Assembly: GCA_961205875.1 (NCBI GenBank)
Contig: OY540821.1
Coordinates: 4,960,001 to 5,024,000, forward strand
DNA: 64,000 bases
Direction of reading: 5' to 3'
From: Sialis fuliginosa
Taxonomy: Eukaryota > Arthropoda > Insecta > Megaloptera > Sialidae
This document shows, piece by piece, positions 1-64,000 of this stretch; the stretch's first letter is position 1, and every line of letters begins with the position of its first letter. The translations under genes and the position numbers were made by a program. The notes under the pieces were generated by a model. It saw only the letters and a program-made list of their open reading frames with translations, searched no databases and was not told the DNA's origin.

Positions 1-420
1 ACGACATATATTACGTGAAAGTTTTATAGACAATTTTTTGTAGAGCATTAAATTTCCTATAATATGGGTCTACGTTTGTTGTAAAATAATCCCTTACAAA
101 GATTTATCTCAATTTATTTTAAAAATTCGTATTTGTTTTTCTAAATTGATATTTGCTTGGACATATTAAATGTCATTTTGACGTTTGCATAAAAGATCTA
201 GATTGAAATTGTCAAAAAATTAAAAATATATTAAAACATAATCAGGTGCGCTTTAAATAACTAATATTTTTTTAGTAAAATTGTATAAAAATTAAATGGT
301 TAACCAATTCCAGGTAATTTTTCTAAACTGCACTATCGGTTTTTATTTAAATTGTTCAATAATTAACTACCTTCGGTGAATTTAACACGAGGAAGCACTG
401 AGAATTTACTTGGCAGATGT
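1..420 (+). mobile_element. TGCTTCCTCG repeat family, copy 1 (5' end outside window)
   Basis: This is the 3' part of an interspersed family seen about nine times here. Full copies start TGCTTCCTCGCAAT, carry a (GTCC)n/(GTCT)n stretch and end CGAGGAAGCACTGTGCATTT-acttggcagatgt. The first and last CTTCCTCG/CGAGGAAG blocks are inverted. This copy opens at the ACGACA(C/T)AT block and ends at ggcagatgt. No coding capacity is visible. The family class is not recognised. Confidence 0.8.
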
Positions 421-758
421 TTTTTTTTCATACCATTATCAAAAAATAATCGTAAAGCGACACGAAAAAGCAAATCGAAGAGAAAAGTTTGATCTACAAG
501 GTGCGTTTTAAGAAAAATTTCGAACTAATATTTTTTAGTAAAATTGTATAAAAATTAAATGGTTAACCAATTCCAGGCAATTTATCTAAACACTATTGGT
601 TTTTATTTAAATTGTTCAATAATTAACTACCTTTGGTGAATTTAGCACGAGGAAGCACTGTGCATTTACTTGGCAGATGTTTTTTTTCATACCACTATCA
701 AAAAATAATCGTAAAGCGACACGAAAAAGCAAATCGAAGAGAAAAGTTTGATCTACAA
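245..758. repeat. Direct tandem duplication, about 255 bp x2
   Basis: Two head-to-tail units, 245-499 and 500-758, both start GGTGCG(C/T)TTTAA and end agtttgatctacaa. The unit covers the 3' tail of the TGCTTCCTCG family plus about 80 bp of flanking DNA, so the duplication happened after the element inserted. Differences are small substitutions and indels. The TTG-initiated open frame over the second unit lies in this repeat and is not a gene. Confidence 0.85.
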
Positions 759-830
759 TTTTGCAAAATCGGCCTTTCAAAACGATTATTTAAAAAAAAC
801 GTCTTAATCGGACAAGAAATGCAGTAAATA

Positions 831-1526
831 CTCGGGAAAAAATTTCAGATCTGAAGTGATCTCGGTTGATCTTCATTTTGGAACAAATCAGATCTTTGTA
901 AATAAATAAACTTTTGTCTACCTTAAATAACAAATACACGTATACTACCTATATAAAAAACCTTGTTTATAATTTAATCAATTAAAAAAAAAATTGTACA
1001 GAAACGTATTGAATGATATTTGAGCCCGTGTATTAAATTAATAAATAAATTCACAACTCACCCCCTGTCACAGATGAAGGGTTGTAATTGGTCTCATCTG
1101 ATCCAGCGGGAAAAATACTTCGGGATACTAGGGGGTGCGGGGCAAAACAACCCTCTATCTAGCACAGGAGTCGAGATATTTACGATTTTCTATAATGAAT
1201 ACCATAAGTAGCGAAACAGAGAAAAATTCACCCAGTATCCCGAAGTATTTTTCCCGCTCGATCGAATGGGACCAATTACAACCCTTCATCTGTGACAGGG
1301 GGTGAGTTGTGAATTTATTTATTAATTTAATACACGGGCCTCAAATATCATTCAATACGTTTCTGTACAGTTTTTTTTAATTGATTAAATTATAAACAAG
1401 GTTTCTATATAGTATAATATTAATTTGTTATTTAAGGTAGACAAAAGTTTATTTATCTACAAAGATCTGATTTGTTCCAAAATGAAGATCAACCGAGATC
1501 ACTTCAGATCTGAAATTTTTTCCCGG
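831..1526. mobile_element. Foldback element (long inverted repeat)
   Basis: The left arm starts ctcgggaaaaaatttcagat and is repeated in reverse complement on the right, ending ctgaaattttttcccggg. Arms are roughly 300 bp and meet at a short spacer around 1138-1205. Both arms include the cacaactcaccccctgtcac block. There is no coding sequence. It behaves as a MITE-like foldback unit. Confidence 0.85.
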
Positions 1527-3366
1527 GTAAAGTATTTGTGCAGCAGCCAATAATTTCGTATTAGGGCCAAATAAATATTTCTTTGCTGTCAGTAAATATG
1601 ATTAAAATAATTTGAGTTATTAGTATCCATTTTTTTTCAGTGTAGTGATTTTTGAACAGTAATTTTAGATTTTTCCACTGTGTGGCATGCAGCGTTATTT
1701 CCTATATATTCAATACACTTTTGTTAATTAGAACAAATAACAAGACTCAATTACGGCTTCTTTGGCCTTTGTGAATCTCTGAGATGTGTAATTATATTCT
1801 ATCCGATGGCAGATCAAAGCAAAATAGAAATTGTAGCGCAGAAGGGTCAAATCAAAAACTAACATATACTCTGTAACATTAGTGATGGTTGATTTTAAAT
1901 AAAAGGCATCTGTTTATTCACAGATCAAAGTAACTAGAGTTTAATCCGAAAATGGGGGGGGGGGGGGGGGATTCCGTGAAAAATAAATTAATTTGTAGTG
2001 GAAATTCCTTCTACTTCCATTTGTTCGCACTATTTTTTTTATTAAAAATTGGGTAATTCATAAAATATTAACCCCCCAGATTTTTGTGACTATTTCATGC
2101 CAAATTATTACTCGGTTTAACGTGTTAAGACATAGGGTCAACTGATGTAAAAGTGAAACAAAATACAAATATTACATGTTTTTTGACAGTTAATGATACA
2201 AATTCATACTTTGATTTTTTCTACTAGATGCGCTTATGAATAACCATTTTAAATACTTACGTCATTTGAACTGTACGATACAACACGGACTTTAAAAATG
2301 AAAAAAGTGTGTTTTATTTTTAACCTCTAGTTTGGGAAAAAGTGAAACAGGCCTCTAATGGAAAATATTTCTCGAAAAATTAAATTAAGAGCTACAAAGG
2401 CAACTTTGATTTATCTTCTTTGTGTCATATCAATGTGAAATTGTAACTTTAATTAATATCTGAACCATACAGAGAGTTATGTGCAAAGAATTAAAATTTA
2501 ATTCACACGTTTTGACATCGACTAACAGGGAAATCTTTAGGGGTGACACATCACTTATTAGGCGATTCATATTTTCAGATCGCTTTAACAAACCTTTAAT
2601 GATGATGTCAGTTTTAATAATTCTCCTATAAACAAATAAGTTTTTTAGTTGCAAGCTTGTTTCACTTTTACCCCATTTTTTGGTGTTTCATATTTACCCC
2701 GCTCGACACTACTTATGTACTAAAAATCAATAAAATTTAGGATACGAACACTGCGTGTTTTCTGCGACAATTTTCCCATTTCTGTGTGTTAATATTAACT
2801 CTTTGAATTCAAATCATTCGTGTATTAAAACAACGTTACTGATTTTTTTTTAGGGTTCCGAAGAAACCCTATTAATCTCACTTTGTCGTCCTTTTCACTC
2901 AAAGTTAAATAGCTCGTAAACTATATAAGCTAGAAACTTGAAATTTTTACTGAACATGACACCCTCTAGTAAAATATGTACAAATTTATTGAATAAATAA
3001 TTTTTCAGGGGGGGGGGGACAATAAGGAGCTAAAGCTAGGTAAAAAAAATATTTTTTTTATACCAAGGCATGTGGCACGTTAAAATGTATAACCAAACAA
3101 GCGGAATTTGACCCTTTTTCTATTTTTTTCTAAATCAAAAATGGTGCCTGTAGGGGGCTTTAAAGCAATTCCAAAAAAAAAACAATAAAATTGTATAACA
3201 AGACGTGTGGCATGTCAAAATGTACATCTCAATTAGTAGAACATGACTATATCTTTTATTTTTTTCTAACTCAAAAATGGCGTCTGTACGGGATTAAAAG
3301 CAGTATTTTATTTTGTCCCTCCCCCCTCTCTGTAACTACAGGCTCAAAAAATGTGTTAAATAAAAC
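1527..3366. other. Non-coding stretch, no gene recognised
   Basis: AT-rich DNA with a 20-base G run near 1951-1970, another G run near 3008, and a segment at about 2855-3340 with the phrase agggttccgaagaaaccct, typical of interspersed insect repeats. Short open frames use non-ATG starts and show no domain. I see no supported gene. Confidence 0.6.
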
Positions 3367-3644
3367 TTACGAAATAAAGAGCAACAAAAATTGCGTGACA
3401 AACACCGCACACCTTCTACGACAGTTTTCACCATTTCCACATCCGTTTCTTTCATTGTTTGCGTCGGCCCAGCGGTCACCTGGTGCTGCTATAACCTCCT
3501 GGAGGTCTGGATCACTACGGAGACGGTGCCGTCGTTTTGACTCGAGCACGCGGCAACATTTCAACGCTATTACAGACGCGGGGAGACCCAGAGCCACGAA
3601 GAACGTTATGGAAATGGCAGCTATGAAGATACCTTCCACTTTTG
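3367..3644 (-). CDS. Putative transmembrane exon (possible exon 3 of the 3.4-11.3 kb gene)
   Basis: This open segment is far more GC-rich than its surroundings. It encodes a hydrophobic stretch (GIFIAAISITFFVALG and following residues to about VIALKCC), then a basic stop-transfer-like region (ESKRRHRLRSDPDLQEV) and a hydrophilic tail. That pattern fits a single-pass membrane segment followed by a cytoplasmic tail. The frame has no suitable ATG; it enters through a splice acceptor. With the acceptor tcag (exon from 3644) the phase is 1, matching the donor at 7345. With the alternative tttag (exon from 3648) the phase is 0. At the far end the frame meets TAA within a GTAAGT donor-like sequence, so it either stops there or splices on. 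I do not recognise the family. The exon itself is likely; the link to the other exons is inferred. Confidence 0.5.
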
Positions 3645-3678
3645 CTGACTAAATATGTTATTTAGTGTGAATGATTAC

Positions 3679-4240
3679 ACAGGTCAATATTTAATCTATG
3701 CTGGAACACCGAAAACGGTTGAGAGGGTCGCTTAACCTCCATCACGTTAAGTTCAAAGTCATTTGAAGGTCAAATAGAGAAATAATTTTCAAAAAATCCT
3801 TAAAAATTCAAAGATATGTTTTTTGGGTCACCGAGTTCGAATACGAGGTCGGTTAACCTCCATCACGTCAGATTGAAGGTCATTGGAAGGTCAAATTGAG
3901 AAATAACCTTCAGAATCGAACAAACTACGGAATCGGACTCAGCAATCTCAAAAACATAGGTATTGATTTTTTCAGATTTTTTGATAGTTAATTCTCTATT
4001 TGACCTTCAAATGACCTTGAACCTGACGTGATGGAGGTTAACCGACCTCGTATTCGGACTCGGTGACCCAAAAAATATATATATGAAATTTTTCAGATTT
4101 TTTTGAAGGTTATTTCTATATTTGACCTTCAAATGACCTTAAACCCGACGTGATGGAAGTTAGCCGACCCTCTCATCGTAATCAGCGACCCCAAAAACCC
4201 TAATAGGACCACACCGTTTTCGGATTAAATGTTGACCTGT
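3679..4240. mobile_element. Foldback element with internal repeated blocks
   Basis: Ends are acaggtcaatatttaatc and gattaaatgttgacctgt, each other's inverted copy, followed inside by an inverted ccgaaaacggt/accgttttcgg. Inside, the block cctccatcacgt...gaaggtcaaat occurs twice in one orientation and twice inverted (ttgaccttcaaatgacctt...acgtgatgga), so each arm is itself a tandem pair. No coding sequence. Confidence 0.8.
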
Positions 4241-4499
4241 ATAATTTATGAGAATTATCGCGGGCCAAATTTTTTACACACGCTTCCTATAAAGTATATT
4301 CTACATAATTCTACAGTAATTCCTAAAGTGGTTGATGCCCAATACTCCCCCCCCCATCTTCTCATTCTTCTTTAGTAAATATTAATATTGTTTATTTATA
4401 AGTCAATAAAAAATTATAAAAACTGATATACTTTAGTTAAAACTATTGTGAAAGGGATTATCTAAATTAGAAATGGGGGGGGGGGGGGGGGGGGTTATG

Positions 4500-4776
4500 C
4501 AGTGGTGAACTAAGGAAGGTTGGTATCAGAGGCGAAATGCTAATTTCGCACCCTCCTTTTTTAAAACGATTTTTCACAAACATAAAAAAAAGTTGAAAAA
4601 TAATAACTTATTAATTTAAAAAATGATCTTTTTATTTCGTTTATTTACAGTTCAATTTTGCTACCCCCAAAAAATTTCTTTTACGCCCCCTTGCAATTTG
4701 CGAAGATCTTTTTTTAGTCCTATTCTACATTATTTTGGAACCTGGGTCGAAACGCTATTCCTCCCTTAGTCCACTG
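4500..4776. mobile_element. hAT-like MITE
   Basis: Terminal inverted repeats are CAGTGGtgaACTAAGGaAGG on the left and the complement of CAGTGGACTAAGGgAGG on the right. The CAGTGG start fits hAT-type ends. I could not see a clean 8-bp target duplication: the left flank is a long G run. It is non-coding. Confidence 0.6.
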
Positions 4777-6233
4777 ATATAAAACAGTTATTTACAAAAG
4801 GGGTGGTGAACCCAGTAAGTTTGGGAACCACTGTTCTACATTAAATCTAAATTCTAAATAAAAGAGAAATAAATATCAATTTTAAAAGTGATACAATTCT
4901 ACATAATTAAATCAAATAAAAATTTACCTGTACAATTAAATTTGTTATTGAAACTCTCCCCCAAATTACGTCCCTTAACAATGCTGCATGAAATATTTAA
5001 ATTAAAAATTTAGTAAGTATAAAAAAATATTGTCTTTAAAAAAAAATTTGTAATGGTCATTAAAAAAAATTAATCACTGTGCAAATATTCATACAACGAT
5101 TATTTTTTCCATCACTCATTCACCGTGTAAAACGAGAGTTACTTTTTTTATTCATTACTTCAGAAGTCGGTACGACTAACTCAACAAAACTGAGTGCAGA
5201 AAAAAACTGTTACGACTAAAAACGTATATTGTCACTTTTAATTTTTAATGTTACTGTATTTAATGGTTGAGGGGTGAAGGGTTAAAATAATAAATTAGAA
5301 TACATAAGGTGGTCAGGCCAGATAGAGTATTTTGAGGCGTTTATTTTGAAAGTGACTTAAGTCCATTTATGTTTAAACTGAGATATTTAAGAGTTTGCGT
5401 TTCAATAAAATTAAAAATATACGTGTAAGATATCAATGTGCCACATTGATTAAGTGTTTCTAAGAGAGTTAAATTTACAATTACTATTAAAATAACCCCA
5501 ATTATTATATGAATGTTTTTTTTACCACAAATGAACTTAAGCCACTTTCAAAATTAACAATTACATTTGTTATTTTAAAAGAACTCAAGTCCATTTGTTG
5601 TTGTAACTTAAAATGCTTCAAATTAAAAAAAAAAACATTCACTTTATTTTATATTATTTCTTTATAACTCTTAAAAGTTTTATACAATTCAGGAAATCTA
5701 AGTATGTATACAGGGTGATTTTTTAATCTTGAGATTGCTTTATATCTGGATTTTTAGGGAAAATATTTGGTACAAAAGTTTCAGGATTTAGAGGGGCAAA
5801 ATCAATGGAGGTAACAATTTTGACCTTGAGTGGAGGTTTGAAGGTTATTTTGGGGTCAGAAAATTTTTGTTCAAAGGAAATCTATTTTTTTTTTAAATTC
5901 GTATTTTGCAGAAAAAAAGAAACAACTTTTGTCTGAAAAATTTTATAAAAAATTTCAATTTTAACATATTTTTTTTATTTTGTTACATTAAAAAAATATT
6001 TTTTTATTTCTAAAATTATGAAATTATAAAAAAATTATTTATTTTACCCCACTATGGGGCACATTTTGCAACTAAGTATACTGGTTCTTTAATACCACAA
6101 TAAGTAATTTGATGAATCCGTTAGTTTCTCGTTTATTTATTAAAAAGTAAAAACTGTACGAATCTACCCCACTTTCCCCTACCCTTTAATCACCCCCTCA
6201 AAGACGGAAGAACGGAGATTCATCACGTCGACC
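4777..6233. other. Non-coding AT-rich stretch
   Basis: No gene recognised. It contains a phrase aacttaagtccatttgt-like that recurs in both orientations near 5350-5600, a fragment of a TACAGGGTGATTTTT-type element end at about 5709-5725, and long A/T runs. Confidence 0.5.
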
Positions 6234-6613
6234 CAGTGGCGTAGTAAGAAAAATTTTCGGGGGGGAGGGGTTAAGCTTGGGGCTCCCAAAATATGCGAAA
6301 TTATTATTATAATTTCTAATCGAATGATCTAATTTCTAATCTTATGACTAAAAAAAAAAAAGGTCACACAGTTGAAAGTTAATTAATAAGTAGTTATTGA
6401 AGACCTTTTTTTTTTTAGTCATATAACTAAGTGCAAAAATTATTATAAATATTTTATTTTAAGAACATTGAATATTTCGGGGGGGTTTATAATTACAAAA
6501 AAGGTCATTCAATTCAAAATTGTAATAATAATTTCATATATTTTAAAAACATTGAAAATTTCGGGGGGGGTTTCGACCCCCCCCCCCCCCCCCCCCCCGT
6601 TCCTACGCCACTG
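6234..6613. mobile_element. hAT-like MITE with perfect 8-bp target duplication
   Basis: Starts CAGTGGCGTAG and ends CTACGCCACTG, an inverted pair. It is flanked on both sides by CGTCGACC (6226-6233 and 6614-6621), a perfect 8-bp target duplication as made by hAT transposases. The inside is A/T runs and G/C homopolymers, with no ORF. A right-end fragment of the same family lies at about 34749-34792. Confidence 0.92.
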
Positions 6614-6805
6614 CGTCGACCGGACAAGGTAGGTGTCAATGCAACATAGTTTTAAACCTCAAATTTACAGTCCATTTAATTCTAAAAATTTTTATCGAAT
6701 AAGGTATCTATTGTTATTTTATTTATTGCTATACGATTTTTAGTTCCGAAGATATAAGCTTTCAAAGTGTGACATATTATTACAATGGTCTAAAAATTTA
6801 ATTAT

Positions 6806-7292
6806 AAAGTAGTGGCACCAGTCTTGGCAAGGATCCCAGTAATGGCAAATTTTTAATTAAATGTACTGAATTAGAAATATTTGTTGATATTTGATTACTA
6901 TACTACCATTTCTGAATATTAATCTATATACATTTAACTATCTTACAGCGTGATTTTATGACAATCGGCCAATAGGTGTCAAAATGGTGGACATTTATTA
7001 ATTATTAATTATCATGTTATTATAGCAACTGCTTTACATTGTTTCATATTTGACAATTCTTTATTTTATATCTTTTGTGTCGTAGTACTTATCATTTTGT
7101 AATCATTAACAAGTGTCCATCACTACGTGCTCATTACTGGTTTTACTTTATCCATTAATGGAGAAAAAACATAAACAAAATAAAAGGCTATAATTTAAAA
7201 AAAAAAACTATATTTGCGGATTTTAAAATAAAGAATTACTTGTTTTATTAAACCTTGTTCTTATAGCGGCCATAACTGGTGCCTTTACCTTA
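6806..7292. mobile_element. MITE, GGCACCAGT family, copy 1
   Basis: Ends carry inverted gtggcaccagt and actggtgcc...accttat. The same about 490-bp element occurs inverted at 36308-36796, matching along its whole length (for example gacaatcggccaataggtgtc). No coding sequence. If the three-exon gene is real, this lies in its second intron. Confidence 0.85.
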
Positions 7293-7345
7293 TATTAAAA
7301 TTAAATTTGGGCATACTGACTTCTAAAAGATCCAAATAAACTTAC

Positions 7346-8980
7346 CTATAGAAAATTCTTCAGGAAGAAAACATTTAAAAAAATTACTGATATATTCAAA
7401 CATGAATACACCTTTTTCTATACCCATTTTCAATACTTTAACTTCATAATTTTTGTGTATCTTTTCGAAAATTAACTCTGGTGTATTTTTGTATGATTTA
7501 ATAATAAGACTGGTATTATTTATTTTTATTTTGTTGGCAATATCAGTAGAATTTTTCGTAATATTTCTGATAATGTATTTATCTTTTGTATTTACTGGAT
7601 ATTTCTTTTCATGCCCTGAAGCTATGTTATTTTTCAGATTAAGATTTTCATCAGTATTGGCTGTGTTTGTGGGAAATATTTTAGAAAATACGAAAGGTAT
7701 TTTTTCTTTTGTTGTATTGTTTAATTCTTCACCGCGTTGTAGGGAATTGTTAGTCAAGTATTTGTATTTTTTTGATGTGGAATTATTTGTCCAATACTCA
7801 TTGTCGCGCTTTTTGATAATTTTTCTTTCGTTTAATGTGTTAGGTAATTTTATTACTTTCCTTTTTTTGTTTGTCTCATTTTGTGATTGATTAAATTCTG
7901 CAGATCTTTTCTTGATTTGATTTTTTGTTTCATCTCTGATTTCTGTTTTATTTAAATCATTTGAATTATTATATAATTTTTTATCTCGGGAAAAAAATTC
8001 GATTTTTTTGTTATTTTCGTCGGTACAATTTATGTATCGTAATAGACAATAACTTTTCTTTATATTGGAAAAAAGACATATCTCATTTTTCATTTGATTT
8101 GTAAATATTCCTACGTTTTCAATTTTCAATTGTAATAAAATTTCATATAACAAATCGCATGTGAGTTTATTTTTATCATGTATATATTTTTCTCGGAATA
8201 AAATTTTCTTTCGTATAATATTAATATTATTTAAATTAAATATGTTATTATATTCCACAGTTTTTTTATTCATTAATTTATCTGTATCTCTTTTAATGCT
8301 TTCTTTATCTTTTTTAATACGATCTAAAACATTATCCACTGTTTTTAATTTTCGTTTATACATTTTATACACAATATTATTTTTAATCATTTTTTTATAC
8401 ATCAATTTTTTTAAATAAGAATAATATCTTCCATCTTTAACAAACCCAATATTGTCACAGTCTAACTTCATATAAATATAATAAATTTCAGAACCAATAC
8501 TGTCACAATCTAAGTCCATATTTAACCTTATATATTTTTTATTTTTCATAATTTTACAACTTCTACCAATTTCACCAAACCCGGCATTGTCACAGTCTAA
8601 CTTCACACACAAATTACTAAATTCAAATCCAGTATTGTCACAATCTAAGCCTACATTTAGTATAGCAAATTTTTCATTTGTTGTTACAATTTTAAAAATC
8701 AACCTTTTATTTCGATTTTCACCAAACTCGATACTGTCACAGTCTAAGCACACACATATCCTATAATATGTCTCTGTATGTTTGACATCACTTATAAATG
8801 TTAAAATATCAGCAGGAAATTGTGAGAATTCTATAGGCTCGATGGACTGAATTTTCGAGTCGATAGATTTAGTTCTAACAGATGTATCGACTATTTTTGT
8901 TCTCTTTTCTATTACTTGATGATTTATTGTAGGTCGTATGTGTTTTTTATTCACGTTATTTTCTTGTTTCTCGCTTGAAT
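7346..8980 (-). CDS. Large internal exon encoding Lys/Asn-rich protein with five LDCD repeats
   Basis: An open frame of about 545 codons. It is bounded upstream by a good acceptor (pyrimidine tract, then ctttctag, at 8981) and downstream by ATAG|GTAAGT (donor at 7345). There is no ATG near its start: the first candidate codon is GTG, and the in-frame stretch before it reaches a stop before any ATG. It should therefore be an internal exon, phase 1 at both ends (1635 bp). Counting from that GTG, the motif LDCD recurs at about residues 70, 103, 119, 148 and 164, mostly as LDCD(N/S)xGF, with alternating gaps near 16 and 30. The rest is K/N/I-rich and low in complexity. I see no known domain. It might instead be a decayed element ORF, but 540 open codons with two clean splice sites argue for a gene. 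Confidence 0.6.
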
Positions 8981-10574
8981 CTAGAAAGTTAAGAATGAAA
9001 TGTGTTATTTAGTGATACAAATGGTCATTAAAGGGTAAACTATGAGGTGATTAGGATCAAAGGGGATGAGGGTAATAGGCATGATCCCAGTAACAAATTA
9101 TCACTGAAATTATGATTTTAAATAAAGAAATACATAAGTTAAAAAGATTCTAAAAAATGTATTTTTTTTATATTAATAGCGAGATTAATATGATTTTTGT
9201 TAAAATAAAAACGCAAAATACAGCAATCCGCCATGTTTGATAAAACACCAGTCAGATTGGCTGACGTCACGGCTACGTAAACGTCATTTTTGTTTCATTA
9301 ATATCTGCATTGTTTATAAATTATTTTGTGGTTTTAAATTATCAATTTGCTCAGTTTTGTATTAGCAAAAGTAAAACCGAGAAACATTAGCGATGGAACA
9401 AGGATTTATTATAGTTGATAAGGAGTATTTACATAGGCGTGACGTCACAAATGCGCCATGGCACCTGCGAGCGTTTTGGCGTCAAATTCAAAATTAGTTT
9501 TAAAAGGGTCAATTTTTATGATTAAACTTTTATTTTCTTCAGAAATAAACATTTTTTTGGAAATAAGAGATACGTAGAGTCTCTTTTTACGCGGATTTTA
9601 ACTGATTATGTGGGTTGAAAAACCATCCCAAAGCTCTCCCATGGGGTGAAATCATTCCCAAAATATTAAGAAAAATGAAAATTCGGAAAAAAATATTTTA
9701 AGTGCTTGAAGTCATGAAAAATGTAAAATAACTATATTATATTAGTCCCGATGAGAAAACAACCCCTACGAGGTGTAAAACCACCTCTAATCAGAAGGAA
9801 ATAATGAAAAATCTTAAAAATAAAAAAAAATACTTGTGTTTAATATTTTTTTTACAAAAGTCTCAAGACAACTTATCCTTATAATCCTTAAAATTGATAA
9901 ATGATTTTATAATTGGTGGTATTTTCGATTTTTTAATATTTTGGGAGTTTTTTCAATCCCTAAATAGGGATATTTTTTTGAAATTTTCAAAAAATGAAAA
10001 GCGATGCTCACTTTGGTTTTTAATGACGAGTAATTTGATACCTGTAACATACTTTTTATATTTTTCCCCAGGTCGCTAGCGAGGTCCAAAAAATAAGTCA
10101 CACTTTATTTTATTTTATGTTTTACATCAATTTCTTTCTGATTTTCAAACTAATTTTCTTACAATTAGTATTTTTTTAGACATTCTTATTTTCGCGAACT
10201 TTTTACGTGATTTTCGGTCTATTTTAATTGATTGTTTTGGTTTAACGCGATTTTAGAAAATTATGGAACCTATCCCTTAATTTTACCATGTAAGCAGTGT
10301 CTTATTTAAGTAATTTTTATACGTGATTTGCTGTGGAACGTGTCTACCGCGTTAAAAGAGACCCTACTGTACATTATTTAGTGGATATATTCAAGTAAGG
10401 GCGGAATAGGCAGTGGCCGTGGATGGTAAATTTGAAGGGGCGGCAAACGTGGACATTATGTTTTCTTCTATATCTGTCTGATTCGGCATAATATATAGTA
10501 AATGCTAGATCTGAATTATAAAAAAAAATATTTTTGGGATTATTTAAGGGAAATTAGTGGATCCCAAAAATTTT
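8981..10574. other. Probable intron / repeat relics
   Basis: No supported coding exon. Two TGACGTCA-like sites occur at about 9263 and 9440. A 35-codon ATG frame starts at about 9393 (MEQGFIIVDKEYL...) with nothing else to support it. The segment near 10180-10380 resembles the interior of the hAT element at 44792-46238 (ctgtggaacgtgtctaccgc versus ctgtggaacgtatctactgc), so it is an old relic. Confidence 0.45.
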
Positions 10575-10905
10575 ATAATCAACCCTAGCGTTTGGTTTGT
10601 AAATGGGAATTTAAATGTTTACATATTTAAATTCCTATTTAATTTAATTGTTATTATTAAAATTTTCGTTGAATAAATATAAAAGAAATTGTAAAAATAA
10701 GAAGTAGCTACCTATGTAGAATCAAAAATACCCCATAAAATGCGTGTGGTTTGTTAATTAAATGAGAATTTAAATGTTTACATATTTAAATTCCCATTTA
10801 ATTTAATTGTTATTATTAAAATTTTCGTTAAATAAATTTAAAAGAAATTGTAAAAATAAAAAGTATCTACTTATGTAAAATCAAAACTACCCCATAAAAA
10901 TGTAC
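10575..10905. repeat. Tandem duplication, about 160 bp x2
   Basis: Two diverged head-to-tail units both contain tttaaatgtttacatattta, then ttgttattattaaaattttc, and end near ctaccccataaaa. Each also holds a local palindrome (aaatgtttacatatttaaat). Non-coding. Confidence 0.8.
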
Positions 10906-11031
10906 ATTTATTGTATACTTAGTCAGTTAAGCATCTGAACTGCTGAATTATCAAACAGTTACTCTAAAACTTGTACTGACAGACAAAGAAGAAAAGCATA
11001 TAAAAAAATCAGCAGTATTTTCTGTAACTAC

Positions 11032-11281
11032 CTGAACGGAGACCGAACAAACGTAGAAACCTTGCACTCTCTTGAAAATAGTCAGCCTGCGTAACGAATA
11101 ATACATCTTCTTCTTCATCTTTTCCCGCAACCGGATCGACATCGAAACGCCGTGATAAATATCTAGATGGCGTGCCGGTCGCATCCTTTACAATCGCAAC
11201 GTCTGATTTGTAGCCACTTAGAATAGGTCTCACAAAGAGAAACGTCAATATTAAAAGCAAGATCCTGCACTGTCCGACCAT
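11032..11281 (-). CDS. Signal-peptide first exon of an unrecognised secreted or membrane protein
   Basis: ATG at 11281 opens 83 codons ending at a CAG|GTAGTT donor (11031), phase 1. Residues 1-23 (MVGQCRILLLILTFLFVRPILSG) form a clear signal peptide with basic n-region, hydrophobic core and small residues at the cut. The mature part is hydrophilic and acidic, with a dibasic RR and a GKDEEED stretch, ending ESARFLRLFGLRS. Base composition is less AT-rich than the flanks, as for a conserved exon. Phase 1 joins the 7346-8980 exon, which starts with two bases completing an Asp codon. Dibasic sites could suggest a peptide precursor, but no known neuropeptide is recognised. A 130-bp satellite begins about 55 bp upstream of the ATG. 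Confidence 0.6.
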
Positions 11282-11335
11282 CTTAATGATTCAACTCAAA
11301 TCGGATATGTCAGTATCGTAAAAATCACGGCCTCA

Positions 11336-12265
11336 ACGTGACGCCATCCGGCGGAAATAATTACAACTTGTAGCCGAGATGCGAACCGATTATTTTAATT
11401 AACTTTAATGTCGTACAAAAGTTCAATTATCTAAAATATTTACTTGACGCCATCTGGTGGAAATTATTTCAACTTTTAGTCAAGATGCGAACCGATTATT
11501 TGAATCACTTTAATGTTCTATAAAAATTCACATCACTTAAAAGATTTTACTGGATTCTATTTTGATCTCAGCATGACACCGTCTGGTGGAAATGGTTGTA
11601 ACTTTTATTCGAGATGCGAACCGTTAATTATATTTACTTTGTTGTACACAAATTATTTTTCTAAAATGATTCTACTTGATTCTATTTTGATTTCTAGTAG
11701 CCGAGATGCAAACCGTTTATTTGAATTCACTTTAATGTTGTATACAAATTCACTTATCTTAAATGATTTTACTCGATTAGTTATATTTTGATTTCAACAT
11801 GACACCGTCTGGTGGAAATAATTGCAACTTGTAGCTGAGATGCAAACCGTTTATTTGAATTCACTTTAATGTTTTATATAAATTCACTTATCTTAAATGC
11901 TTTTACTCGATTCTATTTTGATTTCAACTTGACACCTTCAGGTGGAAATCATTGCAACTTGTAGCCGAGATGCAAACCGTTTATTTGAATTCACTTTAAT
12001 TTTTTATATAAATTCACTTATCTTAAATGATTCTACTCGATTCTATTTTGATTTCAACATGGCACAGTCTGGTGGAAATAATTGCAACTTGTAGCTGAGA
12101 TGCAAACCGTTTATTTGAATTCACTTTAATGTTTTATATAAATTCACTTATCTTAAATGTTTTTACTCGATTCTATTTTGATTTCAACTTGACACCTTCT
12201 GGTGGAAATCATTGCAACTTTAAGCCGAGATGCGAACCGATTAATTGAATTGAATTTTAATTTTT
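11336..12265. repeat. Satellite-like tandem array, about 130-bp unit
   Basis: Unit starts recur at about 11340, 11446, 11575, 11801, 11931, 12061 and 12191, with one more degraded unit around 11690. Each has the order GACACC(G/T)TC(T)GGTGGAAAT, tgtagc(c/t)gagatgc(a/g)aaccg, ttatttgaattcactttaat. Period is close to 130 bp after the first units. A final unit (12740-12802) is separated by an inserted element. Confidence 0.9.
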
Positions 12266-12729
12266 TTCAATTTAAAGAATCGCTCTAGAGCAAAAACAAA
12301 GCTCTCTGCGAGGTTTCAAATCGTTATAAATTTTAGTACAGTGGTACTAAATATAAGTATAGTAGTAAAGCTGCTATGCATTCTATGATGTACATCTATC
12401 ACCACTACTTTTAGACTACTGATTTATGCTTCAAGGTTATTCATAACATATATTTATTATTCTGTTGATAACTACTGTCAGTGGGCTGTCATTTATATTT
12501 AATACCACGTAGTAAAGCGTCGATTATATTGAGCGAGTTTACAAGCTAACAAGCCGGCGTGTTTACTAGCTGCTTGTAAACTCGCCCAGCTTGTTCACTA
12601 GCTACATGATTACACTGAGCGAGTTTACAAGCAGCTAGTAAACTCGTCGGCTTGTTAGCTTGGAAATTCGTTCAATGTGTGTTAGTTTAGCTTTTGCTCT
12701 AGACTTAATTCTTTATAGTACCGGGCATA
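12266..12729. mobile_element. Element inserted in the satellite, with strong internal palindrome
   Basis: Inverted ends are aaagaatcgctctagagcaaaa and the reverse of ttttgctctagacttaattcttt. Inside, gagcgagtttacaagctaac at about 12533 and its inverted partner ending near 12662 form a long imperfect hairpin. It splits the last satellite unit, so it inserted after the array formed. Related sequence (ctctgcgaggt block) occurs at about 22330-22440 and 27660-27925. Confidence 0.7.
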
Positions 12730-12802
12730 AACGATTCTATTTTGATTTCAATTTGACACCTCCTAGCGGAAACGTTTGAAACTTTTAGCAGAGATATGAA
12801 CC

Positions 12803-13168
12803 GGCGACAGATTTTTTATTTGTATATTAAAAATGGTTATATTTTTATTAGTTTATAATAATTTATTCTGAATTATAAAGTTTTTTAAAATACATTTATG
12901 TACCAATGTTGTTCAATAATAATAATATAATTGGATACGTCACCCACATATTCACTCGCGTTCACATGTTAATAGTTCAATAACATCTGAACTTTGTGAG
13001 CATTTGTACGCATATATGCGAGTAATTTCCGTATCTAAGATTAACGTGTATGGCTTCATTAGCATTGGCGTTGTTGAAAATATGTAATGTTGAGGTGAAG
13101 TAGCGGAAATTACTTTTTATGTTGAGTTTTTACTTTCTTATACGGCTTTATGTATGAAATACATATTA
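12803..13168. other. Non-coding stretch
   Basis: AT-rich with no ORF or repeat structure that I can name. Confidence 0.5.
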
Positions 13169-13808
13169 TTGTACAATAGGGTGGAGTGAAAAAAATTTTT
13201 TTTGGAATCTTCGAAACGCTATATACGTAAAATGTGCATTTGTATATCCTTAAAACACCTTATGAAGGAATTTGTAATTGGATATTATCCTGAGGTTCCT
13301 AAATGATTTTCTTTATTAGAAAAAAACATAAATTTTTGGGCATTATATCTCGGTAACGGGGTAAGATATTTGAATGCGCAATAATTTAAATTAAAAAGAC
13401 ATTCAGTACCTTTAAAATAATATATAACAGTCAAACATTTATTATAGTTAATCGTTTGAAAAATGCTCTCAAAATAAGATTATTTTTATAAAAAAACCAA
13501 AAAATAAACTTCATTTAAAAAAAATGATTAACTATAAAAAAAAATTACAGTTACATATTATTTTAAAGACACTGGATTGCTCTTTAATTTAAATTATTGC
13601 GCATTCAAATATCTTACCCCGTTACCGAGATATAATGCCCAAAAATTTATGTTTTTTTCTAATAAAGAAAATCATTTAGGAACCTCAGGATGATATCCAA
13701 TTACAAATTCCTTCATAAGGTGTTTTAAGGATATACAAATGCACATTTTGCGCATATAGCGTTTCGAAGATTTCAAAAAAAAATTTTTCACTCCACCCTA
13801 TTGTACAA
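13169..13808. mobile_element. Foldback element
   Basis: Begins ttgtacaatagggtggagtg and ends with its exact inverted complement. Arms of about 300 bp pair nearly throughout, including the gttaccgagatataatgccc block. Centre near 13490-13520. Non-coding. Confidence 0.9.
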
Positions 13809-13866
13809 GTAGTGTTAAGCCGATTTTTTTTCGAATTCGGGATTTTGATGAAATATTTATTTAGAC

Positions 13867-14287
13867 CAACGTTTCTCAACCTTTTAGTATTTACGACCCA
13901 ATTTTCAATCACAATTTTCATCCCCCCCCCCCCCCCCATACAATAATTTTATTAAACCTTCTTTCGAAAAACTTTGCTCTGCAAGACAGGCTTAAGAGAG
14001 TCACTAATAATTATTAATCTTGTTTTTAATTTAATATTGATAAGTTAATTATTAAATACATTGTGCAGTACTGATAAAATGCTTATTTATGTGTATTAAA
14101 TATCAGTGTAAATGTAAACGTGTATTTTATTTTTTCTTATGTCAGAATGTATTTTATTGCTTTTCTTTCAGTAAATTAAATAATTGTTTTAATAATATTT
14201 TTTCTCGATATACTCGCGCCCCCCATATAGTTTTATCACGCTCCCCCCCTCATTAGGGGGGGGCGCCCCACAGGTTGAGAATTGCTG
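13867..14287. mobile_element. hAT-like MITE with 7/8 target duplication
   Basis: Ends CAACGTTTCTCAACC and the complement of CAGCAATTCTCAACC. Flanks are ATTTAGAC (13859-13866) and ATTTAGAT (14288-14295). It sits inside another repeat: the aattcgggattttgatg and cttcctgaatccattctgac halves on either side recur joined at about 57355-57470. A related inverted copy starts at 22448. Confidence 0.85.
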
Positions 14288-14295
14288 ATTTAGAT

Positions 14296-14803
14296 CTTCC
14301 TGAATCCATTCTGACTATTTTCGGCATGATGTCTGTCGGTCTGTAGACGCTGTAACTAAAAAGCGATAAGATAGAGAAGGTTGAAATATATTTAAAATCA
14401 ATTTAAAAAATATATTTGAAAGGGTTCATAATAGAAATAAATGTTTATGATAAAGGACTTATTGTAGCAAAAAATAGAACAATCAGTTTTGTAAAACAAA
14501 AGCAGAGAAAAATGTTTAAAATTGAAAATAAAATGCACTAACTCAGTATTAGAAACCATAGACATAGAGAATGGACTGCGCATTCTGTATTAACACAATG
14601 GTGTAACATTTGTTTAAAAAGTGAGAGATAGATGCAGTGTAGTTTGGAATATATCTATCTCTTTTTCTAAAAATCTGATTGGTCGCTTACTACAGTTCAG
14701 GGTAGTATTTCTGTCAGATATATTTTTGTATATCATCTTGTGATTCTTGTGCAATAAGTTTTTTATTAGAAAAGTAAATAATATAAGCAATAAACATACT
14801 ATA
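14296..14803. other. Upstream flank of the THAP sequence
   Basis: Contains the tail of the repeat interrupted by the preceding MITE (to about 14380). The rest is AT-rich with no clear promoter or gene; ctgattggtcgc near 14680 holds an inverted CCAAT. Confidence 0.4.
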
Positions 14804-15020
14804 ATGGTTAATATTTGTTTTGTGTGTAAGTGGCGGTTGCATAAAGATCCTAAAATATATTTTCGCCATTAAGTAAATAATATTTAATAATACTTATCGG
14901 TAATTAATTAATTATAAATCTGTTGTCACAGATTCCCACTTAAAGAAGATGAACAACAAAAATGGTTAAACATTATTGGTGAAAAAGATGCAATTGTAAG
15001 AAAATGGACAATGCTGTGTT

Positions 15021-16482
15021 TAGGGTTTGCAATCCCGCAATGCGGGATCCCGCATTCCCGCGGGATCCCGCACGTTTTGGAGATCTGCGGATCCCGCACT
15101 GAAAGTGCGGGATCCGCGCGGAATTTTTTGAACATTGAATTTGTAGGTCGCATGCGTTTTGAATACTTATAAAGCGTAAATATGAATAAAAAAGGTAACA
15201 ATTTTGAAAAAAAAAATTAAGGGTGAGATGACTGAATATGAAACTAGTGAAGTAAATTATATCTCTTGTTCACGATTAGTTAAGTGGTTACACTGAGTGC
15301 GACTCAGGCGACGAAAGAAGCTCGAACAGCCCCCAGATTACAAAAAAAAAACATAAAAAATACAAAAATTTAGAAGAAGAATAGCAGATTAAATGAAAGC
15401 TAACCACAAAAATTTAATACACAAAATTCGATGTACACGATATTTTTTTAACAGTATTGTCCCTAAAATACAACCGTAAATAATGATATTTAGTGGTTTA
15501 GTTTTACGTGACATACCGTATATACTAGCGTGTTTTTTATTTTATTTTTTTTCGGTCCCGCTAGTCTATGTTTTAGCTTTGGATCAAAAGTTAACTGTCC
15601 CAAAATTTCAGACTCATAGATCAAACCTGTGGACGGCGCAAACCGAGTCATTTTCCCATTTGATTAACATGGGAAAAATTAATTTTTTACTTATGCGTGA
15701 ATATCTCGTTGAAAAATTTATTTATTTTAATTTCTTATAGCAAATTATTAAATTTCTTACAAAAAAGATCCCAAGTGATCAAATCATAGATCGAATATTT
15801 TTAAAGATATGTTCGTTTAAACATTATCATAAAAAGTAAAATCCAATTTTTATGATAATTTTTAAACAAACATTTCTTAAAATTTATTGGATTTATGAAT
15901 TGAGCACTTAATTCTCTACAAAATATTCCCTTGAGAAATTTTCAAAAAAAAAATTTTTCAACGAGATATTCACGCGGAGGTAAAAAAAAGTAATTTTTCC
16001 CATGTTAATCAAATGGGAAAAAGACTCGGTTTACGCCGTCCACAGGTTTGATCTGTGAGTTTGAAATTTTGGGACAATTAACTTTTGATCCAAATCTAAA
16101 ACATAGGCCTGCGGGAAACAAGGGCTAATTTATACGCAACGAAGGAGTTAAAAAAAATTGAAATGGATAATCGAACAAAAAGACAAAAGTAGTTAGAAGC
16201 ATCTTGTTCTTATACCTAACATATTAGACAACCTCCTATTTACAGGTATATTTTATGGATTTTACATCGGTCTGTACGGTATGAGTTACGTTTACGTATC
16301 ATATGTTACCACTATAAAAATATTTTTCATGTCAATTGTCATGTTAACTAAATAATAGTAACTTTAAGTATGAATAATAAAATTTTTGAAAAAACTGCGG
16401 GATCCCGCGGGATCCCGCGGGATTTGAGGATTTCCCGCAAAAATCCCGCGGGAAAAAAAAGTCTGCGGGATTGCAAACCCTA
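15021..16482. mobile_element. hAT-like element inserted in THAP exon
   Basis: Ends TAGGGTTTGCAATCCCGCA and its inverted complement, flanked by perfect 8-bp GCTGTGTT duplications (15013-15020, 16483-16490). Next to each end is a cluster of GCGGGATCCCGC palindromes, likely transposase-binding subterminal repeats. No transposase ORF; a foldback element occupies the middle. Confidence 0.93.
15549..16120. mobile_element. Foldback element nested in the hAT element
   Basis: Left arm ttcggtcccgctagtctatg through gcgtgaatatctcgttgaaa is inverted on the right to aaaacataggcctgcgggaa. The same family forms the outer arms of the nested element at 41985-44440. Non-coding; short open frames are arm readings. 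Confidence 0.85.
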
Positions 16483-16534
16483 GCTGTGTTGTTTACATTT
16501 TGAAGACATATTGTTTAAATATTTTTATACCTAA

Positions 16535-18007
16535 TTGAAAATGTGACACATTTGTTATTTTCTTACTTTTTCTGCGCAGGTTTAGAAATTTTATTTAAAA
16601 TGTAACATGAATTTGATGAAATATCTAAAAATAGACTATTTTGTTTACAAAATAAAAAGTGAAGTAGGTAACTTTTATAATGAAATAAAATAATACATAA
16701 TATAATAAAATAATACAATGACGCCTATGTAAGATTAGTAAAACGAAGCACTGTCTGTATGTATGTATGTATAAAATATATATCTAAATTAGTACCTATA
16801 TACTTAGCGATATACCGATATAGTTGAATTATTTTAGATCTTTTTGTTCTACACAATTATTTACTACATGCATTATATTGTTCAATATTTAACGGTTTAA
16901 GCAGCGTATTGCAAAACAGCGCGTTGACGGCAAATTTTTTTCCGTCTTGATTTACTATTATCGTCACTGCTTATTCCTTATATTTCCTAATGTAACAAAA
17001 TATATGTTTATTAAAACCTGGCCAAAGAACAAATCTGAATTAAAATAACACACACGTAAATCGGGTAAGTGGTTCTCGAGTGATCAGCGTACTATTTTGC
17101 AATACTCTGCCTAAACCGTTCAATATTGAACAAAATTATGCATTAAAGAATTGTGTAGAATTAAAAAATCTACAATAAAGTCAGCGACATTATATGTCTA
17201 ACTTTTATATTTAAGCCACAATGACTGCATTTATGTTACAAAGAAAATTAAAAATATTTGGGTTTTGTTTACGTGGACTTATGACCTGCAAAACATTAAT
17301 CCTTATCGAAATAAATGATTCCATCGTCATAAATACTTAATGTAGATATAATTTGTCTTTTACAGAATCCAATTTGGTCTTTTGGTTTAGGAAATAACGT
17401 GAAATATACATACAATAACATATTATTTGCGGCAATTCTTGCGACTGATGAAGTGTCGCGGGGAGAGGGAAGATTCTTTACTCGGCCGGCAGTTGTTTAT
17501 TTTGTTTTCAATTATTAACTTTTAAAAAACAGAACAAAAATTACAAATAATTTTTGTACTGATTTTTTTTTAGGTACGTTAGGTTTTGATTAGTTATTAT
17601 TACGATAATAATTAATCGTGTTTGTACTTAATTCAACTATATTTTTCAAAAAGCTAGAAGGAAAAATGTGGGTTCTCCAGAAATATGTGTTGAAATCTTG
17701 ATTTTTTTGTGTACTATGTACAAGAAAGTATCACCAATTGTATTAATATGTATAAAAATTGATTGCAAATAAATAGTTCATTTAAATTATTATAGTAAAT
17801 ATCGATTCATACTGGATTATATCCATCTGATAGACCCCCCCCCCCCTCTTGATAAAACTACTTCTCTATCAATCAACTAGTTATTATACATTTTATTATG
17901 TTTGCATTGTTTCTAGTTTCTGAAAAGATTAAAAAATAATCTTTATCAGTTATTTATTGGTTTTATCAAAAAGGTTCAATATCAATAATTTTAAGTATAT
18001 AAAATCA
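16535..18007. other. Intergenic stretch before LRR gene 1
   Basis: No gene recognised. A segment at about 17233-17325 matches the hAT transposase region at 21555-21645 (atttgggttttgtttacgtg, cttatgacctgcaaaacatt), so it is a fragment of the same transposon. A TATG microsatellite lies near 16742 and a C run near 17838. Confidence 0.55.
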
Positions 18008-18093
18008 TATATAAAGTGTTATATCACCTGTACAAGTTACTTGTTCTCACTATAGTGTCAATTAATTACCAACTAATTAAATAATTAATACAG
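18008..18093 (+). promoter_or_regulatory. TATA promoter and non-coding first exon of LRR gene 1
   Basis: TATATAAA at 18008-18015 puts the start near 18035-18045. Just downstream is AAGTTACTTGTTCT, shared with gene 3 and in part gene 2. The first exon ends CAG|GTAAGT at 18093. The intron is 18094-18154, only 61 bp, ending ttcttacag one base before the ATG. Start site is predicted. Confidence 0.7.
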
Positions 18094-18155
18094 GTAAGTC
18101 ATTATTAACTATTTTAAATTAACTTTTTGTATTTATTTAATTTAATTCTTACAGA

Positions 18156-19229
18156 ATGGATAAAAACGCATATATATTTTATATCGCAATAATTTCTTTA
18201 CATTGCGCAATTCAGTGTAACGCTGCTTGCAATTATGTTGCAAGAAAGAATCTAATCTGTGACCTTTTTACAAAATCTGAATACCTTCAGACAATATCTG
18301 AAGCCCAACAACCGTTAGAGACAATAATACTTTCAAGAAACCTAGAACCAATGGATCTTACTTCTAAATTTCTATTTAGCAACAACTTAACTACAAATAT
18401 ATTAGAATTCAATTCTAAACTGACTAGCTTTGCAGATATCGATGTATTTACGTTTAAAAAATGTGAACAAATTGAAACGATTTCAATACAAAATAACAGC
18501 GTACCGATTGTTCTTAAACTTGAATTATTTACAAAAATACCTAAATTAAAAACTGTTATTCTGAAAAATGCAAGTATCAGTAGCTTAAAGAGTGTCTTAT
18601 ATGTGCTCAGTAATGTAGAACATTTAGACTTATCTTATAATTCGATTCAATCAGTTTATAAGGATAATTTTGCGGGGTTTACCCAAATAAAATACTTAAG
18701 TTTAAAATCAAATAGAGTAACTAATGTTCAAACAAATGCTTTTAGTAATATGACTCAGTTAGAAGAAATTGATCTATCATATAATTCAATTTCTTACTTT
18801 GATTTTAAGCTACCAGCTGTTCGTACTTTAGATTTAAGTCATAATAAAATATCTGAAATACCAACAATCGATATAGAATATTTAGATAAGCTAGATCTTT
18901 CGTATAATTCTGTTAAAAGTTTTGGATTACATAATTTAAAAATGCGTCATTTAAATGTAAGTTTTAATAAAATAACAGATATGTGGAGAAGTGTTAATGT
19001 TTCTACAGTAGAAGTGTTGGATTTATCTAATAATTTTATCAATGGTTTTTATCTTGAACTAGATAATGTACGCAATTTTAATTTAAGTAATAATAAAGTA
19101 TCTTCACTTCCAAAATACACGCGTTATGAAGATATGGAGTTTTTGAATTTGAAGGGAAATAATGTACATGAAATTAATACGACTGAATCGAGAATCAATT
19201 TTCCAAATTTGAAAGGGATTTGGTTGTAA
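18156..19229 (+). CDS. Secreted leucine-rich-repeat protein, LRR gene 1 (short form)
   Basis: 357 residues. The signal peptide MDKNAYIFYIAIISLHCAIQ ends around CNA. It is followed by the family N-block: two cysteines about ten residues apart (ACNY...LICD), the SEYLQTISEAQQPLET segment and LFSNNLTTN. From about residue 150, nine recognisable LRRs of the LxxLDLSYNxI type follow, some only about 20-22 residues long. There is no C-terminal cysteine cap, transmembrane helix or GPI-like tail, so secretion is expected. Many N-x-S/T sites lie in NLS/NNS positions of the repeats. The start is fixed by the splice acceptor one base upstream. A polyadenylation signal AATAAA is at 19400-19405. It is the shortest member, probably by loss or non-expansion of repeat pairs. 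Ligand and function unknown. Confidence 0.93.
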   Translation: MDKNAYIFYIAIISLHCAIQCNAACNYVARKNLICDLFTKSEYLQTISEAQQPLETIILSRNLEPMDLTSKFLFSNNLTTNILEFNSKLTSFADIDVFTFKKCEQIETISIQNNSVPIVLKLELFTKIPKLKTVILKNASISSLKSVLYVLSNVEHLDLSYNSIQSVYKDNFAGFTQIKYLSLKSNRVTNVQTNAFSNMTQLEEIDLSYNSISYFDFKLPAVRTLDLSHNKISEIPTIDIEYLDKLDLSYNSVKSFGLHNLKMRHLNVSFNKITDMWRSVNVSTVEVLDLSNNFINGFYLELDNVRNFNLSNNKVSSLPKYTRYEDMEFLNLKGNNVHEINTTESRINFPNLKGIWL

Positions 19230-19827
19230 ACTTGCTGTGACGGTTAAAAATATATGTAAAAAAATGTTTAGTTAAAATTTAACTGATTTAAATGCATTTT
19301 TCTCGAAACGATTTTTTTCGATCTTGTCAAAATGAACTGATGTAATTTTTCTTAAATTTTCGTAATCGCTATATAATTGTTATTTTTTAAAACCGCTTGA
19401 ATAAAAAAAGTTCTTAACAAAAATTAAAACCGTCGCTATTTTTATGAAAAATTTAAATTTCGATAATCCTGTACCAAAATTATTTGGAGAAGAATTTATT
19501 TTTTTGGTCGTCACATCGAGGCTCATAACTTTGTAAATTTCTTATATTTTTCAATAAAAATTGGTACTGAATAAGTTGAATATATACTTAATAAAATATC
19601 CTCTACCCGATCCTGAAATAATTAGTGATACCTGTGACATTTTTTTTCAAATATTGATAAATTTTTGACCCGTCAAAGTATAGCTTTCTCCCTTAAACTG
19701 TGTAAACATTAACTTTATTAAATGTTATTTTTGTATTATTGTTGCAAAATATTATATAATAGTATAAATAATATATTTTTGGTGGTTTTAATCAAAGATT
19801 TAATTTTTTCTTTAGGTTTTTTGTTTA
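19230..19827. other. 3' UTR and intergenic DNA of LRR gene 1
   Basis: AATAAA at 19400 is a plausible polyadenylation signal. The remaining AT-rich DNA shows no gene. Confidence 0.5.
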
Positions 19828-20222
19828 TACAGTGTATTCCAAGTTGATTAAGACATAGGAAATTTAACATGGGGACAATTAGAAATGTTGTAGTAGCCTT
19901 TGGTCAAATTTAACGATGTGTGATTGGTGCATTTTGAAATGCCGCCTCGAAACCAACTGATAAATTTTAAATTAATCACCAGTATTTTGTTTTCAACCTT
20001 AATAAAGATTAAAGTAAGCATCCTAGATAAAATTATAATAATATTTTTTGGCAGATATAAAATTGAAAACAAAATACTAATGACAATTTTACTAAATTTT
20101 GTGGCGGCATTTCAAAATGCACCAATCACACATCGTTAAATTCGATCAAAGGTTACTACAACACTTCTAATTGTCCCCATGTTGAATTTCCTATGGCTTA
20201 AATCAACTTGGAATACACTGTA
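19828..20222. mobile_element. Foldback element with TA ends
   Basis: Ends TACAGTGTATTCCAAGTTGA and its complement, arms of about 180 bp pairing throughout (includes gatgtgtgattggtgcattt). TA at each end suggests a Tc1/mariner-type MITE. The open frames inside are arm readings. Confidence 0.9.
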
Positions 20223-20261
20223 TATTAATTAATAATGTCAAAATGTAATTATGAAGTTTTT

Positions 20262-20759
20262 ACTTCCTCGCCGATGATAGAGGAAGCGATGTGTCGATTT
20301 CTTAAAGCAGAACAAATTTTATTCTTCGATTTCAAAATTTCCGTTTTAGGTCAAGACAAACAGTTTTCTTTTGTGTGTGTGTGTGTGTCTTAAAAAAGCG
20401 AGTTATGTGAACATTTTTAAAAACTTTTTTTGTAGAGGATATAATTTTTTTTAAGAGTGATCATTACAACTTTTGTAGTAAAATATTTCCTTACGAAGAT
20501 AAACTTTCCTTTACAGAATCTTGCTTCATAATCGCCAATTGTTTGGATGCACGTGCTTTATGTTTGATTTTTAATGCATTTATAACAGAACAAATATATT
20601 TAGAAAATAATAATAAGGCACGTTTTAAGAAAAATTAAGAATTAGTATACTTTCTAATAAAATTGTATAAAATAAAAATCGATGTTTATTAAATTTGTTC
20701 TATGAATTTATTTGTTTGATGAATTTAGCACAAGGAAACACTGTGCATTCACAAGATGT
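20262..20759 (+). mobile_element. Old diverged copy of the TGCTTCCTCG family
   Basis: Starts acttcctcgc, keeps the gatttcaaaatt...gtcaagacaaacag block, the ttttgtagaggatataattt block and the aatttagcacaaggaaacac end in family order, with many changes. A GT microsatellite replaces the GTCC run. Confidence 0.7.
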
Positions 20760-21229
20760 TTTCTAAAATAAAGATAATTTTTATTTAATTAAATAAGTTA
20801 ATTGATGTTTTATTATTTACTTATACTGCTGATAAAGCATATTTATGTATATATATGGACGTGTCCAGGAATAAGTAAAGAAGGGCCAAGGCTAAATGAG
20901 CGATGCGCGTAGATTTCATATATAAAATGTCTTAATTAATTAATTTATTTTTTATTTGTTACGCTGTACACTGTTCATCTTGACTCGCAACATTGACTAA
21001 TGTTCAGACACTTACATTGCTGTTTTACTCGGCCGAGTACTCGCATAAATATAGACAGAAAAATACTAGGGCTAGTAAACTCGACCTAAAGCATTTAGTG
21101 GTAACTAAGTCACTCACCACTCGACTAAAAGAGTTTAGTCTGAACAAGGCTTTACTAAATCAAATTTTACACATTACGGTAATAAAGTATGCGCAGTCCA
21201 TGTCTCTGTTACTCTATGACAGTGATGGC
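20760..21229. other. Non-coding stretch
   Basis: No gene. The 100-codon non-ATG open frame at about 20993-21295 runs into the hAT end and shows no domain. Confidence 0.5.
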
Positions 21230-22317
21230 GAACCTATGGCACGCGTGCCACAAGTGGCACGCGTGATGATTTTGGTAGGCACGCAAAATTTCTGATTTGA
21301 CGATTTCTTTTTTCAAGGGAAATTTAAAAATTCTAATTGTACATACACTATAACTTATACTAATACTGTGTTCCATATTAACTGCATGAAGAGATAATAT
21401 TTCTATTTAACATATTTTTGTATGATGCACTTTTCTTCCACGATCTGTTTTTCTATTTTGTAACTCTAAATATATTGAGTTTTAATGTCTTTTTAAGATT
21501 TCTTTATGACAATAATTGAAATTCGCGGTAATTATACTGAAGTTCTTTTGCTTTTATGTTACAAACAAAATATAAAATATTTGGGTTCTGTTTACATAGA
21601 CTTATGACCTGCAAAACATTGATCCTTATCAAAATAAATGAAAATATAAATATAATTACGTTTAAATGGATGGATTTGGAAGATTTTGAAATGCAATTGG
21701 TAGAATTTCAGTCCAGTTCGATATGGAGACAAAAATTTATAGATTTAAGAAAGATTTTGGAAGATATGGAGCGAGATCGATTATCTGGAGGAACCCAAAA
21801 TAGTGCCGAAGCAGAATTATTAAAAACTTGGAAATCCATGCCAGACATTTTTTGTTCATTAAAAAAAATAGCAATGGCAATTTTAACCATTTTTTCATCC
21901 ACATATACATGTGAAGCATTGTTTTCTTCAATGAATTTGATAAAATCGGATATAAGAAGTAGACTTACAGATGAAAGTAGTGCTGCTTGTATCCTGCTCA
22001 AAGCCACCAGTTATGAACCGGATGTAAAAAATTTGGCAGCTGCCATACAAATGCAAAAATCACATTAAATTGTATTTTTTGATCAATTAAAATGAATAAT
22101 TTTTTGATTTTCTTTCATTGTTTTTTAATTTACATACTTATGTACATATATTATACCTAATAAAAGGAGTGTATTTTTTATTATATTTTATTTTTCATAT
22201 TTTTTTTTAAACTACGCAAACAGGATACTTTATAATTTTCTTATAGGCACGCTGCATAATATTGCACAAAAAATAAAAACTCATGACACGCAAGCTCAAA
22301 AAGGTTCGCCAACACTG
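21230..22317 (+). mobile_element. Deleted hAT transposon
   Basis: Terminal inverted repeats CAGTGATGGCGAACCT (left) and the complement of CAGTGTTGGCGAACCT (right), extended by subterminal GGCACGCGTGCC palindromes on the left. Flanks CTCTATGA and ATCTAGTT are a poor 8-bp match, so it is old or the duplication has decayed. It holds the C-terminal part of a hAT transposase. Confidence 0.85.
21556..22068 (+). pseudogene. hAT transposase, C-terminal remnant (dimerisation region)
   Basis: The frame of 170 codons starts at a non-ATG codon. The useful part, from about residue 90, reads WKSMPDIFCSLKKIAMAILT then FSSTYTCEALFSSMN, LIKSDIRSRLTDESSAACIL and ends TSYEPDV. This is the hAT C-terminal dimerisation domain as found in ZBED/GTF2IRD2-like transposases (CE.LFS.MN..KS..RSRLT). 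The N-terminal BED finger and catalytic region are missing. It lies inside matching hAT TIRs, so it is a dead transposase rather than a host gene. Confidence 0.9.
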
Positions 22318-22447
22318 ATCTAGTTACTTTAATTCGACCAAAACCAAAGCAAACGCTTTCTGCGAGGTGTCAAATTGTTATGCTGGATTTTAAAGCAGTG
22401 ATAATTTTATAATAATGTAAAGCTGCTATCCTTTTTATGGTGTACAC

Positions 22448-22762
22448 CAGCGATTCTCAATCTATGGGGTGCGCCCCCTAGAGGGGGGGGGGGCGGGATA
22501 AAACTAAATGGGACGCGCGAGCATATCGAGAAAAATAAAAAAATATATTTAAAAAATTTATTGAATTTACTGAAAGAAAGCAATAAAATTATACATTCTG
22601 ACATAATAAAAAATAAAATACACGTTTACATTTACAATGATATAATAGTACACTTATAAATAGGATTGTATCAATACTGCACAATGTATTTAATAATTAA
22701 CTTATCAATATTAAATTAAAAACAAGATTAATAATTATTAATGAAAAGCAATGAGAGTTGTT
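22448..22762. mobile_element. Truncated hAT-like MITE (family of 13867-14287)
   Basis: Starts CAGCGATTCTCAATCTATGG and follows the 13867-14287 element in inverted order to the aacaagattaataattatta block. The far TIR is absent. The start abuts a ctttctgcgaggt fragment (22340-22440) related to the elements at 12266 and 27655. Confidence 0.75.
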
Positions 22763-22772
22763 TAGAATAAAT

Positions 22773-22859
22773 TATCGGTATTTATTAAAATTGTTCGATA
22801 ATAAACTGCCTTTGATGAATTTGGAACAAGGAAGCACTGTGTTTTAACTTGACATATGT
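22773..22859 (+). mobile_element. 3' tail relic of the TGCTTCCTCG family
   Basis: Contains ctgcctttgatgaatttgga then aaggaagcactgtg and ends gacatatgt, the family 3' end with changes. Confidence 0.6.
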
Positions 22860-23155
22860 TTTTTTTTTATATAAAGATTATTTATATTCAACTAAATAAG
22901 TAAATTGATTTATTATTGCATACTGCCGATAAAACATCCCATTGAAATTTTTCATATATTAAAAATTATTTAAAAATAAATTAAAGAACATGGAAGTCAT
23001 GTATGGTTCTCCATACCGATATTTTATCTTTTATTCGGGGTATTTTCTCTAGACCCCCTCCACCTCAATGAATCCGTGTATGAAAGGAATGCTTGTTTTA
23101 AACACAGAAGTCTTGTGTGATTTAATTCACAAAGATAAGACAAATATTAAGCTCA

Positions 23156-23253
23156 TATATAAAAGTCTTTGTAATTTTGTAACAGTTTTAAAATAAGTTA
23201 TTCTGCCTAACATTTACCAACTTAAACTGGAAATTTGAATGTTTAGTATTAAC
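23156..23253 (+). promoter_or_regulatory. TATA promoter and first exon of LRR gene 2
   Basis: TATATAAA at 23156-23163; AAGTTATTCT at 23195 resembles the start-site block of genes 1 and 3. The exon ends AAC|GTAAGT at 23253 and the intron runs 23254-23473, ending tattttag one base before the ATG. Confidence 0.68.
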
Positions 23254-23474
23254 GTAAGTAAATAAACTTAAGTTTTTCAAAATATTAAACTAGGTATAAT
23301 AATAAAATCATCTTATATTATTATAAGTTGTTTTTTATAAAAATGAAACAACCAAAGTAGAGCTAGGTTACTTCAATTGAATTAAATTTGGATTTTCAAA
23401 ACTAGATTGATTTTAATTTTAGAAATTAATTTTAATTTATTTAATTTTTAAATAACATATTCATTTATTTTAGA

Positions 23475-25340
23475 ATGGAAAAATTAATATACCTTCTTCT
23501 TTTTACACTGATGTCTCTAAACTGGGTAAAATTGTGCAACGCTTCATGTGGATATGTTGCTAAAAAGAATTTAGTATGTGACGACTTTACTACTTCCCAA
23601 TACCTCGAGACAGTATCTGAAGCTGGACAACCACTGGAGACAATGGTATTGTCAAAAAACCAGGAACCAATTGATCTTACTCAAGAATATCTATTCAGCA
23701 ACAACTTAACTACAAGTATATTAGATTTTAATTCTAGATTTACTAGTTTTACAAAAATAAATTCAAACACTTTTAAGAAAATTGAAAAAATCGAACAAAT
23801 TTCTATAGAAAATAATAACCTATCAATAAGTATTGATCTAGAAACATTTACACAATTACCAAAATTAAAGAAAGTTATTCTAAAAAATGCAGGTATTGAA
23901 AGTATTAATAGTGCAAAAAATACTTTCAGTAATGTAGAGCACTTGGACTTATCTAATAATCAAATTCAATCAATACATTCAATGGCATTTATGGGATTTA
24001 ATCAAACAAAAAAAATGAATTTAAAATCTAACAAATTAATTTTAATTCATCCAAAAGGATTCAGGAATATGACAAATTTAGAAAAACTCGATTTATCAAA
24101 TAATTCAATAAACAGTCTTGATTTTACAGTGGAAAATACTCGTAATTTAAACTTAAGTTATAATAACTTATCTTCCCTACCGAGTATAATAAATATGACA
24201 AAATTAGATGAATTAGATTTATCAAATAACTTATTAATTAGTATTTCTGTCATACCTAATAATTTACGATTTTTAAATATAAGTAACAATCGTATTAATT
24301 CCTTGCCAGATATCATTAATATGACCGATCTAGAAGTATTAGATCTATCTCATAATTCCATTTCCAGTTTCAGTAACAAAGTATACAATGTACGTTCAAT
24401 AAATTTAAGCTATAACAAAATACGTGAATTACCATATTTTTACCATATAAATAATATAGAAGTACTTGATCTATCTCATAATTTAATTGACCGTTTTGAT
24501 ACTTATCGAAATAAATTTGATGCCCGTTTCTTAGATTTAAGTTACAATAAAATAACTTCAGTTAATTTTGATTATGAATATAATATGCCTAGTTTGGAAG
24601 AGTTAGATTTATCTAATAATGAGATAAATTACTTTGAATTGTCAAAATCTTTCAAGTTATTGCGTGTATTAAATTTTAGCTATAATCAAATATCTTCATA
24701 TACAAATGGTGTCGATATACCCAATTTAAAAGTATTAGATCTGTCACATAATAAAATAAACAACTACTTGTATTTAAATGTTACCAAGTTGCCCAATGTA
24801 CACAGTTTAAATTTATGTTATAATCAGTTAACATATTTACCGAATTTCCAATATAATATCAAGCTAGAAGTGTTAGATGTCTCTCATAATTCACTTGGTA
24901 CTATTCAGACTACAAATTTAAATGTACGTAATTTAGATATGAGTTATAATCAAATACAATTTGTCCCATTTATTATAGAAATGGAAAAGCTTGAAGTGTT
25001 AAATCTGTCTCATAATAAAATCACTTGGTTCAATTCAAAAATTGGTAATTTACGTAGTTTAGATTTAAGTTATAATCAAATAACGGCATTGCCTGATGTT
25101 TTTGATACGACTAGTATAGCAGTGTTAGATCTGTCTCATAATTTAATTAAAAGGTTTAATTTTATCGTTCGAAATTTACGTAGTTTGGATTTGAGTTATA
25201 ACTCAATAGATATAATTCCAGGTAATATTTGTTATGAAAAGCTTGAGGTTTTAAAGTTGACAGGAAATAACGTAGAACATAAAATTAATATCACTGAAAC
25301 AAAAATAATTTTTCCCAATTTGAAAAGTTTTTGGTTCTAA
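23475..25340 (+). CDS. Secreted leucine-rich-repeat protein, LRR gene 2
   Basis: 621 residues. The signal peptide (MEKLIYLLLFTLMSLNWVKL, cut near CNA/SC) is followed by the SCGY...LVCDDF cysteine pair, the SQYLETVSEAGQPLETM block and LFSNNLTTS. About 21 LRR consensus stretches follow from residue 155. Many alternate between an LDLSHN/LDLSNN unit ending in a Phe-centred turn and an LDLSYN unit ending in LP, giving a two-LRR period of about 42-45 residues. The last repeat reads LKLTGNNVEH with no cysteine cap. No anchor, so an extracellular solenoid is expected. From residue 80 on it is nearly the same as gene 5, and the 3' UTR starts alike in both. AATAAA is at 25505. Function unknown. Confidence 0.95.
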   Translation: MEKLIYLLLFTLMSLNWVKLCNASCGYVAKKNLVCDDFTTSQYLETVSEAGQPLETMVLSKNQEPIDLTQEYLFSNNLTTSILDFNSRFTSFTKINSNTFKKIEKIEQISIENNNLSISIDLETFTQLPKLKKVILKNAGIESINSAKNTFSNVEHLDLSNNQIQSIHSMAFMGFNQTKKMNLKSNKLILIHPKGFRNMTNLEKLDLSNNSINSLDFTVENTRNLNLSYNNLSSLPSIINMTKLDELDLSNNLLISISVIPNNLRFLNISNNRINSLPDIINMTDLEVLDLSHNSISSFSNKVYNVRSINLSYNKIRELPYFYHINNIEVLDLSHNLIDRFDTYRNKFDARFLDLSYNKITSVNFDYEYNMPSLEELDLSNNEINYFELSKSFKLLRVLNFSYNQISSYTNGVDIPNLKVLDLSHNKINNYLYLNVTKLPNVHSLNLCYNQLTYLPNFQYNIKLEVLDVSHNSLGTIQTTNLNVRNLDMSYNQIQFVPFIIEMEKLEVLNLSHNKITWFNSKIGNLRSLDLSYNQITALPDVFDTTSIAVLDLSHNLIKRFNFIVRNLRSLDLSYNSIDIIPGNICYEKLEVLKLTGNNVEHKINITETKIIFPNLKSFWF

Positions 25341-26599
25341 AGTGTATTTAATTTTATGATTATTTGACACTGTTTTGCAATTATGTACCAATAATTAATT
25401 TTGAGATATCTTCGTTAAAATATATTTGTAATTTTCATATATTACTTTTTATTGGATAAAAGTTATTTGGTATTTGATTGTATAATTACATATGTACATC
25501 TTCCAATAAAATAAGATTTTTTTATGATCATTCTTTCTTCAACCAAACCGCAAAGAGTTTTTTGCAGAAAATGTTTTGATCAAAATATAATTTTAATTTT
25601 AATAGCTGTTATATTTATTTTTCTAATAAAAATATTAGATTTAGAACTCAAAAATTATATTTGTGTGGATTGATACATTACTGCATAACATTGTCAATTT
25701 ATGTTAATGAAATTATAATTTTGTGAGGAATCTCTACTTGTTGAATGTATTAATGTAGCCATAATCAATATAACCTATTTACTAACCGAAATTTATTTTT
25801 TTATCAAATTAATTATAATTTTATATAAGAATTTATTATTATCTTTTGTTTTCGTAGACGTTATCCTTGTTTTATTTCTTTACTTGACGTTTCGACTCTT
25901 AACTGTTTCTGGTTCACTTCTGAAGAAGACTCCCAACATTAGAGTCAAAACGACTGAAATAAAGAAATACAATAATTAGCTCAGTAACCAAGTTCATACA
26001 CATAATAATATTATCGTTTAATTTTATAGTTATATTTATAATTTTATCCACGACTTATTTATGATACTTGTATTACATACATAGTTTTTACTATATAATG
26101 CTATATATTAATCCCAGAGGGTTTAATGACCATTATACCCTCTTGTGCACCAATCACAATTTCTCAAATTAAATACCATGGAAACAAAATACACAAACTC
26201 TAAAGTCTATTAAAATGAGTGCAACGTATAGGTGATTACATGCGAAAAATGCGATAGAAGCTAATATTGGTATAGATAATTTCCCTAGTGGTTGTTTGCG
26301 GAACTAACATTTGACGTATACTTTCACTTAGCTGTGATAAACAGAGCGAGTTCATTGTAATTTTTTATTCTTTAAAAAAATTCTACTATGATTTCATTAT
26401 TAGACATCTACGAAGTAGTGAAAAATACTATAAAACCTCTTCGCGAGGGTGAACAGTATTTTAAATGTGGAATGTTGACAGCAGTAAGTGTTTCCTTTTT
26501 TATCATTATTCATATCCATCTTAACACTTAAATTATCGTAATTTATCGCACAATTTGTTTGTTTATGTAAAAACATGAAAAAAATTATGAACAAAACGA
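25341..26599. other. Downstream DNA of LRR gene 2
   Basis: The first about 60 bp match the 3' UTR of gene 5. Near 25865-25960 is an inverted pair around tttacttgacgtttcgactc and gagtcaaaacgactgaaata, a short foldback repeat. The rest holds no gene. Confidence 0.55.
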
Positions 26600-27044
26600 T
26601 AAGTTGTGTGTATATTCGTATTTTTATCTGACATACGTTAGTTCTGCCAATAGCGTAGATTGTAGTTTGTATATTTGACAGTTGACTTTTTTTCTACATG
26701 ATGTATTGTTGAAGCTTGCATTCCTTGTATTCAGTTGTGTTTTATGAAAGTTATTTAAATAGTCGTGGATAAAGTACAGTATAGTACTCGCAATAATGGC
26801 TATTATTACTTCGGAAAGTAATAATAAGTTGTGTGTATATTCGTATTTTTATCTGACATACGTTAGTTCTGCCAATAGCGTAGATTGTAGTTTGTATATT
26901 TGACAGTTGACTTTTTTTTCTACATGATGTATTGTTGAAGCTTGCATTCCTTGTATTCAGTTGTGTTTTATGAAAGTTATTTAAATAGTCGTGGATAAAG
27001 TACAGTATAGTACTCGCAATAATGGCTATTATTACTTCGGAAAT
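26600..27044. repeat. Recent 225-bp tandem duplication
   Basis: Units from 26600 and from 26825 are nearly identical (taagttgtgtgtatattcg to attacttcggaaa), differing at an A/T run. A short inverted companion (ggtaataatagctatcatta) follows the second unit at about 27090. Confidence 0.93.
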
Positions 27045-27654
27045 TTTTCTCCCTCGCCGCTTCGCGGCTCGGTTCGAAAATTATCCTCGGTAATAATAGC
27101 TATCATTATTGACTCGTGGTATAATATACTATTTTGAATACATATACATTATCATTAAGAGTAAAATAATTTGTTCTTTTTGGTTTTGTCCGTTCTTCTG
27201 TTTTCAATTTTCAATGAACATATTTTAATCTATTAAAATAATTTTATAAAACTAGGTTATTTTATAGATGTAATAAACACATAATTATATATTAGTTACA
27301 AACAAGTGATTTAGAAAATTTGGTTTACCTTATTCTTAATTATCTTTGGGTTTTAGCTATTATTGTAAAATAATTACTATTAACAGTTAAATAATAATAA
27401 TAGTTTTTATATTAATAAATAAAATAGTTTTTATTTTGAGTGTTATATTATACAATGCTATTAATTTTACCAATTGATTAATAATTTTTAATATATTAAA
27501 CAGACACTGATTGAAATAATTAAAATATTTATTTGAAGTCTGAAAACTATTTATGGCCTTTCTGTTCGTTAAAACCTACTATGTTCTACTCTTTAGCTTA
27601 CTCCCATCCTGATTTGTATTTCTGTGTTGTCTAACAGACACACTTATGTCCGTT
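27045..27654. other. Non-coding AT-rich stretch
   Basis: Contains the palindrome cgccgcttcgcggc near 27056 and long A/T tracts. No gene. Confidence 0.5.
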
Positions 27655-28660
27655 ATTATAAAGAATTTGCTTTCGAACAAAATCTAAGGTGACACTATCT
27701 GCGAGGTATTAAATATAAATGACAACCCACTGACAGTTTCAATGAATGGTATGGATTATATTAATGACCTTGACACATGCGCGTTAAGTAGAAATCAGTG
27801 ATATAAAAGCAGTGGTGACTTGTGTACCTCATAAAATGTATGGCATTTATATTATTATATATTTATTTATTACCATTGCTCTGAAATCTCTAGAAAATTC
27901 ATAACAGCTCGCAGATTAGCCTTTACTCTAGAGTATAGGTGTCCAACCTTTTAAACCTTTTGGGCCGCATAGCATAAACCCAATCAACCAAGGGCTGCAC
28001 ATGTCCCCCCCCCCCGAAATATTCAGTGTTCTAAAAAAAACGTATTTTGAGACAACATCAGTTCAAAATACCTATAAAAAATTTTGCTCAATGTATTTAT
28101 CCCCCCCATTCGAATTATTTTCTTACTACGCTACTGGAATCTGACCATGGACTTCGAAGATACGCCACTCAAAAGAGAAAAATAAAAAACTTAATTTTAA
28201 GAAAAAAATAAAATCGACTTAAAAAAACTAAAAACACTGAGAAATATACCTAATAATTAAATTAAACAGTTTTTGAAATCGGTGCCAAGCCAATAAAAAA
28301 CTTTAAAAAGAAAAGAAAACCGACTTTAAAAACTGTTAAATTTAATTATTAGGTATACATTTCAGCGTTTCTAGTTTTTTTAAGTCTGTTTTCTTTTTGT
28401 TTATTTTTTAAGTTTTGAAAGCTAAATCTGCCAACCAATTAGGATCTTCCAAATAAAGTACCTCTAGTTTTTCTTTTTGATTCTAAAAACATTGTATTTT
28501 ATTTTTTAAATCGTAGAATTCTTTTAGCGTTGTATATATATTATTTTATTTTTATAAGATTTTTTTTATTATCCGATGAGGGCCGCACCAAAGTTACTCG
28601 CGGGCCGTGGGTTGGACAAGCTTGCTCTAGAGAGACACGAAGTACTGCCTCCAAAGGATC
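27655..28660. mobile_element. Element related to 12266-12729, interrupted by a hAT MITE
   Basis: The left part (aaagaatttgctttcgaac, ctatctgcgaggt, aatgacaacccactgacagt) shares blocks with the element in the satellite array. It is broken at the CTCTAGAG target by the 27934-28624 insertion. Boundaries are approximate. Confidence 0.5.
27934..28624. mobile_element. hAT-like element with perfect 8-bp target duplication
   Basis: Ends TATAGGTGTCCAACC and the complement of CAAGCTTGTCCAACCC, with gggccgcat/gggccg next to them. Flanked by CTCTAGAG (27926-27933 and 28625-28632). The middle (28200-28390) holds an inverted pair (cctaataattaaa/tttaattattagg) also seen at 30735-30850 and 59808-59972. The right-end open frame is not a gene. 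Confidence 0.9.
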
Positions 28661-29379
28661 TGAAAAAGTGGATTTATTTTTAAATTCGTTTTGCTTACCA
28701 CGTCGTATTTCACTTTATATCTGAATATATTTGCGAAAAAATTGTAAATCAAAAAATCAAAAAGCGATCTCACAAACTAAAACGTTAAGCTTCAAAAAGA
28801 AATGAAGAAGATTCTTCTATTTTTTTTTCATCGATTGAGAGCTTGACAAAATTTTCACTAAAATATCCTTATTCCGGTTTCGATTCAATGTTATTGAGAT
28901 TTTCAAAAATCATTAAACAATTTTTCTTTAACGAATATAGGTAGGTACGTACATTATGATCTGAATTTTGTTTTATAAAAAATAAAACTGTGTAAACTTG
29001 ATAATTAAATACAATTGTTATTTATATCAAGTATCCACTTATATAGATATAAAATTACATAATTTTGTAGACACCTGATAAAAAGCAAGTACTGATCTCA
29101 CAATCAGATAAAAATAATAAGTACTGCAAAACACTACACAATATAGGAACATATCTTAAATAAACAAAGGTTTATTATTTGAAACAAATAAGTCATGGTT
29201 TAATTAAATAATTTATCCTTTCATATATTACAGATTATAACCTCAGGCGCGCACCTATACGTTTTTTGTGGACGCGGTTGAAAAATCTTAATTGTTATAA
29301 TACTTTAATCACAATTTGCATTTAAAAACAAGAAAAAGCTTATAAAATATTAGATATACATGTAATTGTTGGATATTCG
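28661..29379. other. Non-coding stretch
   Basis: AT-rich, no recognisable gene or bounded repeat. Confidence 0.5.
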
Positions 29380-29565
29380 CCACGTGCGCGATGACAGCAC
29401 CGACTAGCGGCTACAACTAGGGCGGGCTTTGACATAGCTGTCAAAATAAAAAGTAAGTAATTAAACAAATAATTTCAATAAAATATAATAAAAAATACAT
29501 TTTTTAGTTGATTCTCAAAACAATAGTGTGGTTAATCATGTTGACCTTTCTATTTTTAGTTAAAA

Positions 29566-29703
29566 ATGAGTCCGCCACAAGTTCCCTTTTGGCCACCTCG
29601 TGCGCTGCGATCGATTTCGTTTCCCCCACCACCTACTTCGCACTCAGCCAATAGAGTACTAAAAGGACTGCGATTCTCTATTGAACTAACTTTAACCCTT
29701 TAA
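29566..29703 (+). CDS. Possible small spliced gene, 45 codons
   Basis: ATG at 29566 opens MSPPQVPFWPPRALRSISFP and ends LTLTL at a TAA. The segment is unusually GC-rich for this region. A strong acceptor (ctttctatttttag, ending 29559) lies just before it, and a donor AA|GTAAGT at 29453 closes a GC-rich upstream segment, giving a 107-bp intron. The layout, intron just before the ATG, resembles the LRR genes, but the protein is proline-rich and unlike them. No signal peptide or domain. It may be a chance frame. Confidence 0.3.
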   Translation: MSPPQVPFWPPRALRSISFPPPPTSHSANRVLKGLRFSIELTLTL

Positions 29704-30074
29704 TGCACGCCGTACACCTTATTTTATAATTCGTGCTGTTTTCTATGGATATTAATTCACGATATTTCCTTAAAAATCAGATGCTAGTAGTGCAACAAAC
29801 AAAATCTGTTAATGTTATTTGTTTCATGAGTGTTTAAACGTGTTTTAATAGCTGGGAATTATTTGTATATGTGATATGCTAATATATTTTATCCAACTGA
29901 AGCATGTGATTTTAAATATTGTTTAAATCATATGGAATAATTTAAATAACTTAATTTTTAAATGAAAAATATTTTGTTTGTTTGTTTGAAAGAGTATATT
30001 TCCAAAGTGGCCCCATATAAATTTTATCAGAATCTGACCATGGGCTTTAGAAAAATAAAAAACTTAAGAAAAAA

Positions 30075-30729
30075 ACATCTTCCAAGTAAATGTACAGTGC
30101 TTCCTCGTGTTAAATTCACCAAAGGTAGTTAATTATTGACCAATTTAAATAAAAACCGATAGTGTTTAGATAAATTGCCTGGAATTGGTTAACCATTTAA
30201 TTTTTATACAATTTTACTAAAAAATATTAGTTCGAAATGTTTCTTAAAACGCACCTGATTATGTTTTCGTATATTTTTGATTTATTGACAATTTCAATCT
30301 TAAAGCAAAAAGAGATACATATTTTTAATATATATTTTACAACAAACGTTGTAGATCTATATTATAGAAAATTTAATGCTCTACAAAAAAGATTCTATAA
30401 AATTTTCACGTAAAATGTGTCGTTCTTGAGATATCTTGAAAAAATAAATATTTTGGGATGTCTCCCCTCCCCCTTACACACGATTTTGATGATTTGATGA
30501 TTTCAGTGAGTTAAGCGTGTGACAAGGATTCAGGGGACAGACGGACACATACGGACGGATACACGGACGGATACACGGACGGACAGACAAATAGGCACGA
30601 AACGAAAAGTGTTTGCCTTGACGTGAAACGGATAGATCAATTTAAAATTTTGAAATCGGAGAACATTTTTTTTGTCTTAATCTGAAACGATCACAAAGCT
30701 TCTCGTATCTTCGATATTGCGAGGAAGCA
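30075..30729 (-). mobile_element. TGCTTCCTCG family, copy 2 (full)
   Basis: Inverted full copy: its 3' end acatcttccaag begins the segment and its 5' end gcgaggaagca closes it. The GTCC-type run appears as gacggatacacggacgg. It adjoins the accgacttaaaaaat block that also flanks copies elsewhere. Confidence 0.88.
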
Positions 30730-31067
30730 ATATAACCGACTTAAAAAATCCTAAATATAGAAAAATATATAAAATAATTAAACAGTTTTTGAAGTCAGTG
30801 CCATGCCAGTAAAAAACTTTTTAAGAAATAAAAAATTAAAACCGACTTTAAATTTAATTTTGTTATATACATACTTTGTAATTTTTATTTTTTTATTCGA
30901 CTAAATAATCGCACGACAGACAAACACACTATGTGCACGCACTGGGTTTTATATGGATATCGATACTTTAAATTGAAAATAATAAAATACTTAAAAGATA
31001 TTGAATTTTTAGTAAAGAGATTACAGTTTTATAGATTATTTTAAATCTAGTGTAAATATATCATACA
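30730..31067. other. Repeat flank before LRR gene 3
   Basis: The first about 120 bp are the gtcagtgccatgccagtaaa repeat shared with 28200-28390. The rest is AT-rich upstream DNA. Confidence 0.5.
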
Positions 31068-31173
31068 TATATAAAGAAATATACCACCTATGCAATTTGA
31101 AAGTTACTTATTCTAAAAATTATAGCAAGAATCTAATAATAATTTCAGAAAAGTTGTGTGTTTTTAAATAGAC
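31068..31173 (+). promoter_or_regulatory. TATA promoter and first exon of LRR gene 3
   Basis: TATATAAA at 31068-31075; AAGTTACTTATTCT at 31101 matches gene 1's start-site block, and CCACCT precedes it as CACCT does in gene 1. The exon ends GAC|GTAAGT at 31173. Intron 31174-31704 ends caatttcag one base before the ATG. Confidence 0.7.
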
Positions 31174-31705
31174 GTAAGTAATTTTATAATTTTTTATTAT
31201 TGACAATTTAATAACTTATATATATTATTTATATATATATTATTAACATCCCCGTGGGTATCTTTCAAAATTGTAAAAAAAAAACTATTTTTTTATTTTT
31301 TATTAAACCGCGATTTGGTCACAAAAATAAGTTTAATAACATAAAAATACCCCTAAATTCGAAAAGATGAAAAAATTTTCTTCAATTTTCATATCCTATA
31401 AGTAAAAAAGGATCATATTTGACCTATCGGCATTACTTTGAAAATGAGCAATTTTTTCGAAAAAAGTGGTCCTTTAATTTTTTCCGTGAGTGTATATTAT
31501 ATATTATATATATTTTTATCTGGAATACTATAAAAGAATAATATAAATATTTCTATAAATTTTCATTACATTTTTAATAAGGAAAAAATTGACGAATTAC
31601 TTTAATCACTTATAATTTTTTTGTCTTTTTAAAATTATAATTAATTTTTGAAAATTACCTTTAATAAACCTGAATAAAATAACTATATTTTTTGTCAATT
31701 TCAGG

Positions 31706-33544
31706 ATGGAAAAATTCATATATTTTCTTTTTTCCACACTAATTTCTTTGCACTGTGCAATATTATGTAATGCATCTTGTGGTTATTTTATGAAAAAAAA
31801 TCTAATCTGTGATGGTTTCACTTATTCTCAATACCTCGAGACAATATCTAAAGCTGGGCAACCCCTAGAGACAATGGTACTATCCAGGAACCAAGAATCA
31901 ATGCATCTTTATCAAGAATTTATATTCAACAACAACTTATCCACAAGTATATTACAATTTAATTCTAAATCTACTAGTTTTACAAAAATAAATGTAAACA
32001 CTTTTAAGAAATGTGAGAAAATTGAAACTATTTCTATAGAAAATAATAACATATCAATAAGTATAGATCTAGAAACATTTACACAACTACCAAATCTAAA
32101 AACGGTCATTCTAAAAAATGTAAGCATTGATAGTTTAAATAACGTAAAAAAATCTTTAAGTAATGTAGAAAACTTAGACTTATCTGATAATTTAATTCAA
32201 TCTTTACCATCTTTAGTATTTGCCGGATTTAACCAAATAAAAACAATGAGTTTAAGATCAAATAAACTAACTTATATTCCTTCAATGATCTTTAGTAACA
32301 TGGGAAGTCTAGAAACACTTGATTTATCAAATAATTCATTAAAAGGATTTGAAGTTCGAGTAGAAAATCTACGCTTTTTGAATTTGAGTTTTAATAAAAT
32401 ATCTATACTGTCAGATATAATTAATATAAATAACAAAAAGTTAGAAGTGTTAGATCTATCAAATAATTTAATTTCTCGCTACTCTTTAGTACTAAAAAAT
32501 TTACATTACTTAAATTTAAGCCATAATGCTATAACTGTATTAAAATATATCAATGTTACGTCTAGTGTAGAATTTTTAGATCTATCATATAATAGTATAA
32601 TGCATTTTGAATATACACAATTAAATGCCCGTATTTTAGATTTAAGTTATAATATAATAAATTATTTACAAAGTATTATTAATATTACTGAATTAGAAAA
32701 TTTAAATCTATCACATAATTCAATTAGAAACATTGTAAATTGCAAAATTTACAATGTGCGTAACCTAGATTTAAGTTATAATAGCATAACAATTTTCGGT
32801 AATAATTTTGATATACCTAATATAGAAATATTGAATGTCTCTCATAATTCAATATCCAGTATTATAAAACTATTAAATCTTAATGTGCGTATTCTAGATT
32901 TAAGTTATAATAAATTAACTATGTTCCCCAATAACGCTAATTTTACGAATCTAGAATTGTTAGATTTATCACATAATTTAATATCCAGTATTTCTACCAT
33001 ACATTTCAATGCCAGTACAATAGATGCAAGTTATAATAAAATTGTCTCTGTACCGAATATTGGAACGGATATTGATATAAAAGTCTTTGATCTATCACAT
33101 AATTTGATCAACAGTATTAATATCACTGGGAATAGTCCACGTTATTTAAATTTATGTTATAATAAAATTTACGAAGTACTAAATTTTATAAATATGACAA
33201 AATTAGAGAGATTAGATTTATCTCATAATAATATTACTTGGTTCAATTCAAAAATTGATAATTTACGTAGTTTAGATTTAAGTTATAATCAAATTACAGC
33301 TTTGCCTAATGTTTTTGATGCGGCTAGTATATTTATTTTGAACCTGTCGCATAATTCAATAAAAAGGTTTGATTTTTTGGTGCATAATTTGTTCTGGTTG
33401 GACTTGAGTTATAATGGAATATCTCTAATTCCGGATGATATTCGATATGAAAAACTGGAGTATTTAAATTTGATAGGAAATAATGTACACAGAATTTCTT
33501 TATCTAAAGTAAATTTTCCAAATTTACACGAAATTGTAATGTAA
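31706..33544 (+). CDS. Secreted leucine-rich-repeat protein, LRR gene 3
   Basis: 612 residues. Signal peptide MEKFIYFLFSTLISLHCAIL, then SCGY...LICDGF, SQYLETISKAGQPLETM and LFSNN-equivalent FNNNLSTS. About 21 LRRs follow; many pairs run LDLSHNxIxx then LDLSYNxIxx, with N-x-S sites in almost every unit. The C-terminal units (NLRSLDLSYNQITALP) match genes 2, 4 and 5. Ends with a short LNLIGNNVH unit and no cap or anchor. The ATG follows a splice acceptor by one base. A TGCTTCCTCG family tail begins about 30 bp after the stop, so the nearest AATAAA (33652) lies inside the transposon. Confidence 0.95.
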   Translation: MEKFIYFLFSTLISLHCAILCNASCGYFMKKNLICDGFTYSQYLETISKAGQPLETMVLSRNQESMHLYQEFIFNNNLSTSILQFNSKSTSFTKINVNTFKKCEKIETISIENNNISISIDLETFTQLPNLKTVILKNVSIDSLNNVKKSLSNVENLDLSDNLIQSLPSLVFAGFNQIKTMSLRSNKLTYIPSMIFSNMGSLETLDLSNNSLKGFEVRVENLRFLNLSFNKISILSDIININNKKLEVLDLSNNLISRYSLVLKNLHYLNLSHNAITVLKYINVTSSVEFLDLSYNSIMHFEYTQLNARILDLSYNIINYLQSIINITELENLNLSHNSIRNIVNCKIYNVRNLDLSYNSITIFGNNFDIPNIEILNVSHNSISSIIKLLNLNVRILDLSYNKLTMFPNNANFTNLELLDLSHNLISSISTIHFNASTIDASYNKIVSVPNIGTDIDIKVFDLSHNLINSINITGNSPRYLNLCYNKIYEVLNFINMTKLERLDLSHNNITWFNSKIDNLRSLDLSYNQITALPNVFDAASIFILNLSHNSIKRFDFLVHNLFWLDLSYNGISLIPDDIRYEKLEYLNLIGNNVHRISLSKVNFPNLHEIVM

Positions 33545-33576
33545 ATTGTAATCATATGGCTTAAAAAATTAAAAAG

Positions 33577-33782
33577 ACATCTGCCAAGTAATTACACAGT
33601 GCTTCCTCGTGCTAAATTCACCAAAGGTAGTTAATTATATTGAACTATTTAAATAAAAACTGAAAAGTGTTCAAATAAATTTCCTGGCATTGGTTAACCA
33701 TTTAATTTTTATACAATTTTACTAAAAAATATAATTTCGAAAAAGACGCACCTGTTTACTTTTTATCGTATATTTTTTTTAA
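33577..33782 (-). mobile_element. TGCTTCCTCG family, copy 3 (3' tail only)
   Basis: Inverted 3' end from acatctgcc through the tacaattttactaaaaaata block to about gacgcacctg. It stands tail-out against the full copy that starts at 33787, as a broken inverted pair. Confidence 0.8.
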
Positions 33783-33786
33783 TTTT

Positions 33787-34526
33787 TGCTTCCTCGCAAT
33801 ATCGAAGATACGAGAAGCTTTGTGATCGTTTCAGATTGAGACAAAAAAAATGTTCTCCGATTTCAAAATTTTAAAAATCCGTTTCACGTGTCTGTATGTC
33901 TGTGTGTCCGTCCGTCCGTGTATCCGTCGGTCTGTTTCCTGAACCGATGTTGTTGAAACTTGGTCGGATAGTTGGGTCTGGCTTGAGGACGGTCCCATTT
34001 CAAAATCATCAAAATCGTGTGTAAGGGGGAGGGGTGACACCCCAAAATATTTATTTTTTCAAGATATCTCAAGAACGACATATGTTACGTGAAAATGTTA
34101 TAGATTATTTTTTGTAGAGCATTCAATTTCCTATAATATGGGTCTACAACGTTTGTTGTAAAATATTCCCTTACAAAGATTTATCTCAATTTATTTTAAA
34201 AATTCGTGTTTTGTTTTTCTAAATTGATATTTGCTTGGACATATTAAATGTCATTTGAACGTTTTAAATGTCATTTTGACATTTGCATAAATTTAGATTT
34301 AGATTGAAATTGTCAAAAATTAAAAATATATGAAAAAATATTCAGGTGCGTTTTAAGAAAAATTTCGAACTAATATTTTTTTAGTAAAATTGTATAAAAA
34401 TTAAATGGTTAACCAATTCCAGGCAGTTTAAATAAAAACTATCGGTTTTTATTTAAATTGTTGAATAATTAACTATCTTTGGTGAATTTAACACGAGGGA
34501 GCACTGTGCATTTACTTGGCAGATGT
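33787..34526 (+). mobile_element. TGCTTCCTCG family, copy 4 (full)
   Basis: Complete from tgcttcctcgcaatatcg to cttggcagatgt, about 740 bp, including the GTCC run and the gtaagggggaggggtgacac block. Open frames inside are shared by several copies but are not conserved proteins. Confidence 0.92.
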
Positions 34527-34748
34527 ATTTATAATAATAACTAAATTATGAAATATTTTTTCAATGAAAGATTGTATGAATGTATTAAACAAAGACATAA
34601 GATTGTAGGTAGCTACATATATAAAAAATAAAACTTATATTTTATTATTTATTAATATATGATTAAATATATGTAATTTAATACAAACACATATGTAACA
34701 TAATATGTAAAATACATTTTAATATCATAAGTATTTTATTTTATTTTA

Positions 34749-34792
34749 TCGACCCCAACCCCCCCCCCCCCCCCCCCGTTCCTACGCCACTG
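34749..34792. mobile_element. Right-end fragment of CAGTGGCGTAG hAT MITE
   Basis: A long C run then gttcctacgccactg, as at the right end of the 6234-6613 element. No left end seen. Confidence 0.6.
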
Positions 34793-34842
34793 GGGCTATC
34801 TATAATGTCAATCCAAGGACATCTTGTAAACTGATATTTAAA

Positions 34843-35955
34843 GATAGAGGTTACAAGATCAGTCTGGTATCAGATCAGTTCGTGAACTTCAGACTGATGA
34901 AAAATATTAATATTTAAAAATCCGTCAGTCCAGTTCATCAGTCTCTCAATCAATGCATTAGACAGAGGTTACACGATCAATCTAGCATCAGTTCAGTCCG
35001 TGACCTTGATCGTGAATGGAATGATACCAGACTGATGGGCTGATGGGCTGATGGAGGTATTACACGATCAGTCCAGACTGACATCAGTCTTCTCGAGAAT
35101 GCTGTTAAAACAAGACATATTCTTAGGAAAAACGATGGATTGTTACAAGGAAAAAGCTTGTATTGCAATAATACATTAGCTACGTTTAAAGAAAAAAATG
35201 GACTACAGAAAAAATTGTTTCGAAAAATAATTTATTATCTGATATTGTGTAAATGTATTAATTGAGTAATTATATTGCAAAATTTCACTTGAGGTAATTA
35301 CATCCTATATAAAATTCAATTATAATCTTATTGTCGTAAAATAAAAACAGCAGTTTTGTTCATTTTAATTGAACGTATTGACTGGACATTTTTTTCTGTT
35401 TCTATAAATAAAAGTATTTTATTATCTTTTCATTTGTTTATTTTAACATTATTGATTAAAAAAAAATTATTTACCGAAATTTTATAGATTTTTTTTTAAA
35501 ACCTAAAACGGAATTACGTTCACTATTTTTATAAAATCTTTAATTCCGTGCCATAGGTCGCAATTATGGAAAATTATTATAAATTAGTAATAAAATATTT
35601 TTATTTTTGTGTCATTAAATGAAATTTTAAATAAAAAAAAACTGACTTAATGCCGTAGTTTATTAATCTAGTTGTCAATATTTTAATTAATAATAATTGT
35701 TATGCTCGAAATTTTAATGAAATCTGACATTATGGCATTTTTATTATTTCAATTTTTTCAATAATTAATAGAAAAATGTTCAAATATTCTCATAGCATTT
35801 AATTTATTAATAGTTCGTATTCGTGACCTCATACTGATGAAAAATATCCAAATATCTGTCATTCCATTCCATCAGTCCGTCAATCAATGCATTACACGCT
35901 CGGTCTTGATCAAGGTCACGGACTGAACTGATACCAGACTGATTGTGTAACCTCT
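34843..35955. mobile_element. Long-TIR MITE
   Basis: Inverted ends of about 45 bp: gatagaggttac then agatcagtctggtatcag, and the complement ctgataccagactga...gtaacctctatc. Subterminal repeats of atcagtcc(a)gactga type are frequent at both ends. About 1.1 kb, no transposase. It lies between the two facing halves of the LRR cluster. Confidence 0.85.
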
Positions 35956-36307
35956 ATCAAAGAATTACAAATATTGACAATATATGACTTGTATATTCTC
36001 GAATATGCCATATTCTTTAAAAAAAAACATTTAGACCTATTTTCAGAAAATGTAAATTCTCACATATATGTATGTATAACACAAGAAATAAAAACAATTT
36101 AATTCCACCAACTATAGCAATCTCATTCTTGTCAATAAAGGCCCGTAAACAGCGATAATAAAAATTGACAATAATTTGCCACAAAATATAAAACAACTTC
36201 CCTTAACAAGAATGAGTTAAAAAACATTTATTAGATAAAAACTATTATAATTTAAGTGAATTTAATATGTAGTAAATAAACTTACGTATAGAATGTATAA
36301 AATATTA

Positions 36308-36796
36308 TAAGGTACTGGCACCAGTTATGGCCGCTATAAAAGCAAGGTTTACTGTTTTTGTGATTGACGGGCTTCTTTTTTGTAATTCTCATAAACTCAC
36401 GTTACTTACTAGTAAAACAAATAACTCTTTATTTAATCAATCCGCAAATATAGTTTATTTTTTAAATTATAGCCTTTTATTTTGTTTATGTTTTTCCCCC
36501 AGTAATGGATAAAGTAAAACCAGTAATGAACACGCAGTGATGGAAAAGAATCGTTAAATTTGAAACAATGTAAAGCAGTTGCTATGATAATATGTATAAT
36601 AATTAGTTTAAATGTCCACCATTTTGACACCTATTGGCCGATTGTCATCAAATCACGCTGTAAGACATTTAAATATATATAGATTAATATTCATAAATGA
36701 TAGTAAACAAATGTCAACAAATATTTCTAATTCAGTACATTTAATTAAAAAATAGCCATTACTGGGTACATATTCAAGACTGGTGCCAGTACCTTA
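36308..36796. mobile_element. MITE, GGCACCAGT family, copy 2
   Basis: Ends taaggtactggcaccagt and its complement actggtgccagtacctta. It is inverted relative to the copy at 6806-7292 and matches it throughout. It ends about 60 bp from the stop codon of gene 4. Confidence 0.9.
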
Positions 36797-36856
36797 CTTA
36801 TTAATAAATTCACTGCCTGTGCAAGGTTTTATTGAATAAAGATTATTATTATTATT

Positions 36857-38518
36857 TTAAATCCAAACAATTATCAAATTTGGAAACATGATTTGTATTT
36901 CGGTAATGTTAAATTTGTGTTCTACATCATTTCCTGTCAACTTTAAAACCTCAAGCTCCTCATACCGAATATCACCTGGAATTATATCTATTGAGTTATA
37001 ACTCAAATCCAAACTACGTAAATTTGGAACGAGAAAATCAAACCTTTTAATTAAATTATGTGAAAGATTTAATATTTCTACACTACTTGTATCAAAAACA
37101 TCAGACAATACTGTTATTTGATTATAACTTAAATCTAAACTACTCAAATTTTTAAATTCAGTATCCAACCAGGTGATTTTATTATGAGACAGATTTAACA
37201 CTTCAAGCTTATTTATATTTAAGACATATGGGAGGAATTGTATCAGATTATAACTTAAATCTAAATTAACTACATCAAATTTTATAAAATCAATATTGTG
37301 AATTATATTATGAGATAAATCTAACATTTCCAAATTAGGCATGCTCTCATTTTTTATATGTAAAATAGATATTTTATTATTACTTAAATTCAATACTTCT
37401 AATTTAGGCAAAGAAACATTTGTTGAAAATGCCTCTATTTGATTGTGACTTAAATCGAAAACACGTACATTGTTAATTTCAGAATTAAACAAAGAAATGT
37501 TATTATAGGATAGATCAAATATTTCTAGTTGAGGCATTTCAACAACACTAGGTAAATGCAATAAAGTATTATTTCTTACAATGAAATTACGCAAGAAACT
37601 ATACTCAAGTAAGCTGTTAAAATAATTGATACCATTATTAGATAGATCTAATATTTCTATTTTTGGTATAAAACTCCTATTTGGAAATGAAGATATTATG
37701 TTATTACTCAAATTTAAAAAGCGTATATTGCTAGATATAATTTCATAACTAGTCATTGAATTATGTGATATATCGAGTTCCTCTACCTTAGTCATATTAA
37801 AAATATTTGGTTTAACAGAAGATATATTATTATTACTTAAGTTTAAAGATAGCACATTTTCAATTCTAAAATCAAGAATTGTTAATGCATTATTTGATAA
37901 ATCAAGTATTTCTAAGTCTGTTATATTACTAAAACCATTTTTATGAATTGAAGTTAATTTGTTAGATTTTAAACTCATTGTTTTTATTAGGTTAAATCCG
38001 GTTAATACGTATTCAGGTATAAATTGAATTGAATTATCAGATAAGTCCAAGTGTTCTACATTACTTAAAGTATTTGAGACACTTTTTATTATGTCAATAC
38101 CTGCATTTTTTAGAATTACTGTTTTTAGTTTTGGTAGTTGAGTAAATGAATCAAGATCAATACGTATTGATGCGTTATTGTTTTCAAATGAAATTTTCTC
38201 AATTTCTTCACATTTCTTAAAAGTATTTACATTTATTTTTGTAAAACTAGAAGATATAGAAATAAATTCTTTTATGCTTCTAGTTAAATTGTTGCTGAAT
38301 AGAAATTCTTGAGAAAGATCAATTGGGTCTTGGTTTCTTAACAGAACCATTGACTCCAGTGGTTGTTCGGCTTCAGATACTGTCTCGAGGTATTGGGAAG
38401 TAGTAAAGTCGTCACATATTAAATTATTTTTAGCAACATATCCACATGAAGCGTTGCAAAGTTTTGCCCAGTTGAGAGAAATCAGAGTGAAAAGAAGAAA
38501 GTATATTAATTTCTTCAT
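36857..38518 (-). CDS. Secreted leucine-rich-repeat protein, LRR gene 4
   Basis: 553 residues. Signal peptide MKKLIYFLLFTLISLNWAKL, then SCGY...LICDDF and SQYLETVSEAEQPLESM. About 18 LRRs; the N-terminal region is closest to genes 2 and 3, the middle is its own, and the last about 110 residues (LDLSYNQIT...IIPGDIRYEELEVLKLTGND) match genes 2 and 5. One repeat (FIVRNNTLLHLP) departs from the LDLS pattern. No cap or anchor. The acceptor ttttag (38521-38520) is one base before the ATG. AATAAA at 36833-36828 lies about 25 bp after the stop. Confidence 0.95.
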   Translation of the reverse strand: MKKLIYFLLFTLISLNWAKLCNASCGYVAKNNLICDDFTTSQYLETVSEAEQPLESMVLLRNQDPIDLSQEFLFSNNLTRSIKEFISISSSFTKINVNTFKKCEEIEKISFENNNASIRIDLDSFTQLPKLKTVILKNAGIDIIKSVSNTLSNVEHLDLSDNSIQFIPEYVLTGFNLIKTMSLKSNKLTSIHKNGFSNITDLEILDLSNNALTILDFRIENVLSLNLSNNNISSVKPNIFNMTKVEELDISHNSMTSYEIISSNIRFLNLSNNIISSFPNRSFIPKIEILDLSNNGINYFNSLLEYSFLRNFIVRNNTLLHLPSVVEMPQLEIFDLSYNNISLFNSEINNVRVFDLSHNQIEAFSTNVSLPKLEVLNLSNNKISILHIKNESMPNLEMLDLSHNIIHNIDFIKFDVVNLDLSYNLIQFLPYVLNINKLEVLNLSHNKITWLDTEFKNLSSLDLSYNQITVLSDVFDTSSVEILNLSHNLIKRFDFLVPNLRSLDLSYNSIDIIPGDIRYEELEVLKLTGNDVEHKFNITEIQIMFPNLIIVWI

Positions 38519-38720
38519 TCTAAAATGAAAAATTGATTTATATGTTAATAATAAGGGGTTGTCTGTTAGTTACATAATATTATACAACGATATGTATTGC
38601 CTAATTATAGTTTTGCATAGTTCATTTTATACAGTTATTAAAAAATTTGATGATTAAAAAAAATTACAAAAAATCGAAAATTCAAAAATAAAAAAATATA
38701 TTTTTTAGCTGGGCTAGAAA

Positions 38721-40143
38721 TACCGGGTGTTCCAGACCACCCGTCCACTATGTTTTACGCCCAAACTATTGAAGATAGAGTTTTATGATACAAAATTTAC
38801 TATATATATCGACTCTAAAGAATTTCAGGAAAATATTTTCAACAGCAAAATCAAATGGAACGGTATATCAAAAAGTAGATAATTTTAAAGATCATAAAAA
38901 AGTAAGAAACTTTTGTAGAAAAATTTTTTTTATACATTCAATTGTTTAGAAAATATGGCGACTTGATCCAAAATTTTAGGGTTTTACTAAAATTGCTCTA
39001 GTTTCGTTAAATATTAATGAAATTTTATTTTTAAAATTTGTTTTGAAAGTAGAAATAACGAACTTTCTAATGATGTATGATTATTTGAGATTTGGATAAT
39101 TTAAAGTGTCATACGCGACATATCAAAAATTCAAAACTTCAATTAGGGATAATTCAAAAATTTTAAATGGAATGGTATATCAATTAGTACTTTATCTTAA
39201 AAAATATAATTAAATTAACAACTTTTGTTAAGAAAATTATAAATTTTATTAAAAAAAAAAAATTATAATTTTACTTTTATTATGATCTTTAAAATTATCT
39301 ACTTTTTGATATACCGTTCTATTTGATTTTACTGAGAAACGGGTATGTACCCCTCAAACTACCCCCCAAAGAGGAGTTTTAGGGGGTTGAAAATATTTTC
39401 CTGAAATTCTTTAGGGTCGATATACGATATACGTTCACGATGAAAGGAACAAATTCGTTTAAAATTCAGGTAATTATTTTGTGGAAAAACGCTCGGACCC
39501 GTCGATTAGTATTTTTAGTTGCGGATGAGAAAATTGTATGGAAAAATTGACATTTTGAAATACACACAAGTCAAATAAAATGTTTAAATTGAATAAAAAC
39601 ACTTTGAACATTTTTTTTTTTTAAAAGCCAACAAAAATAACCTGGTATTTCAAAAAAAAAAAAAATAAATAAAAAAAAGAAAAAAAAAAAAAAAAGAAGA
39701 AAAAAAAGTTCAAGGTGTTTTTGTTCAATTTAAACATTTTATTTGACTTGTGTGTATTTCAAAATGTCAATTTTCAAACGTCATTATTCCGAAAACCACT
39801 GATTTTAGAGATATGTTATGCTGTACAAAAAGTGTTCAAAATTTATCGCACAATTCAAAAATGGTATAATATATAGGGTGTTCCATTTAAGAAAATCAAT
39901 GAAGACTGCATATGTTTTTCCTGAGACACCCTGTATACAATTTTCTTATGTCAAAAAATCCGCAACTAAAAATACTAATCGACGGGTCCTAGCGTTTTTC
40001 CACAAAATAATTACCTGAATTTTAAACGAATTTGTTCCTTTCATCGTGAACGCACTGTATATAGTAAATTTTTTATCATAAAACTCTATCTTCAATAGTT
40101 TGGGCGTAAAATATAGTGGACGGGGGGTCTGGAACACCCGGTA
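38721..40143. mobile_element. Foldback element in the 5' intron of LRR gene 4
   Basis: Ends taccgggtgttccagacc and its complement ggtctggaacacccggta, with arms repeating cgcccaaactattgaagata. A second inverted pair is nested inside (39432-40052: cgttcacgatgaaagg / cctttcatcgtgaacg). It holds A/T simple sequence at 39600-39710. A related smaller element is at 59254-59802. Confidence 0.88.
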
Positions 40144-40218
40144 TAATAAAACATTATCAGTCATGGATTACTATGAGGACGTGGAAAAAATTGGTAATAT
40201 AGTTTAAAAATTACTTAC

Positions 40219-40357
40219 TTTAATTATGCGGAAAAAAACCGTTTTATGTATGTATAATTATATATTATTATATTATTACAAATATATGTAGGTATATAGT
40301 ATAAAATCACTGTTATAAAGACAATTAAAATTCATGTATGATACAGCTCTTTATATA
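40219..40357 (-). promoter_or_regulatory. TATA promoter and first exon of LRR gene 4
   Basis: On the minus strand TATATAAAGAG occupies 40357-40350; the start is expected near 40320. The exon ends before GTAAGTAA at 40218, and the intron is 38520-40218 (about 1.7 kb, mostly the foldback element). The start-site block of genes 1 and 3 is not obvious here, so this call is weaker. Confidence 0.5.
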
Positions 40358-40837
40358 TGTTTCAATATAATAATATGTATCTATTATATCTGAAATAATT
40401 AAGCACAATTATAAGAACATGAAAATCATTTTATCCAATTATATTAATTTTTATTTAAATTATTGATAGTAAAAATATCTGATTCAATCAAACAATCTAT
40501 CTGTTGCAATTGTTTAAAAGTAATTAATAAATGAATTAAATTTTATGATCGATATCTTTTTAGAACAATACCAAAGATTTTAGGTCATGATATACTTTTG
40601 AGAAGTTTAAACAACTAATTCCATTAAAAAAATTTATACTTTGAAACCGATGGTTTTAAACTTAAAAAAATCATAACATGATAACTGACATTTTGATGTT
40701 AATAAACACTTATTCCGAGTTAGTTTTGCTTGTTCTTTCATTTGGTCTATTCATGGTGTCTGCATTTATTAAAGAAAAATCGTTACAGTTATCATGTTAT
40801 GACCTAAAACCTTCGAGTGTACTTATCTACTGGTCCA

Positions 40838-41123
40838 CGAAGCTTTGTGATCGTTTTAGAATGAGACAAAAAAATGTTCTCCGATTTCAAAATTTTAAAT
40901 TTATCTTCTCGTTTCACGTCAAGACAAACAATTTTCGTTCCGTGTCCGTCCGTCTGTCCCCTGAATTCATGTCACACGCATAACTCATGAACCACTGAAC
41001 CGATATTATTGAAACTTGGTCGGATGGTTGGGTCTGGCGTTTCAAAATCATCAAAATCGTGTGTAAGGGGGAGGGGTGACATCCCAAAATATTAATTTTT
41101 TCAAGATATCTCAAGAACGACAC
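40838..41123 (+). mobile_element. TGCTTCCTCG family, copy 5 (5' part)
   Basis: Runs from acgaagctttgtgatcgttt to ctcaagaacgacac; both ends of the consensus are missing. Confidence 0.8.
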
Positions 41124-41984
41124 AGGAGGTGGGGGAAACTTTGATATCTTAAATGGAAACCCTCATTTTTTATTGCAGATTCGGATTTTGTGTCAAAAAA
41201 TACGTAACTTTTGTCTGAAATATTATTTTGTATTCGGGGCAAATGTACGTACGAGATACATAAATGTGTTGGGCTCGTATTCTCGAGTTCACTCGACTTT
41301 TCTTTCGTTCGACTCACTAGTAAGTAACTAAGTTATTCCCTAAAATTTCAAACGCAACGAAAATAGCGTGTTTTTTAATCTCGATTCGACTTTTCGTTCG
41401 TAAAATATCGAATGAAAATATTATTTGTTTGTTTATGTTTTAATATATGTATATATAATTTTTTTTTCAAAATGGAGGTTGTAGGGAATTTTATAACGAA
41501 CAACTTTTATTTGAAACTTTTTTTTGTATAATACTTATTTAGACCTGTATTTAACAAAAATAAGAAAATCCGAAGAATTTTGTAACTGAACCATGGGGAC
41601 CATTGAACTATTCTCTATGTCTATGATTGAAGCAAAATTTTTTGTGCAGTTATAAATAAAATAAATTAATTAATTAAACAATGACTGCTTTAAAAAATAA
41701 CATTATAAATATCTTTATTTATTTAAGATCTGGTTCTATGTTGTTAAGTGTTTTGCAGAAATTTTTTATCTGAGATAAGGCCTGCTTTTTTATCAGGTTT
41801 TTATAAAGTTATGTAATATAAGTAGGTAGATTATTGATATTGATATATTTTATCGTGAAAGATGGAACAAATTTTGTAACTAACGAGTCAAAATATATTT
41901 AAGGAAGGGTATTATATTGCTCATAGCAACTTGTAGATGTGTCATTTGTTGTTCTTTAATTTGACAAAAATGAATATATGCATT
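41124..41984. other. Non-coding stretch
   Basis: No gene. Non-ATG open frames overlap the preceding repeat. AT-rich. Confidence 0.5.
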
Positions 41985-44440
41985 TAGGGTGTTTTTTTAT
42001 TTTTATTTTTTCGGTTCCGCAGGCCTTTGTTTTAGCTTTGTCCCAAAATTTCAGACTCGTAGATCAAACCTTTCGACGGCGCAAACCGAGTCTTTTTCCC
42101 ATATGATTAACATGTGAAAAATAACTTTTTTACTTACGCGTGAATATCTCGTTGAAAAATTTTTTTTTTGAAAATTTCTCAAGGGAATATTTTGTAGAGA
42201 AATAAGTGCTCAATTCATAAATCTAATAAATTTTAAGAAATGTTGTTTAAAAATTATCATAAAAATTGGTTTTTACTTTTTATGATAATGTTTAAACGAA
42301 CATATCTTTAAAAATATTCGATCTATGTATGAACTGAGCACTTGTGATCTTTTTTGTAAGAAATTTAATTTTCTATGATATGCTGCTGTAATAGTACGTC
42401 TGGTACGTAAAAAAACCCTGCACTTTTTGATTGGGGTATGACACTTTCTGTGCCCATAGATAAGGCTAAAAGAATAATTTTCAGATAGGGAGCCACTTTA
42501 AAATCCATGTAGAACACCATTATATCGGCTATTAAAGATGGCCCCCACCGTTTTTATTAAATTGGCTGTATTTCAGCTCCTAGTCATCTGATTTCAATTT
42601 TATTTTATTTGTTTTAAAGTTCTTAATGAGAAGATTATTTTTTGTCATTATACATTTTTCTCTAAATCTTAAGGGTTCCCCACAATTTTTGAAAATCTGA
42701 AAATTTTACTTTTCTTACGAACTTAATTTATATATAACTTTTTTATTGTGACCAATATCATTTTTTTACTTCATATAAAAAAGAAAGACATTTTATTCTG
42801 CTTTCCATTGATAACAAGATAATACTGATTAAATTAACAACTTCTTTGGAAAAAGTGTGTTAAACTAAGAAAAATAGACTATTTTTGGATTATTCCATGT
42901 CAAGTTTACCTTTTATCATATGAAATTTTATGTTGGGATCAATTTTCTCATATGGCATAGTTAAAAAATTGAAAAATCTGTCATGGATGTCACTGAACTT
43001 TCTTATACAATAAAAAAATGTACGTAATCTACTAATATAAAACAAATAATTTTGGCTTACTGATGACAGATATAAAAAAATTAATAGAACATAAACTATA
43101 GATAATAACGTTCTCTACATTTTTTGTTATGAACATTTCATTCTGTCATGAACTTGTTCAAATAAAATGGAAAAAAATTAAAAATATAATTAAAAAGATT
43201 TTTTTTTTTAATTGGTCAGAGATACAAAAAAATTAATGGAACATAAACTATAGAAAATAACATACTCTACAACTTTTATTTCAATGATTTATTTCTGCTT
43301 TAAACCATTTCAAATATAATTGAAAAAAACGATTATAACCTCAAAAAATTTTTGGGAGAAATTGAACATAACATAAATTATAAATAATAATATTCTAAAC
43401 AAATTTTTCTTTAAACATTTTCTTCCAACACGTACCGTTTCAGAAATAATTCGAATAATTATAAAAATTACAGTAAACATCCGTTTCCGGTTTTAAAAAA
43501 ATCAGGTTTTCTTTCTTAAAATAAATTAATCCTAAATATAAAATTTTACCCCTCTATGTACTGTCATTTTTGAGTTACAACGTTTACAGACAAACAGATA
43601 CACACACAGACAGACAGACAGACATGGTGATAAAAATAGTCAGAATTGATTCAGGGAAGGTATAAATGGACATTTCCATCAAAATCTCGAATCCGAGAAA
43701 CCAATACAGGTAAACTTGACATGGAATGATCCAAAAATAATCTATTTTTCTTAGTTTACCACGCTATTTCCAAAGAAGTTGTTAATTAAAACAGTATTAT
43801 CTTGTTATTAATGGAACGCAGAAAAAAATGTCTTTCTTTTTTATATGAGGTAAAAAAATGATATTGGGCACAATAAAAAAGTTATATAACAATTAAGTTT
43901 GTAAGAAAAGTGAAATCTTCATATTTCGGAAAATTGTGGGGAACCCTTAAGATTTAGAGAAAAATGAATAATGATAAAAACTATTTTTTTTAATAAGAAC
44001 TTTAAAATAAACAAAAGAAAATTGAAATCAGATGATTAGGAGCTGAGATATAGCCAATTTAATAAAAACCGAGAGGGCCATCTTTAATAGCCGATATAAT
44101 GGTGTTCTACACGGATTTTAAAGTGGCTCTCTATCTGAAAATGTTTCTTTTGACCTTATATATGACCACAGAAAGTGGCATACCCCAATCAAAAAGTGCA
44201 GCGTTTTGGCTTTATTTGCCACGAACCAGACGTACCTACTATAAGAAATTAAAATAAATAAATTTTTCAACGAGATATTCACGCATAAGTAAAAAAGTAA
44301 TTTTTCCCATGTTAATCAAATGGGAAAAGAATCGGTTTGCGCCGTCCACAGGTTTGATCTATGAGTTTGAAATTTGGGACAGTTAACTTTTGATCCAAAG
44401 CTAAACCATAGGCCTGCGGGACCGAAAAAAAACCCCCTAA
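41985..44440. mobile_element. Outer foldback element (family of 15549-16120)
   Basis: Left arm tagggtgtttttttattttt, tcggttccgcaggcc to about 42380; right arm from about 44245 to ggcctgcgggaccgaaaa, cccccta. Interrupted by a second foldback element. Confidence 0.85.
42391..44241. mobile_element. Inner foldback element, about 1.85 kb
   Basis: Ends atagtacgtctggtacgt and ccagacgtacctacta. Arms of about 530 bp pair (for example gtcaagtttacc / ggtaaacttgacatgg), with an 800-bp spacer holding repeated aaaaaattaatagaacataa blocks and a CAGA run at 43600. No coding sequence. Confidence 0.85.
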
Positions 44441-44791
44441 TATGCATGTTTCATGACCTTAAAGTTACACCAGCATCTATTGTATTATAGTTTAATTCAA
44501 TTTTTTTTACAACCGGAAATAAATTTAGTTGCCGTTTTCCGGATAATTAGGTGTAACTCAGCTTTCAAAAAGGTTACAATAATAATAATTTGAGATTTTT
44601 TTACTTTTCACAAATTAAAATTTTCATATTTCTTATATTAACATGCATACATTGTACAGTGGTTAGATAAAAAGGGTTCTTATCAAAAATTTTTAAATAA
44701 AACATTGCCTTCCTTTAGATATTATGCCCAGAAGAAGGGGGGGGGCTTGATATGGGCGAAACATTGGTGGGGCGGGGCAGGGGGTTCTAAC

Positions 44792-46238
44792 TAGTGTCCA
44801 ACCGAAGGTCAGTTTTTGGCCGAAGCCTAAGGATTTTTTTCGTCTTTTATTTTTGAAATTTTTCACAGATGAAAAAAAAATCAAAGTGTAATTAATGGAA
44901 TGACCTTTTTTTAACTCTTCATTAAGAATTAAATATGTAAACGTTTTGTTATTATTAAAATTGAAAAAAATCGAACAAATATTTTGCCCCCCTGCCCATA
45001 GGTAATATCCTCGAAAGCAAAGATTTAAAAAAAATGGGAATATGAATTTTCAGAATTTTTTTTTATGTGATGTTTGGTTTATTTGAACTCATTGGTTTTA
45101 GAAAATTACAGAACGTATCTCTGACACTATTAATCCATTGTACAAGGCCAAAATAAAAATAAAAATTCTATCTATCTATTTCTTATTTTATAATGTAAGC
45201 TATGTTTTATGTGCGATTTTGCTTCCTCGCAATATCGAAGATACGAGAAGCTATGTGATCGTTTCAGATTGAGACAAAAAAAAAGTTCTCCAATTTCAAA
45301 ATTTTAAATTTATTTATCCGTTTCACGTCAAGACAAACACTTTTCGTTCCGTGTCTGTCTGTCTGTCCGTGTGTCCGTGTGTCCATGTGTCCGTGTGTCC
45401 GTCCGTCCGTCTGTCCCCTGAATCCTTGTCACACGCATAACTCATGAACCACTGAACCGATATTATTGAAACTTGGTCGGATGGTTGAGTTTGGTTTTAG
45501 GACGGTCCCATTTCAAAATCATCAAAATCGTGTGTAAGGGGGAGGGGTGACACCCCAAAATATTTATTTTTTCAAGATATCTCAAGAATGACACATGTTA
45601 CGAGAAAATTTTATAGAATATTTTTTGTAGAGAATTAAATTTCCTATAATATGGGTCTACTACGTTTGTTGTAAAATATTCTCTTACAAAGATTTATCTA
45701 AATTAATTTTAAAAATTCGTGTTTTGTTTTTCTAAATTGATATTTGATTGGATATATTAAGTGTCATTTTGACGTTTTAAATGTCACTTTGGCGTTTTAA
45801 ATGTCACTTAGACGTTTTAAATGTCATTTTGACATTTGCATAAATTTAGATTTAGATTGAAATTGTCAAAAAATTAAAATATATGAAAAAATATTCAGGT
45901 GCGTTTTAAGAAAAAATTCGAATTTCGATTTTTTAGTAAAATTTGTATAAAAATTAAACGGTTAACCAATGCCAGGCAATTTATCTGAACACTATCGGTT
46001 TTAGTGAATTTAGCACGAGGAAGCACTGTGCATTTACTTGGCAGATGTTTTTTATATGCGGTTTTCTGTGGAACGTATCTACTGCATAAAATAATCCTTT
46101 ACTGTACAATATTAAACTATATAGTTCACCTTCGGCTTCGGCAAAACATTCGGCCTAATTTCAGCCGAAACCGATTATTCTGCCGAAGATTAAATTTTGG
46201 CCGAAGGTGGCCGAAACCGAATGTTCGGTCGGACACTA
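44792..46238. mobile_element. hAT-like element with perfect 8-bp target duplication
   Basis: Ends TAGTGTCCAACCGAAGG and the complement ttcggtcggacacta, with subterminal ttggccgaag repeats. Flanked by GTTCTAAC (44784-44791, 46239-46246). A TGCTTCCTCG copy is nested inside. A relic of its interior is at about 10180-10380. Confidence 0.92.
45220..46048 (+). mobile_element. TGCTTCCTCG family, copy 6 (full, nested)
   Basis: Complete from tgcttcctcgc to ggcagatgt. It has an expanded GTGTCC microsatellite (45350-45415) and a short tandem gacgttttaaatgtcat run near 45770-45840. Confidence 0.92.
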
Positions 46239-46246
46239 GTTCTAAC

Positions 46247-46910
46247 ATTACATACAATAATATATTATCATTTTGTAAGTTTATAAGCTATTATAGACCT
46301 ACCTCCTTTTTGGGGAGAGCTGGGACCCATCCGGCATGAATAAAAACTTCTGCCATGAGTATATATCTATTTTATAGTCCATAACAAAGGCATACACCGC
46401 GCGGTATTTTAGATTTTAGAGCATTTTCAAAATTTTGACCCAATTCTGGCCATTTGTAGGCCTTAAAGCACCGAAGTTCTCACATAAAAAATTCTGCCGT
46501 ATATCCAAAACATATTTAATTGGGGTCTACTTTAAGTAACCGTCACATCCAAACGGTTACACGAAATTTGTTTACGAATTTTTTGGGGGTCCTATCTACA
46601 GCTGCTGAATCGGACCCATCGTCTGATCTTTGTCTGAGTGGTTACTTCAAAGTAACCACAACGGCAGACGGTTGTAAAACCTACATCGATTATACAGCTC
46701 GCTCCCCCACTATAAGGTGTATGCAAAAATTTAGCCTGTTAAAATTTTTTTCATTGTCAGATGTCTATTTTTCCTGGATTATGTGGGGGGAGCGGGAAAT
46801 ATACTTTTAGAAAGGTTGTCAGGTCACAAGTGTATATGTTTCGGGAGATTCAACTGTACAGACATTTTAAAATAGGAAATAAAAACGAAATTAAAACGAG
46901 TTTTAATTAT
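46247..46910. other. Non-coding stretch downstream of LRR gene 5
   Basis: Open frames here use TTG starts and have no domain. A degenerate inverted pair (acaaaggcatacaccg, 46386; ataaggtgtatgcaaa, 46711) may mark a repeat of about 350 bp. Confidence 0.4.
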
Positions 46911-47054
46911 AAGTATTTTATTTATTATTATTATAATAATTAATTAGGTCATATAATCGAAGATATATGTATATAAAAAATGGTACATTAACTCTATATA
47001 AGACGATACATTAGTGCAAAGCAGTGTCCAAATATTCATAAAATTAAATACACT

Positions 47055-48911
47055 TTAGTACCAAACACTTTTCAAATTCGGAAAAATGATTTTTGTTTCA
47101 GTCATATTAACTTTTTTATGTTCTACGTTATTTCCTGTCAACTTTAAAACCTCAAGCTCCTCATAACGAATATCACCTGGAATTATATCTATTGAGTTAT
47201 AACTCAAATCCAAACTACGTAAATTACGAACGATAAAATTAAACCTTTTAATTAAATTATGAGACAGATCTAACACTTCTATACTAGTCGTATCAAAAAC
47301 ATCAGGCAATGATGTTATTTGATTATAACTTAAATCTAAAATACGTAAATTATTAATTTTCGAATTGAACCATGTGATTTTATTATGAGACAGATTTAAC
47401 ACTTGAAGCTTTTCCATTTCTATAACATATGGGACAATTTGTATTTGATTATAACTCATATCTAAATTACGTACATTTAAATTTGTAGTCTGAATAGTAG
47501 CAATTGAATTATGAGACATATCTAACACTTCTAGCTTGGTATTATATTGAAAATCTGGTAAATATGTTAAAATATTATAACTTAAATTTATACTGTGAAC
47601 ATTGGTCAACATGGATAATCTAATATTATAGTAGTACAATTTATTATGTGAGAGATCTAATATTTCTAAATTGGGCATATCGGAACCACTTGAAAATGAA
47701 GACATTTGATTGTAGCTTAAATTTAATACACACAATAACCTGAAATTTCCTGTCAAACTAAATTCAACTATCTCATTATTAGATAGATCAAACATTTCTA
47801 AACTAGGCATAACATTGTTAATTCTTACATAACGTATTTTATTATAACTTAAATCTAAGTAGCGTGCATCAAATTTAATGTCAGAAATACTAAGGTCAAT
47901 TAAATTATGAGATAGATCAATTACTTCCATAAAAGGTGTACAATAGTAATATGACAATGAAGATATTTTATTATAACTTAAATTTATTGAACGTACATTG
48001 TATACTTTGTTATAAAAACTGGATATGGAATTATGAGATACATCCAATACTTCTAGATCGGTCATATTAATGATATCTGGCAAGGAACTAATACGATTGT
48101 TACTTATATTTAAAAATCGTAAATTATTAGGTATGACAGAAATACTAATTAATAAGTTATTTGATAAATCTAATTCATCTAATTTTGTCATATTTATTAT
48201 ACTCGGTAGGGAAGATATGTTATTATAACTTAAGTTTAAATTACGAGTATTTTCCACTGTAAAATCAAGACTGTTTATTGAATTATTTGATAAATCAAGT
48301 TTTTCTAAATTTGTCATATTCCTGAATCCTTTTGGATGAATTGAAATTAATTTGTTAGATTTTAAATTCATTTCTTTTATTTGATTAAATCCCATAAATG
48401 CCATTGAATGTATTGATTGAATTTGATTATTAGATAAGTCCAAGTACTCTACAGTACTGAAAGTATTTTTTACACTATTAATACTTTCAATACCTGCATT
48501 TTTTAGAATTACATTCTTTAATTTTGGTAACTGTGTAAATGTTTCTAGATCAATACTTATTGATATGTTATTGTTTTCTATAGAAATTTGTTCAATTTTC
48601 TCAATTTTCTTAAAAGTATTTGAATTAATTTTTGTAAAACTAGTAAATCTAGAATTAAATTCTAATATACTTGTCGTTAAGTTGTTGTTAAATAGAAATT
48701 CTTGAGTAAGATGAACTGGATCGCGGTGTCTTGTTAGTATGATAGAGTCCAGTGGTTGTCCAGCTTCAGATATTGTCTTGAGGTATTCAGAATTAGTAAA
48801 GTCATCACAGAATAGATTCTTTTGGATAATATATCCACATGAAGCATTACATAATATTGCACAGTTTATAGAAATTACTGTGAAAATAAGAAGATATCTT
48901 GTTTTTTCCAT
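47055..48911 (-). CDS. Secreted leucine-rich-repeat protein, LRR gene 5 (mosaic)
   Basis: 618 residues from the ATG at 48911. An upstream in-frame ATG (48929) lies inside the intron, before the acceptor ttttag (48914-48913), so it is not used. Signal peptide MEKTRYLLIFTVISINCAIL; then SCGYIIQKNLFCDDF and SEYLKTISEAGQPLDSI, almost identical to gene 6. From about residue 80 it becomes nearly identical to gene 2 through the early LRRs (INSNTFKKIEKIEQISIENN...) and again at the C-terminus. About 21 LRRs, no cap or anchor. The start of the 3' UTR also matches gene 2. AATAAA motifs lie at about 46925-46913. The switch suggests gene conversion or unequal exchange. Confidence 0.95.
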   Translation of the reverse strand: MEKTRYLLIFTVISINCAILCNASCGYIIQKNLFCDDFTNSEYLKTISEAGQPLDSIILTRHRDPVHLTQEFLFNNNLTTSILEFNSRFTSFTKINSNTFKKIEKIEQISIENNNISISIDLETFTQLPKLKNVILKNAGIESINSVKNTFSTVEYLDLSNNQIQSIHSMAFMGFNQIKEMNLKSNKLISIHPKGFRNMTNLEKLDLSNNSINSLDFTVENTRNLNLSYNNISSLPSIINMTKLDELDLSNNLLISISVIPNNLRFLNISNNRISSLPDIINMTDLEVLDVSHNSISSFYNKVYNVRSINLSYNKISSLSYYYCTPFMEVIDLSHNLIDLSISDIKFDARYLDLSYNKIRYVRINNVMPSLEMFDLSNNEIVEFSLTGNFRLLCVLNLSYNQMSSFSSGSDMPNLEILDLSHNKLYYYNIRLSMLTNVHSINLSYNILTYLPDFQYNTKLEVLDMSHNSIATIQTTNLNVRNLDMSYNQIQIVPYVIEMEKLQVLNLSHNKITWFNSKINNLRILDLSYNQITSLPDVFDTTSIEVLDLSHNLIKRFNFIVRNLRSLDLSYNSIDIIPGDIRYEELEVLKLTGNNVEHKKVNMTETKIIFPNLKSVWY

Positions 48912-48967
48912 TCTAAAATAAATATACATATAATCAATAAATTTATTAATTAAAAATATATCAATAA

Positions 48968-50143
48968 TACAGGGTGATTCAGCACTGTCGTGCCAAACTT
49001 GAACGGTACATCGAGAAAAATATTTTAAGCAAAAAACATTATATGAACATGTGTCCGGAAATTTTTCGTAAGGGGGCTACAGCCCTCCAAAGATTTTATT
49101 CAAAATTAGTTTTTATTTAATATCTTGAGAACCTATTGTGCCATAGTTATGAAATTTGATACAGGGTTTAGTATTAATAAGTGTTATCGATTTCCAGTAT
49201 TGAGCAATTATAATTTAGATCAGGGCTGTATGATCCCAGGAGGCCCGTCGATTTTTATCCAGTATTTTTTGTTCTTCAATTTTTTCCTGAGTTAAAAATT
49301 TGAATAAGTCTGTATGAGACAAAATACACAAAAATATACTTTGCTCATTTATCATAGGATAAACCGTTTACGAGCAATATCGATGCAAAAGAAAAGAAGA
49401 AAGCATGCAGAATTTTACTTAATACGGATGCTTCAAATTAAACGAAATAAATTTATATTCCTGTTCTTTGATTAAAGGTAAGGTTATCACCTAATACGTG
49501 TCCTCTTAGACCTATAGCCAGTTCTATTAATGTTGCAAGTAATTTACTAACATAACTAGAAAGCGATACTTAAAATGGCTATTTGTTCGTAAGGATGAAT
49601 TTTTGGAGGTATATTTTTATTATTTTTTTGTCTTATTTTATATCATAGAACAAGAATTTAAAAATATTTTTTGTAATTTGAAGCGTCCGTATTAAGTAAA
49701 ATTCTGCATCCTTTCTTTTGCATCCCAATTTCTCGTAAACGGTTTATCGTATGATAAATGAGTAAAGTGTATTTTTGTGTATGTATTTTGTGCCATACAA
49801 TCTTATTCAAGTGTCTAATTTTAAAAAAAATTAAAGAACAAAAAAATACTAGATAAAAATCGATGGGCCCACTGGCCCCATACAGCCCTGATGTAAATTA
49901 TAATTGCTCAATACTGGAAATCGATAACACTTATTAATACTAAACCCTGTATCAAATTTCATAACTTTAACACAATGGGGTCTCTAGATATTAAATAAAA
50001 ACTAATTTTGAATAAAATCTTTGGAGGGCTGTAGCCCCCTTACGAAAAATTTCCGGACACATGTTCATATAATGTTTTTTGCTTAAAATATTTCTCTTAA
50101 TTTACTGTTCAAGTTTGGCACGACAGCACTGAATCACCCTGTA
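48968..50143. mobile_element. Foldback element in the 5' intron of LRR gene 5
   Basis: Ends TACAGGGTGATTCAGCACTG and nearly the complement. Arms of about 450 bp or more pair (gtaagggggctacagccctc on both sides). TA ends fit a Tc1/mariner-type MITE. Non-coding. Confidence 0.92.
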
Positions 50144-50881
50144 TATTAATTTAAGTTTTTTTTTTTTAAATTCCAAATTGGTATACAGTTTCTAAAATTT
50201 CTGATGAATTTTATATTTATTATTAAAATTGATATTTATTTTATTACAAAGATAATAGGAAGGAGGAGGTTCTCAATTTGACAATATATTATGTATATTT
50301 TTTATGTATATTCGGGCATAACTCCGACAAAATTTTACCGATTTGGACGATTTTTTTTCATTGAAAGAGTATACTCCCGAGGTAATTCCATATGAATTTT
50401 ACCAGAACCTGATCATATGGACTTCGAAATACACCACTCAAAAAAGAAAAAGAAATAAACTGCCCTGGGCGGCACAAGACTTTTTTATACATCATGATAC
50501 TGAAAAAATTACATAAGTTAACACTTTCTGCTAAGAAATTGAATATAATTAACTACATTACATTAATTGTTGTTTTTGTTAATGTTCGAGATATATTTTA
50601 ATTCTATTCTGTGATTTTATTTCAAACGTTTTTATAAGAAATCGTTACAATAATTTTCTAGTTTAAAAAAAATGTTGTTTTGTCAATGGTTTCTTATTTG
50701 TTTGATATTTCAATAGTTCAACACGTTTTATATACATATTTAATTGACAGTTGTAAGAAAAAAAATGCTTTTAATTTCAGGTAACTAGATTATTCAAACA
50801 TATTATTAAAATTAATTTTAAATAAAAACTAAAATTATTATTTTTTGGTCAATTCAAAAAAGATACACATATTACTTGCTC
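50144..50881. other. Remaining 5' intron of LRR gene 5
   Basis: AT-rich with no ORF. A short segment at 50330-50450 (gaattttaccagaacctgatca) resembles 29990-30065. Confidence 0.5.
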
Positions 50882-51189
50882 TATGAATACTATCTATAAC
50901 AATAATTTTGAGTTATTTGTAACTATATAAAAAAATAAAGCGGTGTGCATTTTATATCCAAATCATGTTATTTCTAAAATTACTTACTTATATTTCTGTA
51001 TGTTGGGTGGTGTACCGGTTTCTTGGTAATTCAGTTGTTGATGTAACTTGGTTTCGGAATACTCTTCAGGTTGATATCAGACTATAACGGATAACTTCAC
51101 TTCACTATATTATTTATAGTATGGAAAGGAAACGTTGCAGATGCTGTGACAAACAGTTTGTATTGCAGCAGTTGATTAATATATACAGT
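50882..51189 (-). promoter_or_regulatory. Promoter and first exon of LRR gene 5 (duplicated unit, copy A)
   Basis: On the minus strand CTATAAATA (51119-51111) is a strong TATA box, the start expected near 51085. The first exon runs to 50988 and ends before GTAAGTA at 50987; intron 48913-50987. The whole segment, TATA, exon and intron start, is duplicated at 61128-61475 for gene 6. Confidence 0.75.
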
Positions 51190-51520
51190 CATGGGCGCCG
51201 GGAGGGGGGTGCAAGGAGGTGCACCTGGCAAATGAAATAATTAAGAAATACAATTGTAATTTTAAAATTTTATACATTTGCACCCCCCTGGCAAAATGAA
51301 AAAAATTTACTCCGTGAATAATAAGGTATAAATGTGAAAATATTAAACTGAGGACCTTTTTTTTTTTAGTCATCTCAGTTTTTAATTATATATATTTAAA
51401 AACTGAAGACCTTTTTTTTTTACTCTTGTTAACTTTCATAAAAAAAATTTTTTTTCGTATATACTTTCATCTCATATATCTAGATGCACCCCCCTAGCAA
51501 AAATCCTGCCGGCGCCCATG
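51190..51520. mobile_element. MITE with perfect 8-bp target duplication
   Basis: Ends CATGGGCGCCGG and CCGGCGCCCATG; flanked by TATACAGT (51182-51189, 51521-51528). The right duplication overlaps the end of the neighbouring mariner-like element. Contains gaccttttttttttagtcat stretches like those in other CAGTGGCG MITEs. Confidence 0.9.
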
Positions 51521-51674
51521 TATACAGTGTGTCCCAGGATAGATGTAACAAGAGATGTAATAAATTTTTTTTTTTTAATTTTGAAATGACATTTGGTGAT
51601 CGAGTCCTGCTTGATGTAAAACAGACGTACACCAAAATTTAGTTGATTTAATCTTCTACAGGGTGTGTTATAAG

Positions 51675-52022
51675 CAGGGCTTCGAACCGTTATTTTTTTC
51701 GTTCCGGTTCGAGCAAAAAAATATATTTCGGTTCGGTTCCGGTTTTCGTTCCGCAAAAAATAACGGTTTTTCCGGTTTTTTCGGTTTTCGGTTCAGCTCC
51801 GAGTGATTAAATTTGTATTTAAAAAAATGTTCTACCATAATTTAGAATATTTTATGGTACTTGTATGATAGTAGTACGAACGACAATTGAAGTGGGAAAT
51901 AAGATCATGTTAACGCGCGTATTTTAACATGTAGGTACTGAACCGTAAAAACCGATATTTTTATTTCGGTTCTGTTCCGGTTTTCGTTTCGGTTTTCGGT
52001 TCAGTTCCGGTTCGAAGCACTG
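51675..52022. mobile_element. hAT-like MITE with perfect 8-bp target duplication
   Basis: Ends CAGGGCTTCGAACC and GGTTCGAAGCACTG, flanked by GTTATAAG (51667-51674, 52023-52030). The interior is repeated cggttccggttttcg. Inserted in the left arm of the mariner-like element. Confidence 0.92.
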
Positions 52023-52214
52023 GTTATAAGCAAAGTTGTAAAAATAACCAAGAACAAACCACCCTATATTTTTTAAAATATGAAAATAATCCACTAAGAA
52101 AGTTTGTTTATATGCAATTTTGTAACCCTATACCGAATTCCAGAGCATTAAAAATAAATAAATAACATTTTCTATAAATTAAGTCGATATTTTATTGTGT
52201 AGTAGGGTTGGAAA

Positions 52215-52400
52215 CATCAAGTGGCCGCGAAATCCCCGGACCTGTCAATATTGGACTTTTTTATGGGTCGGGTCAAGCAGTTGGTTTACGCTGAAGCACA
52301 CCCTAATGATGTAGAAGTATTGAAACAGAGAATTAGAAATGCTATAAACTTCATTTCATTAGAACACATTCGAAACAATTATAGAGAACTAGCTGCTACC
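52215..52400 (+). pseudogene. Mariner-type transposase C-terminal relic
   Basis: Reads AAKSPDLSILDFFMGRVKQL then VYAEAHPNDVEVLKQRIRNA, matching the (W)PxxSPDLxPLDFFLWGxxK...VY region around the third catalytic acidic residue of IS630/Tc1/mariner transposases. The WPR is one frame off, so there is a frameshift. It is cut at about 52388 by a retroelement-like insertion. The rest of the enzyme is absent. Confidence 0.8.
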
Positions 52401-52486
52401 CGCGGCTTCGCTCGCGTGGATTTCGAAACCCCCATCCCCATGATATTTTTTTCGCCGGATCGAATGAAACTAATTACAACCATACA

Positions 52487-53105
52487 TAGTTTTATTAAAC
52501 ATACCTGATAAGATCGATCCTGTTAATTATATATTGTTCACCCAAAGGATTTTTTTATTTTCATAATCCATATCCACTATAATATTATGTTGATATAAGA
52601 ACTGTCACTTAGCACGCATCAAAACCATCTACAAAATCAAGTATCGTGTGAAACCAACACAAATTGAAACCATGACAACAATCCAGTGCCAAAACACGCT
52701 TGAAAACCAGCATTGAATCTAGCAAACAAACCAGCAGCCCCTTAAGCCCGGCGCACACGACGCTAGATTTGCTGCTAGTTTGTTTGCTAGATTCAATGCT
52801 GGTTTTCAAGCGTGTTTCGGCGCTGGATTGTTGTCATGGTTTCAATGTGTGTTGGCTTCACACGATCCTTGATTTTGTAGATGGTTTTGATGCGTGCAAA
52901 GTGACAGTTCTAATATCAACATAATACTGTAGTGGATATGGTTTATGAAAATAAAAAAATCCTTTGGGTGAATAATATATAATTAATGTTTATTAATTTC
53001 AACAGTTAAACTCAATGATCTAAGTTTAAAATTTCACTACAATTCAGTTTTCTCACATTTATTTTTTACATTCAGGATCGATCTTATAAGGTATGTTTAA
53101 TAAAA
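52487..53105. repeat. Large hairpin
   Basis: Left arm 52487-52740 is inverted in 52745-53105 (both carry cacccaaaggattttttta and gcacgcatcaaaaccatcta), meeting at the TTAA end of the MITE below. The right arm holds about 90 bp more. It looks like an inverted duplication arising from that MITE's end. Confidence 0.85.
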
Positions 53106-53428
53106 CTCACATTTGAATATTTGTAAAATGGACATAATTATTTCTTATGATTTGTACGAACAGCTGTTACAAAAGTATACGCTATGACGCCATGTTTGTT
53201 TATGACGTTTATGCTCACGTGACATTATAATATTTTCTGATTGGTTCTTGCTCAAATCTAGCAGCAAATCCAGCACGAAAAATAGCCCCGGTTCTATTCT
53301 GAAATCTAGTATGATAGCACGCAGCGTAGCAAGCAGTGACGTCATTTCCAGCACAGAAACAAGCTCGGTTGCCAGCACAGCAACCAGCAAGCAAACCAGC
53401 AGCAAATCTAGCGTCGTGTGCGGCGGGC
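52746..53428. mobile_element. TTAA-flanked MITE (piggyBac-like)
   Basis: Starts gcccggcgcacacgacgcta and ends with the complement, and is flanked by TTAA on both sides (52742-52745, 53429-53432). TTAA targeting is the piggyBac hallmark; no transposase is present. Both-strand open frames over it are palindrome artefacts. Confidence 0.8.
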
Positions 53429-54127
53429 TTAAGGGGTTGTTTTTTTCGGAATTCGAAGTAGCCTATGTCCTTTCTCAGAGTGCATGCTATCTCCCTGTCA
53501 AATTTCATCAAGATCGGTTTAGCGGTTTAGCCGTGAAAAGGTAACAAACAGATAGACAGACAAACACACTTTCGCATTTATAATATTAGTATGGATTTAG
53601 GCGAAGAATCGAAATATGTGCGGATGTCGGTGGCAGTTATATCGAATAATTAAAAGTTAGTCAACTTGTATTGGTCGATATTTAAATTGTTTATTTTGTA
53701 TTATATTAAGTTGTTACCAACCTTACTTTTCACTTCACAATAAAATATCAACTTCATTTTTTTAATGCTCTGAAATTTCGTATTGATTTCTAAGCGAACT
53801 TTCTTTGTGGATTTTTTTCATATTTTGAAAAATATAGGTAGTTTATTTTTACAACTTCGTTTATAAAACACCCTGTAGAAGACCAAATCAACTAATTTTT
53901 GGTATACGTTAGTTTAACATCAAGCAGGACTCGATCCACAAATGTCATTCCGAAATTCGAAAATTTCTTGTTCTTTATACCTTTTGTTACATCTATTCTG
54001 GGACACATTGTATTCATATATGTGAATGCGAGATAAGAAGCCTTCAATATACCGGATGTTGATTACTACCAGATGTTAGCTGTAGGCACACTGAAAAAAA
54101 ATCTGCCTTGGGAACGGGACTTTCTTA

Positions 54128-54151
54128 TACCTAACCTAACCTAACCTAACA
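54128..54151. repeat. Interstitial telomere-type repeat
   Basis: Four CCTAA units in a row (acctaacctaacctaaccta...), the arthropod TTAGG telomere motif on the other strand. Too short to be a telomere; likely interstitial or chance-derived. Confidence 0.7.
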
Positions 54152-55155
54152 GTGAATTGTATACGTGATTCTTTGTTTATTAAAACATTTCTAACAAACT
54201 AACAAGAAAGAACAAAATGAATAATTTTATATTTATATAACAAGTGATTTTTTTTAACGTAATAACTGAAAACGGTTGTTTACTCTTGTAAATTTTTGGA
54301 TTTTTGAATTATTTTTGAAATAAGAAAAAAATGTTTTAGATAAAAAATGCCGAGTATGTTATTATCTATAATTAATTCCCCATACATTTTTTCCTCTGTT
54401 ATGAACCATTTGAATTATAATATTTTTTTTTTCAAAAATTTGTGGCACACTATGCAGTTGAAAAATTAGGCAACTAAAATATAATTTCTTGTGATTTGTC
54501 TTATTAAACAAAATAATTAACAAGGGGAGGGTGTTAAAAAATTTAAACTTACAGCACGAAAATTCCTCACTTGTTTATTAACATATCACAGCAGTAGCGC
54601 GCGTTTTTCAACCATTCTCGAAAAAAAATCTACAAAATTAATGGTTATGAATTTTTATTTCTAAAAGTAAGCTGCTTATAGAAAAACCTTTCAGACAAAA
54701 GTTATTCAGGGGAGTATTATAATTAAAAAAAATTATTTGTGAGTATTTTTCATATTTTTTTGTCTAAGCTTTAAAAAAATAAACTATTTTTGTGTTGAAA
54801 AACAGAATTTACGTGAAAAAATAAGAAAATTTTGCCAAGAAGTTTTTTTTTAAACAAAAAAACTTTGTACTAGTGATGCCGTATAAACACGGTGTTTGAA
54901 AACACATCGTATTTAGGGTTTATTGCACTTTTGTCAAAAAAAAAAAACAAAATAACAAGAGGACGCTCACAGAGGTCATTAGTTATATTCATTTATTTAT
55001 TACAGGTTTAAAAATGTTTTACTGATCCTTTATGCTAGGTAAAATTAAAGTTAAAACAATACAGATAAATTAAAACGAATTGCGAAAACATGTATTTTAT
55101 TTATTGATATAATAATTATAATAATTGAAAATGTTTTTGCATTGATATTACAAAA
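54152..55155. other. Duplicated intergenic block, copy A
   Basis: 54440-54720 matches 63441-63725 (ggggagggtgtta, cacagcagtagcgcgcg, aaaaatctacaaaatta). No gene. The duplication includes the promoter unit further left. Confidence 0.7.
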
Positions 55156-55447
55156 TACAGTGGAAATCGTTTAACACGAAACCACGGGAACAGAAATATT
55201 TTTTCATGTTAAAAGAATTACACAAAAAAAAGAAAAAAGCAGGGGGCACACAATTTATTAACACTTAATATGTTATATTACTTCAAAGAATAGAAATTCA
55301 TCATTTTATCTGTAACACTCACATATGTACCTACTTCAAGGATAGATAGTAAATGAAAAATTTTATATTTTGTTTGATGACATATCTTTGTTGCCAACTT
55401 TCGTGTTAACCGATTTTTCATGTTTTCGTATTAAAAGATTTCCACTA
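55156..55447. mobile_element. MITE downstream of LRR gene 6
   Basis: Inverted ends tacagtggaaatcgtttaac and ttaaaagatttccacta, with internal ttaacacgaa / ttcgtgttaa. No ORF. It ends about 45 bp from the stop codon of gene 6. Confidence 0.75.
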
Positions 55448-55493
55448 TTACTTGTACAATGTATATATGGTTATTAAAACTAAATAAATAAAA

Positions 55494-57122
55494 TTAAACA
55501 TATAAAATCCACATATCTTTTAAACTTGGAAAACTTATTTTTATGTTAGGTAAGTTAATTCTGTTTACGGAATTTCCAATCAAAATTAAATATTCTAATT
55601 TATCATAAAGAATATTGCTTGGAATTGTAGATATTCTATTAGAACTTAAATCTAAATTAATCAAACTACTCACAGTAAAATTTAAACTGGAAATTAAATT
55701 ATTAGATAAATCCAATACTTCCAAATTTGGAACAGTAACATTTCGTGAAAACTCAGATATTTTATTATAATTTAAATATAAATAACGTACATTGAAAATA
55801 TCGGAACTGAATCTAGTTATTTTATTATGTGATAGATCTAATGATTCTAAATTTGTAATTTTTATGATATCTTTCAAATGTGTTATACTATTATAACTTA
55901 TATTTAAATAACGTACACTGGAAATATCGGAATCGAAATTGCTAATTAAATTATGTGATAAATCTAGTAATTCTAAATTTGTAATATTTATGATATTTTT
56001 CAAAGTTTCTATATTATTATTACTTAAATTTAAATAACGTACCTTAGAAATATCTGAATTGAAACTGTTTATACTATTATGTGATAGATCTAATGTTTCT
56101 AAATTTGTAATATTTATTTTATCTTTCAAATATTGTATATTATTATAACTTAAATTTAAATAACGTACACTAGAAATGTCGGTATCGAACTTGTTAATAG
56201 AATTATGTGATAGATCTAATGTTTCTAAATTTATAATGTTTATGATACCATTTGACAACGTTGATATTTTATTATAACTTAAATTTAAATAACGTACACT
56301 AGAAATGTCGGTATCGAACTTGTTAATAGAATTATGTGATAGATCTAATGTTTCTAAAATAATATTTATGACTTTTGGCAACGTAGATATTTGATTATAA
56401 CTTAAATCTAAAGACCGTACATTGTTCAATGTGATACCAAACCAGTCCTTGATAATATAATCCCATGGAGAAGTGCCTCTAATTGAAATTGAGTTGTGTG
56501 ACAGATCTAATATTTCTAAACTACTCATATAACTGAATCCCATTAGATGAATATTATATAGTTTATTAAATTTTAAAGTCAGTGTTTTTGTTTGGTTAAA
56601 TCCGGTAAATACGTAGTCAGGTATTGATTTAATTTGATTATCAGATAAGTCCAAGTGTTCTACATTACTAAAAGAGTTTTCACTGCTATATATTCTGTTA
56701 TTATTTGCATTTTTTAGAATGACTGTTTTTAGTTTTGGTAATTGTGTAAATGAATCAAGATCTATAGAAATAGGTACATTATTTTCTTCTATATGAATTT
56801 TTTCAATTTTCTCAAGTTTTTTATATGTGCCTACATAAATATTTGTAAATTTGGTAGATCTCGAGTTAAATTCTTTTAAACTTGTAGTTAAGTTGTTGTT
56901 GAATAGAAATTCTTGAGTAAGATGAACTGGTTCGCGGTGTCTTGTTAGTATGATAGAGTCCAGTGGTTGTCCAGCTTCAGATATTGTCTTGAGGTATTCA
57001 GAATTAGTAAAGTCATCACAGAATAGATTCTTTTGGATTATATATCCACATGAAGCATTACATAATATTGCACAGTTTAAAGATATTGCGAAAAAAAGAA
57101 AAAGGCAGCTTATTTTCTCCAT
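55494..57122 (-). CDS. Secreted leucine-rich-repeat protein, LRR gene 6
   Basis: 542 residues. Signal peptide MEKISCLFLFFAISLNCAIL, then SCGYIIQKNLFCDDF and SEYLKTISEAGQPLDSI as in gene 5. About 17 LRRs. The central part repeats a 42-43-residue double unit, LETLDLSHNSINKFDTDISS then VRYLNLSYNxIxxLxxxIxI-xN, five to six times; two neighbouring units are almost identical in DNA. The first LRR region has an insertion (IRGTSPWDYIIKDWFG) absent in paralogs. The C-terminus (SNRISTIPSNILYDKLEYLI) is its own. No cap or anchor. The acceptor tttcag (57126-57124) is one base before the ATG; the first exon is about 4.2 kb upstream. Confidence 0.95.
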   Translation of the reverse strand: MEKISCLFLFFAISLNCAILCNASCGYIIQKNLFCDDFTNSEYLKTISEAGQPLDSIILTRHREPVHLTQEFLFNNNLTTSLKEFNSRSTKFTNIYVGTYKKLEKIEKIHIEENNVPISIDLDSFTQLPKLKTVILKNANNNRIYSSENSFSNVEHLDLSDNQIKSIPDYVFTGFNQTKTLTLKFNKLYNIHLMGFSYMSSLEILDLSHNSISIRGTSPWDYIIKDWFGITLNNVRSLDLSYNQISTLPKVINIILETLDLSHNSINKFDTDISSVRYLNLSYNKISTLSNGIINIINLETLDLSHNSINKFDTDISSVRYLNLSYNNIQYLKDKINITNLETLDLSHNSINSFNSDISKVRYLNLSNNNIETLKNIINITNLELLDLSHNLISNFDSDISSVRYLNISYNSITHLKDIIKITNLESLDLSHNKITRFSSDIFNVRYLYLNYNKISEFSRNVTVPNLEVLDLSNNLISSLNFTVSSLINLDLSSNRISTIPSNILYDKLEYLILIGNSVNRINLPNIKISFPSLKDMWILYV

Positions 57123-57126
57123 TCTG

Positions 57127-57704
57127 AAATAAAATAATAACCAAATTAATTTACTATTTATTTATAATATTGTGTAGATCAGTGGTTCTCAAAATATGCG
57201 CTACGACACTCTGGGGAACCGCGGAGTATTGCAAAAACTTTAATAATTATTAATTTCGTTTGAAATGAATGAATTTGTTTGATAATTCAGTTGTTTGACT
57301 TATAAATTTTTTTACTTTCTTATAAAGTAAGTATAGACTAGGTAATTTTTTTTTCGAATTCCGGATTTTAATGGTATTATCCGTTTTGACCTTCTTTGAA
57401 TCCATTCTGACTATTTTCACCATGATGTCTGTGTGTCTGTCGGTCTATCTGTAGACGCTGTAAGTCAAATACGACAAATAATAGTAGAAGTGCGAAATTT
57501 TATATTTAAAGATTAATTTTTGTCTGGGAAGAAAATCTCCAATTTTTCATCCGGATACCGATGTTCACTAATGTCGGTTTTTAAATTTTTCGTATTATTT
57601 TTGAAACAGTGCGAATTAGAGAAAAATTACCAAGTTAAAAATTGAAAATAATTTTTATTATAATACAATTCAAATGGTTCATAACAGAGAAGATATATCT
57701 CTCT
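57127..57704. other. 5' intron of LRR gene 6, repeat relics
   Basis: At 57182 a hAT-like end cagtggttctcaaaatatgc has no visible partner. 57355-57470 is the uninterrupted version of the repeat split by the MITE at 13867. Confidence 0.6.
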
Positions 57705-57712
57705 GCCATGAG

Positions 57713-58445
57713 CAGGGCCGGATTAAGCAAGCACGAGGCCCGTAGCAATTGTTATAAAGAGGCCCTTGGTAGTGGCGTCGTTAGGGGGGCGGGGGAAACT
57801 AAGGGAGTAAATCGATAGCTTCACCCACTCCCCCCGAAAAAAGTAAATATTATTTTTTTCGCACATTAAGTGGGCGTCACCCCCTGTAAATTTTTAATGG
57901 CATAAAAACATCAGTGGGATCTATTTTTTAAATAAATTGGGTAATCATCACCTATATAGACTTTCAATAATAAAAAAAGTCAATTCACTCATTTTTCTCA
58001 TTGGAAGCTTAAATAACAAAAAAAGAGGAAATATTATACCATAGACATAGAGCATGGACCGCGCATCTAACTCGAAAACAGAGCCGTGTCAAAAAAAAAT
58101 TTTATTTTGCTTTTTTTTTAATTATCCCTTAATTTTTTTGAGGTGTGTATAATAAAACACCACAACACACAAACAAAATTTTCTTGATTTGATTTGAGCA
58201 AATTTAGAAAAATCGATTAAAAAAATCAAAGATCGGAGATTCAAAAATCGATTTTTCGATTAAATCGAATCAAGATCGGAAATCCTAAATTGAAATTATT
58301 AATTACTGTAGATTTGGAAACCCCGTATCAACCATTGGTAAGTGGTAAGTCCAATAAGAGATATTTTTCCGCAAAGTCGCGGGGCCCCCAGAGACGCGGG
58401 ACCCGTTGCATTTGCTACTCCTGCTACGTTGTTAATCCGGCCCTG
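57713..58445. mobile_element. hAT-like element with 7/8 target duplication
   Basis: Ends CAGGGCCGGATTAAG and the complement ttaatccggccctg; flanks GCCATGAG (57705-57712) and ACCATGAG (58446-58453). Contains an internal agtggcgtcgttagg block. The open frame at its right end is not a gene. Confidence 0.9.
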
Positions 58446-58453
58446 ACCATGAG

Positions 58454-59253
58454 TGTTATGGAACTTTCTTATACGTATTACTTAAACAGTGTCCGTGTTT
58501 GCTATAGGTTCGATGAGACATTCTTGAACATAATATTCAGTGTGGGTGGTTCTAATTGATTATGCAAAAATAATTATTTCTGGCTAGATCATAAATCAAA
58601 TTTAGTGATCGTTTTAAAATGTAGATGGCTGTCTTCCCAGACGAAAGTTAATCCTGAGTATATAATTTCATCCTTCTATCATTTGTCGTTAAAAATTATT
58701 TGACACATGCTGTAGAGAATATTATTTTCTATAATTTATGTCAGATTAATTTTTATTCTATATTCTTTCGTTTTTTTTAATTTGTCAGTATTACGTATAA
58801 GAAAGTCCCGTGGCTCCCATGGTGGATATTTTTTGAAATTTATAGTGCGACTAAGGATATTTGTGTATTGATGAAATAAGAATAAGAAGAACTTACTAAT
58901 GTATAATAAAAAATACAGGGTAGTATTAAGAAAACACTTCAATACAAATTCTGAGCCAGTATTGTAATCTATTCTATAAAATATATTTATTTAAAATATA
59001 ATAAATTACTTACTTTTTACTATACGAAAATTATATGTATGTATGTTTCATTAACATATAATATGTACCTATATTAATGTTACCTATGTTACAACTGTTT
59101 TCATATAGGTAAGTAACTTTTATAAGTGGTTAAAATCTTTATTTACTAGTATAATGGAATGAATACCATTTTTACCTCCAAGTATGATCTTATGAGACCT
59201 TTTATCTATTTAGAAAAATATTTAATTTATTATTTATAAACTGCACAGTTATC
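58454..59253. other. 5' intron of LRR gene 6
   Basis: No gene or bounded repeat. AT-rich. Confidence 0.5.
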
Positions 59254-59802
59254 TACTGGGTGTTCCAGACCACCCGTCCACTGTTTTACGCCCAAACTAT
59301 TGAAGATAAAGTTTTATGATAAAAAATTTACCATATATATCGACCCTAAAGAATTTCAGGAAAATATTTTCAACCCCCTCAAACTACCCCCCATGGGGGA
59401 GTTTTAGGGGGTTGAAAATATTTTATATTATTTCTATTTTCAAATAAAAATAAAAAAATAAAATTACATTAATATTTAACGAAACTAGAGCATTTTTAGT
59501 AAAACCCAAAAATTTGGGAACAAGTCGCCATAATTTCTAAACAATTGAATGTATGAAAAAAAGTTTTTTATAAAAGTTTCTGACTTTTTTATGATCTTTA
59601 AAATTATCTACTTTTCAATATACTGTTTCATTTGATTTTGCTGACAAACGGGCATGTACCCCACAAACTGCCCCCCATGGGGGAGTTTTAGGGGGTTGAA
59701 AATATTTTCCTGAAATTCTTTAAGGTCGATATAAATTTTTTTTATCATAAAACTTTATCTTCAATAGTTTGGGCGTAAATAATAGTCTGGAACACGCGGT
59801 AT
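59254..59802. mobile_element. Foldback element in the 5' intron of LRR gene 6
   Basis: Family of 38721-40143: tactgggtgttccagacc with gcccaaactattgaagata, and the inverted copy tctggaacacgcggtata. The ccccatgggggagttttagg block occurs twice. Confidence 0.88.
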
Positions 59803-59980
59803 ACTATACATATAAAAACCTAGAAACACTGAAAAGAATAACCTAATCATAAAATTTAACATTTTTTCCAAACCAATAAAGAACATTTTAAGAAAGAAAA
59901 AAAATAAAACCGACTTCAAAAACTTAAACTTTATTATTAAGTATACTTTTCAGTGTTTTTAGGTTTTTTTAAGTCTTTTG

Positions 59981-60304
59981 CAGTGGCGAAGCGAGGGGGG
60001 GGGCAAAGGGGTCTATCATGCCCCGGGCGCCACTTATAGAGGGGCGCTAAATGGCTCATAACCTTTCAAACCGCATAGCATATTTATAAAATATATGCAA
60101 CTGAAGACCTTTTTGTTTTTTTTTTTAGTCGTGGAAATATATTTAATAAATAAGGTTAGATAAAATTAAAACTGAAGACTTTTTTTTTTTTTAGTAACGC
60201 CAATTTCAATTCAGATTTACTATAAATTATTATTTTTTTCTTAATTTTGGGGGCGCCAAAAAGATATCGTACCTCGGGCGCCAATTATGCTTGCTACGCA
60301 ACTG
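59981..60304. mobile_element. hAT-like MITE with perfect 8-bp target duplication
   Basis: Starts CAGTGGCGAAGCGAGG and ends GCTTGCTACGCAACTG; flanked by GTCTTTTG (59973-59980, 60305-60312). It landed at the 5' edge of the next TGCTTCCTCG copy, whose first two bases belong to the duplication. Confidence 0.9.
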
Positions 60305-60310
60305 GTCTTT

Positions 60311-61067
60311 TGCTTCCTCGCAATATCGAAGATACGAGAAGCTATGTGATCGTTTCAGATTGAGACAAAAAAAATGTTCTTCGATTTCAAAATTTTAAAT
60401 TGATTTATCCGTTTCACGTCAAGGTAAACACTTTTCGTTCCGTGTCTGTCTGTCTGTGTGTCCGTCCGTCCGTCCCCTGAATCCTTGTCACACGCATAAC
60501 TCATGAACCACTAAACCGATATTATTGAAACATGGTCGGATGGTTGGGGACGGTCCCATTTTAAATTATTAAAATTGTATGTAAGGGGGAGGGGTAACAC
60601 CCCAAAATATTTATTTTTTCAAGATATCTCAAGAACGACACATGTTACGTGAAAATTTTATAGAATATTTTTTGTAGAGCATTAAATTTCCTCTAAATTG
60701 GTCTACGTTTGTTGTAAAATATTTCCTTACAAAGATTTATCTCAATTTATTTTAAAAATTCGTGTTTTGTTTTTCTAAATTGATATTTGATTGGATATAT
60801 AAAATTTCATTTTGACGTTTTAGATGTCATTTTGGCGTTTTAAATGCCATTTTGACATTTGCACATAATAAGAAAATATACGAAAAGGTGCGTTTTACGA
60901 AAAATTTCGAACTAATATTTTCTAGTAAAATTGTGTAAAAATTAAATGGTTAACCAATTCCAGTCAATTTATCTAAACACTATCGGTTTTTATTTAAATT
61001 GTTGAATAATTAACTACCTTTGGTGAATTTAGCACGAGGAAGCACTGTGCATTTACTTGGCAGATGT
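60311..61067 (+). mobile_element. TGCTTCCTCG family, copy 7 (full)
   Basis: Complete, tgcttcctcgc to ggcagatgt, with the GTCT/GTCC run at 60445-60475. Lies in the 5' intron of gene 6. Confidence 0.92.
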
Positions 61068-61127
61068 TTTTTTTAAATTTTTTGTTTCATCACGTTACAT
61101 TTTGAAGCAAAAATGTAATTTGTAATA

Positions 61128-61475
61128 TTGAATACTATCTATAATAATAATAATTTGGAGTTATTTGTAACTAAATAAAAAATTAAAACGATGTGCATTT
61201 TATCATATATTAAACATACTAAAAAATAGTATGTTTAATATATGATTTTATGTTCAAATCATGTTGTTTCTAAAATTACTTACTTATATTCTTATTATTT
61301 CTATTCTTATTTTTATTCTGTATGTTGGGTGGTGTACCGGTTTCTTGGTAATTCAGTTTTTGCTGTAACTTGGCTTCGGAATACTCTTCAGGTTGATATC
61401 AGACTATAACGGATAACTTCACTTCACTATATTATTTATAGCATGGAAAGGAAACGTTGCAGATTTTGTAACAGT
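61128..61475 (-). promoter_or_regulatory. Promoter and first exon of LRR gene 6 (duplicated unit, copy B)
   Basis: Minus-strand CTATAAATA at 61441-61433, exon to 61284, donor GTAAGTA at 61283; intron 57124-61283. Matches copy A (50882-51189) over TATA, exon and donor, with a small inverted hairpin (catatattaaacatacta) added at 61203-61247. The exon carries about 25 extra bases of attctt type. Confidence 0.75.
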
Positions 61476-61621
61476 CAGTGACGAGGTGTTATATTTTTAC
61501 TAAGGGAAGCATATTTTATAAACTAGCTCAAGATATTTGTAAAATTTTTATTAAATAACATTTATAAACTTGTTATAAGCATAAATATATTGAAAAATAA
61601 TAATTGATTAACTAACATTAA

Positions 61622-61890
61622 TGCTTCCTCGCAATATCGAAGATACTAGAAGCTTTGTGATCGTTTCAGATTTAGACAAAAAAAATGTTCTCCGATTTTA
61701 AAATTTTAAATTGATTTATCCGTTTCACGTCAAGGCAAACACTTTTCGTTCCGTGTCTGTCTGTCTGTGTGTCCGTCCGTCCGCCTGTCCCCTGAATCCT
61801 TGTCACACGCATAACTCATGTACCACTGAACCGATATTATTGAAACTTGGTCGGATGGTTGGGTCTGGTTTGGGGACGACGGTCCCATTT
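61622..61890 (+). mobile_element. TGCTTCCTCG family, copy 8 (5' part)
   Basis: Starts tgcttcctcgc and stops after acggtcccattt. Nested in the hAT-like insertion. Confidence 0.85.
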
Positions 61891-62083
61891 CGTATAGACA
61901 TAGATTTCGTACAGTGTGAAATATGTCATATAAAGAAATTAAACCTATAAAGCAAAAGCAAAATATAAAAACAAAATATAGCATTGTACAAATTTATCAT
62001 TTATGCATATACATATGTGGACACATATATAGGTACACACCTGCATCATATTAACAAAAATATATATCATTATTATTAGTCAG

Positions 62084-62522
62084 TCATCAAAATATTCGGC
62101 AATGCTATAATAATTTTTAGATAACAAATATTCTCTTAATTTAATTTTGAACTGACGAAATGGTAACGTTTTAATGTGCATAGGTAGATGGTTGTATATT
62201 TTTATTATTTGACTCAGTGGGCCTTTTTGGAAAGGCGGAAGAAGATTATGTTTATTACGTGTAAAGTGATCATGGTTAAATTTATTATTTTCAAAAATAT
62301 ATTCGTATTTTGAAAAAAAAATTGCACATTTTAGAATGTAAATATCAAAAATAGTTAAAATAAAAAGTTTTTTTGTAAAAAGGACGACACGATGTACGTG
62401 GAGTTATGTTGAAAAGGGCTCTAATACATCTTTTTGTGTTAAAAAAACATCTTTTACATTGACTGAGTTTCCCCAGAAAATAATTCCATATGATAGTTGG
62501 GGCTGTACATAAGAATAATAAA
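62084..62522 (-). pseudogene. Non-LTR retrotransposon reverse transcriptase, C-terminal relic
   Basis: The minus strand reads YYSYVQPQLSYGIIFWGNSV then (after a frameshift) RCIRALFNITPRTSCRPF, and after another shift LFILTIFDIYILKCAIFFSK and IIKIYNHLPMHIKTLPFRQF to a stop at 62084. This is the thumb/C-terminal part of Jockey/CR1-type reverse transcriptases (YGIILWG..., TLQK-IR, SCRPLFK, iYILK). At least two frameshifts show it is dead. It seems to be a 5'-truncated insertion inside the hAT-like element. Confidence 0.85.
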
Positions 62523-63043
62523 TATTTAGTAATATTAAAATTGGTAGAGTTTTATTTTAATTACGTATTAAATATACGTGTTTGTTAATTTTTTTATAAG
62601 ATTGTTAATGTGATCATTCCATGCCAATTTTATTTATATGTGTATAGTATGTAAGTGGACAGCTATATGATTCTATTTACTATGTGTTATTAGTTTTATT
62701 ATTCTTTGTTTGGTGTGTTACTTAATTATTGTTAAATCCAACTTTTGATTTTTGAATAAAGTTATAATGGCGAATTATGTTGCCTGTATTAATAATATTA
62801 TTATTATTTTTTTTATTATTTAATTATTTATTAATTTTATTGTAAAAAAAAGTTTTATAGTAATTAGTAATTTATCCATAAAATAAGGGAAGTACTGCTT
62901 CCCCTGCTTCCATGGACGCTTCGCCACTGCAAATAGTTTGCATTGCAACAGTTGACTAAATATATACATTCATATATGCGAATGAGAGATAAAAAGCCAT
63001 CAATACACCGGATGTTGATTACTACCAAATGTTAGCTGTGGGT

Positions 63044-63434
63044 ACAGTCGCCTGCAGAACTCGTCTGGCACCCTAAAGGCTAGAATCGCTTACAACAGAT
63101 TCTAAATTTAAAGACAAACATCATCGGTTATCTTTTTCTATCAAGTTTAATATATTTAATACTAAAATTCGGAATATCAAATATTTATTGCCACAAAATT
63201 TACGTATACAATTTTCAATAGATTACATAATAATTTAAATGCACAAATATATATGAGTACTATAAACGAAGAGTAGTTCTTTATCTAGTCAATGAATTTT
63301 TCAAAATATCTTTCTTTGTTTGATACATGGAGAAATGATTTAAATATTATAATAATCAAATGGGAGGAGCCTACTAAGTTTATGATAAACGAAAATGAAT
63401 ACAAACTGCAAGACCATTAATGCAGGTGACTGTA
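63044..63434. mobile_element. MITE with TA ends
   Basis: Ends TACAGTCGCCTGCA and TGCAGGTGACTGTA. It splits the duplicated block: copy A (54090-54440) lacks it. No coding sequence. Confidence 0.85.
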
Positions 63435-63759
63435 CTTACATTCAGTGGCGCACTATTTAGTTGACAAATTAGGCAACTTAAAGTTATTGTTCCTTGTTTA
63501 TTAAGGGTATTATAAACACAATAACTAAAAAGGGGAGGGTGTTATAAAATGTATACTTATACCACTTGAAGGTACTTACTTGTATATTAACTTGCCACAG
63601 CAGTAGCGCGCGCTTTTAAGCCAATCTTGAGAAAAAAAAATTCTACAAAATAAATGATTATGAATTTTTAATTCTAAAAGTGAACTGTGTAGAGAAAAAC
63701 GTTTCAGTCAAAACTTATATTCAGTTTGGATAGGAGAATATTATGATTATTTTTAATTT
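63435..63759. other. Duplicated intergenic block, copy B
   Basis: Matches 54440-54720 (gcagtagcgcgcg, ggggagggtgttata). No gene. Confidence 0.8.
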
Positions 63760-64000
63760 TGCTTCCTCGCAATATCGAAGATACGAGAAGCTTTGTGATC
63801 GTTTAAGAATGAGACAAAAAATATGTTCTCTGATTTCAAAATTTTAAATTGATCTTTCCGTTTCACGTCAAAACAAACACTTTTTGTTCCGTGTCTGTCT
63901 GTCTGTGTGTCTGTCCTGGTGTCAGTCCGTCCTTCCATCCCCTGAATCCTTGTCACACGTATAACTCATGTACCACTAAACAGATATTGTTGAAATTTGG
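63760..64000 (+). mobile_element. TGCTTCCTCG family, copy 9 (cut by window end)
   Basis: Starts tgcttcctcgcaatatcg and runs off the window after the GTCT/GTCC stretch. Confidence 0.9.

Follow-up and report, generated by a model that had tools for sequence, protein, structure and literature searches.

Bioinformatics analysis suggests that the window, i.e., the whole 64,000-nucleotide stretch of DNA analysed here (contig 13, bases 4,960,001–5,024,000), holds the central part of the long-class gene array of a family of soluble, secreted leucine-rich repeat (LRR) proteins that has expanded in the lineage of Sialis fuliginosa. According to the sequence data and structure prediction, each protein would start with a signal peptide and a two-cysteine N-cap, followed by an LRR solenoid, with no anchor or signalling domain. 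Each gene would have a single coding exon, preceded by an intron whose 3′ end adjoins the start codon. In the reading proposed here as a whole, the short class of the family binds foreign or fast-evolving proteins, members of the long class bind a repetitive or multivalent partner or serve as scaffolds, and the setting is oral or gut secretion; this reading is put forward tentatively, with a chance of being right that falls slightly below even.

Genes and Proteins of the Window

An earlier note on this DNA had described a cluster of six genes for secreted-type LRR proteins, and all six proved to be intact ORFs with Pfam LRR matches. On the forward strand these are g1 (18156..19229; 357 aa, 11 LRR motifs; Pfam LRR_8, 2.5e-26), g2 (23475..25340; 621 aa; Pfam LRR_4, 1e-60) and g3 (31706..33544; 612 aa), and on the reverse strand g4 (36857..38518; 553 aa), g5 (47055..48911; 618 aa, 81% identical to g2) and g6 (55494..57122; 542 aa). 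The start codon of g5 is taken to be the ATG that follows the splice acceptor; an earlier ATG, the first of the frame, is located 18 bases further out. A 95% identical copy of g6 (L009) is found outside the window. The numbers of LRR motifs in g1–g6 (11, 20, 19, 19, 20 and 16, respectively) are close to the range of 9–21 given previously, and no basis was found for the end coordinate of the cluster, 61475. Tandem 126-bp units (42 aa, two LRRs) on the reverse strand inside g6 (55758..56358) are the apparent source of length variation, and similar repeat periods were observed in g3 (129 bases) and g5 (126 bases).

All six proteins share one layout: a hydrophobic leader, two cysteines, and then LRRs through to the C-terminus. 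The leader, which agrees with the signal peptide proposed earlier, was recognised in 6/6 proteins by hydropathy and not by a signal-peptide program, and the two-cysteine N-block was likewise borne out, with C25 and C35 conserved in every protein ten positions apart. No second hydrophobic segment was detected in g1–g6 (19-residue hydropathy maxima of 1.02–1.35), and the maximum of the mature part exceeded 1.6 in 2 of 65 family members. Neither TIR nor F-box domains were found among the Pfam matches of g1–g6 (to E 0.1), and no Pfam match to LRRNT or LRRCT was obtained for g1–g6 or for 10 N-blocks. NCBIfam gave LRR cross-matches only, below the cut-offs, and neither the Rfam nor the tRNA scan of the window returned a hit.

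The AlphaFold2 model of g2 has a mean pLDDT of 86. In two models, an N-terminal hairpin and a helix are placed ahead of the LRRs, and the earlier claim that the proteins have no cap therefore holds only in part. The last LRR is located at, or very close to, the C-terminus of the proteins; near this end, both models show a helix of only 7 residues. A Foldseek search with the long-class model retrieved receptor ectodomains and other LRR proteins (TM-scores of 0.3–0.65). The N-block profile matched PDB entries mainly on its LRR part (positions 34–83), and the few matches that reach the cap are those to LRRC4B, Slit2 and chondroadherin. It is possible that the N-cap is a reduced LRRNT.

Promoter, Leader Exon and Splice Acceptor

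The intron acceptor one base before the start codon (AG/n/ATG) was confirmed in 6/6 window genes and occurs in 15/15 long members read, ten of which were scored by script, while the remaining five, where the script chose a later ATG, were read by eye from its output. The chance rate at which AGN precedes an ATG within the window is 71/1966. An AG, often behind a pyrimidine run, is also located a few bases upstream of the ATG in many genes of the short class. Script scoring of both classes (n = 65) placed AG one base before the ATG in 12 cases and within 12 bases in 32, with neither in 21; for the short class, the 12-base measure is a looser one, without a chance control.

Six copies of the TATA motif [CT]ATATATAAA[AG] are present in the window, counting both strands, and four of them are upstream of g1–g4 (18006, 23154, 31066 and 40359). 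For g1, the TATA box and a candidate non-coding leader exon span 18006..18093 on the forward strand, with a GTAAGT donor at 18094. Candidate TATA boxes with leader exons were also assigned on the forward strand to g3 (31066..31173; donor GTAAGT at 31174), by motif and blastn, and to g2 (23154..23253; donor GTAAGT at 23254), by motif and donor only, the g2 leader being recovered neither by a position matrix nor by homology. Upstream of g4, motif and blastn delimit a TATA box and the start of a candidate leader exon at 40268..40359 on the reverse strand, with the donor not settled. When the promoter-leader of g1 was used as a blastn query, matches were obtained to g3 (E 1e-5), g4 (0.004) and several members outside the window. 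The match to g6 near 59147 is weak (0.21), and the possible leader region there (59052..59147, reverse strand), with its degenerate TATA, is doubtful; profile scores for g6 are circular, because g6 itself contributed to the profile. No TATA box or leader exon was found for g5. A TATA box and leader exon had been claimed for all six genes, along with one shared gene plan. With promoters that are clear in four genes, doubtful in g6 and not found for g5, the shared plan is upheld only partly, although the acceptor is common to all six.

Family Size and Classes

The assembly comprises 392,097,322 bases with 14 large contigs; the published description gives 392.1 Mb, 14 chromosomes and a 15.59-kb mitochondrial genome (PMC11549539). 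A braconid wasp had been considered as the source, given the AT-rich genome and the LRR proteins of braconid venom, and was rejected; the mitochondrial genes are in the ancestral insect order, from which wasps and true lacewings usually depart. No match was obtained for GH28 or for L-fibroin, the latter also unmatched in the control genomes and hence of little weight. The ecdysone receptor domain is closest to chain 2nxx (Tribolium; 176 of 201 residues identical), ahead of 1z5x (Bemisia; 159 of 196). A search of the genome with g2 revealed that the array extends past the window to about C13:5,046,653 and holds ten loci in all, including g1–g6 and L010, which is truncated and carries a stop within the N-terminal part. 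Together with six dispersed genes on four other chromosomes, this array makes up the long class. The g2 search, 22 of whose 107 matches entered locus grouping, also reaches a second, short class of about 280 aa (mostly 270–300 residues).

A genome search with one short protein gave 146 matches, six of which have an internal stop. For locus grouping, 131 of them were used, and the 15 weakest (E 6.8e-11 to 9.4e-7) were left out; 13 of these fall in large LRR frames already represented and two in large frames not represented. The 131 matches group into 118 loci. Fourteen of these were set aside as apparently belonging to other LRR genes, on the basis of position and large frame, leaving at least 104 short-class candidates; these locus numbers are minimum values, and other LRR genes may still be included among the 104. 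These candidates are distributed over 11 of the 14 chromosomes, with the two largest groups, of 32 and 16 loci, on chromosome 1. The N-block is reached in 83 of them, and 68 are one full open frame, while the other 36 are not full single frames as matched. Multi-unit frames were observed as well: one of 1357 residues has six tandem copies of the module, and another of 667 residues has three and the start of a fourth. The long- and short-class profiles align over 261 columns, from the leader to the LRRs (E 4.5e-48), and judging from this alignment, the two classes are homologous end to end. The earlier description of the family as secreted-type, expanding and variable in repeat number is supported.

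The family appears to have grown by tandem duplication and gene-conversion-like exchange, and the long class probably also by in-frame gain and loss of two-LRR units, a history inferred from the sequence itself. Comparison of g2 with g5 reveals a mosaic (69–100% identity across 90-base windows), which suggests gene conversion.

Evolution of the Concave Face

In the long class, the concave ladder is uniform: x4 is D or N in 189/216 repeats, x6 is S in 179/216, and x7 is Y, H or N in 174/216, with E and R alternating between neighbouring repeats in g2 and g6, as printed. Maximum likelihood (ML) omega for six long members, five of which are window genes, was 0.45 at concave sites vs. 0.58 for the rest, i.e., there was no concave excess.

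For the short class, the concave sites were defined in advance from the LRR register as the five exposed positions of LxxLxLxxN in each of seven repeats (35 sites), while 'structural' sites were picked for low entropy. The selection tests covered 48 short members, with the divergent s19 and z62 and the multi-unit genes L057–L059 dropped. Over 16 sister pairs, dN/dS was 0.90 at concave sites, compared with 0.65 for the other variable sites of the LRRs and 0.17 for structural sites, and the concave value exceeded that of the other variable sites in 11/16 pairs. In the seven of these 16 pairs with low dS ('recent' pairs), concave dN/dS reached 1.55, with a bootstrap interval that includes 1 (0.95–2.53), vs. 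0.39 (0.28–0.54) for the rest; dS was nearly equal in the two partitions (0.148 and 0.139, respectively).

ML omega was also estimated for clades A, B and C, which were chosen by the analyst from the tree and contain 24 of the 48 members. Concave vs. remaining sites gave 1.79 vs. 0.34 in the first clade (12 genes), 0.71 vs. 0.17 in the second, and 1.66 vs. 0.77 in the third. Concave omega differed from 1 in the first clade only (p 0.017; 0.21 and 0.16 in the others; uncorrected for three tests). Clade C may be relaxed as a whole, because its N-block omega is also near 1 (0.96). Paralog conversion and strong AT bias can distort dN/dS values. Based on these comparisons, the exposed concave LRR positions of the short class seem to evolve faster than the rest, and solvent exposure alone is unlikely to be the cause, since the long class shows no such excess. 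The rapid adaptation suggested in the earlier note is therefore retained for the short class, which is found outside the window and has a concave amino-acid excess, but not for the window genes themselves.

Proposed Function and Alternatives

The concave face of the short class most likely binds proteins of other organisms, and this binding is proposed as the reason for its diversification. The long class, with its uniform periodic ladder, would be more likely to bind a repetitive or multivalent partner or to act as a scaffold. The likeliest site of action would be larval oral or gut secretion, with prey proteins as the targets; humoral immunity ranks only slightly lower. Oral or gut secretion is given a small lead on two grounds: the larva is predatory, and LRR proteins are reported from lacewing and antlion larval venom (PMC11319779, PMC12758981). 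Larvae of S. fuliginosa are described in the genome publication as predators of invertebrates in running water (PMC11549539), so that the interaction with plants or hosts considered previously is a poor fit. A more far-reaching version, rather unlikely as it stands, is a germline repertoire of soluble LRR recognition proteins, with ~120 candidate loci, in which the short members diversify their binding face against prey or pathogens and the long class is kept uniform by conversion and unit exchange.

Humoral immune recognition, in which the proteins would bind microbial or parasite molecules in the haemolymph, is a possible alternative, to which we give a smaller chance than to the favoured reading as a whole. 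In mosquitoes, LRIM1 and APL1 serve the complement-like TEP1 in the haemolymph, and secreted LRR-only proteins with a concave face diversifying in one class would suit such a task. APL1B appears among the sequence matches with solved structures (4xgo, E 6.8e-15), and APL1 (3o6n, E 0.00057) among the weak matches of the N-block profile, via its LRR part. However, LRR matches this strong are generic, and the Sialis proteins have no C-terminal coiled coil. A role in reproduction or development (egg coat, seminal fluid, cuticle or matrix) would also fit the fast concave face of the short class, as fast-changing binding faces are common in such proteins too, and a matrix protein could well have the regular ladder seen in the long class; yet no feature of this analysis points there, and such a role is considered unlikely.

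If a gene that duplicates easily had been amplified in a largely neutral way, with few functional members, this would account for the truncation of L010, the internal stops in 6/146 matches and the 36/104 candidates that are not full single frames as matched. Against it, 68/104 short candidates are full open frames, structural positions are strongly constrained (omega 0.17, at sites chosen for low variability), and promoter-leader blocks are recognisable between members; this explanation is the least probable of those considered. Since the two classes change in opposite ways and a clear candidate binding face is at hand, the family offers a handle on distinguishing prey-directed binders from immune receptors.

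Comparison with Known Systems

Several known LRR systems share parts of this design. Toll-like receptors have a transmembrane segment and a TIR domain, and the Hessian fly F-box/LRR effectors have an F-box, whereas none of these was found in g1–g6 by hydropathy or among Pfam matches (to E 0.1). The LRR fold of the Nogo receptor, LGR, chondroadherin and SLRP type is also that of the Sialis proteins. However, LRR proteins of the Nogo receptor and SLRP type have a four-cysteine LRRNT and an LRRCT, while the Sialis proteins have two N-cap cysteines and no LRRNT/LRRCT match. Mosquito LRIM/APL1 are, like the Sialis proteins, secreted LRR ectodomains in an insect, but they carry a C-terminal coiled coil, which is absent in Sialis according to the sequence and two models. 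Agnathan variable lymphocyte receptors are LRR-based binding proteins that vary on the concave face; they have four-cysteine LRRNT and LRRCT caps and are assembled somatically from an incomplete germline gene. In contrast, the Sialis genes are complete in the germline, with two cysteines and no standard caps or stalk. If the repertoire outlined above is real, it would be functionally comparable to the lamprey receptors or to plant resistance LRRs.

Secreted LRR-only families are already known from lacewing and braconid venoms, and the alderfly family resembles them in design. Braconid venom LRR proteins (Aphidius ervi, Psyttalia) are reported to consist of a signal peptide and LRRs only, with 8 or 9–19 canonical repeats, and interference with host Toll signalling has been proposed for them (PMC4035087, PMC5078806). 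Braconids differ in belonging to another insect order and in the two to four sequences per species given in the passages cited (PMC4035087, PMC5078806). The expansion of F-box/LRR genes in A. ervi was judged by its authors to be unrelated to venom, which counts against the braconid analogy (PMC7257214).

Among the titles and abstract openings listed from open-access literature, no description of this alderfly family was found. No report of venom in Megaloptera appeared among the papers listed from that literature, which lacks most subscription journals, and leucine-rich repeats are joined to Megaloptera there only in the neuropteran venom work. In that work, LRR proteins are reported from the larval venom of Chrysoperla carnea and Euroleon nostras, their function is called unclear, and an LRR expansion is cited for the green lacewing Chrysopa pallens (PMC11319779, PMC12758981). 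The Sialis proteins resemble the neuropteran and braconid venom proteins in layout, a signal peptide followed by LRRs only, as predicted from hydropathy and a model. With ~120 candidate loci in a sister order, the family may provide a way to ask when venom use arose in Neuropterida.

Multi-Copy Frames of the Short Class

Two loci on chromosome 1 of Sialis fuliginosa were found to carry the short leucine-rich repeat (LRR) module in head-to-tail copies: L057 (C1:14401900–14406300) has an open frame of 1357 residues with six copies, and L058 (C1:14426450–14428750) one of 667 residues with three. Every module copy in both frames has its own two-cysteine block.

Other Features of the Window and Assembly

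The window contains the remnant of a hAT transposase (21556–22068, + strand), recognized by its dimerisation domain (Pfam E-value, 5.1 × 10−7), in the interval between g1 and g2, the first two secreted LRR genes. Judged by eye, the open frame at 52206–52508 (+ strand) resembles part of a mariner-type transposase, and the one at 62080–62403 (− strand) resembles the tail of a reverse transcriptase.

The − strand also contains a Lys- and Asn-rich open frame of 561 residues (7323–9008), the ATG-started part of which (408 residues) had no match in Pfam, and a short open frame (11009–11290) that begins with hydrophobic residues and becomes basic and peptide-like towards its end; this frame may be an exon encoding part of the precursor of a secreted peptide.

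Contigs C15–C19 of the assembly are small (15.6–25.6 kb), with a GC content of 38–44% in the first 1000 bases; they look bacterial by eye and are probably contamination.
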